From contig JAOAIH010000017.1 in the NCBI GenBank assembly GCA_026414805.1, forward strand, positions 1 to 49,476: a DNA stretch of 49,476 nucleotides, written 5' to 3'. Made by a program: the position numbers and the translations under genes. The DNA comes from Spirochaetota bacterium. GTDB taxonomy: Bacteria > Spirochaetota > UBA4802 > UB4802. Below the pieces are notes generated by a model. It ran no database searches. It was not told where the DNA came from and saw only the letters and a list, made by a program, of their open reading frames with translations. Of the stretch, positions 1-49,476 are shown one piece after another (position 1 is the stretch's first letter; the number at the start of each line of letters is the position of its first letter).

Positions 1-433
1 ATTTTATTCTTTGGCCTTCTATAAGGGTTTGAGTTAGTACATTTTTTCCTTTGATATCAGCTACGTACAAAATATGAGGTATGGATTTGTATCCGGGTTT
101 TAAAATAAAAATTGTAATGAGTATTCCTACAATAAGGATGGAGAAGGTAAAAGCAATACTGCGCCGGTATGTTTGGACAAAGTTGGAAATAGTATTCTTA
201 AATGTTTTTTTATCGTAATATTGCAGTTGACTTGAATAATAATGCAAAATGGATGATAATACATCCTTGGAGGGTTCAACGGGTTTTTGGGGGGCGATAG
301 CAACCTTAATTAGTCTTAATTTTTTTAAACAAATATCGCACTTTTCAATATGAAGCAAGGCTTTTCTTGCCTCATCTTTATCAAGACTGTTTTTTACCAG
401 GGCTAGTAATGTGAGTTCATTGAGATGCTTCAT
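1..433 (-). CDS. Anti-sigma factor with zinc-binding ZAS motif, membrane-anchored (C-terminus cut by window edge)
   Basis: Reading the minus strand from ATG at 433 gives 144 codons open to the window edge. An H-x3-C-x2-C motif (H28, C32, C35) matches the zinc-binding anti-sigma (ZAS) signature. One hydrophobic segment (about residues 93-111) is a single membrane span, and the sequence after it (about 124-144) looks like the start of a FecR-type periplasmic domain. The gene lies 59 nt downstream of an ECF sigma gene on the same strand, the usual order for a sigma / anti-sigma pair. By family knowledge it would hold the sigma factor at the inner face of the membrane until an envelope signal arrives. 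An AAGGGG ribosome binding site sits about 12 nt before the ATG. The signal sensed is unknown. Confidence 0.75.
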   Translation of the reverse strand, partial: MKHLNELTLLALVKNSLDKDEARKALLHIEKCDICLKKLRLIKVAIAPQKPVEPSKDVLSSILHYYSSQLQYYDKKTFKNTISNFVQTYRRSIAFTFSILIVGILITIFILKPGYKSIPHILYVADIKGKNVLTQTLIEGQRIK

Positions 434-492
434 AGCATATATTTACCCCTTAATTATATTACAATTATATCATAAAAATTGGTCATTAAAAG

Positions 493-1008
493 CTATAAAT
501 TTTCGTAAAATCCCTTATTTTTTAAATATGAAACTATATGGATTACTGTAGATTGTAATTTACGACGAACTGTCCGTTCAGATATTTGAAGTAATTTTGC
601 AATTTCTTCATTTGAATAGTTGTTCTCTCTTTTTAAAATAAAAATTGAGCGGCTGATTGGATCAAGTTCTTTCAGGGCATTTGCAACTTCTTGCTGTATT
701 TCCTGAAATAATAAGTCATTTTCGACAGTATCATTTGATATTACATAAGGGCTATCTTCTTCAAAACTATCTGTTCTTACATTTTTTTTAAGATAGTTAA
801 TAGATAAATTATGAGCAGATGTATATAATAATGATTTTACTGTATTGGGATTAATATCAGTTTTTTTTGAGTATTCAATTAAATTAATAAATGTATCCTG
901 CAAAATATCTTCCGCCGATTCATATGAACCAATAAGGTGATAAATATAATTGAAAATTTCTTTGTAATATGTTGTATATAATGAAATAAGTTCTTCTTTT
1001 GAAATCAT
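493..1008 (-). CDS. ECF-type RNA polymerase sigma factor
   Basis: 171 aa, the usual size for a two-domain sigma-70 ECF factor. Region 2 spans about residues 7-75, with the acidic region 2.2 segment YESAEDILQDTF. Region 4 spans about residues 115-155, with a helix-turn-helix of the form NEEIAKLLQISERTVRRKL. There is no region 1 or 3. It is followed on the same strand by the anti-sigma factor at 1-433, so the two are probably co-transcribed and the sigma factor is held inactive by its neighbour. It is divergent from the Lys/Glu-rich secreted protein at 1129, which is a plausible target gene, but no promoter motif proves this. No clear Shine-Dalgarno sequence precedes the ATG. Confidence 0.9.
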   Translation of the reverse strand: MISKEELISLYTTYYKEIFNYIYHLIGSYESAEDILQDTFINLIEYSKKTDINPNTVKSLLYTSAHNLSINYLKKNVRTDSFEEDSPYVISNDTVENDLLFQEIQQEVANALKELDPISRSIFILKRENNYSNEEIAKLLQISERTVRRKLQSTVIHIVSYLKNKGFYENL

Positions 1009-1067
1009 ATTTTTTTTATAAAAAAATGTCCGTTTTTTATATTATGGATTGTATTATACTTCAAAGA

Positions 1068-1093
1068 GTTGATAATAAATAAATTTTATCAAC
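1068..1093 (+). promoter_or_regulatory. Inverted repeat in the leader of the Lys/Glu-rich secreted protein gene
   Basis: GTTGATAA (1068-1075) pairs perfectly with TTATCAAC (1086-1093) across a 10-nt AT-rich spacer. It lies between two divergent genes, just after a TATACT hexamer (1055-1060) that could serve as a -10 box, although no good -35 box is visible. It could be an operator or a short RNA hairpin. Confidence 0.35.
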
Positions 1094-1128
1094 AAAAAAT
1101 TTTTAAATAACTCTATTAGGAGGGTTGT

Positions 1129-1350
1129 ATGAAAAAGTTGTTAGCTACATTAGTATCACTGCTTTTTGCTGCAGCTGTATTTGCTCAGGCTCCAGCACAG
1201 AAGGAAGCTCCAAAAGCTGCTGAGCAGCCAAAAAAAGTTGAAGCAAAGAAAGAAGAAAAGAAAGAAGTAAAAGCTCAGAAGAAAGAAGCAAAAGAAGTAA
1301 AGAAAGAAGAAAAGAAAGAAGTAAAGGAACAGAAGGGTGCTGCAAAGTAA
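1129..1350 (+). CDS. Small secreted Lys/Glu/Ala-rich protein
   Basis: 73 aa behind a strong AGGAGGG ribosome binding site. Residues 1-20 form a classic signal peptide (KK, then a hydrophobic core, then AFA-Q), so the mature protein should be exported to the periplasm or beyond. The mature part is almost entirely K, E, A, Q and V and contains the unit KKEEKKEVK(A/E)QK twice, giving a highly charged, probably helical or disordered chain. A strong terminator follows directly, so the gene is a single-gene unit, probably well expressed. The purine-rich repetitive coding DNA throws long open frames on the opposite strand, which are shadows. No family is recognised; a role in envelope stress or charge buffering would be a guess. 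Confidence 0.75.
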   Translation: MKKLLATLVSLLFAAAVFAQAPAQKEAPKAAEQPKKVEAKKEEKKEVKAQKKEAKEVKKEEKKEVKEQKGAAK

Positions 1351-1375
1351 CAACCCCATTAATTTAAATCATAAT

Positions 1376-1410
1376 AATAAGCCATGCTATAAAAGCATGG
1401 CTTATTTTTT
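1376..1410 (+). terminator. Rho-independent terminator
   Basis: A 13-bp perfect stem (AATAAGCCATGCT, 1376-1388, with AGCATGGCTTATT, 1394-1406), a 5-nt loop and a T-run. It ends the 1129-1350 transcript. Confidence 0.9.
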
Positions 1411-1459
1411 AATAGTGTAAAAAAATATAATTAATTTAAAAATAAAAATTTTTCACAAA

Positions 1460-1487
1460 TTGGATTACTATAGGGTAATCATAATAT
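1460..1487 (+). promoter_or_regulatory. Candidate sigma-70 promoter with internal dyad, upstream of the outer-membrane protein gene
   Basis: TTGGAT (1460-1465) and TAATAT (1482-1487) are separated by 16 nt. A perfect GATTAC-N6-GTAATC dyad (1463-1480) fills the space between the two boxes, a position where a bound regulator would control the promoter. Seen in sequence only; the regulator is unknown. Confidence 0.4.
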
Positions 1488-1533
1488 TTTAGTATAGTCA
1501 AAATGCATTATTTATTACAAATAAGGAATATAT

Positions 1534-2448
1534 ATGAAAACTCTGCTTAATAAAAATGTTATTTTTATCTTAATAATTTTTTATTTGATAGTAATACATA
1601 TAACATTAGTACATTCGAAAGGATTAGAAGCAACAATTGGGTTTAAAAGCAAATACACTTCGGGTATTTCTGATTCTAATATCGTATATAAGCCTTATGG
1701 TAAGATAGGGTATGATATTGATTTTTTAGAGATTAATATAACAGGTACATATACAATTCATCAACAGATAACTGATGGTTTGGGTAATTTTGCTGAAATT
1801 AATACAAGCCAGATTTTGATTCAATCACTCATCAATATCGCAGATGTTTTTGAAGTAGGCGGAGGATACTCATTAACGAAAGGTGATAGATCGTATAATA
1901 GCAGCATGTATAAGATAAATGGGTGTTTGTATATTGGGGATATCACATTAGATATGGATTATTCAAATGAACATATTGAATATTACTTCACTACTGATGT
2001 AGAGAGCAAGAGCAAAACATTTATTGGTTCATTGGATTATGATGCTAATGATTCATTAGGATACGAATTAGAGTATCACTATTTGTCCAATAATTTTTCA
2101 AACTTGGACTATACATATACCAAAAACATTATACGAACAGGACTGTCGCTATATAGAGATACCACGATTTATATGGCTGGTATTAATGTTGGCAAAGATT
2201 CTGGAGATTATATGATTTACGGTTCTGATCTTGCGGTCAGTAAAAAAATATATCAGAAGTTAAAAATAATGATATTATATGCTTTAGATTATTATAACGC
2301 TCCTACAGTTGTCACAGTTTCTGGAGGTGGACATGGTGGAAATAACAATGCCGGGCACAAGGGGATGAATCCATATTTACGGTCTAATCTTATTGGAAAG
2401 TCATTTTTTTCTCACTCATTAAGTGTTTCATTTTCATATTCTTTTTAA
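1534..2448 (+). CDS. Putative outer-membrane beta-barrel protein
   Basis: 304 aa. A hydrophobic N-terminal export signal (about residues 7-28) is followed by alternating polar/hydrophobic strands rich in Y, S, T, G and N. The chain ends in a strand with a C-terminal phenylalanine (SVSFSYSF), the typical sorting signal of outer-membrane barrels. A Gly/His/Asn-rich loop around residues 268-280 (SGGGHGG and following) is a possible metal-binding or surface loop. An AAGGAA site precedes the ATG, and the gene stands alone behind its own candidate promoter. I do not recognise a specific family; the barrel call rests on composition and the terminal signature. Confidence 0.6.
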   Translation: MKTLLNKNVIFILIIFYLIVIHITLVHSKGLEATIGFKSKYTSGISDSNIVYKPYGKIGYDIDFLEINITGTYTIHQQITDGLGNFAEINTSQILIQSLINIADVFEVGGGYSLTKGDRSYNSSMYKINGCLYIGDITLDMDYSNEHIEYYFTTDVESKSKTFIGSLDYDANDSLGYELEYHYLSNNFSNLDYTYTKNIIRTGLSLYRDTTIYMAGINVGKDSGDYMIYGSDLAVSKKIYQKLKIMILYALDYYNAPTVVTVSGGGHGGNNNAGHKGMNPYLRSNLIGKSFFSHSLSVSFSYSF

Positions 2449-2547
2449 CAAAATATACTTGATGTTTTAAAAATAATTTTTGCGATAGTAATAAATAGTA
2501 ATAAATATATATAGAAATAAGAAATATTTAGTATTCAGGAGCTATCG

Positions 2548-3444
2548 GTGCTTGAGCAGAAAATCGAAAAATTAAAAAAGCAAAAAAAAGCAATTATACT
2601 TGCCCATAATTATCAAAATCCCCAAGTTCAGGATATTGCTGATTACACCGGTGATTCTTTAGAGCTGTCAAAGATAGCAGCAAACAACGATGCAGAGATT
2701 ATTATTTTCTGCGGTGTTCATTTTATGGCAGAATCAGCATATATACTATCGCCCCAAAAAAAAGTTATTTTGCCTGATATAACAGCTGGATGCCCCATGG
2801 CTGATATGGCACAAGTTGAAGATGTTATTGAAATGAAAAATAGGTATCCTGAAGCAGCAGTTGTAACATATATTAATTCTTCAGCAGATGTGAAAGCAAT
2901 GTCGGATATATGTGTTACATCTTCAAATGCAGTTAATATCGTCAATAAACTCAGGAGTGAAACAATAATTTTTATACCCGATAGGAACTTGGCACAGTAT
3001 GTTCAACGATTCACATCAAAAAAAATAATCCCATGGAAGGGATTTTGTCCAACTCACGATCGTTTTACAAAAGAAGAATTGATTGCAGTTAAGCAAAGAT
3101 ATCCTGATGCTTTTGTAATTGTTCATCCTGAATGCAGGCCAGAAATAATTGATATGGCAGATATGACTTTGTCAACCGGACAGATGGTCAAAAATGTGAA
3201 TACGATAAAAAATAATGAAATAATAATTGGTACAGAAGAAGGCATGCTTCATAAATTAAAAAAAATTGCTCCTCAGAAAGAATTTATTCTTGCTTCAAAA
3301 AGTTTTATATGCCCAAATATGAAAAAGATTACTTTGGAAAAAATTTTCAAAGCTTTATCAGAAGAACAGCCTATAGTCACAGTTGAAGAAAATATCAGGA
3401 TAAAGGCTTTGACAGCATTACAGCGAATGTTAGATCTATCCTGA
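2548..3444 (+). CDS. nadA: Quinolinate synthase NadA
   Basis: 298 aa, the compact form of the family. NadA condenses iminoaspartate with dihydroxyacetone phosphate to quinolinate in de novo NAD synthesis, using an oxygen-sensitive 4Fe-4S cluster. The three expected cluster cysteines are C82 (AGCPMAD), C167 (GFCPTH) and C255 (FICPNM). The N-terminal LAHNYQNPQVQDIADYTGDS motif is typical. The start is a GTG placed 6 nt after AGGAG; a one-base variant of the dispersed GCGATAG word lies between the ribosome binding site and the start. No nadB or nadC is adjacent, so the rest of the pathway lies elsewhere. The downstream gene at 3448 follows by 3 nt and may be co-transcribed. Confidence 0.97.
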   Translation: MLEQKIEKLKKQKKAIILAHNYQNPQVQDIADYTGDSLELSKIAANNDAEIIIFCGVHFMAESAYILSPQKKVILPDITAGCPMADMAQVEDVIEMKNRYPEAAVVTYINSSADVKAMSDICVTSSNAVNIVNKLRSETIIFIPDRNLAQYVQRFTSKKIIPWKGFCPTHDRFTKEELIAVKQRYPDAFVIVHPECRPEIIDMADMTLSTGQMVKNVNTIKNNEIIIGTEEGMLHKLKKIAPQKEFILASKSFICPNMKKITLEKIFKALSEEQPIVTVEENIRIKALTALQRMLDLS

Positions 3445-3447
3445 TTT

Positions 3448-4542
3448 GTGGTGAGGCATATTTTGGAAAATATTGAATTAAGTGATGAAATTCAAAAAAT
3501 ACGTGAAAGAACATTTAACCCTGAATTTAAAGAACTAATTGCAAAAGTTATTAATAAGCCCGATGTTACAATAGATAACCCAAACATGTTGCTTTACTCA
3601 TTGCATGAGCTATACTATACTTTTCTGAGCAGATCATTTAATGATTCTGCATCGTTTATAAATCCTGAAATTAATTATGAAAACAGATTACAATTCATTG
3701 GAGAAGAATTAAGTGGCAAACTGAAATCATTAGGCTTTGTTGAGTCTGTAATTTTTCTTTATGATTTTAAACAAAATTATTTTGGAATTTTAACTAATTC
3801 ATTCAGTGAAAATATTTTTAGAGATTTTTTTATTACATTATCAGATGATATTTATAAAAAAATTTTACATGAGCCTGATGGAGTAGTAATTGATTTTAAT
3901 TCAATTAAAAATGATGAATTATATAAAAAAAGAATAGTATTATTTGACGAACAAAGCTTTTTGATCTGGGCATTTTCAACATATCATCTTGTAAAAAAGA
4001 TTTTATCTTTTTTTAACATTCCGTGCCCTGCAGCTATAGAGATTTTTTGCCCTATAATATTTGTTAAAGTACATGAGAAATTTACAATTAATGACAACAT
4101 AATGAATGAGTTATACTGTAATTGCATTTCTATAATATTTTCATTAGTGGAATTATATTCAGCAATAAGTAAAAGTTCCCTTTTTTATGGTTCAAATTAT
4201 TTCCATGAAGTATTTAAGGTTTTTGAAAATTATTATTATATTTCAAAAGCAAGCGATTGTACAAAATATGTAATTATCAAGTCAAAATTTGAAGATCAGA
4301 ATATATATTGCCTTTTCAGATATTTATCACAAAAATTTAAAGAGTTAAAATCTGTTTCCTGTATAAATTACAGGCCAATGATAGGATTGATTTTATTGTT
4401 TATATATGAAGAAAACAAAGATATAGAAGATGAAATTAGAACACTGTCTTCAATATTCATTGATTCAATTAAAATAGGAATTGTAGATAAATCAAAGATT
4501 AATAACCCGGTTTCATTATATAAATATATTGTTGATTTATAA
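3448..4542 (+). CDS. Hypothetical protein, probably cytoplasmic
   Basis: 364 aa. The start is GTG at 3448 or 3451, only 3 nt after the nadA stop, so it is probably translated from the nadA transcript. There is no signal peptide. It is rich in I, F, N, K and Y, with predicted alternating helices and strands. A GAF-like fold around residues 90-245 is conceivable from the pattern (a strand near ESVIFLYD and long flanking helices), but no motif secures it. A run of clustered Tyr and Phe (YYYI) sits near residue 265. No family recognised. Confidence 0.6.
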   Translation: MVRHILENIELSDEIQKIRERTFNPEFKELIAKVINKPDVTIDNPNMLLYSLHELYYTFLSRSFNDSASFINPEINYENRLQFIGEELSGKLKSLGFVESVIFLYDFKQNYFGILTNSFSENIFRDFFITLSDDIYKKILHEPDGVVIDFNSIKNDELYKKRIVLFDEQSFLIWAFSTYHLVKKILSFFNIPCPAAIEIFCPIIFVKVHEKFTINDNIMNELYCNCISIIFSLVELYSAISKSSLFYGSNYFHEVFKVFENYYYISKASDCTKYVIIKSKFEDQNIYCLFRYLSQKFKELKSVSCINYRPMIGLILLFIYEENKDIEDEIRTLSSIFIDSIKIGIVDKSKINNPVSLYKYIVDL

Positions 4543-4686
4543 AATAAATCTATATTAAATTTTTTATTAATAAATAAAATATACTTGAATAAAAATAATT
4601 TATTATTATCATTATTATTTTAAGACATATTTTTATCAATTTTTTAAAACGATTTTTTAAATATGATTTGAAATTATTTTAAGAAA

Positions 4687-5544
4687 ATGTTGGTAAAAAT
4701 AGAGCAAATAAAAAAAGTTTTAGAGAATAATCCAGGTTGTGTGTTGAAATATTTACAAAACTATACTGTAAAAGGGAAAACCTATCATGAATTAGACCAA
4801 ATATTTGTTGATGATTTATATAGGTTTGAGCAAGCTGGCATAGAAACAGTTGATATAAAATATGATGAGATAGTTTATAGTTTATTGTCTACACTATATC
4901 CTGTTGAATACCGTATACCGTACGCCTGGGCTGATTTTATTACCTTTGACCGTAAATTGGAGACCTTAGAAAGGGTTAGTACATTGACAAAACGAAAACG
5001 TTATTTAATCTGTGTAGGTGATATTTACTCTTACGATCAACATACTGGTAAAAGAGTTACTATTTTCAGACATAACGATGCAATAGATTATAAACGGTGG
5101 AATCAAGTGAAACGTCTTCTTGACAAGAATAAGCGCATATACTACAGGAATTCAGAAAATGGTATTATTATTTTTGTTAATCTCCAACCACATGCGGAAT
5201 CAAGTTATATTGAGCGATTTAAAAAAAATACTGATCTAGTAAGTGCGATAGTTGCTCGTAAAAAAGATTGTAAAATAGAAATATCACCTGATTTTATACC
5301 AACTGAAGATGTCTACACTATAAATGATCCAAAAGACCTTTTAAAATTTTATCAGCAATCTAATGCACGACTAATAATTATTGGCGAAACATTAAATGAT
5401 GATTATAGAAAAGCATTATTGCAGGTAAAGGAATATGATAAATTTGCAAGAATGATGGTGGTACCCAATCTTGATTTGAGAAATATTGACCATTTTTTAT
5501 TACAAGTAAAAATGGTATATAATGCAGATAGGTGGACAGAGTGA
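4687..5544 (+). CDS. Conserved-looking hypothetical protein, first of a pair
   Basis: 285 aa, no signal peptide or membrane span, basic and mixed alpha/beta in pattern. The C-terminal segment from about residue 200 (DLLKFYQQSNARLIIIGE onward) alternates like a small Rossmann-type or receiver-like alpha/beta unit, but it lacks a recognisable nucleotide or phosphoacceptor motif. It sits 15 nt upstream of the 5560 gene on the same strand, so the two are very likely co-transcribed and functionally linked. No good ribosome binding site is seen before the ATG. No family recognised. Confidence 0.6.
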   Translation: MLVKIEQIKKVLENNPGCVLKYLQNYTVKGKTYHELDQIFVDDLYRFEQAGIETVDIKYDEIVYSLLSTLYPVEYRIPYAWADFITFDRKLETLERVSTLTKRKRYLICVGDIYSYDQHTGKRVTIFRHNDAIDYKRWNQVKRLLDKNKRIYYRNSENGIIIFVNLQPHAESSYIERFKKNTDLVSAIVARKKDCKIEISPDFIPTEDVYTINDPKDLLKFYQQSNARLIIIGETLNDDYRKALLQVKEYDKFARMMVVPNLDLRNIDHFLLQVKMVYNADRWTE

Positions 5545-5559
5545 AAGGAGAATGTTTGA

Positions 5560-6480
5560 GTGAAAAAACCTAAAAAAAAATCTATATTAAAATATTTTGA
5601 GCCAATAGATTCAGAAAAGACATTATCAGAAAATTTTGGTTCTCTTGATCTAGAGGGAAGTTTTGGGTATTTTGCTTTGAGTAACCAGAATAAAAATTTG
5701 TTTTTAAATAGATTGAATGTAGACACACTCTACAAAATGATTAAAAAAGTTGGCTTGGTTGATCACTTGATGAAAATAGGATTTAGTAATATATTGATTG
5801 ATGTTGATAAGGATGATGCGCAAATTCATTATTTAAAAATATATTATGAAAAAATAGATCCTAATCATCTTTTAATTGATTTAAGAGTATCTGAATCACG
5901 TTTTATTCCACAAAAAAGGTTTTGCGAAGAGTATGATGCCCCCAGGTCATTAGATATGGTCGTTATTGAATGGCTATCTGCACAAAATCCAAAAGCTACA
6001 TTTGATGCTAATAAACCACAACTTCCAGGTCAATCTAAACCTGGGTTGGGGAGCTTAAATTATATGATGGAATTAATGTATATTGTGGGAGAACAGGTAG
6101 TTAAAGATGGTTTTATGGATGTACCAGACCATTTTCATGGTGCTGTTATGTATTCAAGAAAATTTAAATTTTTCAATCCAAGTCATGAAGCAATTTTAAG
6201 AGCTATCTTACGGGATATTAAGGGTTATTCACTATCTGATATGTCATGGGGCATGATTACAGGGACAATAATTGATAAAAATACCAATACCCCACAGGTG
6301 TACGACCCTTCAGAACAGGTGTTTCCTGTATCCAAACGTATGAAAGATTATTTTGATTCTAAAAAATACAAAGAGAAATTTAAAAAAATTTATGAATCTA
6401 AAAAATATTATTTTGATTATGAAAAAATGTGTCGGATAAGGGAAAAGATGTTACAAGAAGTTAAACCAGATGAGCTATAA
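5560..6480 (+). CDS. Conserved-looking hypothetical protein, second of a pair
   Basis: 306 aa from a GTG start, 9 nt after an AAAGGAG site. It is soluble with no export signal. The most distinctive stretch is the central LPGQSKPGLG turn (about residues 152-161), followed by an aromatic/His-containing segment, VPDHFHGAVMYSR (about 188-200), which could form a catalytic or ligand pocket. The C-terminal 50 residues are very Lys/Tyr-rich. It is partnered with the 4687 gene and is followed by a large GC-rich hairpin. I do not recognise the family. Confidence 0.6.
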   Translation: MKKPKKKSILKYFEPIDSEKTLSENFGSLDLEGSFGYFALSNQNKNLFLNRLNVDTLYKMIKKVGLVDHLMKIGFSNILIDVDKDDAQIHYLKIYYEKIDPNHLLIDLRVSESRFIPQKRFCEEYDAPRSLDMVVIEWLSAQNPKATFDANKPQLPGQSKPGLGSLNYMMELMYIVGEQVVKDGFMDVPDHFHGAVMYSRKFKFFNPSHEAILRAILRDIKGYSLSDMSWGMITGTIIDKNTNTPQVYDPSEQVFPVSKRMKDYFDSKKYKEKFKKIYESKKYYFDYEKMCRIREKMLQEVKPDEL

Positions 6481-6570
6481 ATGTTGTATTTTAAGGGATT
6501 CTCTTTGAGTTGGAAACCCTGTACCACCTCCGTACGTTGCAACAATAAGTGAAGGTAATGTAATAAAATA

Positions 6571-6614
6571 ACGCGTGCTGGCATCGCTACTTTAGTAAAG
6601 ATGCCAGCACGCGT
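6571..6614. repeat. GC-rich perfect inverted repeat (large hairpin) between convergent genes
   Basis: ACGCGTGCTGGCATC (6571-6585) and GATGCCAGCACGCGT (6600-6614) are perfect 15-bp complementary arms. The 14-nt loop itself contains TACTTTAGTA. The arms are far richer in G+C than the surroundings. No T-run follows on either strand, so it is not a textbook terminator. It could be a bidirectional transcription barrier, a REP-like extragenic palindrome or a protein-binding site. Confidence 0.8.
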
Positions 6615-6639
6615 ATAATCCGGATAATAATAAAGATCA

Positions 6640-6664
6640 TTTACACCATGGTAATAGGTGTAAA
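6640..6664 (-). terminator. Probable terminator of the acyl-CoA ligase gene
   Basis: TTTACACC (6640-6647) pairs with GGTGTAAA (6657-6664) across a 9-nt loop, placed just after the stop codon of the minus-strand gene ending at 6670. The T-tract on the minus strand is weak, so the call is tentative. Confidence 0.45.
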
Positions 6665-6669
6665 AATTA

Positions 6670-8346
6670 TCACTTAATCTTTTGCATCTCCTCTTCTCTA
6701 AGGACTTTTCGCAATATTTTCCCTACATTACTCTTGGGTAATTCAGTTCTGAATTCAACTATAGTAGGTAATTTATATTTAGCCAGCTTTGTAGCACAGT
6801 AATCGATTATTTCCTTTTCAGTGGCTGTTTCACCTTCTTTAAGTACTACAAATGCTTTGATCTGTTCTCCCCGTGTGGGGTGGGGAATCCCTATACAACA
6901 CGCTTCCAGCACCTTTGGATGTGTATATAGAACTTCATCAATCTCACGAGGATAGACATTATATCCACCTGATATTACCATATCTTTTTTTCTGTCTACA
7001 ATGAAGAAGTAACCATCCTCGTCCATGATTGCGATATCACCAGTGTAAAGCCAACCATTTCTAATTGTTTTAGCTGTTTCATCGGGTCTATTCCAATATC
7101 CTTTCATAATCTGAGGGCCTTTGATAATCATTTCTCCTGGCTGGCCCACAGGCATATCTTTTTCTCCCGTTTCAAGATCAACTATTCTTACTTCTGTGCT
7201 AGGATAAGGAATACCAATGCTTCCAGATTTTTGTACAGTTCCATAAGGATTTGAGTGAGTAACAGGTGATGCTTCTGTTAATCCGTAACCTTCATTGATA
7301 TGTACACCAGCTTTTTCTTCATATGCTTTTATAACTTCCAGTGGAAGTGGTGCGCTACCACTCATAAGACGTTTAATACATGTAAGATCCAATTTTTCAA
7401 AATCAGGGTGATTAAGCATTCCTATATACATTGTTGGGACAAGGCATGCAATTTGGGGACGGTATTTTTGGATTATATCCATCAAAGCTTCAGGTGTAGG
7501 TCTGCCAGTAAGAATTGTCTTAAATCCATCATAAATATTTAAATTCATAACAGTTGATAAACCATATACATGGAAAAATGGTAATGCCCCAACCATTGTC
7601 ATCTCGTCACCTCTATGAATGGTTGTATCCCATGCATCTATTTGTTGTAATTGTTTTGTCAGATTACTATGAGTTAACATGGCACCTTTTGAAACCCCTG
7701 TTGTGCCGCCTGTATATTGTAATTGGGCAATATCATCAGTAGTAACTATTACTTTTGGAGGATTGGGGGGATAGTTACTCATAATATCTTTCCATTTGAA
7801 TACATTGTCTGCTTGTTTTGGTTCAGCGGATAAAACGGTGTTAGGGTCTACTGATGAAGGAAGATAATCTCGCAGAGATACACAAACAATCTGTTTCACA
7901 TGAGTCTTTGGCCTTAAATCAATGATTGTATTCCCAAAAAGATCTAGCGTTACAACAACTTTAGCACCGGAATCGTTAAATTGATATTCTAATTCAGCAG
8001 GGGAATATAAAGGATTATGCATAACTACTATGCCGCCAATTTTAATGATCGCATAGTAAGCTGCTACGCAATGAAGTATATTTGGCAAATGTATCGCAAC
8101 ACGGTCGCCTTTATTTATTCCAAAATCTGCCAGGCATGTTGCAAATCTATTCACTGCATCCCCAAGTTCACTATAGGTCATTTCATAACCCTGGGAAACA
8201 AAAGCTACCCTATTAGGATATTTTGTGATAGCTTCTTCAAAATAATCATTGAGAGTGCAATCAATAAAATCAATTGTGGCAGGTACTCCTTTATCGTAAA
8301 ATTTTAGCCATGGTTTGTCTTTATATGAGATAGATTTTTTACTCAT
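6670..8346 (-). CDS. Long-chain acyl-CoA synthetase (AMP-binding family)
   Basis: 558 aa, full length for FadD-type enzymes. It activates a fatty acid with ATP and CoA to acyl-CoA through an acyl-adenylate. The adenylate-forming P-loop (YTGGTTGVSKGAMLTH, about residues 212-227), the GYGLTEASP motif, the YTGDIA motif with the hinge region VDRKKDM, and the catalytic lysine segment near the C-terminus (LPKSNVGKILRKVLR) are all intact. There is no signal peptide. It stands alone on the minus strand, flanked by hairpins, so it is probably monocistronic. Substrate chain length cannot be read from sequence; a medium-chain or aromatic acid ligase is possible. Confidence 0.92.
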   Translation of the reverse strand: MSKKSISYKDKPWLKFYDKGVPATIDFIDCTLNDYFEEAITKYPNRVAFVSQGYEMTYSELGDAVNRFATCLADFGINKGDRVAIHLPNILHCVAAYYAIIKIGGIVVMHNPLYSPAELEYQFNDSGAKVVVTLDLFGNTIIDLRPKTHVKQIVCVSLRDYLPSSVDPNTVLSAEPKQADNVFKWKDIMSNYPPNPPKVIVTTDDIAQLQYTGGTTGVSKGAMLTHSNLTKQLQQIDAWDTTIHRGDEMTMVGALPFFHVYGLSTVMNLNIYDGFKTILTGRPTPEALMDIIQKYRPQIACLVPTMYIGMLNHPDFEKLDLTCIKRLMSGSAPLPLEVIKAYEEKAGVHINEGYGLTEASPVTHSNPYGTVQKSGSIGIPYPSTEVRIVDLETGEKDMPVGQPGEMIIKGPQIMKGYWNRPDETAKTIRNGWLYTGDIAIMDEDGYFFIVDRKKDMVISGGYNVYPREIDEVLYTHPKVLEACCIGIPHPTRGEQIKAFVVLKEGETATEKEIIDYCATKLAKYKLPTIVEFRTELPKSNVGKILRKVLREEEMQKIK

Positions 8347-8419
8347 ACACTTTCCTCCTTATACATTTTAGAATTTATTTTAGTTTAATAAGTAAGAAAA
8401 ATTAAATGTATTGAAGTTG

Positions 8420-8456
8420 GGAGGGCATGGAATTTTTAAGTAAATGTATGCCCTCC
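8420..8456 (-). terminator. Hairpin, probable terminator after the 8503-9000 gene
   Basis: GGAGGGCAT (8420-8428) pairs perfectly with ATGCCCTCC (8448-8456) around a 19-nt loop. It lies downstream of the minus-strand gene and upstream of the acyl-CoA ligase. The weak T-tract leaves room for another role. Confidence 0.5.
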
Positions 8457-8502
8457 TGTTTAAATAGGATTTTAAATTACATAAAACAATTCATTAAATA
8501 AC

Positions 8503-9000
8503 TCATTTGGGAGATGCTAACTTCATTAGTAGCTTTACGATTCCAAGAATACCAACGATAAAGATTCCTCCTCCAATTAATAATATGGCAGTTAAGACAA
8601 ATGGGTTTTGGGGGTTTGGTGTTTGCATATATGTAGCAGTAAAAAGCAATGCCATAAAAGCATAATTATTAAACAAAATTGGAATAATTTCCCCCAGGGC
8701 TACTATACAGTACACAAACAATAATACAAAAATTAGGAAAGCTACAAACTGATCTAAGCCGGCAGTAACAAGGGATGTGACCACTATTTTAGCAACTATT
8801 ATCATCAATATCCCAAATGCGCCCCCTACAAGCATATTTGGTGCCATCTTTTTATCCATATGAGCCATGAAGAAAAAGATCATAATTAAAAATGCTGGCC
8901 AGGCAGGTACATGGAGAATGTGGAACACAATTTCGCCAATTGCGATGAGAATTATTAGAAAAACCCCAAACATTAGCCTATTTTTGTCTAATTTAGCCAT
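8503..9000 (-). CDS. Small integral membrane protein of unknown function
   Basis: 165 aa, almost entirely hydrophobic, with about five or six membrane spans separated by short loops (one reads HMDKKMAPN). It has no signal peptide beyond the first span. It lies alone between two minus-strand genes, with a GGAGG-like site (GGAGGTTTTCT) before the ATG. It resembles small multi-span DUF membrane proteins in general shape, but no specific family motif is visible. Confidence 0.65.
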   Translation of the reverse strand: MAKLDKNRLMFGVFLIILIAIGEIVFHILHVPAWPAFLIMIFFFMAHMDKKMAPNMLVGGAFGILMIIVAKIVVTSLVTAGLDQFVAFLIFVLLFVYCIVALGEIIPILFNNYAFMALLFTATYMQTPNPQNPFVLTAILLIGGGIFIVGILGIVKLLMKLASPK

Positions 9001-9239
9001 AGAAAACCTCCATAATAAAATTTTAAGATTAGTATTATTGAAAAGACATTATTTGATTTACGGAAAAAAGTCAAGAAAAAAATTAATGAATGACCATAAA
9101 TATCAAAAAATAAAAAAAATAAATTACACAAAAATAATTATATTCATATTATTAAATATTGTATATAAATATTAAAACAAAAGTATAATTATAATGAAGT
9201 GTCTTTTAGATTAATTTTGTTAGTAAAGAAATTAACTTA

Positions 9240-9692
9240 TTAGTATGCCCTGTGTGTTTGCAGTTCAATTATTTTATTAATTTCATTTATATTTTTTATA
9301 AGTGATTCTTCATGATTTGTCAGCAAAATAATAAGTGTTTGATTAAGATTGTAAATACGTGATATAGATGAATGTATTTCCCTTAAAAGGTCAGAGATCA
9401 ATGTGCAGGCGGGATTATTGATTTTTAGAATCATGTCTTCAAATTGTGTGTATTCAATACCAATTTTTGACGTGATTTCAGTAATACAACTGGCAATAGA
9501 GTAATTACATAAAGAGATGTCTTCAATAATTGCATTATTGACTGATATGATAGTAACTATCGCTTCTTCATTTCCGTTTATTAAATTTAGCTGTATAGTT
9601 TGAAGGTTTACCTCAAACTTTTTTAAAAGCATTTGCTTGGTTGAAAGTAAATTATACAACGTATGAAGAAGTGTTACTATATCATCCCTCAA
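9240..9692 (-). CDS. FlgN-like flagellar export chaperone (tentative)
   Basis: About 150 aa if read from TTG at 9692. A longer open frame reaches 9767 but would overlap fliS by 86 nt. The TTG start overlaps the fliS stop by 11 nt, typical of coupled genes. The protein is a nearly all-helical, coiled-coil-prone chain (LLHTLYNLLSTKQMLLKKFEVNLQTIQLNL and further helices), as expected for FlgN/FlgN-like proteins that escort hook-filament junction proteins to the export gate. Position immediately after fliS supports a flagellar role. Sequence identity to FlgN is not obvious, so this is inference from shape and context. A GCGATAGT copy lies inside the gene at 9557. Confidence 0.5.
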   Translation of the reverse strand: MRDDIVTLLHTLYNLLSTKQMLLKKFEVNLQTIQLNLINGNEEAIVTIISVNNAIIEDISLCNYSIASCITEITSKIGIEYTQFEDMILKINNPACTLISDLLREIHSSISRIYNLNQTLIILLTNHEESLIKNINEINKIIELQTHRAY

Positions 9693-10116
9693 TTGAAAAT
9701 GAACCTTTGGATGCTGTTGCAACTCTATCCGAAGGAGTTTCTTTAGTAGATATTTTATCCCATGCATCCCTTAACTCTTTTAATAGTTTTACAGTATTTT
9801 TTAATATTTCAGGGTTTTTCTGTATATTTGCTTCTAACAGCTGCTTTTTGAAGAAAATATATAAATTGAAAAGGTTTCGTGCTACATCGCCACCTTCATT
9901 CATATTCAATGCTAAAATCAATTCATTGATAATATCCTGGGCTTTAATGATGTTATTATTGGCAATGTCATATGTTTTAGGGTGCATGTTTTCTATTGCA
10001 ATATTGCAAAATTTAATGGCACCATCATATAACATTACTATTAATTTACCCTGGTTGGCGGTATTTATCTCTGTGTGTTTATATTGGTCGTAAGGATTTC
10101 TATTTGGTAAAGCCAT
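9682..10116 (-). CDS. fliS: Flagellar secretion chaperone FliS
   Basis: 144 aa, near the usual FliS length. The N-terminal NPYDQYKHTEINTANQGKL segment and the helix LIVMLYDGAIKFCNIA are hallmarks. FliS binds the C-terminal helices of flagellin, stops it polymerising in the cytoplasm and delivers it to the export apparatus. The last ~15 residues (TPSDRVATASKGSFSIEG) form a flexible tail. It overlaps the start of the FlgN-like gene. The ATG at 10116 follows a GAGGGGGG-rich site on the minus strand. Its presence shows that the organism is probably flagellated; no flagellin gene is in the window. Confidence 0.93.
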   Translation of the reverse strand: MALPNRNPYDQYKHTEINTANQGKLIVMLYDGAIKFCNIAIENMHPKTYDIANNNIIKAQDIINELILALNMNEGGDVARNLFNLYIFFKKQLLEANIQKNPEILKNTVKLLKELRDAWDKISTKETPSDRVATASKGSFSIEG

Positions 10117-10210
10117 GTAATCCCCCCTCGATTATAAACGCATTGGCATTAAAATTATCGGATAAAAATATACAAATCTTTATTGAATAATGCAATATAA
10201 ACCTAAAAAT

Positions 10211-11095
10211 TTAACTTAAAATCTGCTTAATTCTATGTAAAATCTCCTCGTATTTTTCCTTGGTTTTCTGGATAATTTCGTCGGGGAGAGGGGGGGGAGG
10301 TGAATTTTTATCCCATGTGGTTGTTTCCAGATAATCACGTATAAATTGTTTGTCTAGGCTTACAGGAGAAATACCTGGTTTATATAACGCAGCATCCCAG
10401 AACCTGGAACTGTCAGGTGTTAATACCTCATCTATAAGAATTATCTCTTTATCCGAAAATCCAAATTCAAATTTTGTATCAGCTAATATTATTCCAACTT
10501 TTTTTAATTTTTCACGTGCAAAATCATATAAATCTAAAGTGACCTGAGCTAGCTTTTCAGCGATATCAGTACTCAGTGACTTTTTCATTTCTTCGATAGT
10601 GATATTTTCGTCATGACCGGAATCGGCCTTTGTAGCAGGAGTAAATATAGGGTAGGGTAATTCATCAGCTAGTTGCAATCCTTTAGGCAATTCTATACCA
10701 CACACTTTTCCTGTCTTCTGGTAATCTTTCCAACCACTTCCAATAATGTACCCACGTGCAACACATTCAAAATCAATTCGCTTTGCTTTTTTGACCAGCA
10801 CAGCCCTGTCTTTAAAAAATTCAGGGTAATCGCAAAACGGCTTTGGGAAATTTTTATAATCTGTTTCAACGATATGATTATTAATAAGGCGTATATTTTT
10901 AAACCATAGATTTGATATTGTATTTAAAATAATGCCTTTACCGGGGATACCATTAGGGAATACCCAATCAAATGCAGAAATTCTATCTGTTGAAACAATA
11001 ATGAGATGTTCATCATCAACTTTATATACATCTCGTACTTTACCTGAAAATAGTTTTTTTGCTCCTGGAACTTTTGTTGTGGTTACAGCTTCCAT
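10211..11095 (-). CDS. purC: Phosphoribosylaminoimidazole-succinocarboxamide synthase (SAICAR synthetase)
   Basis: 294 aa, the longer form of PurC. It joins aspartate to CAIR using ATP in purine synthesis. The N-terminal GKVRDVY loop, TDRISAFDWVFPNGIPGKG, ECVARGYIIGSGWKDY, and DEVLTPDSSRFW are all classic family motifs. A purine-rich AAGGAAA site precedes the ATG. It is followed (upstream on the chromosome map) by gatB on the same strand with a 50-nt gap that contains one GCGATAGCTC word, so gatB and purC may be co-transcribed. No other pur genes are near. Confidence 0.97.
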   Translation of the reverse strand: MEAVTTTKVPGAKKLFSGKVRDVYKVDDEHLIIVSTDRISAFDWVFPNGIPGKGIILNTISNLWFKNIRLINNHIVETDYKNFPKPFCDYPEFFKDRAVLVKKAKRIDFECVARGYIIGSGWKDYQKTGKVCGIELPKGLQLADELPYPIFTPATKADSGHDENITIEEMKKSLSTDIAEKLAQVTLDLYDFAREKLKKVGIILADTKFEFGFSDKEIILIDEVLTPDSSRFWDAALYKPGISPVSLDKQFIRDYLETTTWDKNSPPPPLPDEIIQKTKEKYEEILHRIKQILS

Positions 11096-11145
11096 AATTT
11101 TTCCTTTCTAAATTTATATTTGGCGATAGCTCATTATAATGACTA

Positions 11146-12579
11146 TCAGCTTGATAATTTTTTGATAAGTATATCGTTAACAATCTGCGGATTTGCTTTG
11201 CCCTTTGATTCCTTCATAACCTGGCCAATGAGAAATTTCAGTGCCTTATCCTTTCCATTTCTATAATCTTCAACCGATTTTGGATTATTTTTAATGACTT
11301 CATCTATAATAGATTCTATAGCTTTGGTATCAGTTACCTGACGCAATCCCTTTTCATTAATAATTGTATCAGGATTTTTACCAGTTTCAAGCATTTCTTC
11401 AAAAACGGCTTTAGCAATTTTGCCACTAATAGTTGCATCATCAATTCGCTTCAACAATGTAGCTAAGCTCTGGGGTGAGACAATAAAAGAGTCGATGAAT
11501 TCAGGATCATCAATCTTTGCAAGAACCTCACTCATTATCCAGTTAGATGCTTTTTTTGGTTGTGCACCATTTGCAACTACAGCTTCATAATATTCTGCAA
11601 GTTGTCTTGTAGATGTTAATACTTGAGCATCGTATTCGGGCAATCCATATTGCTGCATAAACCTAGCACGTTTTTCATGCGGCAATTCGGGTAATTCATG
11701 TTTTAGTTGTTCAATGTATTCTTTTGAAATTTCAATTGGTGGCAAATCCGGTTCGGGGAAATATCGGTAATCATGTGCTTCTTCTTTTGAGCGCATTGAA
11801 AATGTTATATTGCGATCGGCATCCCATAATCGCGTTTCTTGAACTATCCTTTCATTCTGAAGCAACATCTTTTTCTGGCGTTCAATTTCATACTCAAGAG
11901 CCAATTTTACTGAACGGAAACTATTTAGATTCTTTATCTCAACTTTCTGCCCAAATGTTGTAGAACCTTTAGGTTTCAAGGAAACGTTTACATCACACCG
12001 CAAACTTCCTTCTTCCATATTACAGTCGGAAACTTCTATATATTTAAGTATGGAACGTAAATTTTGAAGATATTGATATGCTTCATCAGGCGAAGAAATA
12101 TCCGGTTCAGAAACAATTTCAACCAATGGGACACCAGTTCGGTTGAAATCGACGTACGAAATTTTATTATCAGAATCTTCACTATGTATATTTTTTCCAG
12201 CATCTTCTTCCATGTGCAGGCGTGTGATACCAATCTTTTTGATGCCTTCCTTAGTTGCTATCTCAATATATCCATCATAACATATTGGCTTGTCATACTG
12301 TGAAATTTGGTAAGCTTTAGGAAGGTCAGGATAAAAATAATTTTTGCGGTCAAATTTACTGTATGTAGCTATCTTACAATGCAATGCCAACCCGGCTTGT
12401 ATAGCTTTTTTTAACACTTCCTTATTTAAAACAGGCAATACACCTGGCAGGCCAAGGCATACCGGGCACACTTGTGTATTTGCTGGTGAACCAAATTGAG
12501 TTGAACATGAACAGAATATTTTTGATTTAGTATTTAGCTGAACATGTACTTCTAAGCCAATTACTGCATCAAATTCCAT
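11146..12579 (-). CDS. gatB: Aspartyl/glutamyl-tRNA(Asn/Gln) amidotransferase subunit B
   Basis: 477 aa, full length. GatB is the kinase and tRNA-binding subunit of GatCAB, which converts misacylated Glu-tRNA(Gln) or Asp-tRNA(Asn) to the amide. The N-terminal GLEVHVQLNTKSKIFCSC motif, the paired zinc cysteines (CSC near residue 24 and CPVC near residue 38), FDRKNYFYPDLPKAYQISQ and RTGVPLVEIVSEPD are intact; the C-terminal YqeY-like tail domain is present. gatA and gatC are not adjacent, which is common. Its presence implies an indirect Gln or Asn charging route. Confidence 0.97.
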   Translation of the reverse strand: MEFDAVIGLEVHVQLNTKSKIFCSCSTQFGSPANTQVCPVCLGLPGVLPVLNKEVLKKAIQAGLALHCKIATYSKFDRKNYFYPDLPKAYQISQYDKPICYDGYIEIATKEGIKKIGITRLHMEEDAGKNIHSEDSDNKISYVDFNRTGVPLVEIVSEPDISSPDEAYQYLQNLRSILKYIEVSDCNMEEGSLRCDVNVSLKPKGSTTFGQKVEIKNLNSFRSVKLALEYEIERQKKMLLQNERIVQETRLWDADRNITFSMRSKEEAHDYRYFPEPDLPPIEISKEYIEQLKHELPELPHEKRARFMQQYGLPEYDAQVLTSTRQLAEYYEAVVANGAQPKKASNWIMSEVLAKIDDPEFIDSFIVSPQSLATLLKRIDDATISGKIAKAVFEEMLETGKNPDTIINEKGLRQVTDTKAIESIIDEVIKNNPKSVEDYRNGKDKALKFLIGQVMKESKGKANPQIVNDILIKKLSS

Positions 12580-12905
12580 AAAGACACCATCAATGATATA
12601 TTGTAAAGTATAGCTTTGATTAGCCAGGGTATTGCATATTTGTCAACAAAAAACGGTGGCTCTACTTTTAAATGATTAAAAATTTTAATAAAATTCAAGT
12701 TAACAGTTTATTTAACGGATAGTATCGCCATTGAAGTTTTATTAGTAATGAACATGTATAAAAACTATTAACTGATTATTGTATAAAAATATAGTTTTTG
12801 GCAATATTTTAATGTGGAACCTTTCTTTTTTTGTCATTGGAAGTTTTTATTCAAGGTGTACGTGCATTTTAGGCATGTTAAATTCTTACTTTAAGAAAAT
12901 ATTTA
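12580..12905. other. Divergent intergenic region between gatB and the Cus-type efflux operon
   Basis: About 390 nt separate the two divergent genes. The gatB-proximal part holds a candidate minus-strand promoter; the operon-proximal end holds the promoter and operator listed separately. Between about 12650 and 12905 I see only AT-rich sequence with no convincing small ORF or RNA. Confidence 0.6.
12617..12646 (-). promoter_or_regulatory. Candidate promoter for gatB
   Basis: On the minus strand TTGACA (12646-12641) is followed after 18 nt by TAATCA (12622-12617). The transcript would start about 30 nt before the gatB ATG. Confidence 0.4.
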
Positions 12906-12934
12906 TTGATTTTATTCATTAATTGTTATATACT
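12906..12934 (+). promoter_or_regulatory. Sigma-70-type promoter of the Cus-type efflux operon
   Basis: TTGATT (12906-12911), a 17-nt spacer and TATACT (12929-12934). The predicted start of transcription is near 12941, 32 nt before the ATG at 12973. The -10 box lies inside the left arm of the inverted repeat at 12923-12957. Confidence 0.65.
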
Positions 12935-12957
12935 ACCATAATAGTAGTATATAACAA
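12923..12957. promoter_or_regulatory. Perfect 14-bp inverted repeat, likely operator of the efflux operon
   Basis: TTGTTATATACTAC (12923-12936) and GTAGTATATAACAA (12944-12957) are perfect complements separated by 7 nt. The dyad covers the -10 box and the expected transcription start, and ends 15 nt before the first gene. That position suits a repressor that leaves DNA when metal binds. No regulator gene is in the window near it. Confidence 0.75.
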
Positions 12958-12972
12958 TAGCACATTTAAATC

Positions 12973-14289
12973 ATGAAATGTATATATAACATAAAGACAG
13001 TAAATTCAATTGTTTTCAATTTTTTGGTTTTAATAATATTTGGTATTCTACCCACCCAGGCTGGATCTGAAACTATAGATTTCATCAAAGCTCAAAATAT
13101 ACTTTTGGTGCATAATATGAAATTAAAGGCAATGCAGCTTCAGGTTGAACAAAGTAAAAAAAAGATATCTATAGAATCATCATTGCCTGATCCCGCAATA
13201 AAGCTGGGTATAAACAATGTTCCAGTTGATACACCATCTTTCAATGAATCAGATATGACAAGCAAAGAAATTGGTGTATATCAAATGATTCCTTTATTTG
13301 GGAAGTTATCCACAAAAGAACGAATTGCATACCTTGAATATAAAAAAGCTCTGGAGACTTACAGGCTATATCAGGCATATTATCTACATTTAATGCGCTC
13401 ATATTTTTTTGAAATTGTATATTTTAAAGAATACCTCAAAATTATAGAAGAAACAAAGCAGTATCTTGCTCTGCTGATAGATATTCAGAAATCAAGAAGT
13501 ACAACAGGGATTTCCTCATTATCGGATATTCTTAAAATAAGTGTCGAATCATCAAAATTGGATGAAGAGATAATAACTGTCAATGCTTCTATTGCTGAAA
13601 TGCAAAACAATATCGCATATCTTTTAGGAACAGATAGTAACCGTAATATTGAATACAATATAAAAAATATTAATTTTTATCTGGTAAAAATCCAGAACCA
13701 AATTGAAAGTGATCAAGTTTTAGCCAATAATCCTGAATTACAGTTACTATCGCTCCAGATTCTAATTGATGAAGAAGGAGTAAAACTAAAACAGAAAGAC
13801 CTGTACCCAGATGTGGAAGTAGGAATTGCCTATATGCAGCGAGATAAAACTCCACAAGGAACAAGCCGTGATGATATGTTCACTGTTATGGCAACGTTTA
13901 ACATACCTGCCTGGTTTACCAGTAAAAACATACCTTCTATTCAAGAGATGAAAATAAAAAAAGGAGAATCAGAAGCGTTACATAAGGATAAACAAAATGA
14001 ATTAACGTTTGCACTTAACACATTATCACAGAATATAAAAAAGTGGGGGCAACTACACCAACTATATTCCAATCAAATCATTCCACAGCTGAATGCCATG
14101 CTCCAAGCTGATATTGCCTATTATAGAGCAGGGAATATTGAATTCATGAAGCTTGTAGATACAATACGTATGCGTTTGAACTACAAACTTCAATTGCTGA
14201 ATACTATCAAAGAATATTGTAAGGCGATTTCTTTTTTGCATTTTATGCAAGGTGATATCTCTGTAATGGATTGGGAAGGTATGCAATGA
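12973..14289 (+). CDS. TolC/CusC-type outer-membrane efflux protein
   Basis: 438 aa with an N-terminal export signal (about residues 1-30). It has the long helical hairpin repeats of the outer-membrane efflux family, including the conserved SSLPDPAIKLG and YQMIPLFGKLSTKERIA segments, the latter typical of the heavy-metal branch. It forms the outer-membrane channel of a tripartite pump with the next two genes and overlaps the adaptor gene by 4 nt (ATGA). No lipoprotein cysteine is evident after the signal. A clear ribosome binding site is lacking. Regulation is probably through the dyad immediately upstream. Confidence 0.88.
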   Translation: MKCIYNIKTVNSIVFNFLVLIIFGILPTQAGSETIDFIKAQNILLVHNMKLKAMQLQVEQSKKKISIESSLPDPAIKLGINNVPVDTPSFNESDMTSKEIGVYQMIPLFGKLSTKERIAYLEYKKALETYRLYQAYYLHLMRSYFFEIVYFKEYLKIIEETKQYLALLIDIQKSRSTTGISSLSDILKISVESSKLDEEIITVNASIAEMQNNIAYLLGTDSNRNIEYNIKNINFYLVKIQNQIESDQVLANNPELQLLSLQILIDEEGVKLKQKDLYPDVEVGIAYMQRDKTPQGTSRDDMFTVMATFNIPAWFTSKNIPSIQEMKIKKGESEALHKDKQNELTFALNTLSQNIKKWGQLHQLYSNQIIPQLNAMLQADIAYYRAGNIEFMKLVDTIRMRLNYKLQLLNTIKEYCKAISFLHFMQGDISVMDWEGMQ

Positions 14290-15542
14290 AACGAGTATTG
14301 GTAATACTTTTTGTTGCAATTGTAGTTGCTGCAATAAGTTTTATTGTTTATAACTATCTCCACAATGCTCCTGAAAAAAAAATCACTGAAGTTATGTATA
14401 CCTGCCCAATGCATCCACAAATAATTATGAATTCTCCGGGGAGTTGTCCTATATGTGGAATGGACCTTGTGCCGGTAAATGCAATCCAAGAAAAAAGTGA
14501 TCATGCAGATCATGGAATGATACAAGAAAAAGCACCAATTCATCTCACTCAAAATCAAGAAGAAATCCTTGGGATTACATATGAAACTGTTGGGGTAAAA
14601 GAAATTGTAAAAGATATCATTACTTCAGCAACTATTGAGCCAAATGAAGAGAATGTATATAAAATTACAGTGCGAGTATCGGGATGGGTTGAAAAGCTGT
14701 ATATAAATCAGACCGGGCAATATGTTGCAAAGGGTACCCCCTTGTTTTCACTATACAGTCCCGAATTGTATGCTGCGATGGATGAATATGTTGCAATATT
14801 GAACACTATTGATGCAAGCCTTGATAACAGCATTAAGGAAGTTATTCTTAATTTGAAACATGCGTCCCAAGAAAAGTTAAAAATATTTGGTTTAACACAG
14901 CGTCAAATAGATGAAATTGCAAAATCAAAAAAAGCACCACGTGTTATTCAATTGGTATCACCATATTCAGGATACGTTACTGAAAAAAATGTATATGAAG
15001 GTCAGAAAGTTTCATCTGATGAAAACCTTTTTACAATAACAGATCTTACAACTGTCTGGGCTATTGGTGATATCTATCAGCCTGACGTTCCTTATATTAC
15101 AATTGGTATGCCTGCAGTGTACAGAATTCAATCATGGAACAATAAAGAATACAAAGGGCATGTAGAATTTATATATCCTTTTGTGAACGAAAAAAGCCGC
15201 ACACTAAAGGTTAGAGTAGTAATTCATAATAACAGACTAGAATTAAAGCCAGGCTTATATGGAGAGCTTGCTTTGCGATTTTCTGTAGGTAAACATATTG
15301 CTATACCCCAACAGTCAGTGTTCAGAACAGGTACTCAAAGCTATGTGTTTGTAAAGATGAAAGATGGAACATTAATGCCACATGAAATTATAACAGGCAT
15401 ATTAGGCAACAACGGCTATTATGTTGTGGAAAAGGGCCTTAAAAAAGGTGATGTAATTGTATCCTCGGCAATGTTTCTTATTGATTCTGAATCCCAGTTA
15501 AAGGCTGTATTCAATAAGGTTAAGGATGGTCATACACATTGA
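14286..15542 (+). CDS. cusB: CusB-type membrane fusion protein with heavy-metal-binding domain
   Basis: 418 aa from ATG at 14286, which has GGAAGG about 7 nt upstream and overlaps the previous stop; an upstream TTG at 14271 is less likely. An N-terminal membrane anchor is followed by a heavy-metal-binding module with the motif YTCPMHPQ and CPICGMDL (about residues 39-64), characteristic of copper/silver adaptors. Then come barrel-sandwich and beta-barrel domains (GWVEKLYINQTGQYVAKG, LVSPYSGYV). It links the inner-membrane pump to the outer channel and may hand metal to the pump. Cu(I)/Ag(I) is the most likely substrate by family. Confidence 0.92.
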   Translation: MKRVLVILFVAIVVAAISFIVYNYLHNAPEKKITEVMYTCPMHPQIIMNSPGSCPICGMDLVPVNAIQEKSDHADHGMIQEKAPIHLTQNQEEILGITYETVGVKEIVKDIITSATIEPNEENVYKITVRVSGWVEKLYINQTGQYVAKGTPLFSLYSPELYAAMDEYVAILNTIDASLDNSIKEVILNLKHASQEKLKIFGLTQRQIDEIAKSKKAPRVIQLVSPYSGYVTEKNVYEGQKVSSDENLFTITDLTTVWAIGDIYQPDVPYITIGMPAVYRIQSWNNKEYKGHVEFIYPFVNEKSRTLKVRVVIHNNRLELKPGLYGELALRFSVGKHIAIPQQSVFRTGTQSYVFVKMKDGTLMPHEIITGILGNNGYYVVEKGLKKGDVIVSSAMFLIDSESQLKAVFNKVKDGHTH

Positions 15543-15567
15543 GGCACGTCAACGGTAACTATCGCAT

Positions 15568-18500
15568 ATGATAAACAAAATTATTACATTTTCTATCCAC
15601 AACAAATTACTGGTGTTGATTTTCTTTTTATTATTAATAGTATATGCAATATACGCAATCAATAACATCCCACTTGATGCTATTCCAGATTTGTCAGATA
15701 CCCAGGTGATAATTTATACAAAGTGGGATCAGAGCCCACAGATAGTTGAAGCTCAAGTAACGTATCCAATAATTTCAGCGCTGTTAGGTGCACCAAAGGT
15801 TAAGACAATTCGTGGCTTCAGCGATTATGGATTTTCATATATATATGTCATTTTTGAAGATGGCACTGATATATATTGGGCACGCAGCAGGGTTGTGGAA
15901 TACCTTTCCAAATTACAGGGGACATTGCCCAAGGATATAAAAATGGAAATTGGACCTGATGCTACGGGTGTTGGATGGATATTTCAGTATGTGTTAATTG
16001 ACAAAAGTGGTGCCTATGACCTTTCACAACTAAGAACTCTTCAAGATTGGTATATTAAATATTCATTACAGTCGGTTAATGGCGTTGCCGAAGTTGCCAC
16101 CATTGGTGGGTTTGAAAAACAATTTCAGATTTCCATTGATCCAAATAAATTGTACCTCTACAATGTTACTTTATTTGATGTGATTGAAGCAATAAGAAGA
16201 AGCACCAATGAAATCAGTGGCAGGTTTTTGGAATTATCGGGCAAAGAATATATGGTGCGTGCCGAAGGGTATATTCAAAACATTAGTGCTCTGAAAAAGG
16301 TTGTAGTTAAAACTACTGGTTCCACACCTGTATTTCTTGAAAATGTAGCTGATGTTTCAATTGGACCAATGTTGCGGAGAGGAATTGCTGATTATAATGG
16401 GCAGGGTGAGGTAGTTGGTGGCATTATTGTCATGCGGCATAAAGAAAATGCTTTGAATGTCATCAATGCAGTCAAAGAAAAGTTAAAAGAAGTAGAACAC
16501 GGTCTTCCAGAAGGGGTGGCGATAGTTCCTGTATATGACAGGTCTGGCTTAATTAAGCAATCCATTGCAACATTAACCGACGCATTGATTAAAGAAGTAA
16601 TCGTTGTCAGCTTAGTGATACTCATTTTTCTATGGCATATTCCCTCAGCTTTTGTGCCAATCATCACCATTCCTATTTCGGTTGTACTTGCATTTATCCC
16701 CATGTACTTTATGAAAATAACCTCCAATATAATGAGTTTAACAGGAATTGCGATTTCAATTGGTGTTCTGGTTGATGGTGCAATTATAGAGGTAGAAAAT
16801 GCATATAAAAAAATTGAGCACTGGATTGCCAACGGTAAACAGGGCAATTACCATGATGTTCGAAAAGAAGCTCTGCTAGAAGTTGGACCTTCAGTGTTTT
16901 TTTCTTTATTAGTAATTACAGTGGCATTTTTACCCATTTTTACATTAGTAGATCAGGAAGGTCGTCTTTTTACACCGTTAGCATGGACAAAAACGTTGAC
17001 AATGGCACTTGCAGCGATACTGGCAATAACATTAGACCCGGTAATCAGGATGCTTTTTACACGTTTGGAACCATTCAAACTTAAATCTACAATTTTGTCG
17101 TACATTTTTACTACATTATTTGTTGGCACATATTACTCTGAAGAAAAACATCCAATAAGCAAGTTCCTTTTCAAATTCTATACTCCCGCCTGCAGGTTTG
17201 TACTGCAATACCCAAAACAGGTAATTGTAGGCTCGGTGCTTCTGTTTATATTGTCGGTCCCGGTATTTGTTTTATTAGGTTCTGAATTTATGCCGCCTCT
17301 AAATGAAGGTACTATTCTTTATATGCCAACTACGTTACCTGGGATATCACTTACTCAGGCAAAAAAACTGTTAACATATCAGGATAAAATACTCCTATCA
17401 TTTCCTGAGGTTGATGCAGTTTTTGGAAAAGCGGGAAGGGCTGAAACCTCTACAGATCCTGCACCCCTCTCAATGATAGAAACAACTATTGTATTAAAAC
17501 CAAAGGAGCAATGGAGGCAAGTAAATAGATGGTATTCAAGTTGGGCTCCAGAATGGTTAAAGAATCTTTTACGGATACTTTGGGATGATAGGATCAGTTA
17601 TGAACAATTGATTAAGGAAATGGATGCTGCCTTGAAAATTCCCGGAGTGACCAATGCCTGGACAATGCCAATAAAGGGGCGTATTGATATGTTGACAACT
17701 GGTATAAGAACGCCTATTGGAATAAAAATACTTGGTTCTGATGTTAATACTATAGAACAAATTGGCAAAAAGATTGAAGAGATTTTGCAAAAACTTGAAG
17801 GAACACGAAGTGTGTATGCTGAACGAGCTTCGGGAGGATATTATGTTACCATTGAACCTGATAGAGAAAAAATGGCGCGATATGGCTTAAAGCTTGAAGA
17901 TGTGCAAATGATAGTGGCAACAGCCATAGGTGGACAAACAATAACTGAAACGATAGTTAATTCACGTGAACGGTATACAATTAATATACGATATCACAGA
18001 GATTTCAGGGATAATATTGATGTATTGAAGAGAGTAGTAATACCAACACCTAATGGATATAATGTACTGTTGCAGGAAGTTGCTGACATAAAACTGTCAT
18101 ATGGCCCTTCTATGATAAGAAATGAAAATGGCATGATAGCAGGGTATGTATTTGTTGATATTAATGATACAGATGTAGGAAAATATGTTGAAAGAGCAAA
18201 ACAAATAGTCTATTCATCAATCAGCATTCCTGCAGGTTATACGATAACATTTAGTGGACAATATGAAAACATGTTACGAGTAAAGCAACGATTATTAATT
18301 ATATTACCTGTTACATTGATATTAATACTATTAATTTTATATATTAATACAAAAAGTATTTTTAAGACTTTTGTGATATTGTTGGCTGTTCCTTTTTCAT
18401 TGATTGGTGCTGTGTGGTTATTGTATATTCTTGATTATAATGTATCGATTGCTACATGGGTTGGTATGATTGCACTGATGGGTCTGGATGCAGAAACAGG

Positions 18501-18816
18501 TGTTTTCATGTTGTTATTTTTAGATCTATCGTATGAAGAAGCCAAAAAAAATAACAGATTACAAACCATTAATGATTTAAAGAATGCGATTCTACATGGT
18601 GCAGTTCAGAGAATACGCCCCAAAATGATGACAGTAATTACCACTATGGTTGGGCTTTTTCCAATTATGTGGTCAACGGGTACTGGTGCTGATATGATGA
18701 AACGGATAGCAGCTCCTATGGTTGGAGGATTAACTACATCTTTTATTATGGAATTGCTGGTATACCCTGCTATATATTATCTATGGAAATTACATCAATT
18801 GAAATTAAAAAATTAA
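15568..18816 (+). CDS. cusA: CusA-type heavy-metal RND efflux pump
   Basis: 1082 aa, full length for HME-RND transporters. It is a proton-driven trimeric inner-membrane pump. Seen: first span and NNIPLDAIPDLSDTQVII; the TM4 region GIAISIGVLVDGAIIEVENA, with the acidic residues used in proton relay; the HME signature around VTYPIISALLGAPKVKTIRG; and the final bundle IRPKMMTVITTMVGLFPIM. The TM4 pattern resembles CusA/SilA (Cu+/Ag+) more than CzcA. It lies 25 nt after cusB. The 5-prime spacer has no Shine-Dalgarno; a GCGATAG word (15559-15565) sits where one would be expected. A weak hairpin follows the stop. Confidence 0.95.
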   Translation: MINKIITFSIHNKLLVLIFFLLLIVYAIYAINNIPLDAIPDLSDTQVIIYTKWDQSPQIVEAQVTYPIISALLGAPKVKTIRGFSDYGFSYIYVIFEDGTDIYWARSRVVEYLSKLQGTLPKDIKMEIGPDATGVGWIFQYVLIDKSGAYDLSQLRTLQDWYIKYSLQSVNGVAEVATIGGFEKQFQISIDPNKLYLYNVTLFDVIEAIRRSTNEISGRFLELSGKEYMVRAEGYIQNISALKKVVVKTTGSTPVFLENVADVSIGPMLRRGIADYNGQGEVVGGIIVMRHKENALNVINAVKEKLKEVEHGLPEGVAIVPVYDRSGLIKQSIATLTDALIKEVIVVSLVILIFLWHIPSAFVPIITIPISVVLAFIPMYFMKITSNIMSLTGIAISIGVLVDGAIIEVENAYKKIEHWIANGKQGNYHDVRKEALLEVGPSVFFSLLVITVAFLPIFTLVDQEGRLFTPLAWTKTLTMALAAILAITLDPVIRMLFTRLEPFKLKSTILSYIFTTLFVGTYYSEEKHPISKFLFKFYTPACRFVLQYPKQVIVGSVLLFILSVPVFVLLGSEFMPPLNEGTILYMPTTLPGISLTQAKKLLTYQDKILLSFPEVDAVFGKAGRAETSTDPAPLSMIETTIVLKPKEQWRQVNRWYSSWAPEWLKNLLRILWDDRISYEQLIKEMDAALKIPGVTNAWTMPIKGRIDMLTTGIRTPIGIKILGSDVNTIEQIGKKIEEILQKLEGTRSVYAERASGGYYVTIEPDREKMARYGLKLEDVQMIVATAIGGQTITETIVNSRERYTINIRYHRDFRDNIDVLKRVVIPTPNGYNVLLQEVADIKLSYGPSMIRNENGMIAGYVFVDINDTDVGKYVERAKQIVYSSISIPAGYTITFSGQYENMLRVKQRLLIILPVTLILILLILYINTKSIFKTFVILLAVPFSLIGAVWLLYILDYNVSIATWVGMIALMGLDAETGVFMLLFLDLSYEEAKKNNRLQTINDLKNAILHGAVQRIRPKMMTVITTMVGLFPIMWSTGTGADMMKRIAAPMVGGLTTSFIMELLVYPAIYYLWKLHQLKLKN

Positions 18817-18845
18817 ATTGAGAGAAGTGCATATATAACAAGGTT

Positions 18846-18891
18846 AATGATAAGTGCAGTAGTTTATCATTATAAATAATGATTTTATTTT
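18846..18891 (+). terminator. Possible terminator of the efflux operon
   Basis: Two overlapping hairpins: AATGATAA (18846-18853) with TTATCATT (18864-18871), and ATCATTAT (18866-18873) with ATAATGAT (18876-18883), the second followed by TTTATTTT. The stems are AT-only, so termination strength is doubtful. Confidence 0.45.
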
Positions 18892-19014
18892 GAATTGAAT
18901 GTGTCATTTGAACATCGTTGTAGATATAATGCATAAATAACTTTTAACTACAAAAAATAAAGAAGTATTACAGTTAAGGTTTTATGCACTATATTTTCTA
19001 AGAAGGATAAAATA

Positions 19015-19043
19015 TTGACAAATCAATCCGTTTCAAATATTTT
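19015..19043 (+). promoter_or_regulatory. Candidate sigma-70 promoter for the 19101-23854 gene block
   Basis: A perfect TTGACA (19015-19020), a 17-nt spacer and TATTTT (19038-19043). It is placed about 50 nt before the first ATG of the block. Confidence 0.5.
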
Positions 19044-19100
19044 TACTGTATACTTCACTTGAAGTAATAATATTGCTCAATACTATAAGGCTTTTATGTA

Positions 19101-19586
19101 ATGGTTGAAATGCGGAAGTTTGTAAGTATTACAATTCTATTTCTATTTTTTATTAGCATAGTGACAGGATTTGTATTAGGAAAATTGCTTTTAGCAAAAA
19201 CTATATCTGGAAGCACTGCTATATCCTTCTTTATAGCACGTCCTTTATATTCATATTCTGTAATTAATAACAGATTATATAGTAACAATCCCATAGAGAG
19301 ATTAACTGGATACTGTACCTTATATGATTTAAATATAGTAGATAATACTTTTTTGTATGAGAGATATAAGCAGGAAGATACTGTACCAAATAAGCGAATG
19401 GTTTTGAATATTTTATCATTAAAACCGCAGAAGCAACTTTACCACTTTTTGGATGAAGTATATGAGCTATCGGATAAAGATTTGAAGATGCAAATAGTAA
19501 AAATTGTGAAAAAACATTTCCATGATAAATTAGATGAATTTGCACAAAAGCATAATGTGGATGTGCAATGGATCCATAGTGATTAG
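19101..19586 (+). CDS. Small hypothetical protein with N-terminal membrane anchor
   Basis: 161 aa. One strong hydrophobic segment (about residues 8-30) is followed by a charged soluble region with a Lys-rich C-terminal half (DKDLKMQIVKIVKKHFHDKLDEF). The membrane segment is not followed by a convincing cleavage site, so it is probably a single-span anchor. It is first in a same-strand block with nadD, an LCP-type gene and rsfS. A start at 19110 is also possible. No family recognised. Confidence 0.6.
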   Translation: MVEMRKFVSITILFLFFISIVTGFVLGKLLLAKTISGSTAISFFIARPLYSYSVINNRLYSNNPIERLTGYCTLYDLNIVDNTFLYERYKQEDTVPNKRMVLNILSLKPQKQLYHFLDEVYELSDKDLKMQIVKIVKKHFHDKLDEFAQKHNVDVQWIHSD

Positions 19587-19656
19587 GAAAACTTCTTGAC
19601 TGTTATGCTGATTCCATGACGATGATTACAATTGGTAATATACATGTGAGGGGCAT

Positions 19657-20244
19657 TTGAAGGTTGGTTTATTTGGTGGTACATTTAATCCCATTCATAC
19701 CGGGCATTTGATAAATGCTCAGTTCATAAGGGAAGAATTTAACTTAGATTTTATTATCTTTATTCCAGCAAAATATCCGGTGCATAAAGAGTTGGAAGAT
19801 AATGTAAATGCAGAACATCGTTATAAAATGATAAAATTGGCAATTGAAGATGTAGATTATTTTAAAGTGTCTCGTATTGAGATTGATAGGGAAAAGCCTT
19901 CGTATACGATATATACTGTTGAAGAAATTTTACAAAAGCATCCCGATTGGAAATTATTTTTTATCATTGGGTATGATGCATTTAATGAAATTAATACTTG
20001 GAAAGATTGGAAGCGATTGTTAATGACTATTGATTTTATTATAATGAAACGACCTGGTGATATTTTACATAAGCGTTTTCACAAGTATATGTCGCGGATA
20101 CATTGTGCAAATAATCCTGTTATTGATATAAGTTCCTCGTTAATACGAGAGAGAGTGAAGAACGGCAAATCTATACGATATTTATTACCTGTTAAAGTTG
20201 AAAAATATATTTATAAGAATGGGTTATATAGAAGTGAAAGATAA
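19657..20244 (+). CDS. nadD: Nicotinate-nucleotide adenylyltransferase
   Basis: 195 aa, the usual length. NadD adds AMP to nicotinate mononucleotide to make deamido-NAD. The nucleotidyltransferase signature GLFGGTFNPIHTGHL (about residues 4-18) carries the GxFxPxHxGH metal/ATP motif, and the C-terminal ISSSLIRERVKNGKSIRYLLP contains the ISSTxIR-type motif. The start is TTG, 3 nt after GAGGGG. Together with nadA at 2548 it covers two steps of de novo NAD synthesis. Downstream it overlaps the LCP-type gene, and rsfS follows, an arrangement common in several phyla. Confidence 0.96.
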   Translation: MKVGLFGGTFNPIHTGHLINAQFIREEFNLDFIIFIPAKYPVHKELEDNVNAEHRYKMIKLAIEDVDYFKVSRIEIDREKPSYTIYTVEEILQKHPDWKLFFIIGYDAFNEINTWKDWKRLLMTIDFIIMKRPGDILHKRFHKYMSRIHCANNPVIDISSSLIRERVKNGKSIRYLLPVKVEKYIYKNGLYRSER

Positions 20245-21340
20245 AATACGATTAATTGTCTCTATAACATTGCTTTGTATTGTAGTGCTTGGTATATTTT
20301 ATGTTTACCGTAGGTTGACACGTAATGCAATAGACACATTAGCTTCAAACAAAGAATTAATTAATATACTGGTTGCGGCAAGTAACGAATATAATGAACG
20401 TAGGCACTCATTCTATGCAATTTTACACTTCAATCCTGAGAAGAAAAGTATAGGTGTTACGTTTATTCCGCCAAATTATCTGGTGACTCTTAATAAAAGG
20501 ACTGGCAAAGCAAGAAGGCTTGCAACACTTTCATTTTCAGATCATAATGATATTGTAGACTCACTTGAATATGACCTTCATATAACGATCCCTTTTTACA
20601 TTGAATTATATGCTTCCGATGTGGTAAAAATTATTGATTTAATTGAAGGAGTGAATTTGTATGTATTAGATCAGGTTAAAGCAGATTTGGGGTTTACAAC
20701 AGGGATCAATTACTGCGATGGACATAAAGCACTGTGGTATATTAATAAAGTTGAGCAAAATTCAATTTATTTAAAATATGATAGAATAATGGATGTTGTG
20801 CTTACATTATTTACAAATAAAGATTTATATAAAAAATATGCAAATAAAAAGTATATTGGGGAAATGGTGAGTTCCATCAATACAAATTTATTAATACAGG
20901 AAATGATATCACTGGTTGATCTTGTCTATGATGCAAAAACTGTGTATACAACTGTTATGCCAGGTAAAATGGATAAAGAAAATAATTATACAGTGGATGA
21001 TATTACAAGAAAATTGTATGAACAAAAGTTTTTACGTCCACTAGTCCTTGATATAAAAGATTCCGAATCAATTAAAGTACGAATATTAAATGGGTCTGAT
21101 ATACCAGGGCTTGCCCGAAAAATGCGAAATGTATTGACTCGAGAAGGGCTCACTGTTGTTGAATTTGGCACATCACCATATGAAATAACTGATACAACAG
21201 TTATTATTAATCAAAAAGGCAATTTAAATGCTGCGCTTAAAGTTTCATCAATATTGGGAATTGATGTATTGTATCATGTTGTTGATTCATCACAATTAGC
21301 TGATGTCTTAGTAATTGTAGGGAAGGATTATTCACAGTGA
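20219..21340 (+). CDS. LytR-CpsA-Psr (LCP)-family protein with LytR C-terminal domain
   Basis: About 373 aa from ATG at 20219; GTG at 20234 and a TTG at 20198 are alternatives, none with a clear ribosome binding site. A membrane anchor (about residues 10-32) is followed by an LCP-like domain (HFNPEKKSIGVTFIPPNYLV, then INYCDGHKALWYINK) and a C-terminal LytR_C domain (IKVRILNGSDIPGLARKMR). LCP enzymes attach glycopolymers to cell wall. The region that normally carries the conserved arginines (YxRxR...DxxRxxRQ) here reads YINKVEQNSIYLKYDRIMDVV-like, so phosphate-binding arginines seem to be lost and the domain may not be catalytic. It overlaps nadD and rsfS, so tight co-translation is likely. 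Confidence 0.75.
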   Translation: MGYIEVKDKIRLIVSITLLCIVVLGIFYVYRRLTRNAIDTLASNKELINILVAASNEYNERRHSFYAILHFNPEKKSIGVTFIPPNYLVTLNKRTGKARRLATLSFSDHNDIVDSLEYDLHITIPFYIELYASDVVKIIDLIEGVNLYVLDQVKADLGFTTGINYCDGHKALWYINKVEQNSIYLKYDRIMDVVLTLFTNKDLYKKYANKKYIGEMVSSINTNLLIQEMISLVDLVYDAKTVYTTVMPGKMDKENNYTVDDITRKLYEQKFLRPLVLDIKDSESIKVRILNGSDIPGLARKMRNVLTREGLTVVEFGTSPYEITDTTVIINQKGNLNAALKVSSILGIDVLYHVVDSSQLADVLVIVGKDYSQ

Positions 21341-21720
21341 CAAATAGAAACAAACGAACTAAAACAAAATTAAGCATTGAGCCTGAAATTTTAACCTTAA
21401 TGAAAGGGTGTAAAAAAATACTGGATGATAAAAAGGCCAGCGATATTATTTTCCTGGATTTAAGAGAGGTTAATTCATATCTTGATTATTTTGTAATTTG
21501 TACCGGTAATTCAATATTGCATTGTAAAGCGTTGGCTCGAGAAGTTCACAACTATTTTGTTGATATGGGCAGAAAAGAACGTTCGCGGACTACCACTAAT
21601 TCACCATGGATAGTTCTGGATTATAACGATATAATAATTCACATTTTTACCAAAGAAACTCGTGAGTTTTACCAATTAGAACGTTTGTGGGCTGATGCAC
21701 GTCAGATTGATATAGATTAA
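21337..21720 (+). CDS. rsfS: Ribosomal silencing factor RsfS
   Basis: 127 aa, typical of the Iojap/RsfS family. It binds ribosomal protein L14 and prevents subunit joining when nutrients are scarce. Diagnostic segments are KKASDIIFLDLREVNSYLDYFVICTG and the C-terminal DYNDIIIHIFTKETREFYQLERLW with its conserved acidic/aromatic tail. The GTG start overlaps the previous stop (GTGA), so it is translationally coupled to the LCP-type gene. It is followed 8 nt later by the kinase-like gene. Confidence 0.96.
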   Translation: MTNRNKRTKTKLSIEPEILTLMKGCKKILDDKKASDIIFLDLREVNSYLDYFVICTGNSILHCKALAREVHNYFVDMGRKERSRTTTNSPWIVLDYNDIIIHIFTKETREFYQLERLWADARQIDID

Positions 21721-21728
21721 AATATAGT

Positions 21729-22355
21729 ATGCGTGAAGTTGATATTATAGAAAGAGTAATACGCAATATTGCTCATGAAGTCCGCAATCCTTTGACTACT
21801 ATAAAAGGGTATGCACAGTTACTATCGCACAAAAGCGATCCTTCCTTGATTAATAAATCACAGCGTATGATCATTGAACAAACCGAGCGTATAGATTCAA
21901 TTTTCACTGAGCTCTATGATGCATTTACTGTACCGGACGATGAGATATCAAAGTGTTCTTTCCCTGAACTTTTTCAGGTAGTGGTTGAAGAATCACCGTA
22001 TAATAAATATATTGTAATTGATAGCACAGACCAGTTCACAATATCATTATATAGGCATAGATTTCAGAGTTGCATAACAACTCTTATAAATGGTTTTAAC
22101 TGGAAATATTTTGATAGTATGACTGTACATCTTAGTGCAAAAAAAGAAATGAATTGTTATGTTAACATTCGTTTTTGGGGTGTTGTATTTGAAAGTATCC
22201 CTGAAGAAATGTTCTTCTATCCATTCCAGTGTAAGCAGTTTTTTGCAAGGGGGACAGAGCTGTATAAGGTGTATTGTATTGCCCAGCGATGCGGATGGAA
22301 ATTCACATTTTCAAAAGATAGTAGTGAATTTACTTTTATTATTCCTATACAATAA
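21729..22355 (+). CDS. Degenerate sensor histidine kinase (HisKA dimerisation domain with eroded ATPase domain)
   Basis: 208 aa, no membrane span and no sensory domain. The H-box IAHEVRNPLTTIKGYAQLL (H16) is canonical. The ATP-binding half keeps the fold outline but not its key residues. The N-box aligns with FQSCITTLINGF (first Asn lost), the DxGxG loop aligns with RFWGVVFESIPEE, and the GxGxG loop with ARGTELYKVYCIA. It therefore probably cannot bind ATP normally, and may act as a phosphotransfer dimer, a phosphatase or a scaffold. It ends 23 nt before the NtrC-type regulator, its obvious partner. Confidence 0.75.
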   Translation: MREVDIIERVIRNIAHEVRNPLTTIKGYAQLLSHKSDPSLINKSQRMIIEQTERIDSIFTELYDAFTVPDDEISKCSFPELFQVVVEESPYNKYIVIDSTDQFTISLYRHRFQSCITTLINGFNWKYFDSMTVHLSAKKEMNCYVNIRFWGVVFESIPEEMFFYPFQCKQFFARGTELYKVYCIAQRCGWKFTFSKDSSEFTFIIPIQ

Positions 22356-22378
22356 AAAGTTTTTTTAACATTGAAAGT

Positions 22379-23854
22379 ATGAGCACATTACTTGAAAAAT
22401 ATTACAGGGTGCTAATTGCTGATGATGAAAAAGGAATTCGTGACCTTTTGAAGGATTTACTTGAAGGTTCTTTTTATGTTAATACAATTGATCGTGGTGA
22501 TACAATAATTGAAGAATTAACAAAAAATAAATATGATATATTAATCCTCGATTTGCAGATGCCAGGAAAAAATGGCATTGAAGTGTTGCAGGCAATACGT
22601 GATTTAAAGATAGATGTTGTGGTAGTAGTAATTACGGCTTCTAATGATGTACAGCTAGCAATAACATCAATGAAATTAGGTGCTTATGATTATCTGGTAA
22701 AGCCGTTTGATACAGATAAGCTTTTAGTAATCTTAAAGAATATAGTTGAAAAATTAGATCTTGAAAATGAAGTCAATGAGCTTCGCGAAAAAGTAGGTGA
22801 AAGTTTCAGGTTCAAAAATATCATTGGCAAATCACCAAAAATGCAGCGTATCTTTGCAACGTTGGAAAGAGTTATTGATACCGACAGTACTATATTAATT
22901 ATAGGCGAAAGTGGTACCGGCAAGGAAATCATTGCAAAGGCTATTCATTATAATAGTAATCGCAAACAGTATCCATTTAAATCCATAGATTGTAGCACAA
23001 TTCCTCAGGACCTTATAGGTAGCGAACTGTTTGGCCATGAGAAAGGAGCATTTACAGGAGCTATCGCCAGAAAAATTGGTAAGTTTGAAGTTGCAAGTAA
23101 AGGGACTCTTTTTCTGGATGAGATTAGCAACCTTTCCTTTGATATGCAGGCTAAGCTATTGCGGGTATTGCAGGAAAAGGAATTTGAACGCATTGGTGGT
23201 AATGAAATCATAAAAGTTGATACACGGATTGTCGCAGCAAGTAATAGGGATATTCGTGAAATGGTTAAACAGGGAACATTCAGGGAAGATTTATATTACC
23301 GTCTCAATGTTGTACCAATTTATTTGCCGCCGTTGAAAGAAAGAAGGGAAGATATTCCACTTTTTATTGATTATTTCTTGCAGAAATTTACAACAGAATA
23401 TGGCCGGAATATTTCATTGGATTTGCAGTCACGATTATACCTTACAGATTATCACTGGCCTGGGAATGTGCGACAACTGGAAAATGTTATCAAACGCCTG
23501 GTGTTGCTATCAACTGAAAGTGTAGTTAAACTTGATATTGTCAAAAGTGTTCTTGAATTTGAAGAATATAATAAGCCAAAGATGCCTACAAATAAAATTG
23601 CTGTTGAGAATACAACCACAACAATTGATGATGGAGGTATAAAAAAAATTAAAACTGAAGAAAGTATAGATGCAGGTAACAATCACATTAAGACACTTGA
23701 TGAAGTTGAAAAGGAATACATTGAAAAAATGCTGAAACATTTTGATTATAACATTTCAGTAACAGCAAAGGCAATCAATGTGTCGCGCAAAACAATGCAT
23801 AATAAATTGAAAAAATACAATATAGCGATAAAAAAGACTGTAACAGAGAATTAA
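22379..23854 (+). CDS. NtrC-family sigma-54-dependent response regulator
   Basis: 491 aa in the order receiver, AAA+, Fis-type HTH. The receiver has the acidic pocket DDE (15-17), phosphoacceptor D58 (ILDLQMPG) and K108-region VKPFD. The AAA+ domain has Walker A GESGTGKE, the sigma-54-contacting loop GAFTGA, Walker B TLFLDEI and an R-finger region. The C-terminal HTH (NISVTAKAINVSRKTMHNKLKKY) binds DNA. It activates RpoN-dependent promoters when phosphorylated. The adjacent kinase is degenerate, so phosphate may come from another kinase or the pair may work differently. I found no convincing -24/-12 promoter in the window. A GCGATAGCTC word lies inside the AAA+ coding region at 23058-23067. 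Confidence 0.96.
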   Translation: MSTLLEKYYRVLIADDEKGIRDLLKDLLEGSFYVNTIDRGDTIIEELTKNKYDILILDLQMPGKNGIEVLQAIRDLKIDVVVVVITASNDVQLAITSMKLGAYDYLVKPFDTDKLLVILKNIVEKLDLENEVNELREKVGESFRFKNIIGKSPKMQRIFATLERVIDTDSTILIIGESGTGKEIIAKAIHYNSNRKQYPFKSIDCSTIPQDLIGSELFGHEKGAFTGAIARKIGKFEVASKGTLFLDEISNLSFDMQAKLLRVLQEKEFERIGGNEIIKVDTRIVAASNRDIREMVKQGTFREDLYYRLNVVPIYLPPLKERREDIPLFIDYFLQKFTTEYGRNISLDLQSRLYLTDYHWPGNVRQLENVIKRLVLLSTESVVKLDIVKSVLEFEEYNKPKMPTNKIAVENTTTTIDDGGIKKIKTEESIDAGNNHIKTLDEVEKEYIEKMLKHFDYNISVTAKAINVSRKTMHNKLKKYNIAIKKTVTEN

Positions 23855-23895
23855 ATACAGAAGAGTAAGTGATAGTAATAGAATAAGAGATTTCA

Positions 23896-24873
23896 ATGAG
23901 TTGTAAATATTATTATAAGTATTTTGTTTTAATAGCTTTAATTGCGGGTGTTCTTGTCTTTGCTTCATCGTTGATTGGTTTCAATGAAAAAGAATCTAGC
24001 TTTACCCGCTATCTTTTACATGCTCCTTTTTCTGGCAGAGCAGGGCACACGTGCACTGCTTTCAAAGGCAAATTGTGGCTCATTGGTGGATGGGATGGTA
24101 ATAACCCTTATAATGATGTGTGGTATTCAAAAGAAGGATTACACTGGTACAATGCAGGGCCGATGCCATTTAAACCAAGAGCAGGACATACTGCATTTGT
24201 ATATAACCAAAAATTGTATGTGGTTGGTGGACTATCATTTGATGAAAAGCGAAATATAATAGATTTGAATGATGTTTGGGCAACTGAGGATGGGATTAAT
24301 TGGCAATGTATAAAGGAAACAGCAGAATTTATGCCTAGGGGTGGACATGCATGTACAGTATTTAAAAATACCATAATGCTGGTTGGAGGCATTGCATGCG
24401 GTGCCGAAGCGTATAGATCCAGTGATGGAATAACTTGGGAGAAAGTAGCAAACAATCTCCCATTTGGCTCACGTGGTGGACATATATTAACTTCATTTAA
24501 CAACAAGTTGTGGGTTATTGGTGGCATCCGGGTGGATGGGAACAACAATTTTACCAGTTTTAGTGACGTATGGAATTCTTCAGATGGTGTGCACTGGAAA
24601 AAGGTGGCAAGCAATATGCCGTTTTTTGCAGGTGGTGGGCACGGAGCTGTAGTCTATAAAAAATCATTATGGGTTATTGGGGGGTTTAGAAAAGGTGGCA
24701 CTGTTTATCGCTCGGACAATGGAAAAGACTGGGAACTTTTCAATAGCTTTACCCCAATGGGCGAGCGGGTTAGTCATAGCTGTACGGTATTTAAAGATAA
24801 AATTATTATTATAGGTGGTTTTGATGGTACAGGATTTAAAAACGATGTATGGGCATTTAAAACACTGGAGTGA
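23896..24873 (+). CDS. Kelch-repeat beta-propeller protein, exported or membrane-anchored
   Basis: 325 aa. A hydrophobic N-terminal segment (about residues 9-28) serves as signal or anchor. The rest is about six repeats of the type RxGHTCTxFKxKLWLIGGxDGxNxxNDVWYSxDGxxW, the Kelch blade pattern with the diagnostic GG and spaced Y/W residues. Propellers of this type bind proteins or glycans; no catalytic motif is seen. It overlaps the start of the transglycosylase gene, which suggests co-translation and a cell-envelope role. An alternative is a Sortilin-like or VPS10-like propeller, but the Kelch pattern fits better. Confidence 0.8.
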   Translation: MSCKYYYKYFVLIALIAGVLVFASSLIGFNEKESSFTRYLLHAPFSGRAGHTCTAFKGKLWLIGGWDGNNPYNDVWYSKEGLHWYNAGPMPFKPRAGHTAFVYNQKLYVVGGLSFDEKRNIIDLNDVWATEDGINWQCIKETAEFMPRGGHACTVFKNTIMLVGGIACGAEAYRSSDGITWEKVANNLPFGSRGGHILTSFNNKLWVIGGIRVDGNNNFTSFSDVWNSSDGVHWKKVASNMPFFAGGGHGAVVYKKSLWVIGGFRKGGTVYRSDNGKDWELFNSFTPMGERVSHSCTVFKDKIIIIGGFDGTGFKNDVWAFKTLE

Positions 24874-25618
24874 TACAACTGATTTTTATTTAAATTCATA
24901 TAATACCAGGTGGGTTTTTATAAAAAAAATTATTAAGGTGGCGATAGCTCTTCATATTGTCGTTGTGCTTGGGATTGGTTCTTTGATATATTATTATGCT
25001 GATCATAATCCTGCCATTACGCCATTGATGGTATATAGAAAATATATTGATAGGTATGACGTGAAACCTGTTACAGTAATTCCTTTTAAGCATATACCAG
25101 ATGACATTAAGAAGATGGTTGTTTCAATAGAAGATTACAAATTTTATACGCACAATGGTGTTGATTTAGAAGCAGTTAAGCGGGCGATAGTTATTAATCA
25201 CAAGGTTGGTTATAGGATGTATGGTGCAAGTACTATTACACAGCAACTTGCACGCACACTTTTTCTGCTTCCATATAAATCAATAATAAGAAAATATATT
25301 GAGCTTATCATTGCATTGGAAATGGAAATGATCCTTGATAAGGATAGAATACTGGAGTTATATTGCAATTATTGTGAGATGGGCAAAGGTGTTTTTGGTT
25401 TTAAAAATGCATCGTATTATTATTTTGGGAAAGATATTTATCACTTAAATACTGATGAAAAATCACGAATGCTTGCAATCTTAGCCAATCCAATTCTGTT
25501 TTCACCTTATAATTTTAAAAATTCAAAACTCATTACTAACCGTTATTACATTCTAAAATTCAGGTATTATACATATAATAAATATAAAGCCATGGTACAG
25601 TACGCATACCATAATTAA
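24845..25618 (+). CDS. Monofunctional peptidoglycan glycosyltransferase (GT51)
   Basis: About 257 aa from ATG at 24845; an upstream ATG at 24815 would overlap the Kelch gene by 59 nt, this one by 29 nt with AGGA 12 nt before. A membrane anchor (about residues 30-55) is followed by a GT51 domain. The catalytic Glu motif is present as SIEDYKFYTHNGVDLEAVKRA, and the second motif as YGASTITQQLARTLFL. It polymerises lipid II into glycan strands and has no transpeptidase domain, as in MtgA. A C-terminal Tyr/Lys-rich tail ends the chain. Two copies of the GCGATAG word occur in its first third (24941 and 25184). Confidence 0.88.
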   Translation: MYGHLKHWSDTTDFYLNSYNTRWVFIKKIIKVAIALHIVVVLGIGSLIYYYADHNPAITPLMVYRKYIDRYDVKPVTVIPFKHIPDDIKKMVVSIEDYKFYTHNGVDLEAVKRAIVINHKVGYRMYGASTITQQLARTLFLLPYKSIIRKYIELIIALEMEMILDKDRILELYCNYCEMGKGVFGFKNASYYYFGKDIYHLNTDEKSRMLAILANPILFSPYNFKNSKLITNRYYILKFRYYTYNKYKAMVQYAYHN

Positions 25619-25641
25619 AATTATCTGTAGGATATAGTGTA

Positions 25642-26235
25642 ATGACTAAAAAACAAGAGGGAAAAGCGGTTGTTGATACTCGTGGCTATAGTTGCCCAAT
25701 TTCTGTTGCTATGATAGCCAAAACAATGAATTCTGTAGCTGATGGATCATCGGTTGAAATTATTTCAGATGATGTATTAATGAAAAAGGAATTGGAACAA
25801 TGGTGTTTTGAAACTGGTAATATAATGAATTCTGTAATAATTAACAATGAAACTATTCGCATTGAAGTCATTAAGGGCAAAGGGTATAAACCTCAATCAT
25901 TATATGATTTTATTACTTTTTTTCTTTTAGGTGTGCAATTACATATACGTAAATTGTTTGTATCATTGTTTAAAAAAGATACTACAAGATGTTTGATAAC
26001 ATTTGTGTCTGTTGCTGAAGGGATGCGTGCACATTATTGGCTTCAGAGTACCCATCCTGATTGGGACTATGTTTTATTGCCTGTTCCAAATGATATAACA
26101 AGCCATTGTGGCGTAGTTATGGGATTGCCAACGCTAACACAGGCAAAAGAATTATTTGAGTTACTGCGCAATAATAATTTCAAAGTTGAAGATATATATA
26201 TTAAGCATAAATATACTTACCATTCTGTCCATTAA
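25642..26235 (+). CDS. TusA-like domain fused to a DUF3343 (putative Se/S carrier) domain
   Basis: 197 aa. The N-terminal domain (about residues 8-75) has the TusA/SirA signature D12-x-R14-G15-x-x-C18-P19, with CPIS in place of the usual CPxP. TusA proteins carry sulfur as a persulfide on that cysteine. The C-terminal domain (about 112-190) matches DUF3343: a strand plus SVAEGMRAHYWL, then LLPVPNDITSHCGVVMG with a second conserved cysteine in an SxCG context. Two sulfur or selenium carrier modules in one chain suggest relay of sulfur or selenium. No sulfur- or selenium-transfer enzyme is adjacent. The permease gene starts 5 nt downstream. Confidence 0.8.
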   Translation: MTKKQEGKAVVDTRGYSCPISVAMIAKTMNSVADGSSVEIISDDVLMKKELEQWCFETGNIMNSVIINNETIRIEVIKGKGYKPQSLYDFITFFLLGVQLHIRKLFVSLFKKDTTRCLITFVSVAEGMRAHYWLQSTHPDWDYVLLPVPNDITSHCGVVMGLPTLTQAKELFELLRNNNFKVEDIYIKHKYTYHSVH

Positions 26236-26240
26236 TATCC

Positions 26241-27608
26241 ATGCATAATATTCAAAATAAGAACTTTACTGAAGACACTTACCTTGAAAGAGGTTTGGGA
26301 TTACCCGCAGCAATTTCTATTGTAATAAGCCGTATAATTGGTTCAGGAATTTTTAGGACTCCAGGCCCTATCATGGCGCTTGTTGGATCTACATTTCTAT
26401 TTGGCAGCGTGTGGATTATAGGAGCAGTTATCACAATTTTTGCTGCAGTATGCTATGCAGAGCTAGTGGCAATGATGCCTCGATCAGGAGGCCCCTATAT
26501 ATATCTAAAAGAAGCGTATGGACCATTGATTGCTTTTTTACGTGGGTGGGCCATGTTCTTTGTTTCTGAAACAGGAGCTATCGCCGCAGTTGCATTAGTT
26601 TTTGCTGAATATTCGCAGGCATCAATTAGTATAGCGTTAGGTATTAATCTTACTCATACAGTTGTGGTCATTATCGCATTACTGGTGATTGCTTTTCATA
26701 CTTTCATCAATTGTTTTGGTGTTAAACTCAGTGGGGTTGTACAGATTATTTTAACTTCAACCAAAATAATAGCGCTGGGATTTATTATAATAGCTAGTTT
26801 TACAAAAAATGGTAATTTTAGTAATTTTTATACTCCTCTTTTTCCTGAACAATTTACTGTTACGCATATTCTAGGAATTGGTGCAGCACTACGGTATGCC
26901 TTCTTTGCATTCAGTGGGTGGGAGGGTGCAACGTATGTGGCTGAAGAAGTAAAAAATCCCAGAAAAAATCTGCCATTATCTCTGTTAATTGGAATACTGT
27001 GTGTCCTTATTCTTTATATGAGTGCCAATGCTGCTTATCTTTATCAGGTTCCGGTGAAGGAATTTGCTCTTTCAAAATGGATAGCAGTTGATGCTCTTAA
27101 GCAAGCTTTAGGAACTGCAGGTGCCTTGCTTGTGGCATATGCAGTAATGATAAATACCTTTGGTAATGTGGGTACTCAGGTTATGGTTAAAGCGCGGACT
27201 TGGCATGCAATGGCACAGGATAATTTATTTTTTTCGTGGTGTTCGATAGTTCATAAAAAATATAAAACTCCTAATAATGCAATGATCATACAAGGACTAT
27301 GGGCGTGTGTATTGGTTCTATTTGCTTCCATGTATAAAAATTCCTATGAGGCAGTAATTGATTATTTTTCTGCAACTGGAACTATTTTCAATATTTTAAC
27401 ATTAGCCAGTGTTATTATCCTGCGTAAAAAATATCCTGACGCTACAAGGCCTTTTAAAACATGGGGTTATCCATTTACTGTACTTATTGTGGTAGTTTTT
27501 TATATTATATATTTAATTGTCACACTTATTACCGCATTTATTCCTTCTTTATTGGGTATACTATTGACATCAACTGGATTACTCTATTATTGGTTAAAGA
27601 TTAAATGA
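26241..27608 (+). CDS. APC-family amino acid permease
   Basis: 455 aa with about 12 membrane spans. The first span carries VISRIIGSGIFRTPG, the GSGIF motif that forms the substrate carboxylate site in APC transporters; PRSGGPYIYLKEAYGP follows, as in LAT/AdiC-like members. It likely imports or exchanges an amino acid at the inner membrane; the substrate is not readable. It follows the TusA-DUF3343 gene by 5 nt, so a sulfur or selenium amino acid is a possible substrate, but this is inference. A GGAGCTATCGC word lies in it at 26574-26584. Confidence 0.92.
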   Translation: MHNIQNKNFTEDTYLERGLGLPAAISIVISRIIGSGIFRTPGPIMALVGSTFLFGSVWIIGAVITIFAAVCYAELVAMMPRSGGPYIYLKEAYGPLIAFLRGWAMFFVSETGAIAAVALVFAEYSQASISIALGINLTHTVVVIIALLVIAFHTFINCFGVKLSGVVQIILTSTKIIALGFIIIASFTKNGNFSNFYTPLFPEQFTVTHILGIGAALRYAFFAFSGWEGATYVAEEVKNPRKNLPLSLLIGILCVLILYMSANAAYLYQVPVKEFALSKWIAVDALKQALGTAGALLVAYAVMINTFGNVGTQVMVKARTWHAMAQDNLFFSWCSIVHKKYKTPNNAMIIQGLWACVLVLFASMYKNSYEAVIDYFSATGTIFNILTLASVIILRKKYPDATRPFKTWGYPFTVLIVVVFYIIYLIVTLITAFIPSLLGILLTSTGLLYYWLKIK

Positions 27609-27703
27609 ATAGCTTATACAGCAATATTGTTTAATATACCATAACTAGTGAATATATTAGCAATATACTATTTTTAACAGATTTTCTAATCAGGAGATGT
27701 ATT

Positions 27704-28834
27704 GTGCGTAAAGTTTTCTTTCTTATTGTTTTACTATCGCTATTACATTTAACATTACTGTATGCAAATACAGAACATAAAGACAGTGTGGGTGGTGAGC
27801 CATTACAGGATATAGTTGTAATCAGTCAAAATGACTGGCTTATAATACCACATCTTTACTATAAACCTGAAACACAATTTGCTTATGGAGTGGTGTTTTT
27901 GACATATTTTCAGGATATAATAATGAGTATTCCACCAATAAAATTACGGCCAACAACATTAGCGGTAACATTTACCCATACACAAAATGACCAGTTTATA
28001 TTTCAGGTTTTTCCTGAGTTCTATTTTTTAAGAGATAGATATCATATAAAAAATGAGTTCCAGTATATGAATTATCCTGATAAATTTTATGGGATAGGTC
28101 AGGAAACCACGGATGACAATAAAGAGTCGTATACCTCAAGGATATTTTCATTTAAGAATATTATTGAGCGCGCACTTATTCCCGGATTTTATATCGGATT
28201 ACTGTATCATATTGATGTCCGTAAAACAACTCAAGCTGAGGAAGGGGGGGTAATTGATACAAATCAGGTACCAGGATCAGATAAAGGTCGTGTATCTGGG
28301 CTTGGGATCACAGTTAATTTTGACAATAGGGATGATATATTGTTCACTCGTGATGGAAGCTATGCCAATCTCACAATTACTCAATATTCTAAATATATTA
28401 AAAGCGACTTTGATTACATTGATGTGACCTTTGACTATCGATTCTTTGAGCCTTTTTGGTTTTCACATGTTCTTGCTGTGCAATTCTTTTCAGGTTATAT
28501 TCATGGGCAAGCTCCATTTTATTTGCTGTCTCAAATGGGTGGGGCTAAACTGATGCGAGGACTATATGAAGGGAGGTTCAGGGATCGTAATGTCGTAGTT
28601 GTTCAAGCGGAATACCGTGTTCCCCTGTTCTGGAGGTTTAGTGGTTGCGGTTTTGGTGGTGCAGGTCAGGTTGCTCCAACATTACGGGATTTTAATAAAA
28701 AGCATATAGTGTATACATGGGGTGGTGGTTTACGGTTCAAAATTAAGAAGGAACAGAGTCTCAATATACGTCTTGATGTAGGATTTAGTAAAAACTTTTA
28801 CGGTGTATATGTGACAATTGGCGAAGCAATATAA
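27704..28834 (+). CDS. Omp85-superfamily outer-membrane protein (BamA C-terminal-like barrel)
   Basis: 376 aa from GTG at 27704, 7 nt after AGGAG. It has a signal peptide (about residues 1-20, cleavage near LYA-N). No POTRA repeats are seen; the chain is a 16-strand-type barrel of the bacterial surface antigen family, with the typical internal motif VNFDNRDDILFTRDGSY and the later LMRGLYEGRFRDRN, which carries the conserved (V/I)RGY-type RG motif of Omp85 barrels. Such short members may insert or move lipids or proteins; function is open. Confidence 0.8.
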   Translation: MRKVFFLIVLLSLLHLTLLYANTEHKDSVGGEPLQDIVVISQNDWLIIPHLYYKPETQFAYGVVFLTYFQDIIMSIPPIKLRPTTLAVTFTHTQNDQFIFQVFPEFYFLRDRYHIKNEFQYMNYPDKFYGIGQETTDDNKESYTSRIFSFKNIIERALIPGFYIGLLYHIDVRKTTQAEEGGVIDTNQVPGSDKGRVSGLGITVNFDNRDDILFTRDGSYANLTITQYSKYIKSDFDYIDVTFDYRFFEPFWFSHVLAVQFFSGYIHGQAPFYLLSQMGGAKLMRGLYEGRFRDRNVVVVQAEYRVPLFWRFSGCGFGGAGQVAPTLRDFNKKHIVYTWGGGLRFKIKKEQSLNIRLDVGFSKNFYGVYVTIGEAI

Positions 28835-28842
28835 ATAAATTA

Positions 28843-30036
28843 TTGAATAAGCAGATTGCTCAAGATAAAATGAATAGTATGAAACGTCCTGTAGAAGTAT
28901 CAACAGTTGAATTAGTTGAGATTCTGGATAGATACCTTCAAACTGAAGGAGATATTCACTATGCAATTAAGATAGTTGGATATCCTGGTGTGGGTAAATC
29001 TGCCATTGTTGAGCAAGTTGCCAAAAAGCATAATTATTTTTTCATTGATACACGTTTAGCTTTTAAAGAAAATGTAGATTTGGGTGGCTATCCAGTACCA
29101 GATTCAAATTTAAAAAGAATGATTTATTTCAGACCACGATTTATCCCACCTGAAACTGTACCAGAAGGCTATAATGGGATTTTGTGGTTTCTGGATGAAG
29201 CTAATAGGGCACACCCAACCGTTATACAGACGTTATTCCAGATTATAACTGAGCGTATGTGTGGGGAACATGCTTTGCCACGTAAAACAGCTATAGTACT
29301 TGCCGGAAATCTTGGTGATTTGGATAACACAGTAATCACTGATTTTGATGATTCAGCACTTGATGGCAGATTGGCGGTATTCCATCTTATTCCTGATGCT
29401 ACCAACTGGTTGCAATGGGCAATTGAAGAAGGTATTCATCCTGCAGTAATACAATACATATCCATATATCCTGATAGGCTATGGGATAGTTCAGCAGTCA
29501 ATCCAAATCCACGCGGATGGCACCAGGTATCTGATACACTTTACAAAGCATATAATTTGCATTCTGAGGAACAATTCAGGAGCTATCTGGCACATAATGA
29601 CTATAAGGTTTTACAAAAAATTATAGTATCGTTAATTGGTGAAGTTGCGGGAACTGATTTTATTTTGCAGTATGTATCACCACGAGCCATTACAAGCAAC
29701 GATATCCTTAATGGTGAAGAACAAAAATTGCAGGAACTCAAAGATGGAAAAATCCCTGTAGAGGATATCATGTGGGCCGTCAATGGTGCCATTCAAATAA
29801 TGTACAATGATCACTTAAACACAAATGGTAATCCTGATAGTCATCTTCTTAAAAAACTTGCCAATTTTCTTAAATTTGTATCTTGCACCCGTGCAGATGC
29901 TCGTGTGTCATTCATGTATGCGCTGGTAAGAGAGTGTGGGTTGTTGAGTCAAATTCCAGATGCTCTGAAATTTATTGATGATCCTCACGATAAACATGAT
30001 ATTTTGGAAAAAGTCCAGGTTTTTCTTGATGTATAA
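28843..30036 (+). CDS. MoxR-type AAA+ ATPase
   Basis: 397 aa from TTG at 28843, although ATG at 28870 is about as likely; neither has a good ribosome binding site. Walker A is GYPGVGKS (about residues 46-53), Walker B ILWFLDEANRA (113-123), and sensor 1 LAGNLGD (about 153-159). MoxR ATPases form hexamers and act as chaperones that load cofactors or remodel VWA-domain partners. The next gene encodes such a partner and follows by 5 nt. The C-terminal 140 residues after the AAA+ core are mostly helical. Confidence 0.9.
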   Translation: MNKQIAQDKMNSMKRPVEVSTVELVEILDRYLQTEGDIHYAIKIVGYPGVGKSAIVEQVAKKHNYFFIDTRLAFKENVDLGGYPVPDSNLKRMIYFRPRFIPPETVPEGYNGILWFLDEANRAHPTVIQTLFQIITERMCGEHALPRKTAIVLAGNLGDLDNTVITDFDDSALDGRLAVFHLIPDATNWLQWAIEEGIHPAVIQYISIYPDRLWDSSAVNPNPRGWHQVSDTLYKAYNLHSEEQFRSYLAHNDYKVLQKIIVSLIGEVAGTDFILQYVSPRAITSNDILNGEEQKLQELKDGKIPVEDIMWAVNGAIQIMYNDHLNTNGNPDSHLLKKLANFLKFVSCTRADARVSFMYALVRECGLLSQIPDALKFIDDPHDKHDILEKVQVFLDV

Positions 30037-30041
30037 CAGCG

Positions 30042-31430
30042 ATGGACAATGCATATATAAATACTATACTCCTTAAACTATGGAAACAAAGCAGATTCAC
30101 ATCATACTTTTATCATGCAGTTGAGTTTGTAACAACAAATTCAATACCTACCTTATCATTGGTAGCCTCACATAGAATGGTGTTATACTATAATCCTGTC
30201 TTTTTACATACAGTTACTGAAGATGAATTCCTGGGCCTTCTTGTGCATGAAATGTTGCATGTAATTCTTGAACATGACCATAGGGCAAAATCGGGAGATG
30301 TGGTTTTGCAAAATATAGCGCAGGATATGGTGGTGAATACATTTATCCACAATCATAAAAAAATATTTTTTTCCCGTAAGGGCCAATATCAATGGGATGT
30401 GCCTGTACTCACTCTTCCGCAGGGATTACCTGTCATTCCACTTGAATTTTATAATGCCACTGGCATACAGGATCCAGTATGGGAAGATGTATACAGATGG
30501 CTTATGAAAAAGCAGAGTGAAATAACAGTTATTAACTATCATGGCCAAATAGAAAAACAAAAGTCATTGTTTCATGATGATATGTATGCGATAGCTCATA
30601 ATAATAACGAGCAGTCTGAAAATGAATTCAATTACAAAAATTATCTTTCACATTCTTCCGTAGATGATGAAAAGTTAATAGTACAGGATGAAAATTCATA
30701 TTTACCAACAGGTGTTCATTACTTTACCCAGGACGAAGCAGCACGGCGTTCAATCAAAAATAAAATTATTTCCCATGCAAAAAAAGATGAATGGTGTACT
30801 GTAGAACGCTCATACATGGATATAGTTGCACTACTTGAAAAAATTAATCTATGCGATAGCTCATATTATGCCCAACACATTAAAAGTATTGTTGATTATA
30901 TGTCACATTCAAATGAGTGGTATTACACACATTCTCGTTTTAATAGAAGATATGTTGCAAACGGTATATATATAGCGGGAAGAGCATACAAGCAGAGTGA
31001 AATCATAACAGTAGCTATTGATATTTCAGCATCAATGATGGCTCAGAGAGAAGATCTTGAGATTGCATTTGGAATCATAGAGGACTTAACTGATAAATAT
31101 AAAATATATCTGGTGTGTGTAGATGAAGAATATTTTATCCCGGTCAAGGAGGGGGATGTTTTTATACGGTCAAATATGTCAGCAAAACCTTATGAATACA
31201 AAAGAGGCGATTGGAAGTTAATAAAATCAGGGTATGGAGGTGCAACATTTTTTTCTTCTTTTTTTAATGAATATTTAAGAGGGCATAAAGAAATGGTAAT
31301 TGTTATTACCGATGGATATATATATGATATAGATAAATTAAAGCCATACCCCAATACATTATGGCTCATAACAAAGAGCAGAAATGAATATTTTGTAGCT
31401 CCATTTGGTAAGGCAATAAGCATCCTATGA
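30042..31430 (+). CDS. DUF2201-like metallopeptidase domain fused to a VWA-like domain
   Basis: 462 aa. The N-terminal half has a zinc-protease motif, LLVHEMLHVILEH (H69, E70, H73 and a following H78), typical of DUF2201_N putative metallopeptidases. The C-terminal half is VWA-like with an intact MIDAS pattern: DISAS near residue 327, a Thr in GGATFFSSF, and the later VITDGY. A Lys/Asp-rich linker (about 180-260) joins them. It is bracketed by a MoxR ATPase (5 nt before) and a repeat protein (4-nt overlap). By analogy with MoxR-VWA pairs, the ATPase likely remodels a target that the VWA half recruits. Two GCGATAGCTCATA words occur in it (30588 and 30853). Confidence 0.88.
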   Translation: MDNAYINTILLKLWKQSRFTSYFYHAVEFVTTNSIPTLSLVASHRMVLYYNPVFLHTVTEDEFLGLLVHEMLHVILEHDHRAKSGDVVLQNIAQDMVVNTFIHNHKKIFFSRKGQYQWDVPVLTLPQGLPVIPLEFYNATGIQDPVWEDVYRWLMKKQSEITVINYHGQIEKQKSLFHDDMYAIAHNNNEQSENEFNYKNYLSHSSVDDEKLIVQDENSYLPTGVHYFTQDEAARRSIKNKIISHAKKDEWCTVERSYMDIVALLEKINLCDSSYYAQHIKSIVDYMSHSNEWYYTHSRFNRRYVANGIYIAGRAYKQSEIITVAIDISASMMAQREDLEIAFGIIEDLTDKYKIYLVCVDEEYFIPVKEGDVFIRSNMSAKPYEYKRGDWKLIKSGYGGATFFSSFFNEYLRGHKEMVIVITDGYIYDIDKLKPYPNTLWLITKSRNEYFVAPFGKAISIL

Positions 31431-32137
31431 ATACTAATAGTGTAAAAAAGGCACAGGAAATATACCGTGCGGGTTTAGAGAATAATGAACATTCAAAAGT
31501 TCTTTTAGAAGAACTTTTAACCTGCAATGTATCAGAATATATAATCAAAGCCGGTAAAGACTGGATAGAATTTGATGTTTCAAAGGCAATGGATTATTTT
31601 ATCAGCAAAAACGATATTGATGGACTATATCATGCCGGTATTTACTGGAAAAATTTTGATTATCAACGTGGTATCAATCAAATTTTGAGTTGGAATAATG
31701 ACGAATATATTTTTAGAGCAGGGAGGTTTTGGAAGCAGTTTGATTTTGAGCAAGGATTAAATAGGCTAATAGAATTGCGTTCCTCAAAGTATATCTATCA
31801 TGCAGGACTTGACTGGAAGAGTTTTGACCACAAAAAAGGATTTAATGCTTTGTTACATATAGCTGATCCTGAATACATCTTTTATTCAGGAATGCACTGG
31901 GTTTATTTTGATTATGAAAAAGCCTCCGACGTGCTTATAAAAACAGAAAGTTGTGAGTTTATATACAAAGCAGGAGCTCAGTGGAAATGGTTTGATTACG
32001 CAAATGGATGGAAAATCCTAGAACGTAATGTAATAAATGGAAGACAGTGGCGTAGCAAGGTATTGGAAAATAACAAGTGGAAAAAAGCGCTTAAATGGAT
32101 ATGGTATTCTATGAGTGAGGATATAAATAAAATTTAA
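31427..32137 (+). CDS. Protein of six gap-free 28-residue repeats, third gene of the MoxR cassette
   Basis: 236 aa, soluble, no export signal. Residues 36-203 split exactly into six 28-residue units with no insertions. The shared pattern is xEYI[FY]xAGxxWxxFDYxxGxxxLIxxxx, with AG (SG in unit 5), W and FD kept in every unit. Residues 1-35 hold a weaker lead-in unit (EIYRAG) and the C-terminal 33 are Trp/Lys-rich. The periodicity suggests a two-helix solenoid for protein binding. Its ATG overlaps the stop of the metallopeptidase-VWA gene by 4 nt, so it is translationally coupled to the cassette. The repeat does not match TPR (34), Sel1 (36), HEAT or ankyrin (33) in length or residues as I know them. 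Confidence 0.8.
   Translation: MNTNSVKKAQEIYRAGLENNEHSKVLLEELLTCNVSEYIIKAGKDWIEFDVSKAMDYFISKNDIDGLYHAGIYWKNFDYQRGINQILSWNNDEYIFRAGRFWKQFDFEQGLNRLIELRSSKYIYHAGLDWKSFDHKKGFNALLHIADPEYIFYSGMHWVYFDYEKASDVLIKTESCEFIYKAGAQWKWFDYANGWKILERNVINGRQWRSKVLENNKWKKALKWIWYSMSEDINKI
31532..32035 (+). repeat. Six tandem 84-bp (28-codon) protein-coding repeats
   Basis: The unit boundaries fall every 84 nt from 31532. At protein level AG/SG (positions 7-8), W11 and F14-D15 recur in all six units. DNA identity between units is low, so the array is ancient rather than newly expanded. Confidence 0.85.
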
Positions 32138-32169
32138 ACATATTCATAAAAATTTTATTGTAATAATAC

Positions 32170-32199
32170 TTGACTGCATTAATATAATCCATGTAGTAT
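32170..32199 (+). promoter_or_regulatory. Candidate promoter for the paraoxonase-like / alpha-galactosidase pair
   Basis: TTGACT (32170-32175) is followed after 18 nt by TAGTAT (32194-32199). It lies in the 169-nt spacer after the repeat-protein gene and gives a leader of about 100 nt. Confidence 0.4.
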
Positions 32200-32306
32200 G
32201 AGCCAAATTTTTATAACATATTTTTTTGTTTATAATATTAAGTGAATCAATAGTACTGACTAAAAAAATAAACAATCTTTCTATTTTGTGAGGGGAGGTT
32301 CATTCT

Positions 32307-33347
32307 ATGAAAAAAAAGATTATAGTCATAGTTGTATGTGCTATTTTGGTTATTGCATTTATTATTAAGACCTTATATGATGCAGGTGAATTTAAAAAAA
32401 TAGTTCCATATTCTAATTATTATTGTACAACGGTAACTTCAATACCTGGACCTGAAGATATAGTAATCGATTATGAATTAGGAATTGCATATATATCTTC
32501 TGATGATAGAAGAGCTTTTGCAAAGGGACAAAATATAAATGGTTCCATATTTTCTTATAATTTAAAATCCAAAAAATTAACTAAGTTAAATTCTGATTTC
32601 CCATACGAATTCCATCCTCATGGAATAGATCTGATAACTATCGCAAAAAACAAAAAACTACTTTATGTTGTTAATCATAGAACATCTGGTCATTTTATAG
32701 AAAAGTTTTATATCCGTGAAAATAATCTTACATACGTCCGTTCAATTGAGAATCAGGACCTAATGTTTTCACCTAATGATCTTGCCCTCATTAATGAAGA
32801 TATTTTCTATGTCACTAATGATCATGGGAATAGATCATCCCTGGGAAAAACTATTGAAGAGTATCTCCAGCTAGCCAATTCGTATGTACTTTTTTATGAT
32901 GGAAAAAATTTTGACATAAAAGCCAGAAATATTAAATATGCTAACGGTATAACATTTAGCCCTGACAAATCAAAGCTATTTGTTGCATCACCTGTTGGTA
33001 AATGCATTAAAGTATATACGATTGAAAAAGCTTATAATTTAACATTTTTATATGACATAGATTGTAATACAGGAGTTGATAATATAACTTTTGATAGTGA
33101 GGGTGCATTATGGGGTGGTTGCCATCCAAAGTTATTGACTTTTGTTAAACATTCAAAAAATGAACATGCTATGGCTCCTTCAGAAATAATTAAAATTAGC
33201 TTTGATGGTAATAAATACAAAAAAGTAACGGAATTATTGGATGATGGTAATTTGATACAATCTTCAACAGTTGCAGTACGATACAATTCATCACTATTAA
33301 TTGGCTCAGTATTTGATACTCACATTCTTGATTGTACATCTAAATAG
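32307..33347 (+). CDS. Paraoxonase/arylesterase-like lactonase
   Basis: 346 aa with an N-terminal membrane segment (about residues 4-22), so anchored or exported. It follows paraoxonase (PON) blocks closely. Calcium/active-site motifs are present in order: GPEDI (as GSED), FHPHGI (the catalytic-His motif FNPHG), VVNH, SPNDL, YVTNDHG, YANGI and VDNITFD. PONs hydrolyse lactones and arylesters in a six-bladed propeller with two Ca ions. Strong AGGGGAGG ribosome binding site. It lies 9 nt before an alpha-galactosidase gene, so the pair is probably an operon; a sugar-lactone substrate is possible. Confidence 0.85.
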   Translation: MKKKIIVIVVCAILVIAFIIKTLYDAGEFKKIVPYSNYYCTTVTSIPGPEDIVIDYELGIAYISSDDRRAFAKGQNINGSIFSYNLKSKKLTKLNSDFPYEFHPHGIDLITIAKNKKLLYVVNHRTSGHFIEKFYIRENNLTYVRSIENQDLMFSPNDLALINEDIFYVTNDHGNRSSLGKTIEEYLQLANSYVLFYDGKNFDIKARNIKYANGITFSPDKSKLFVASPVGKCIKVYTIEKAYNLTFLYDIDCNTGVDNITFDSEGALWGGCHPKLLTFVKHSKNEHAMAPSEIIKISFDGNKYKKVTELLDDGNLIQSSTVAVRYNSSLLIGSVFDTHILDCTSK

Positions 33348-33356
33348 GAGATAATT

Positions 33357-35327
33357 ATGGAATGGATTGTATCGAAAGGAAAAAAAGAATTAAAAATTCA
33401 ACTAAAAAAACCGGACGTACTTTTTGAAAGTTGGAAAATTCAGTACATATATAGTGTGAACGATGACACTATTCACACAATTCAATCATTACCAGTTACT
33501 GCTTTAGGAAAGAAAAAAATCACGTGTATCAGCAGCGATGATAATCTACGATTAACAGTTGTGTTTTCAGATGAAGGAGATTATATATCAATAAAATATA
33601 CGATAGATAATCTATCTGAAAGGGATATAGTTTTAGATAAAATAATTACCACAATTGGAAAATTTACAATTCCTAAAACTGAAAACTATAGGTTATTTAA
33701 AAATGGGTACCAATCATGGAGCCTGACCCGATCATATTCACTCAAAGAAAAAGAAATATCAAGCTGGTTAACCTGCATGAACATATTACAAGATAATACA
33801 AGAAATCTCCCTCAAGGGAAAACGGGTTCTTTTCATAGTACAATGTTTACAGCAATTGGTTCTGATACCACATCATTTTGTGTAATTGGTCAGGGGAAAT
33901 CATTTAATCAGTATGTATATATTAATACATATTCTAAGGATAAAATAATAAAGATTGATATAATACATGATTTTTGCAATATGATGGTAAGCCCTGCCTC
34001 AAAACTGAGGGCCGATTTACTATATATTATTACTCATAAAAGCATTCATGACGCATTTGAACGGTTTTTCATGCTAATAAAACCTCAAATTACTATGCGA
34101 AAAAAAATACCAAGGGGATGGTGTTCCTGGTATTACTATTACACTAAAATAGACGAGAAAAGTATTTACCAAAATCTTGATTCATTGATGAGCAAAGGTA
34201 AGCGCTTTGATGTTTTTCAAATTGATGATGGCTATCAAACTGCAGTTGGTGACTGGTTATCAATAAATAATTCATTTCCCGGTGGATTGGCTCCTATAGC
34301 TCAGAAAATACGAACAATGGGGATGGTTCCTGGTATATGGCTTGCTCCCTTTGTAGCTTCCAGGAAATCAAAGCTGTATCAACACCATCCAGAGTGGTTT
34401 CTTCATAATGAAGATGGTAAACCGGTAGTAGCAGGATGGAATCCTAATTGGGATTTATTTGGTTATTTTTATGCCTTAGACACTACTCATCCTGAATTTC
34501 AGGAGTATATTAAAGGAGTAATAAACACGTTTGTCAATGAGTGGGGGTTTGGGTATTTAAAATTGGATTTTGTCTATGCCGCATCGTTATGTGGTAAAGC
34601 GTTTGATATGAGTATAAGTTCAGCTCAACGATTAAAATTGGGGTATTCACTCATACGTGATATTGCTGGTGATAAGGTATTTATATTAGGGTGTGGTGCA
34701 CCTTTATCAGCTTCTATCGGGTATGTTGATGGTATGCGTATTGGACCGGATGTTGCACCATACTGGATGGCAAAATATCGTTATTACCTGACACGAGATC
34801 CGCATGCGTTATGTACTAAGTTTGCAATTAGAAGTATTCTAAACCGTTCGCAGATGCATAGAAATTTGTGGGTAAATGATCCTGATTGTGTAATGTTACG
34901 CCAAACCGAAACTAAACTCACCAAAGAAGAACGGATGACACTGATCAATGCTGTTATTATTACTGGAGGCATGTATTTTATTTCGGATAATTTAGCATTA
35001 CTACGAAGTGAGGATTGGAAGCTCATTGATATCATTGATGAATTGGTTCAGGTATGTTATACTGGAAAACCATATCCGGTTGATATAATGGAACATGAAC
35101 TACCAGAAATTATATATAATTCAGCTGGATATATTGCATTTTTTAATTTTTCAAATAAATCAAGAAAAAGTATAGTTCAGCTTAATGGATTATTAAAAAA
35201 AGTTATTACACCAAATATTAAATTGATAGACGTTTGGGGAAAGAGGGATATTTACGTATATAGTGATCATATAGATTTAGGTGAGTTAAATGAGCATGAA
35301 TCAGTTTTATGTAAAATAGTTAAGTAA
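33357..35327 (+). CDS. GH36-family alpha-galactosidase
   Basis: 656 aa without a signal peptide, so cytoplasmic. The GH36 catalytic barrel starts at PRGWCSWYYYYTKI, followed by FDVFQIDDGYQTAVGDW. The expected nucleophile Asp is in YLKLDFVYA and the acid/base Asp in MRIGPDVAPYW. The N-terminal beta-sandwich and C-terminal beta domains are both present. It would release terminal alpha-galactose from oligosaccharides or galactolipids. Its partner gene is the paraoxonase-like protein upstream; no sugar transporter is adjacent. Specificity could include other alpha-linked hexoses. Confidence 0.92.
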   Translation: MEWIVSKGKKELKIQLKKPDVLFESWKIQYIYSVNDDTIHTIQSLPVTALGKKKITCISSDDNLRLTVVFSDEGDYISIKYTIDNLSERDIVLDKIITTIGKFTIPKTENYRLFKNGYQSWSLTRSYSLKEKEISSWLTCMNILQDNTRNLPQGKTGSFHSTMFTAIGSDTTSFCVIGQGKSFNQYVYINTYSKDKIIKIDIIHDFCNMMVSPASKLRADLLYIITHKSIHDAFERFFMLIKPQITMRKKIPRGWCSWYYYYTKIDEKSIYQNLDSLMSKGKRFDVFQIDDGYQTAVGDWLSINNSFPGGLAPIAQKIRTMGMVPGIWLAPFVASRKSKLYQHHPEWFLHNEDGKPVVAGWNPNWDLFGYFYALDTTHPEFQEYIKGVINTFVNEWGFGYLKLDFVYAASLCGKAFDMSISSAQRLKLGYSLIRDIAGDKVFILGCGAPLSASIGYVDGMRIGPDVAPYWMAKYRYYLTRDPHALCTKFAIRSILNRSQMHRNLWVNDPDCVMLRQTETKLTKEERMTLINAVIITGGMYFISDNLALLRSEDWKLIDIIDELVQVCYTGKPYPVDIMEHELPEIIYNSAGYIAFFNFSNKSRKSIVQLNGLLKKVITPNIKLIDVWGKRDIYVYSDHIDLGELNEHESVLCKIVK

Positions 35328-35621
35328 TTTATTAATACTTGACAAAACTACTACTAAAGATTTTGTACTATTAAATTTTTAGTGGTTAATGATTTTACCA
35401 AAATTCTACTATATAGCTGCGTTAAAATCCCACAAAATTTATATTCTTTTGTTGCAATAATGTTAAATAAATAGAAAATGTAATTATTATATGTAGATGT
35501 TCTTGTACAATAAACTATACTGAGTATCATAGTCAAAAAAGTTAGATAAGAGGTAATAAAAATGACTATGATACTGGCAAAAACTGCAGAAACAATTATT
35601 CTGAACCATACGGAGGCATGG

Positions 35622-36965
35622 ATGGAAAACATCTTAAAAAAGATTGAAAAGCTGATGCTAGAGCATGATGCAATATCTCCGGAACTAATCAAGAAAAAAG
35701 ATATCAAATTAGGTCTTAGGAATCCTGATGGCACTGGAGTTGTTGCCGGTATCACTTCAAAAGGGACAGTAATTGGATATGAAAAAATTCCAAACCCTGA
35801 TGGAACCTTTACTGTAAAGCCAGTTGAAGGTAAATTGTACTATTGTGGTTATGATGCTTGTGAATTAGCGCAACGCATTCAAGAAGAAGGCAGGTATGGA
35901 TTTGATGAAGTAACCTATTTGCTCCTTACAGGAGAATTACCAAATAAAAAGGATTTGGAACGATTTGAAGAAGTGATAGCTGATAGACGTCCATTAACAA
36001 AGTTAGAGCGTAGCATTATTATGCAGGAAGATGTTAATAATAACCAGATGTATGCGCTTCATTCTGTTATATCACATCTCAGCCGGTGTGATCCCGACCC
36101 TGATTCTAACGACATTAAGGATGTAAGCAGGCAATGCATAAATATTATTGCCAAAGCCCCTGTAATTATTGCATATAACTACAATGTCATGAAATTTAGA
36201 AAAGGTGGTGACCTGTTTATAACCAAACCCAATCCAGAATGGAGTACAGCAGAAAACTTTTTATATATGTTGCGAGGCCAAAGACCTGATGAATATGAAG
36301 CAAAGCTTTTTGATTTAGCACTTATACTTCACGCTGAACATGGAGGCGGAAATAACTCTACATTTGCAGTTAGGACTGTTACATCTAGTGGGGCTAACAC
36401 CTACATGGCATTGTGTGCCGGTATTGCTTCCTTGAGTGGTCATTTACATGGAGGAGCAAATGAAGCAGTAATGAAAATGATGAAGGATATTAAACAAAAT
36501 GTTAAAGATTGGGAAGATGATGAAGAAATAGAGCATTACCTTAAGCTTATTCTGGAAAAGAAAGCATATGACCGGAGTGGTAAAATTTATGGAATTGGAC
36601 ATGCAGTTTATACAAAATCTGACCCACGGGCAGTAATATTAAGACAAAAGGCTGAAGAGTTTGCAAAGATGAAAAAGAATCTAGATGAATTTAAGTTATT
36701 TGCAAAAGTAGCAGATATTGGTACCAAGCTGGTTCAGCAGTATAAAGGCACAGTGGTTTCACCAAACGTTGACTTTTACTCAGGGCTCATATATAAAATG
36801 ATGGGCATTCCCATGGAGCTATTTACACCTATTTTTGCAATGGCACGGTTCACCGGTTGGTCTGCTCACAGGATAGAGCAGATAATACATAATAAGATTA
36901 TACGCCCTGCATATGCCTCATCACTTGATGAATATAAAGAATATGTGCCACTTAATCAACGTTAA
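35622..36965 (+). CDS. Citrate synthase (citrate/2-methylcitrate synthase family)
   Basis: 447 aa from ATG at 35622, chosen because CGGAGG lies 5 nt before it and family members begin near here; an in-frame ATG at 35562 would add 20 residues. The catalytic triad context is intact: LHAEHGGGNNSTFAVRTVTSSG, SGHLHGGANEAVM and NVDFYSGLIYKMMG. It condenses acetyl-CoA (or propionyl-CoA) with oxaloacetate. The long N-terminal region with LRNPDGTGVVAGIT is like the type found in clostridia and related anaerobes. A strong terminator follows, so it is monocistronic. Confidence 0.93.
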   Translation: MENILKKIEKLMLEHDAISPELIKKKDIKLGLRNPDGTGVVAGITSKGTVIGYEKIPNPDGTFTVKPVEGKLYYCGYDACELAQRIQEEGRYGFDEVTYLLLTGELPNKKDLERFEEVIADRRPLTKLERSIIMQEDVNNNQMYALHSVISHLSRCDPDPDSNDIKDVSRQCINIIAKAPVIIAYNYNVMKFRKGGDLFITKPNPEWSTAENFLYMLRGQRPDEYEAKLFDLALILHAEHGGGNNSTFAVRTVTSSGANTYMALCAGIASLSGHLHGGANEAVMKMMKDIKQNVKDWEDDEEIEHYLKLILEKKAYDRSGKIYGIGHAVYTKSDPRAVILRQKAEEFAKMKKNLDEFKLFAKVADIGTKLVQQYKGTVVSPNVDFYSGLIYKMMGIPMELFTPIFAMARFTGWSAHRIEQIIHNKIIRPAYASSLDEYKEYVPLNQR

Positions 36966-36986
36966 TAATTTATATTAGTTGAATTA

Positions 36987-37016
36987 AAAGAGGAGCAAAC
37001 AGCTCCTCTTTTTTTT
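36987..37016 (+). terminator. Rho-independent terminator after citrate synthase
   Basis: AAAGAGGAGC (36987-36996) pairs with GCTCCTCTTT (37002-37011) around a 5-nt loop, followed by T-run to 37016. Confidence 0.95.
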
Positions 37017-37027
37017 GTATAAAGTTG

Positions 37028-37071
37028 TTGACGAAAACAATATACCGTATAACATAACATTGTTATGTTAT
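37028..37071 (+). promoter_or_regulatory. Promoter with perfect 11-bp palindromic operator before the CrtI-like gene
   Basis: ATAACATAACA (37049-37059) and TGTTATGTTAT (37061-37071) are perfect complements around a single central T. A TTGACG box (37028-37033) is followed after 16 nt by TAACAT inside the left arm, so a bound protein would cover the -10 region. AAGGAGG (37072-37078) follows the palindrome at once and ATG is at 37086. TetR-type regulators often bind sites of this form, but no regulator is seen nearby. Confidence 0.65.
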
Positions 37072-37085
37072 AAGGAGGTTTTGTA

Positions 37086-38573
37086 ATGTATGATGTAATT
37101 ATTATTGGTGCAGGAAATGCAGGTTTATCGGCTGCAGCAACACTAGCCAGAAAAGGAGTAAAAATCCTTTTAATTGAAAAACATAATATTCCTGGCGGGT
37201 GTGCCACAAGCTTTTGCCGTGGCAGGTTTGAATTTGAGGTATCACTTCACCAGTTAAGTGGGATGGGAACACCTGATCGCCCCGGACCACTCAGGAGTGT
37301 GCTTGATAGCATTGGTGTACTGCAAAAATTAGACTTTGTTGAAATGGAAAAACTCTACAGGGTGGTATTGCCAGGCGTTATTGATGTTACACTCCCAACC
37401 AATAAGGAAGAACTTATAAAGGTTTTACAATCAAAATTCCCTAAGGAAAAAGAATCTATACATAAGTTTTTTGATTTTGTATGGCAATTTTTTACAGAAG
37501 TAATTGGTGCATTTTATTTAAATGATCCTGATGTAAATCCAAACAAATACCCACTATATTATAAATATGCATTAAAAGATACACAGTCAGTGCTTGATGA
37601 ATATTTTACTGATCCAGTACTTAAAGCAGTTATAAGCCCATATTGGACATACATGGGCTTGCCTCCTTCAAAGTTATCATTCAGTGATATGGCCGCTTTG
37701 CTGTTTTCGTATGTGGAATTTAAGCCATACCATATTAAGGGTGGCTCGCAGATGCTATCAAATGCAATGCTTGAGGTAGTATATGAAAATGGTGGCGAGG
37801 TGTTATTTAACACTGAAGTTGAAAAAATATTAGTAAAAAATAACAAGGTATATGGTGTTCGCACATCCTCAGGAAAGGAATTTGAATCAAAATATGTGCT
37901 CTCAAATGCTTCTGCTATCACAACGTTTGTTGACATGATGGATGACACAGCAAATCAACAGGTGATTGAACAGTACAAGGGAAGCAGTGTGGGAACATCG
38001 TTTTTTACTATTTATTGTGGATTGGATTGTGAATATCACGAAGTTGGTATTAACGAAGAAACAAATTTTATCTGCAATACTATAGATTTAGAATTGGATT
38101 ATGAGCTATCGAAAACAATTGATACTGATAGGAGTTCATTCATTTTAACTTGTTATAATGTTTTTGATAATGAAATGGTCCCCAAAGGGACATCTCAAAT
38201 TGTCCTGGTTACAATGAAATATGCAGACCCATGGCTTAAAGTTTCTCCCCATCAGTATAATGATGAAAAATACAGATGTGCTGAAGCAATGCTGAAGAAT
38301 GCCCAAAAAGTGTTTCCGGGACTTATACATCACATTGAAGAAATGGAAATTGCCACCCCCATCACGCATATGCGTTATTTAGGTCATCCAGGTGGTGGAG
38401 CATACGGATTTGACCAGTATGTGAAAGATTCAACTTTGTTTGTTTCACCAAAACCACCAATTGAAGGACTGTATTGTGCGGGCAGCTGGTATGGTTCAGC
38501 AGGGTATCAGCCAACGCTGACTTCTGGGCATTCAGCAGCTCGTGCTATCATCAAAGAAATGCGAAACAAATAG
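37086..38573 (+). CDS. CrtI/phytoene-dehydrogenase-like FAD oxidoreductase
   Basis: 495 aa. The FAD Rossmann motif YDVIIIGAGNAGLSAAATLARKG (GxGxxG) opens the protein, with ENHNIPGG-like EKHNIPGGCATSF after it. The C-terminal FAD motif is GLYCAGSWYGSAGYQPTLTSG. Family members desaturate or saturate isoprenoids, retinoids, or lipids; the exact reaction is not readable. The start is fixed by AAGGAGG 7 nt upstream. The following reductase gene begins 10 nt after the stop with its own AGGAGG, so the two form an operon controlled from the palindrome, and the reductase could supply electrons to it. Confidence 0.85.
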   Translation: MYDVIIIGAGNAGLSAAATLARKGVKILLIEKHNIPGGCATSFCRGRFEFEVSLHQLSGMGTPDRPGPLRSVLDSIGVLQKLDFVEMEKLYRVVLPGVIDVTLPTNKEELIKVLQSKFPKEKESIHKFFDFVWQFFTEVIGAFYLNDPDVNPNKYPLYYKYALKDTQSVLDEYFTDPVLKAVISPYWTYMGLPPSKLSFSDMAALLFSYVEFKPYHIKGGSQMLSNAMLEVVYENGGEVLFNTEVEKILVKNNKVYGVRTSSGKEFESKYVLSNASAITTFVDMMDDTANQQVIEQYKGSSVGTSFFTIYCGLDCEYHEVGINEETNFICNTIDLELDYELSKTIDTDRSSFILTCYNVFDNEMVPKGTSQIVLVTMKYADPWLKVSPHQYNDEKYRCAEAMLKNAQKVFPGLIHHIEEMEIATPITHMRYLGHPGGGAYGFDQYVKDSTLFVSPKPPIEGLYCAGSWYGSAGYQPTLTSGHSAARAIIKEMRNK

Positions 38574-38583
38574 GAGGAAGCAG

Positions 38584-39732
38584 ATGGATAAACAGATATT
38601 ACAGCAGCTTGAAGGATATGAAAAAGTTATAACTGATATAGAAGTTCTTAAGCGTTATGGCTATGATTATAGATTAGACAGAGGCCTTGTTAAAAAATTT
38701 GTAGACCGATTGCATCCTCAGATAATAGATGTTAAAGTGATTGATGTTATAGATGAAACTAAATCAACAAAAACTCTGCGTCTTGCGTCAAAACAAAAGT
38801 ATTTACCACCATTTCAGGCAGGTCAATATATTTCGGTGATAGTTGAAGTTGGAGGAATTAGAACAACGCGGCCATACAGTATATCATCGTCACCCGATGA
38901 GATTGCATATTACGATATCACAGTGCGCCGAGTGGATGGGGGTTTAGTATCGTCGTACTTGCTTGACACAATAAAAATTGGCGATAGTTTGCAAATATCA
39001 GCCCCTGCCGGCAATTTTTATCATAATCCAATTATTCACAGCAACAAGGTGGTATATATTGCTGGTGGCAGTGGTGTAACACCGTTTAAGTCCATGATAC
39101 AACATGTCATAAATACTGGTACTGAAAGGGAAATATGGCTTATATATGGAAGCAAAAACAACGATGAGCTCATTTTTAATGATTATTTTTCAAAAGTTGC
39201 TTCAAAGTATTCATTTTTTCACTATATCCCAGTGCTGGAAGAAGGTAAAAGCGTTTACAAAGGTTTAATAACCTCAAAAATCATTACGGAAGTTGTGGGC
39301 GATAGCTCCGATAAAACATTCTTTGTTTGTGGCCCTCAGGCAATGTATGCACATATACTGAATGAATTACAGCCGATGAACTTAAAACCAAAGCAGATAC
39401 GGATGGAAATGTATGGAGTTCCAACTGATGTTTTTTCGCAGCCTGGATGGCCAAAAGAAATTAAAAAAGATGCTTCATTTACTATTACAGTAAGAGGCAG
39501 AATCACTTTTACTGTTTTGGCAGGGGAAACTTTATTACAGTCACTTGAAAAAAATGGTGTTATAGTACCATCGTTGTGCCGAAGCGGCGAATGCAGCCTG
39601 TGCCGGATAAAATTAGTCAGCGGTAAAGTATATCAGCCCGAAGGTGTTAAACTAAGGCAGGCCGACAGACGGTTTGGATATATTCATTCCTGTGCAGCAT
39701 TCCCTATCAGTGATTGTGAGATAATAATTTAG
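38584..39732 (+). CDS. FAD/NAD(P)H ferredoxin-reductase with C-terminal 2Fe-2S ferredoxin domain
   Basis: 382 aa from ATG at 38584, set by AGGAGG 6 nt upstream; a longer frame to 38542 overlaps the previous gene. Order: FAD-binding domain (RPYSISSSPDE, the RxYS motif), NAD-binding domain (VYIAGGSGVTPFKSMI and FVCGPQAMY), and a plant-type 2Fe-2S domain with CRSGECSLC plus a distal Cys (SCAAF). This is the phthalate/vanillate-reductase-like or CDP-6-deoxy-type electron-transfer design. It likely moves electrons from NAD(P)H to the CrtI-like partner or an oxygenase. Two GCGATAG copies occur in it (38981, 39299). Confidence 0.9.
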   Translation: MDKQILQQLEGYEKVITDIEVLKRYGYDYRLDRGLVKKFVDRLHPQIIDVKVIDVIDETKSTKTLRLASKQKYLPPFQAGQYISVIVEVGGIRTTRPYSISSSPDEIAYYDITVRRVDGGLVSSYLLDTIKIGDSLQISAPAGNFYHNPIIHSNKVVYIAGGSGVTPFKSMIQHVINTGTEREIWLIYGSKNNDELIFNDYFSKVASKYSFFHYIPVLEEGKSVYKGLITSKIITEVVGDSSDKTFFVCGPQAMYAHILNELQPMNLKPKQIRMEMYGVPTDVFSQPGWPKEIKKDASFTITVRGRITFTVLAGETLLQSLEKNGVIVPSLCRSGECSLCRIKLVSGKVYQPEGVKLRQADRRFGYIHSCAAFPISDCEIII

Positions 39733-39738
39733 AATGCC

Positions 39739-39752
39739 TAATAACGTTATTA
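39739..39752. repeat. Perfect 14-bp palindrome after the reductase gene
   Basis: TAATAACGTTATTA is a full palindrome lying between the reductase stop and the next gene. No T-run follows it, so an operator is as likely as a weak terminator. Confidence 0.35.
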
Positions 39753-39901
39753 AAATGCCATTGCCAGGATACTAGCAGCGATGCAATCTATTTATGTAAT
39801 AGCACCAAAGATATCTATAAAATTCAATTATTATTAGGAATAGATTTTGAATAAAGTTGTGAATAACATTTATAAAATTTAACTATAGAGGGAGTGGTTA
39901 T

Positions 39902-40891
39902 ATGATCAAAACAAAAATTACTGAGATGTTTGGTGTAAAATATCCCATTATATGTGGCGCAATGATGTGGTTATGTAAACCTAAACTGTGTGCGGCAATA
40001 TCCAACGCTGGTGGGATTGGAAACTTAACAGCTGGTAATTACAACAGTGAAGAAGAATTCAGAAATGCAATTCGTGAAACGCGCAAGCTAACCGACAAGC
40101 CTTTTTTTGTCAATGTTACCATTCTGCCATCTGTGCGAATTACTGGTGAACATCATAAAATGTATCTTAAAGTATGTGCAGAAGAAAAAGTTGCAGGAAT
40201 AGAAGTGTCAGGTGCACCAATTGACAAAGCATGTGGTATGGAATATATCGATATGCTTAAAAAGGCTGGTGTGAAGCTATTTCATAAAGTTGGTGCTGTG
40301 CGTCATGCTATCCATGCAGAGCATGTTGGCTATGATGGAATTTATGCTGCCGGGATTGAAGAAGGTGGGCATCCATTAAGCGATGATGTTACTACTATGG
40401 TGCTTACAACAAAAATTGCACAAACCGTTAAAATTCCGGTTATAGCTGTTGGAGGCATAGCAAATGGTAAAACTATGGCAGCGGCGTTGATGTTAGGTGC
40501 CGAAGGTGTAATGATGGCAAGTCGTTTTATTGCAACAAAAGAGTGTGAAGTGCATGATAATATAAAGCAGGAACTTGTAAAGCGGCAAGAGTATGAAACA
40601 ACGTTAATTATGAAAAGCCTTCATCTTCAGGGTAGAGCATTAAAAAATGAGGTGGTCAATAAAATTTTAGAAATTGAACAACGTGGTGGTGGTTTTGAGG
40701 AACTATTTCCACTGATATCAGGCGAGCGAATGAGCAAAGCATGGGAGCAGGGTGATGTGGATGCTGCGCCTCTGATGGTTGGTCAATCCATAGGCCTTAT
40801 TGATGATATCCCCAGTTGTGCTGAGTTACTTGAAAGAATGAATAGAGAGGCTGAAGACCAAATTAAAAAACTTGCAGGCAATATTGTATAA
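39902..40891 (+). CDS. Nitronate monooxygenase / FabK-like flavoprotein
   Basis: 329 aa TIM-barrel FMN enzyme. Seen: YPIICGAMMWLC, ISNAGGIGNLTAGN, AAGIEEGGHPLSDD, the FMN-phosphate motif VIAVGGIANGKTMAAALMLGAEGVMMASRFIATKE. This places it in the NMO/2-nitropropane dioxygenase superfamily, which also includes the enoyl-ACP reductase FabK; the two are not separable here. A GAGGGAGTGG site precedes the ATG. It follows the CrtI-like/reductase pair on the same strand by 170 nt and may have its own promoter. Confidence 0.88.
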   Translation: MIKTKITEMFGVKYPIICGAMMWLCKPKLCAAISNAGGIGNLTAGNYNSEEEFRNAIRETRKLTDKPFFVNVTILPSVRITGEHHKMYLKVCAEEKVAGIEVSGAPIDKACGMEYIDMLKKAGVKLFHKVGAVRHAIHAEHVGYDGIYAAGIEEGGHPLSDDVTTMVLTTKIAQTVKIPVIAVGGIANGKTMAAALMLGAEGVMMASRFIATKECEVHDNIKQELVKRQEYETTLIMKSLHLQGRALKNEVVNKILEIEQRGGGFEELFPLISGERMSKAWEQGDVDAAPLMVGQSIGLIDDIPSCAELLERMNREAEDQIKKLAGNIV

Positions 40892-40924
40892 TCATTGATA
40901 ACAACTATTTTTATGACAACCTTT

Positions 40925-41485
40925 CTATGTTAGTAAAGGTAACAGCTTTTTCTTGATGGCTTCAGCTATTAAAAAATGGCCCTGTTCATTAGGGTAGCGA
41001 TCATCAATAGTTAATAATGAATCAATACTGTTACCGGTTTCATAGAGATAGTTAATCCATTCTATGTGTACGGTTGCAAGCAAGCAATTCATATCCAGAG
41101 CAACTTCACGCGCTGTACGTGTAAATACATCAACTGCGTCCATATCATACTGGTTTTTTACCAGATGCAATGTTGGCAGGATGATATGTGGTATACTAAC
41201 AGCGCGTGCTTTCTGTACCATGCGTACAAGGTTTTCTTTAAATTCTGAACGGTACACTGGCCTATAAATATCGTCCATTCCAAAGTGCAATATAAGAATA
41301 TCTGGTTTATGCAATATTACATTATCAAACTGCCATACTCCCTCAAAGGAGCTATCGCCAATTTTTGATATGTTGATAATTTTATGCTGTTTGATTACTT
41401 CATCATTTGAAAGCATATCTATATACGAAGTTTTAACCCTATACCCGGCAGATATTGAACCTCCACGTACACATATAATAGCCAT
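40925..41485 (-). CDS. SGNH/GDSL-fold hydrolase-like protein with altered catalytic residues
   Basis: About 186 aa from ATG at 41485 (GGAAA just before); a GTG at 41512 would add 9 residues. It matches the SGNH fold by block order but with changes: block I reads GGS where GDS is usual (Ser kept), block III reads GMDD where GxND is usual, and block V reads DDRYPNEQGH, with Tyr where the catalytic His is expected. The Asp of block V is kept. Activity is therefore doubtful or altered. It is convergent with the NMO/FabK-like gene and has no signal peptide. A CTGGCGATAGCTCC-type word (41349-41358) encodes part of the block II region. Confidence 0.7.
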   Translation of the reverse strand: MAIICVRGGSISAGYRVKTSYIDMLSNDEVIKQHKIINISKIGDSSFEGVWQFDNVILHKPDILILHFGMDDIYRPVYRSEFKENLVRMVQKARAVSIPHIILPTLHLVKNQYDMDAVDVFTRTAREVALDMNCLLATVHIEWINYLYETGNSIDSLLTIDDRYPNEQGHFLIAEAIKKKLLPLLT

Positions 41486-41661
41486 AATTAGTTTCCAACT
41501 TTTTAATATCACATGATGTGGTGAGAAACAAATACATTAATATATAATGGTGGTCAATATATTTTTACAGATATAAAAAACAATTTGACACTAATACAAT
41601 AAAAATTTAGAAGATGTGATATTTGCTCTGAGTTTATTAAAATAAAACAAAGGTTATCATT

Positions 41662-42582
41662 ATGAAGAAAATTGGTGTTATTGTTAATCTTAATTCAAGA
41701 AAATATAAACTATCAAATAAACATCCCGAAGGAATTTTTGAAAATATTGGGGGCGATAGCATTGTTGTCAAATATACAAAGTCAATTGATGAACTGTATG
41801 ACGTTGCTGTGGATTTCAAAAAAATGGGAATTGATTATGTAGCACCTTCAGGCGGGGATGGAACATTACATCATGTTGTAACGCAATTTGCAAAAATTTA
41901 TGGAGCAAATTTACCTCCATTTATAATATTAAAGGGAGGTACAATGAATAATGTAGCTAATAGCATCAATCTAAAAGGTGATGCAGAATCCATATTACAA
42001 AGAGCTGTTGTAGCTATAAACAATGAAAAAGACATAAAAATAGTACAACGTAAAACAATGAAGATTGAGGATAATCATTGTTTTTTGTTTGGGAATGGGC
42101 TAGTATCAGATTTCCTTGATACATATTATTCAATTGGCAAAAGTTATACTAAATTGATAGGATTAATATGTAGCAGTATTTATGAGGCATTCACTAACCA
42201 GAATTCAAATCTGTTCAAAGGGTTTGATGGCAATATCACGTGTGATTCTGAAGTATTACCATATACAAATGTATTGGGTGTACTTGGGGGAACTATTGAA
42301 ACAATTGGAATGGGGTTTTATCCTTTATACAGGGCTAATGAATCAAAGGATGCATTTCATATTATAGTATGTGCAATGAAGCCAAGGGATCTTGCAAAGA
42401 ATGTTATTAAACTAAAAAATGGTACTCCTATTAAACATAAGGATTATATTGAAAAAATTGTTAAAACCATAGATATACAATCAAAAAAACCTTTCATGTA
42501 CACCATGGATGGTGATCTTTATAATTCAGAAGGTGCATTAAAGGTTTCAACTGGCATTCCTATCCAATTTGTAGTTGTTTAG
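41662..42582 (+). CDS. Diacylglycerol kinase-like lipid kinase (YegS/DAGK catalytic family)
   Basis: 306 aa, normal family length. Motifs: [10 protein letters not shown] near the N-terminus, the nucleotide-binding [11 protein letters not shown] and [12 protein letters not shown] (GGT[MT]N motif with NN in place of the usual ND). A C-terminal MDGD motif ([12 protein letters not shown]) is also typical. It would phosphorylate a lipid alcohol such as diacylglycerol, or a sphingoid base, at the membrane; substrate unknown. The stop codon overlaps the convergent DAHP synthase by 4 nt. Confidence 0.88.
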
Positions 42583-43463
42583 CTACTTTCAGTTTTAGAT
42601 TTTAGGATAGAAATAATTTTTTTAACATCCTCCATGAGCAACGCAAACTTATCAGGACGCAATGATTGTTCGCCGTCACACAGTGCAATTTCTGGATTTA
42701 TGTGACATTCAATCATCAAACCATCAGCACCTGCAGCAAGTGCAGCCAGTGCTAGCGGGTGAATAAGTTTCCAATTTCCGGCAGCATGTGAAGGGTCTAC
42801 AATAACTGGTAAATGTGTTTTTTGTTTTAATACTGGTACAGCTGATATATCTAGTGTGTTGCGTGTTTCGGTTTCAAATGTACGAATTCCCCTTTCGCAT
42901 AGAATAACATTTTTATTCCCTTCAGCAAGGATATATTCAGCTGCCATTAAAAATTCTTTTATAGTAACCATCATGCCGCGTTTTAAAAGAACAGGTTTTT
43001 GAATCCTTCCTAGTTTGCGTAGTAATGAAAAATTTTGGCAATTACGTGCACCAACTTGCAGGATATCGGCATATTCGCTTACTATGTAAATGTCTTCACT
43101 GTCAAGTACCTCGGTAATAATTGGCATAGAATATGTATCACCAGCTTTACGAAGCAACTTTAGTCCTTCTACACCCATACCCTGGAAGGCATATGGTGAT
43201 GTTCGTGGTTTGAATGCTCCTCCTCTAAGTATTGTTGCTCCAGCACGTTTAACAAATTCAGCAGTTGCCATTATCTGATCTTCGGATTCAATTGAGCAAG
43301 GACCTGCAATGATTGTACATGTTGAGCTTGCAATTTGAACATTATAAGGTAGGTTAATTACAGTTTCATCACAATGAGACTTACTGTAAAGCGGAAGGGA
43401 AGGAGTTGCAATGTGAGAACTGTTGCACGATATTTGAGATGGATCTGCATTACATGTGGCCAT
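42579..43463 (-). CDS. 3-deoxy-7-phosphoheptulonate (DAHP) synthase, KdsA-like type I-beta
   Basis: 294 aa, TIM barrel. It condenses phosphoenolpyruvate and erythrose 4-phosphate, the first step of aromatic synthesis. Motifs: [76 protein letters not shown] 60-residue Ser/Cys/Thr-rich N-terminal leader precedes the barrel and is not conserved in the family; it is not an ACT or chorismate-mutase domain. An ACGGAGG site precedes the ATG. The unusual GC-rich hairpin element at 43501-43656 lies in its 5-prime region on this strand and could act in regulation. Confidence 0.95.
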
Positions 43464-43500
43464 ATATTCCTCCGTTAAATGTTAAAGTACCTTTTGAGCC

Positions 43501-43656
43501 CGGAGGGTGGCGGCCTTATCCAAGTATCCTTAGAAAATCAAAGGCCGCCGGCTACCCGCCTGCGGCCCTTGCAAATAACAACATCAGCAAAAGCTACAGA
43601 CGAGCCTTGCTATAAAAATAATAAAACCAAAAATAGCTTTTGCTGATGATGTTATT
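43501..43656. repeat. Composite GC-rich hairpin element with long imperfect inverted repeat
   Basis: Two structures adjoin in a 479-nt gene-free region. First, GGCGGCCTT (43509-43517) pairs with AAGGCCGCC (43541-43549), and an alternative stem GGCCGC (43543-43548)/GCGGCC (43562-43567) competes with it. Second, a 23-nt arm at 43574-43596 pairs with 43634-43656 with one mismatch around a 37-nt spacer. The first part is far more G+C-rich than the genome around it. It could be a mobile or REP-like element, or an alternative-pairing leader of the DAHP synthase gene. The rest of the region (43657-43839) is AT-rich with nothing seen. Confidence 0.7.
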
Positions 43657-43839
43657 GAGTGATGTTTTCATATCAAACAAATTCATGCTTTAATTGTTAT
43701 AAATCAATAATTAAATAATGTTAATCATGTCAAGAAAAAAATTATAGTTTTTTTAATAATTAAATTATTGTATCATTTTTAATAATCGTATAAAAATAAA
43801 AAAATTTAAATTGAATGCATATATTTTGTTCTTTAATAA

Positions 43840-43868
43840 TTGACATTTTAATAATATTTTTATATATT
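43840..43868 (+). promoter_or_regulatory. Sigma-70 promoter for the queH operon
   Basis: A perfect TTGACA (43840-43845), a 17-nt spacer and TATATT (43863-43868), within a very AT-rich stretch. The next ATG is at 43943. Confidence 0.65.
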
Positions 43869-43942
43869 TAATAGAAATATTATAACTTTATTAAATTTTA
43901 ATTATAATTATTACATCTTGCCATGGTACAAGAGGAATAACA

Positions 43943-44299
43943 ATGAAGAAGAAAAACAAGGCTTCTTTTGGAGTAAATGGTTGGTATTTATCCCCTTCTG
44001 ACAATATTTGTTTGGCTAAATGTATTTTTGATGAACCTTACCGTGAAGAAATTAAAGAGATTAACAAGCACGAAATTATTGTGAAAATTGCTGAATGTAT
44101 TGGTCCAGAACCTTCAAATCTTTGTATTGCAGAAGAAATTTTTGAAAAGCTAAAATTTGAAATTGCAAACTTTGTTATCCACCACGAATACAATTGCACC
44201 CGTGGTGTGAATGCAGATCTTCTGTTATGGCTTGATGGCAAGGTAAATCCTGCAAAGTTAAAAAAGCTGAATAATTTCATAGATAAGTATCTTAAGTGA
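43943..44299 (+). CDS. Small hypothetical protein upstream of queH
   Basis: 118 aa, soluble, no signal or membrane segment, with an AGAGGAAT site before the ATG. It is Lys/Glu/Ile-rich with two His in HHEYNC (about residues 85-90) and three Cys. The GTGA overlap with queH (4 nt) shows coupled translation, so a link to tRNA queuosine modification or to a shared regulation is plausible. The family is not recognised. Confidence 0.65.
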   Translation: MKKKNKASFGVNGWYLSPSDNICLAKCIFDEPYREEIKEINKHEIIVKIAECIGPEPSNLCIAEEIFEKLKFEIANFVIHHEYNCTRGVNADLLLWLDGKVNPAKLKKLNNFIDKYLK

Positions 44300-44913
44300 A
44301 CAGCAAACGGTTCCCAAAATTGTTACTCCATACATGCTGTGGACCGTGTCTCACGCATGTATATGAAGTATTATCACAACAATTTAATGTTCATGTTTTC
44401 TATTACAATCCAAATATAGCACCACGGTCAGAATACCAACTACGATTGCGTGAAGTTGAACAATTTTCCAGCTACAATTCAATACCAGTAACTATCGGTA
44501 ACTATAATCAAAAAGATTGGTTTAATACGGTAAAACCATACCGCATGTATGGTGAGATGTCGCAGAGATGTTTTGCTTGCTATGATTTTCGATTGAGGGA
44601 AACTTTTAAAGTAGCAAAGGAAAATAAATTTGATGCTGTATGCACCACATTAACAGTAAGCCCTTATAAGGATGCAGAGAGAATTAATGAAATAGGCATC
44701 AACCTGTCAAAATTGTACGAAATAAAGTTTATATCAAAAGATTTTAAGTCTGATGGCGGATACCAGCAGTCCATTGAATTATCTAAAAAATATGGAATGT
44801 ACAGACAAAAGTATTGTGGATGTATTTATTCAAAGCTTGAAAGAAAAAAGTCATCATTGTGGTCTATTAAAGTCAAAAAATTTAAAGAATCAATGCATCA
44901 TTCATATAAATAA
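44296..44913 (+). CDS. queH: Epoxyqueuosine reductase QueH
   Basis: 205 aa. QueH (DUF208) reduces epoxyqueuosine to queuosine in tRNA with a 4Fe-4S cluster and a second metal, replacing QueG. Motifs: LLLHTCCGPC (about residues 10-19), the pair RCFACY, and QKYCGCIYS; the paired cysteines in each are conserved. The GTG start overlaps the previous stop. No other que genes are in the window. Confidence 0.93.
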   Translation: MNSKRFPKLLLHTCCGPCLTHVYEVLSQQFNVHVFYYNPNIAPRSEYQLRLREVEQFSSYNSIPVTIGNYNQKDWFNTVKPYRMYGEMSQRCFACYDFRLRETFKVAKENKFDAVCTTLTVSPYKDAERINEIGINLSKLYEIKFISKDFKSDGGYQQSIELSKKYGMYRQKYCGCIYSKLERKKSSLWSIKVKKFKESMHHSYK

Positions 44914-45055
44914 GTTGGCGCTAAAAATGCACTCAATTAAATAGTTTATAGTAGGGCAGTAGATTATAATTTATATTATTGATTAGAAATTCTATAAAGA
45001 CAGTATTGCATAACAATAATAATTTTCTACACAGCGTTATTACAATGGTGTTAGT

Positions 45056-45667
45056 ATGGATATTAAAGAAAATTATTATGAGCTTTTTCCACAGTTGAAT
45101 GATATTGTCATTTTGTATCAGGAAGTAGAAGCAATAATCAATAACATTAAATCTTCATTTTCAATTTTCTGTCCACATGGCTGTGGTACCTGTTGTGATA
45201 CATCCATTGAAAATATTGAAGCTTCAATAGTAGAAATGTTGCCGCTTTGCATACATATCTATGAACAACACAATTACCAGTTGTGGCTGGATAAAGCAAA
45301 TGAAAAGCAATGCATTTTTTATGATACAAGCCCTCTCAAAAAAAGTTCAGGATGCTGTATGGTATATACTTACAGACCACTAGTATGCCGTTTATTTGGC
45401 TTTAGTTTTACAAAAAATAAATATGGGGCGATAGTTCCTGTGGCATGCTCTATTCTACAAAAACAATATAAAGATAAGAGTAATTTTATTGCAATTGCCA
45501 AAGATTCTTTACCCATGATGAGCTCTTTTTCATTGCAGTCAATAATGATAGACACAGTAAGAAGTGATAGATACCCAATAAATGAGGCTTTTGTTAAAGC
45601 GATGGAGTATGTGGTGTTGAAAATAAGTTTAACAGTGAATGATTCAAATTATAATAAAATTGCTTAA
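45056..45667 (+). CDS. YkgJ-type cysteine-cluster protein
   Basis: 203 aa. An N-terminal cluster CPHGCGTCC (about residues 40-48) with further Cys residues in CIFYD, CCMVYTYRPLVCRLFGF and VACS matches the YkgJ (zinc or iron chelating, Fe-S cluster-like) family pattern in spacing. It may bind an Fe-S cluster or zinc; the biological role is unknown. A GGGGCGATAGTTCC word lies inside it (45425-45438), encoding the residues GAIVP. Confidence 0.75.
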   Translation: MDIKENYYELFPQLNDIVILYQEVEAIINNIKSSFSIFCPHGCGTCCDTSIENIEASIVEMLPLCIHIYEQHNYQLWLDKANEKQCIFYDTSPLKKSSGCCMVYTYRPLVCRLFGFSFTKNKYGAIVPVACSILQKQYKDKSNFIAIAKDSLPMMSSFSLQSIMIDTVRSDRYPINEAFVKAMEYVVLKISLTVNDSNYNKIA

Positions 45668-45694
45668 AAATTAAAGAACAACATATTATTATAC

Positions 45695-45724
45695 TTGTAA
45701 TATTTTGTAACCATCTGATATAAT
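45695..45724 (+). promoter_or_regulatory. Promoter of the CHASE2 cyclase gene
   Basis: TTGTAA (45695-45700), an 18-nt spacer and a perfect TATAAT (45719-45724). The ATG at 45755 follows an AGGTGG site. Confidence 0.6.
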
Positions 45725-45754
45725 GCAGAAAAAATAAATATATTCAGGTGGTTT

Positions 45755-48364
45755 ATGCCAATAAATAAATTTGAAAATTTACGAAAAAATATTGAATCAA
45801 ATCCGTTATATGGTATTGTTATTGGATGTGTACTTGGTTTGCTTATTATTGCTTTTGTATTCACTGATGTCTACAGACTTTTTGAATATAAACTGTTTGA
45901 TGTCCGTTTTAAAATAAAACCACAGCTTCCACAATGGGAATATCTTACCTTTCTTGATATTGATGACAACAGCATTACTAATGTAGGACAATTCCCTTGG
46001 CCACGATATATCTACGCACAAGGTCTGGAGGTGATAAAGGATATTGGACCAAAGCAGATTGCATTTGATATCCAGTTTATGGATAAATCACCACGTTATG
46101 CGCAGCCTGAAATATTAAAAATAGTTGAAGAAAAGGTAAAAGCCGGCAAAAGAATTACATATGAAGAGTTAAATCAGGCAATACTAGATAGTGACAAACT
46201 CTTTTCAGAAGCTATCAGCAAAAATAATGTTATTTTGGCTTATTCATTTTTAAATCGTACTTTAACAGAAGCAAAATTATCTCCAGAAGAACAAAAAAAA
46301 CGTAATGAGTCCATTCAGCGATTTGAAAAAATAGCTTCAATCCCTGTTCCCAAGGATAAGCAGAACGAATTTGCACGTTACATTGACCCTACCAGAGTAA
46401 TTATCCAGTATCCAATACCTGAGATTGCCATGAGTGCAAAGGATTTTGGGTATGTCGATAGCGACTTTGATATGGATGGTATTGCCCGGCGTATCAGACT
46501 TATACGTGTATTTAAAGATAGAATTTATTTCCACATGGCAATGGTCATGCTCATGGATTTGATGAAAGTGAAGAAGTCGGATGTGGAGATAGTTCATGGT
46601 AAGCATATTATACTGCATAATGCAACCGATCCCATAACATTGAATAAAAGGGATTATGTAATCCCCATTGATGATGCTGGCATGGCGTATGTTCACTGGA
46701 GTGGAGAATTTACAGAGACTTTCAATCATGTGTCCTTTTACGCATTGCTAGAATATAGTCAGCTAAAAGATACTGTCCATGAGTTTTTTGATGAACAGGA
46801 AGTTCAATCAAAAAACACTGAGCGCAGCAGACTATATGGTGAGCTGGCAACAATGAATGAAATATTAGAAAAAACAAAAGACCTTAAGGCAAAACAGGAA
46901 CTATGGAAAAAAATTACCAATACCCGCCAACGATTATATGAAATAGAAAGAGGGTATATTAAGAACCTGGAAAATCAATTAATGGAGATACAAAAACAAT
47001 CAAAAGAAAGTAATGATACCAAGTTACAGGAGGCAAAAACAAATTTAATTAATTTTATTAATGCTGCACGATTAGTACTAGAAGTTGATCGGCTAAAAGA
47101 TCATTCATGTATAATTGGATTAACTGCAACTGCATCCCATGATATTGGTGTAACGCCACTTTCGTCAGAATATTTGATGGTTGGGACATATCATAATTTT
47201 ATTAATACAGTTTTACAGCAGGCCTATATTCATCAGATTCCTCAATGGATAGATTATTCCCTAATTTTATTTTTTGCAATTGTACTGGTACTAGCGGTAC
47301 AAAGGTTAAGTGCAACTGGAACAATCATTGCAATAGTTGGAACTCTGGTTGTGTATAATATTGTTAATATAGTTCTATTTTCATTTAAAAATCTTTATAT
47401 GGACCAATTAGGGGTATCGCTGGCAATTCTTTTACCTTCTGCAATTATCAGTAGTGTGAAATTTATGAGTGAGGAAAGCCAAAAGCGTTACATTAAAGAA
47501 GTCTTTTCAAAATATATGGCACCTAGAGTAGTAGAAGAATTAATAAAGGATCCAGGAAAATTACAATTAGGCGGAGAATTGCGAAATATAAGTATATTTT
47601 TCTCAGATGTTGCGGGGTTTTCATCTATTTCAGAAAAATTAACACCACCACAGCTTGTTGCATTATTAAACGAATATTTATCCGAAATGACCGATATAAT
47701 TTTACGTTATGAAGGAACTGTGGATAAATATGAGGGTGATGCAATTATAGCATTTTTTGGTGCCCCCCTTGCATTTGAGGATCATCCAGAAAGGGTGTGT
47801 CTAGCTGCTATTGATATGAAACGCAGGCTGGCAGAATTAAGAGAAGAATGGCGGAAAAAAGGCACTTTTGAGCTAAAGGTACGAATGGGTATAAATACCG
47901 GAGATGCGGTTGTTGGTAATATGGGCTCAAGACAACGGATGGATTATACGATGATGGGCGATGCAGTGAATCTTGCTTCACGGTTGGAAGGTGCTAATAA
48001 ATATTATGGTACGTATACTATGATAAGCGAAACAACATACGAACGAGTAAAAGATATAATTGAGGCAAGAGAACTTGATCTGATACGAGTGGTGGGCAAA
48101 GAACAGCCCATTAAAGTGTATGAACTACTAGGCAAGAAGGGCACTTTACCGGATTATATGTATGAAATGCTAAAAAAATATAATGAAGGTTTAGCTCTAT
48201 TCAGGGAACGCCAATGGGATGAAGCTCTGTCAGCTTTTAAGGCAGGAGTTAAAATTGTACCTGATGATGGTCCTTGCAAAACTTATATAGAGCGTTGTAA
48301 AGAATTTGCCAAAACTCCACCCCCAAAGAAATGGGATGGAGTTTACAGGCTTAAAACAAAATGA
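45755..48364 (+). CDS. CHASE2-domain class III adenylate cyclase
   Basis: 869 aa. Order: N-terminal membrane span (about 18-38), a large extracytoplasmic CHASE2 sensor (about 45-500) with FAFDIQFMDKSP-like AFDIQFMDKSP and a coiled-coil insertion (about 345-425), three membrane spans (about 507-590), a linker ending KYMAPRVVEELI, and a class III cyclase domain. In the catalytic domain: metal-binding FFSDVAGFS, DKYEGDAIIAFFG, and the DYTMMGDAVNLASRLEGA segment. The Lys in DKYEGD and the Thr in DYTMMGD are the usual pair for ATP over GTP, so cAMP is the likely product. A TPR-like tail follows. It senses an external cue through CHASE2. Confidence 0.92.
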   Translation: MPINKFENLRKNIESNPLYGIVIGCVLGLLIIAFVFTDVYRLFEYKLFDVRFKIKPQLPQWEYLTFLDIDDNSITNVGQFPWPRYIYAQGLEVIKDIGPKQIAFDIQFMDKSPRYAQPEILKIVEEKVKAGKRITYEELNQAILDSDKLFSEAISKNNVILAYSFLNRTLTEAKLSPEEQKKRNESIQRFEKIASIPVPKDKQNEFARYIDPTRVIIQYPIPEIAMSAKDFGYVDSDFDMDGIARRIRLIRVFKDRIYFHMAMVMLMDLMKVKKSDVEIVHGKHIILHNATDPITLNKRDYVIPIDDAGMAYVHWSGEFTETFNHVSFYALLEYSQLKDTVHEFFDEQEVQSKNTERSRLYGELATMNEILEKTKDLKAKQELWKKITNTRQRLYEIERGYIKNLENQLMEIQKQSKESNDTKLQEAKTNLINFINAARLVLEVDRLKDHSCIIGLTATASHDIGVTPLSSEYLMVGTYHNFINTVLQQAYIHQIPQWIDYSLILFFAIVLVLAVQRLSATGTIIAIVGTLVVYNIVNIVLFSFKNLYMDQLGVSLAILLPSAIISSVKFMSEESQKRYIKEVFSKYMAPRVVEELIKDPGKLQLGGELRNISIFFSDVAGFSSISEKLTPPQLVALLNEYLSEMTDIILRYEGTVDKYEGDAIIAFFGAPLAFEDHPERVCLAAIDMKRRLAELREEWRKKGTFELKVRMGINTGDAVVGNMGSRQRMDYTMMGDAVNLASRLEGANKYYGTYTMISETTYERVKDIIEARELDLIRVVGKEQPIKVYELLGKKGTLPDYMYEMLKKYNEGLALFRERQWDEALSAFKAGVKIVPDDGPCKTYIERCKEFAKTPPPKKWDGVYRLKTK

Positions 48365-48370
48365 TATTAT

Positions 48371-48808
48371 TTACTGCTGTTTTTTATATTTCATCTGACC
48401 GGCCCATTTAGGAGTTCCATCGTCATTGCGTAATGCAAATTCTTTTTCCTTAGTTTTAATAGTTTTTGCTATAATAACAGTTTCATTATTCATTGTTGTC
48501 TTAGATCCAAAAATTGTAACACTATCTCCTTTTTTAACTTTGATATTTTGATTAACATAATCAGTGGGTCCTAAAAAAACTTTTACTGTTTCGTTATTAC
48601 TTTTTACTTTTATATAAAAATGGTTCATAGTTGAACCGCAGCAGGGGTGTGATTCATTTATAATGTCATCGACAACACCAGAAACAGTTGCCTCGGTTTT
48701 TGCATTATACATATGATACATCATTCCTTTGCCATGATGATGCTGAGCAAATACTAAAGTAGATACAAAAATAAAACTTAATGTTAAAATTGTTTTTACA
48801 TTGTACAT
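48371..48808 (-). CDS. Secreted small protein with His/Met-rich N-terminus and OB-like domain
   Basis: 145 aa. A signal peptide (about residues 1-21, cleaved near VFA-Q) leads to HHHGKGMMYHMY, a His/Met cluster likely to bind copper or another soft metal. The domain after it (about 40-120) holds HPCCGSTMNHFYIKV and the pattern of a small OB-like beta barrel. It is convergent with the cyclase gene (stops 6 nt apart). A role in periplasmic metal handling, in line with the Cus-type pump at 12973-18816, is inference. Its family is not recognised with certainty. Confidence 0.65.
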   Translation of the reverse strand: MYNVKTILTLSFIFVSTLVFAQHHHGKGMMYHMYNAKTEATVSGVVDDIINESHPCCGSTMNHFYIKVKSNNETVKVFLGPTDYVNQNIKVKKGDSVTIFGSKTTMNNETVIIAKTIKTKEKEFALRNDDGTPKWAGQMKYKKQQ

Positions 48809-49038
48809 AATGTTACTCCTTTTTAAGATATTAAGAATATACTTAAATATAATATGTTAAATCATAAATGTCAAGTGGGGTTTCTCATTATTTTAGGATA
48901 CAGCATTAGAGTAAAGTGATTTTTCTTATTTGGATATTCTTAAAAATATTTTCATATATTGACATTTATTATAATGTTTCATGCTATATTTTTCTGTAAT
49001 AGCGTTGCTTACAGTATAATTGTAAAACGATTTAATGA

Positions 49039-49176
49039 CATGCATTGTCTAATGGTGTTGCATTAGGGTTTAATTCCTACACTACGTTTTGTACAGTGTT
49101 TTCCAAGATGGTTGGCATGTCGCCAAAACAATACCGTAAGGAACACCTAAAAAATGATCAGTTACAAAATCATTGA
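49039..49176 (+). pseudogene. C-terminal remnant of an AraC-family regulator
   Basis: Read in frame from 49039 to the stop at 49176 (46 codons). The frame has a stop directly upstream (49036-49038) and no start codon. The residues ALGFNSYTTFCTVFSKMVG followed by MSPKQYRKEH are the second half of an AraC-type helix-turn-helix, including the GFNSYTTF and MSPKQYR signatures. The rest of the regulator is missing, so this is a broken gene. The amidohydrolase ATG (49154) lies inside its tail in another frame. Confidence 0.85.
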
Positions 49177-49476
49177 TTTCCATGTGCACTTATTTCCTGA
49201 TAAAATGTTTGAAGCGCTATGGAAATCGTTTGTAAAAGATTATGGATGGGATGTTATTTATCGCTTATACTATAATGAATGTATTGAATATCTTAAAGAG
49301 CATGATGTTGAAAAAATTGTATATTCAAATTATGCTCATAAAGCTGGTGTTGCAAAGCAACTGAATGAATGGAATCTAAAAGTTCTCAATGAACATGATA
49401 ACGTGTACTGTTTTTGTGCGTTTCATCCTGATGATGATATTACAATTGTACATGAGTTTATTACGCACCCAAAGGT
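49154..49476 (+). CDS. Amidohydrolase-family protein (N-terminal part, runs off the window)
   Basis: 107 codons open to the window end. The start MISYKIIDFHVHLFPDKMF has the HxH metal-ligand motif of amidohydrolase_2-type TIM barrels (FHVHLFPD). A TAAGGAA ribosome binding site lies about 13 nt upstream, in the AraC remnant. The later segment VEKIVYSNYAHKAG and YCFCAFHPDDD fit the same family. Substrate unknown. Confidence 0.85.
   Translation, partial: MISYKIIDFHVHLFPDKMFEALWKSFVKDYGWDVIYRLYYNECIEYLKEHDVEKIVYSNYAHKAGVAKQLNEWNLKVLNEHDNVYCFCAFHPDDDITIVHEFITHPK

Follow-up and report, generated by a model that had tools for sequence, protein, structure and literature searches.

The heptamer GCGATAG is strongly over-represented in the genome of an uncultured spirochaete, where selection at the DNA level maintains it. 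The word probably serves DNA repair or exchange as a directional signal that had not been described. Our leading reading, held with slightly less than even confidence, is that it guides homologous recombination as a directional signal read on one strand, most likely as a Chi-type control site of the RecBCD enzyme of this genus. Membership of the word in the Chi or the DUS class is unproven.

Abundance and conservation of the word

The word was noticed in a first-pass annotation of the window, i.e. the whole analysed stretch of 49,476 nucleotides. All 23 reported copies of GCGATAG/CTATCGC are present, 13 on the plus strand and 10 on the minus strand with starts from 294 to 45428, and eight of them carry the full 10-mer GCGATAGCTC. 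The chance estimate of about 3 copies per window also held, as 449 kb of host sequence yield 3.2 under an order-3 Markov model. In these 449 kb, 184 copies were found and 28.9 are expected from the model. A larger host sample of 1.23 Mb, assembled from separate stretches, holds 565 copies against 86 expected (z 51.7), and the word ranks first there among all 7-mers. The host genome of 3.24 Mb has 1,588 copies, with both strands used as first described (791 + 797), and 298 copies of the reversed control word (147 + 151). This corresponds to one copy per 2.1 kb, or one per approximately 4.2 kb in each orientation. One-mismatch neighbours are in excess as well (GAGATAG 3.6x, TCGATAG 3.7x). Neither genome counts at the Markov level nor restriction to one contig or gene family was found; the dispersed word is real, and larger than first described.

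Selection acts on the DNA and not on the peptide. The reading frames across the copies vary (A-I-A/V, G-D-S, L-S, T/A-I-A), and at synonymous positions the codon is kept in 102 of 114 cases (89%), where 40% is expected. Codon or peptide bias is thereby ruled out, in agreement with the annotation. Its remark that the copies lack a strong intergenic bias is borne out by 13 of 184 copies outside open reading frames, which matches the 8% of non-coding DNA.

A graded motif, approximately TTKGGCGATAGYTMCTGnnAA, is built around the 7-mer, and the word shared across the genus covers about 17 bp around this core. Every copy had been said to be followed by a pyrimidine and next by A or T, which is correct within the window and a strong preference only in the genome as a whole (position +7: C 54, T 39, A 4 and G 3 per cent; position +8: T 67 and A 20 per cent). 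The positions outside the core hold 4.0 bits of information (controls 0.33, maximum 0.85), the 3' extension runs CTC/TTC, and AT-rich shoulders reach from about -12 to +20, giving a footprint of about 30 bp. No extended GT-rich stretch of the kind expected for RecA loading was found on the 5' side; GT richness is confined to the nearest 12 bp. Beyond about 20 bp the flanks of the copies are unrelated, which rules out a mobile repeat.

A KOPS-type or other replication-polar marker, or an artefact of codons, proteins or mobile repeats, would have nothing in its favour beyond the high copy number. The copies are balanced between the strands (92 plus and 92 minus in 449 kb; 272 plus and 293 minus in 1.23 Mb), have no gene-strand bias in the 449 kb, and show no relation to contig GC skew in the 1.23 Mb and no polarity within 220 kb of contiguous DNA. 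Strand balance, skew, varied peptides, kept codons and unrelated flanks refute this explanation, which we regard as barely credible.

A palindromic or methylation-linked genome word of the kind seen in cyanobacteria, HIP1, is suggested by the form GCGATAGC, which is one base away from HIP1 (GCGATCGC), and by the dense occurrence inside and outside genes. The word is not a palindrome, however, its orientation matters, and its 3' extension runs on with CTC/TTC. Furthermore, GCGATCG, the core of HIP1, shows no enrichment in 1.23 Mb (12 copies, 16 expected), and the palindrome itself has 0 copies in the window. We consider this explanation very improbable.

Four other species of the genus carry the word in 1,415-1,742 copies, and it is thus present in all five species of one genus. 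Dialects differ by species: CGATAGCTC has 703 copies in genome G000 and 158-287 in the others, and T is found at +7 in G002. The word is absent from the sister genus and from 24 other genera of the order, and no equally strong word was seen in 20-kb samples of other genera. Three candidate dialects were rejected: the excess of TCGCAAAG in G011 comes from a local 9-bp repeat, the signal of CCTGTCG in the same genome faded with more sequence, and the excess in G018 looks like a repeat array. A word of this strength in another phylum, together with a sister genus lacking it, offers a natural experiment on the origin of such signals. The annotation took the word to be undescribed, and a literature search for GCGATAG returned no relevant description among the titles listed.

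The window copies were compared with G001 to G004. Those with the full word GCGATAGCTC have their core kept in all four relatives at 23061..23067 (-), 30853..30859 (+), 39299..39305 (+; T at +7 in all) and 41352..41358 (-), in G001, G003 and G004 at 11123..11129 (+), in G001, G002 and G004 at 24941..24947 (+) and 30588..30594 (+), and in G001 and G003 at 26578..26584 (-). Cores of the form GCGATAGT are kept in G001, G003 and G004 at 9557..9563 (-), 13747..13753 (-), 21822..21828 (-), 25184..25190 (+), 38981..38987 (+) and 45428..45434 (+), in G003 at 2746..2752 (-) and 5245..5251 (+), in G002 at 15559..15565 (-), and in G002 and G003 at 16519..16525 (+), within an AcrB-family gene. The copy of this form at 32638..32644 (-) is kept in none of the four, and the window count further includes those at 2482..2488 (+) and 27734..27740 (-). 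The form GCGATAGC is found at 294..300 (+), kept in G003, and at 41753..41759 (+), kept in none of the four.

Strand-specific spacing of the copies

Copies of the same orientation avoid each other at short range. Same-orientation pairs closer than 2 kb number 159, where orientation shuffles give 219.6 +/- 10.0 (p 0.0005), and in a second species, G002, 37 were found against 52.2 +/- 5.1 (p 0.001). Pairs of opposite orientation, whether convergent or divergent, match expectation or exceed it slightly. The fraction of opposite neighbours, 0.599, is the highest of 400 frequency-matched 7-mers (mean 0.474, sd 0.034). Therefore, the depletion of same-orientation pairs only, repeated in the second species, lends indirect support to the word being read strand-specifically over about 2 kb.

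Even spacing overall, which was hinted at in 449 kb, is unsupported in 1.23 Mb (KS p 0.69). Too few events were available to show a trend towards replacement of a lost site by a new one close by on the same strand. The largest site-free gap is 15 kb; by eye its open reading frames look like ordinary genes and give no hint of mobile DNA.

As far as we could find, a same-strand spacing rule is an undescribed signature. It provides a purely genomic test for directional reading, and for its range, in dispersed words, and genomes with USS, DUS, Chi or HIP1 could all be put to this test at once.

Recombination and uptake as explanations

A complete recC-recB-recD operon is encoded at L266:7209-16050, with scores of 813, 832 and 473 bits, respectively, all above the NCBIfam cut-offs, and recC is found in 5/5 species of the genus. 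In a Chi-type mechanism, RecBCD would enter at a DNA end and read the word on one strand only. At the word it would switch from degradation to RecA loading, and the DNA beyond would be rescued. One copy would then cover a single strand for about 2 kb, a further copy of like orientation would be redundant, and the opposite strand would need copies of its own. The conserved bases beyond the core may adjust recognition or serve as contact points for a larger complex.

We tentatively favour the Chi reading because same-orientation pairs are depleted in the host and in G002 while opposite pairs are not, because recCBD is present, because the codons at the sites are kept far beyond expectation, and because neither PilT nor a canonical ComEA was found in support of an uptake sequence of a known type. 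A core of 7 letters and the observed density also fall in the known Chi range. If the word is Chi, a spirochaete RecBCD would have a predicted recognition sequence that is testable in vitro; a single literature search turned up no Chi word for a spirochaete.

Most Chi words are over-represented with a leading-strand bias; the bias was not found here. The annotation had dismissed Chi for lack of strand bias and preferred a likeness to HIP1 or uptake sequences. That dismissal does not stand, since the biochemically proven Chi of Pseudomonas syringae, with one copy per 3 kb, has 1119 and 1122 copies on the two strands and no bias (PMC5959072). The likeness to HIP1 also failed, uptake is less probable than Chi, and KOPS was rightly set aside.

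Several observations speak against Chi. By the same measures, E. coli Chi on 900 kb is weak (177 copies against 117.5 expected, rank 304 of 8-mers), without flank information (0.75 bit, controls 0.62) and strongly strand-biased (142 against 35), unlike the spirochaete word. No same-strand depletion of E. coli Chi was seen on the 900 kb, a weak test as two thirds of the copies are chance background. The flank information and AT-rich shoulders of the spirochaete word suggest that a protein binds the duplex, and not that one strand is read inside a tunnel. RecC occurs throughout the order, including sister genera (G006, G008, G035), but the word was seen in no genus outside this one. Between two species with the word in common, RecC has only 52% identity.

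A DNA uptake sequence is an unlikely but credible alternative. Here competent cells would recognise the word on DNA from outside and import such DNA, and copies would spread by biased transformation. Uptake sequences are words of 9-12 bp strongly over-represented in both orientations, as found here, and this reading also agrees with the top rank, the graded motif with USS-like AT-rich shoulders, the dialects (CGATAGCTC; T at +7), the one-mismatch halo, the strand balance, and the stringent conservation of sites in relatives and at synonymous positions. Of the competence genes that the annotation proposed to look for, ComEC (G001-G004) and DprA are present, and so is a type II secretion system (T2SS) with pseudopilins and secretin. 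ComEC and DprA are near-universal and therefore prove nothing for uptake. In the genus drafts (93-99% complete), PF00437 finds a single GspE-type ATPase per genome and no PilT, and no canonical ComEA was found; the machinery is a T2SS and not a type IV pilus with PilT/PilQ/ComEA and a receptor pilin. We know of no competence in this lineage. Additionally, no excess of close inverted, terminator-like pairs (<100 bp) was found. The depletion concerns the same strand only, whereas uptake that is blind to orientation, as for the known sequences (PMC1939737), predicts spacing that is blind to orientation. Only two families, both proteobacterial, are known to have uptake sequences (PMC12616744). Uptake would here be the first case outside Neisseriaceae and Pasteurellaceae, and it would need an unusual route, e.g. 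the type II secretion pseudopilus, and action per strand.

The word may instead belong to a new class of strand-autonomous DNA-exchange signal, a real possibility although we would not expect it. A duplex-bound word of about 17-30 bp would license one strand of about 2 kb for import or recombination and would be spread by biased recombination. Such a class would be distinct from Chi, for which the word is too strong, flanked and unpolarised, and from DUS/USS, given the lack of a type IV pilus and the strand specificity.

Rather improbable is a role as target of an undescribed directional system that tracks or binds DNA and works on a single strand across about 2 kb. Examples are a self-mark recognised by an enzyme of defence or anti-recombination, a packaging signal of a gene transfer agent, or a nucleoid factor. 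Strand-autonomous spacing combined with a footprint of about 30 bp matches neither known class exactly, and the word is limited to one genus. No candidate protein was identified, however, and the enrichment runs counter to the usual fate of restriction targets, which are normally avoided.

Comparison with known dispersed words

With Chi (GCTGGTGG in E. coli, GCTGGCGC in P. syringae) the spirochaete word shares a short, asymmetric and over-represented sequence, an apparent dependence on orientation, spacing on the kb scale and a host with recCBD. The unbiased strand distribution is shared with Chi of P. syringae (PMC5959072). Unlike Chi sites, the word is far more over-represented, has 4 bits in its flanks, forms dialects and lacks a leading-strand bias.

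Neisseria DUS and Pasteurellaceae USS resemble it as the top word of the genome, with a core of about 10 bp, extended flanks, dialects, use of both strands, a halo of near matches, conserved sites and AT-rich shoulders; in USS, AT-rich motifs lie 3' of the core (PMC1626085). The differences are that PilT and a canonical ComEA were not found here, that spacing is orientation-specific, that inverted pairs are not in excess, and that the phylum is another one.

Cyanobacterial HIP1 is likewise a very abundant octamer in genes and has similar letters, but it is a palindrome whereas the spirochaete word is directional. KOPS and other replication-polar motifs are also short asymmetric words; the spirochaete word, in contrast, has no polarity by GC skew or across contiguous DNA.

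Abundance and carriers of the word

The window (49,476 bp, 33% G+C; contig C17 of a 3.24-Mb draft in 186 contigs) carries 23 copies of GCGATAG, of which eight extend to GCGATAGCTC, as counted in the first-pass annotation; 13 copies are forward and 10 reverse. In the whole host genome the word lies far above chance, with 791 forward and 797 reverse copies versus 147 and 151 for a control word with its letters reversed. The detailed analysis covered 38% of the host genome, and host and relatives are draft metagenome genomes. When all 7-mers were scored against an order-3 Markov model on 1.23 Mb, a check proposed in that annotation, GCGATAG ranked first (565 observed versus 86 expected, z 51.7). 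The 10-mer GCGATAGCTC occurred 73 times in 449 kb versus 0.36 expected, an approximately 200-fold excess. A second, weaker word, TCAGGAT/ATCCTGA, was enriched in the 1.23 Mb (482 versus 287; e.g. stretches L001-L020 and L270-L284), in G002, a second species of the genus (184 versus 100), and in one 20-kb piece of G016, from another genus (13 versus 3.4).

The host 16S fragment is spirochaetal in appearance, as judged by eye. In an RpoB search the nearest matches were Spirochaetota metagenome-assembled genomes; the closest, isolate A05DMB-I-13, is 97% identical, and its locus (15.7 kb) has 5 GCGATAG copies versus 0.4 expected. Related genomes, also suggested for checking, divide at the genus boundary: the four other species of the genus carry 1,415-1,742 copies each, whereas counts in the sister genus (one genome, 71% complete) and in 24 further genera of the order stay at about control level. 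GCGATAG abundance is therefore a genus-level trait.

Alternative words in other genera were searched for in 20-kb pieces. Within the order, G011 has intergenic clusters of a degenerate 9-bp tandem repeat (TCGCAAAGT / CGCAGAG type; L163:296-4100), and G018 has about 14 copies of GTGGATTGAAAC within 20 kb (L164), which probably form a CRISPR repeat array. A spirochaete metagenome genome has intergenic inverted repeats that end in GTAGGGGCGGCA (L041:15150-17300) and may be a small mobile element.

Motif and conservation at the DNA level

Alignment of all copies gives a graded motif of about five T/G-rich bases followed by G-GCGATAG-Y-T-C/A-C-T-G and, at +15/+16, a weak preference for A; AT-rich shoulders reach from about -12 to +20. 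Positions beyond the core contribute 4.0 bits of information, versus a mean of 0.33 (maximum 0.85) in 60 frequency-matched control words. One-mismatch neighbours, e.g. GAGATAG and TCGATAG, are in 3.6-3.7-fold excess. Species differ in the base directly 3' of the core (+7), which is preferentially C in the host (54 versus 39 per cent) and T in G002 (78 versus 16 per cent); CGATAGCTC occurs 703 times in the host genome, and the remaining four species have 158-287 copies each.

The conserved entity is the DNA word and not a peptide, as had been claimed from the window. Copies are read sense and antisense in all stop-free frames. Non-ORF DNA holds 13 of 184, matching expectation and the reported lack of strong intergenic bias. 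When syntenic DNA of four relatives (74-78% identical) was compared, three species retained the 7-mer at 68-74% of sites versus 19-20% for 7-mers generally, and the fourth at 44% versus 13%. At same-amino-acid positions the motif codon was retained in 102 of 114 comparisons versus 40% expected, a large effect even though shared ancestry makes the z-score of 12.6 overstate independence; the Ala codon GCG within the motif was retained in 18 of 19 cases versus 16%.

Orientation and spacing of copies

Adjacent copies alternate in orientation above chance (326 opposite versus 218 same, p 4e-6), because same-orientation pairs closer than 2 kb are too few: 159, where orientation shuffles give 220 +/- 10 and Poisson placement 260. 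Opposite-orientation pairs show no such deficit (291), and convergent equals divergent. None of 400 control 7-mers matched the opposite-neighbour fraction. The same depletion is found in G002 (37 versus 52 +/- 5, p 0.001); three other species, with smaller samples, follow the trend (19 versus 23, not significant for the 7-mer). The both-strand distribution noted earlier holds genome-wide; neither GC skew nor gene direction was associated with any bias, nor was one seen along a contiguous 220 kb. Depletion confined to same-orientation pairs suggests one-directional reading of the word over about 2 kb, each strand being served independently.

Machinery and comparison with known systems

A complete recC-recB-recD operon is present in the genus. 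RecC is found across the order and is fast-evolving, with a long branch in this genus (L266:7209-10562; 52% identity between two species versus 74% DNA identity in the window). Since reading appears strand-specific with a few-kb range and no replication polarity, and RecBCD is present, a Chi-like site is our tentative first choice, at slightly under even chances. RecBCD would enter from a DNA end and read the word on one strand while travelling, making close same-strand copies redundant. The missing strand bias is compatible with Chi, as the proven Chi of P. syringae is equal on both strands (PMC5959072).

The first-pass annotation likened the word to HIP1 or DNA-uptake sequences rather than to strand-biased Chi or KOPS. 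Strength, dialects and an extended duplex-like footprint do resemble uptake sequences (PMC1626085, PMC2397512), which, however, act irrespective of orientation (PMC1939737) and depend on type IV pili (PMC12616744). That pilus feature was tested and not found: a PF00437 search gave one ATPase of the class, GspE-like, and no PilT. The genus has two DprA-family proteins and a type II secretion system; ComEC is present in four species but was not found in the host draft, probably through a draft gap, and no canonical ComEA was found. We thus consider uptake rather unlikely, and an unknown directional system less likely still. The type II secretion operon (L265:2032-15844; GspD, E, F, G, minor pseudopilins, K, PilM-like, M) continues into an ispH/lytB gene that, at 581 aa, has roughly double the usual length; the window also encodes an 869-aa CHASE2-adenylate/guanylate cyclase fusion protein (45755-48364).

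A literature search found no description of the GCGATAG word. The evidence for its working mode, as a directional signal in recombination or exchange, is stronger than that for its class, for which Chi and uptake sequences are candidates. Measured identically, E. coli Chi is weak (177 versus 117.5), unflanked and strongly polarised, unlike the flanked and unpolarised word here, which speaks against the Chi reading; it also shows no same-strand depletion, but dilution by background copies makes this last point weak evidence. The strength of an uptake sequence and Chi-like directionality in one word are a new combination.

Follow-up and report, generated by a model that had tools for sequence, protein, structure and literature searches.

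A conserved operon of MoxR ATPase, metallopeptidase-VWA protein and 28-residue-repeat solenoid protein in Spirochaetota and Desulfobacterales, with an acyl-CoA dehydrogenase family as candidate client

A MoxR-type AAA+ ATPase, a protein joining a metallopeptidase domain to a VWA domain, and an alpha-solenoid protein with a 28-residue period (REP) are encoded by a single operon. That the trio is a MoxR-VWA type of AAA+ remodelling machine is well supported. The explanation that best fits the comparative genomic evidence, to which about an even chance is given, is that it would be an activase or chaperone equipped with a dedicated solenoid adaptor, and that its client would be a family of acyl-CoA dehydrogenases of about 568 residues (ACAD568). 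MoxR with a metallopeptidase-VWA protein is already known from jumbo phages, as are MoxR-VWA pairs that service enzymes. What appears to be new is the REP family, together with its near-constant linkage to this MoxR-VWA subfamily, and the prediction of ACAD568 as client. A search of the open-access literature found nothing linking MoxR, a VWA domain and an acyl-CoA dehydrogenase, and nothing on MoxR with DUF2201 or on COG3864.

The window analysed is a stretch of 49,476 nucleotides from a Spirochaetota bacterium (GCA_026414805.1 JAOAIH010000017.1:1-49476), in which the genes for MoxR (28879..30036), the metallopeptidase-VWA protein (30042..31430) and REP (31427..32137) follow one another on the plus strand. 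All three reading frames were located where a preliminary description of this DNA had placed them, and the coordinates bear out the tight coupling proposed there, with a gap of 5 nt between the MoxR and VWA genes and an overlap of 4 nt between the VWA and REP genes. The MoxR reading frame is indeed open from the TTG at 28843, previously taken as its start, but this start codon is probably wrong: since homologues begin at MKRPVEV, the ATG at 28879 is preferred. Directly 5' of the trio lies a gene for an outer-membrane protein of the Omp85 superfamily (27704..28834, plus strand; PF01103, E=7.6e-12). In the neighbourhood comparison, upstream conservation is limited to the window's genus, and the Omp85-like gene is therefore probably not part of the trio system.

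The window MoxR matches the Pfam AAA_5 model above its cut-off (E=1.2e-5) and the PHROG_1297 ATPase (E=3e-57). Its Walker A (GYPGVGKS), Walker B (WFLDE) and ALDGR motifs are essentially invariant among 15 homologues, as is the GNL motif; the protein thus shows the P-loop, sensor and arginine motifs by which the MoxR/dynein-related clade is recognised.

The second protein combines an HExxH sequence (HEMLH in the window) in a DUF2201_N domain (PF13203, E=8.5e-11) with a C-terminal VWA domain. The domain was matched in all 16 homologues examined, in which the HExxH sequence and the MIDAS residues D327, S329, S331, T402 and D424 (DxSxS..T..D) are invariant; the earlier claim that a metallopeptidase domain is joined here to an intact MIDAS VWA domain thus holds. 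The window protein also matches PHROG_1314 (E=1.6e-34). With the Pfam DUF2201 VWA model it scores 13.5 bits, below the cut-off of 26.4, and that model matches only four of the 16 homologues at E 0.01. Judged by these profiles, the trio VWA proteins are a divergent subfamily of DUF2201_N metallopeptidase-VWA proteins. The predicted structure is of mixed confidence; Foldseek related it to VWA/I-domains and to NorQD, and its N-terminal part to selecase, in weak matches of which none fell below E 1e-3.

REP is a protein of 236 residues containing six 28-residue units (residues 36-203; 31532..32035, plus strand). The signature AG..W..FD, or a close variant of it, stands at residues 42, 70, 98, 126, 154 and 182. 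The spacing is therefore exactly 28, as originally described, but the repeats themselves are not exact: the units are 18-43% identical to one another (about 50% at the DNA level), which marks them as an old protein repeat rather than a recent DNA duplication. The period is retained in nearly all of 40 REP homologues, where mostly four to six units can be detected, and on this alignment evidence the periodicity is far beyond chance. AlphaFold2, given an alignment of 14 sequences, predicts an all-helical solenoid with high confidence (mean pLDDT 94.7, pTM 0.87). No Pfam or NCBIfam family was found over its cut-off for REP, and nothing convincing was found in PHROG or PADLOC. Compared with the helical repeat families TPR, Sel1, HEAT and Pumilio, 14 REP members gave weak matches only, among them one to TPR_15 at E 0.031. 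A search of PDB folds with the REP model returned nothing under E 1e-3, the top TM-score among the matches listed being 0.44. Among viral folds the best match was to the uncharacterised phage protein A0A6J5RY29 (E 4.5e-6). Weak matches of REP to Csm6_6H, DUF7476 and NucT (E=0.0011) were set aside, being below cut-offs or aligned to a non-solenoid protein.

Within the repeated structural frame of REP, residues R97, Y153, H157 and K181 are specific to single repeats and near-invariant, a pattern that suggests one fixed ligand. It could be argued that REP is the substrate of the system, cleaved or assembled by the VWA metallopeptidase and acting elsewhere. The invariance of the peptidase motif, the position of REP as nearly always the third gene and the translational overlap in the window would fit such a role. 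Against it, the REP model is one compact solenoid with no low-confidence linkers, and the four near-invariant residues resemble a binding surface; a substrate role is considered unlikely, and REP is better read as a putative adaptor.

Single-sequence scans of genomes and viruses had given no matches. A profile built from the REP alignment and run against 84,980 species identified 23 loci, in Spirochaetota and Desulfobacterota, including that of the isolate Desulfatibacillum alkenivorans DSM 16219. A VWA gene lies directly upstream of REP in all 20 loci that have upstream DNA, and MoxR lies upstream of VWA at every REP locus where the contig extends that far. In sampled genomes REP is present in 49, namely 25 of 45 from the uncultured Spirochaetota order to which the window belongs and 24 of 292 Desulfobacterales, the latter count leaving out a 25th match at E 3e-4. 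It is absent from the remaining sampled Spirochaetota genomes outside that order. Among 395 genomes sampled across the phylum of Desulfatibacillum, REP was found in three only, all already known, so the trio is not widespread in that phylum.

The VWA subfamily has nearly the same distribution. It occurs in the same 25 Spirochaetota genomes, with two weak and distant matches elsewhere, and in the same 24 Desulfobacterales genomes, plus an 85-residue remnant in one genome that has no MoxR of the trio kind. All 49 REP genomes thus encode the VWA subfamily, nearly always adjacent and with MoxR, and the possibility that REP homologues occur mainly without MoxR and VWA genes fails on these counts. 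With gene order and strand conserved across two phyla, there is strong support for the proposal that the three genes are a coherent cassette and the repeat protein a genuine third partner. Other genes have been inserted inside the trio in four genomes (G013, G021, G025 and G035) and MoxR sits on a different contig in another (G170), yet the set is retained in each.

Trees of the three proteins largely separate the two phyla, and their pairwise distances correlate (rho about 0.5 overall, 0.76-0.82 within Spirochaetota); inheritance of the trio is therefore mostly vertical. Action against foreign elements, one of the functions initially envisaged, is not supported by such a history. The MoxR-vWA ternary systems of defence or conflict, in which the third component is VMAP, iSTAND, FtsH or a beta-propeller, follow the same three-component logic, with a third protein that is strictly conserved beside MoxR and vWA (PMC7159879), and the window MoxR does match bpMoxR, weakly and below the cut-off (E=0.029). 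The gene order, however, is MoxR-VWA-third and not VMAP-MoxR-vWA, and the VWA protein terminates at or shortly past its VWA domain, no effector domain following it in any of the 16 homologues. Moreover, the trio is stable within the window's genus, a PADLOC search gave a weak ATPase match only, and no defence genes were found in the neighbour families examined. A defence role is accordingly judged very improbable.

The PHROG matches of MoxR and the VWA protein also raise the idea that the trio is derived from phages and helps to assemble virions, the role proposed in jumbo phages. REP is absent from the phage and IMG/VR records scanned, profiles of VWA and MoxR recovered no close relative in IMG/VR, and no virion genes were recognised next to the trio; such an origin and function seem very remote indeed.

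The genes flanking the trio are constant within the window's genus and change between families. That genus has the Omp85-like gene before the trio and arylesterase-like and melibiase-like genes after it. The one exception is ACAD568, the sole neighbour family seen repeatedly in both phyla: it was found at 14 loci of the first set (8 in Spirochaetota and 6 in Desulfobacterales), and by coordinates it is next to the trio, or only a few genes away, in 22 of the 49 genomes (12/25 Spirochaetota and 10/24 Desulfobacterales). The family, frequently present as two tandem paralogues, matches PF00441 (Acyl-CoA_dh_1) at E 1.5e-12 and 3.5e-17. As its catalytic glutamate, Glu373 in KLEGT, is kept in 87 of 87 members, ACAD568 is presumably an active enzyme. 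Spirochaetota usually have two tandem ACAD568 genes divergent from the trio, in many cases separated from it by a TetR gene, and Desulfobacterales have one ACAD568 gene before MoxR and co-directional with it. In the ACAD568 tree the trio-adjacent members fall in several well-supported subclades, which argues for repeated association and not for one inherited block. In the window's genus the ACAD568 genes are on other contigs than the trio, an observation that weighs against ACAD568 as client. A general fatty-acid-degradation neighbourhood was considered and set aside, the remaining neighbours being mostly unrelated.

Presence of the family also tracks that of the trio. ACAD568 is encoded in 48 of the 49 trio genomes, the exception, G025, being 69% complete. 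Within the Spirochaetota order it occurs in 24/25 trio genomes and 4/20 trio-less ones (Fisher p=1.1e-7, nominal and ignoring shared ancestry), two of these four having distant members only. Tested separately, Desulfobacterales have it in 24/24 trio genomes against 98/268 trio-less ones (Fisher p=1.9e-10, again a nominal value that ignores shared ancestry). Since neither p-value takes ancestry into account, the true evidence for co-occurrence is weaker than these figures would imply; part of the joint loss may be the loss of one linked block, and the Desulfobacterales trio genomes in which ACAD568 is not adjacent apparently represent only some five or six lineages. The relation is one-way. The trio is nearly always accompanied by ACAD568, which is often found without it, in the 98 Desulfobacterales genomes and also in G018 and G038, and so does not always need the trio. 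As a control, some trio-less Spirochaetota genomes carry 9-25 ordinary acyl-CoA dehydrogenases; these do not track the trio, and the link is therefore specific to the ACAD568 family. The target of the cassette, at first thought not to be evident, has in this way gained a candidate.

The same observations could be accommodated by a general quality-control machine, a chaperone with a metallopeptidase serving many clients, associated with ACAD568 through common regulation or lifestyle, for instance a TetR-controlled fatty-acid regulon. A TetR gene stands directly before MoxR at five loci in Spirochaetota and one in Desulfobacterales, ACAD568 is not adjacent in 27 of the 49 trio genomes, and a role as assembly chaperones has been proposed for the phage relatives (PMC7824862). 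However, the narrow distribution of the trio is unexpected for a general chaperone, most of its other neighbours are unrelated and vary from family to family, ordinary acyl-CoA dehydrogenases do not follow it, and ACAD568 genes of different subclades stand beside it repeatedly, in differing orientations. A general machine is possible, though on balance doubtful, and an activase or chaperone for ACAD568 remains the preferred reading.

That MoxR-VWA pairs remodel protein partners, as the preliminary description noted, is established. In the known pairs an ATPase ring works with a client-binding VWA adaptor, and enzymes are repaired or regulated in this way. CbbQO releases inhibited rubisco (PMC4660213). 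In NorQD the VWA adaptor binds its client via the MIDAS metal, and the MIDAS of NorD is required for action on that client (PMC9976466). A finger of the VWA protein enters the MoxR pore in the NorQD model. ViaA uses its VWA domain to bind FrdA, a flavoprotein (PMC10585395). If the trio worked like these pairs, it would act on ACAD568 as follows. MoxR would form a hexameric ATPase ring on which the VWA protein docks, its MIDAS metal gripping an acidic site of the client. REP, as third subunit, would be a rigid helical solenoid whose ligand-like invariant residues select or hold the client. ATP turnover would then deform the client, leading to its activation, maturation or repair; alternatively, the metallopeptidase domain may trim or degrade damaged client.

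A more specific version is rather unlikely as it stands: that the trio, with REP reading the client, serves as an activase for acyl-CoA dehydrogenases and clears tight dead-end ligands such as CoA persulfide from ACAD568. CoA persulfide inhibits short-chain acyl-CoA dehydrogenase by binding it tightly, and the way in which this inhibition is undone has been described as unclear (PMC12661444). The notion is speculation that takes sulfide-rich habitats as the source of the ligand and the action of CbbQO on rubisco as its model.

The wider interest of the trio lies in the client. MoxR-VWA machines are widespread, but the client is known for only a few of them. The comparison of genomes points here to a candidate, a family of flavoenzymes of fatty-acid oxidation, in two phyla, one of which includes the cultured Desulfatibacillum alkenivorans DSM 16219. 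We know of no ATP-driven activase step in beta-oxidation; if the proposal is true, acyl-CoA dehydrogenases join the enzymes that use such an activase, and a new solenoid repeat family is defined as its third subunit.

Several known systems share parts of this design. REP has in common with TPR, Sel1, Pumilio and LRV solenoids a helical repeat architecture, and differs from them in its unit of 28 residues with AG..W..FD. To our knowledge CbbO has no metallopeptidase domain and CbbQ-CbbO no solenoid third gene, a distinction made by description. CbbQ-CbbO otherwise resembles the reading proposed here, a MoxR ring and a VWA adaptor remodelling one metabolic enzyme, which in that case is rubisco (PMC4660213). 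NorQ-NorD and RavA-ViaA are likewise MoxR-VWA pairs, each with a redox enzyme as its target; the model of the trio VWA protein matches NorQD among many VWA folds, whereas the N-terminal domains differ from that of the trio protein. In neither pair do we know of an HExxH domain or a REP-like third gene. The ternary conflict systems share with the trio a MoxR protein, a vWA protein and a strictly linked third protein, but REP, an all-helical repeat protein, gave no match to the families of their third components (VMAP, iSTAND, FtsH, beta-propeller), their vWA proteins carry diversifying effectors, and their gene order and distribution are different (PMC7159879).

The two-gene architecture of the trio is that of group 2.2 jumbo phages, for which a MoxR and metallopeptidase-vWA chaperone pair has been described with a virion protein as proposed client (PMC7824862). 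PHROG_1297 and PHROG_1314 cover most of the length of MoxR and the VWA protein; unlike the trio, the loci of the phages S-TIM5 and Av-05 were found to have no REP. Finally, bacterial pairs of MoxR with DUF2201_N/DUF2201 proteins (PF13203 and PF09967) have the domain pair of the trio and occur as distant paralogues in some trio genomes. They fit the Pfam models far better (1.1e-45, against 8.5e-11 for the trio) and have, in place of REP, a different conserved neighbour of about 160-180 amino acids.

The order of the three genes is maintained in four Spirochaetota genomes (loci L048, L057, L153 and L159) in spite of other genes lying between them, for example that encoding a 995-aa proline dehydrogenase-like protein. 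Locus L135 of the Desulfobacterales genome G281, where a VWA gene remnant (5154-5495) persists in a genome without trio-type MoxR or the repeat protein REP, is a decayed cassette. Elsewhere in the window (25642-26235), a TusA sulfurtransferase domain is fused to a Se/S carrier-like domain, a fusion kept across the genus.

Distant MoxR and DUF2201 pairs of Desulfobacterales (L203, 3470-6482; L204, 3770-6555; L206, 3559-6528; L211, 4399-7468) come with a conserved gene of ~160-180 aa. Its product includes a KKRGNYRP-like motif, has no Pfam match and is perhaps another third partner.

Among phages, the metallopeptidase-VWA profile is matched by the protein family PHROG_1314 and by proteins of cyanophage S-TIM5 (L086, 5965-7113) and phage Av-05 (L085, 4191-5627) annotated as 'HNH endonuclease', a label that looks like a misannotation for all three. 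In S-TIM5, an Hsp20 gene precedes the MoxR-VWA pair.
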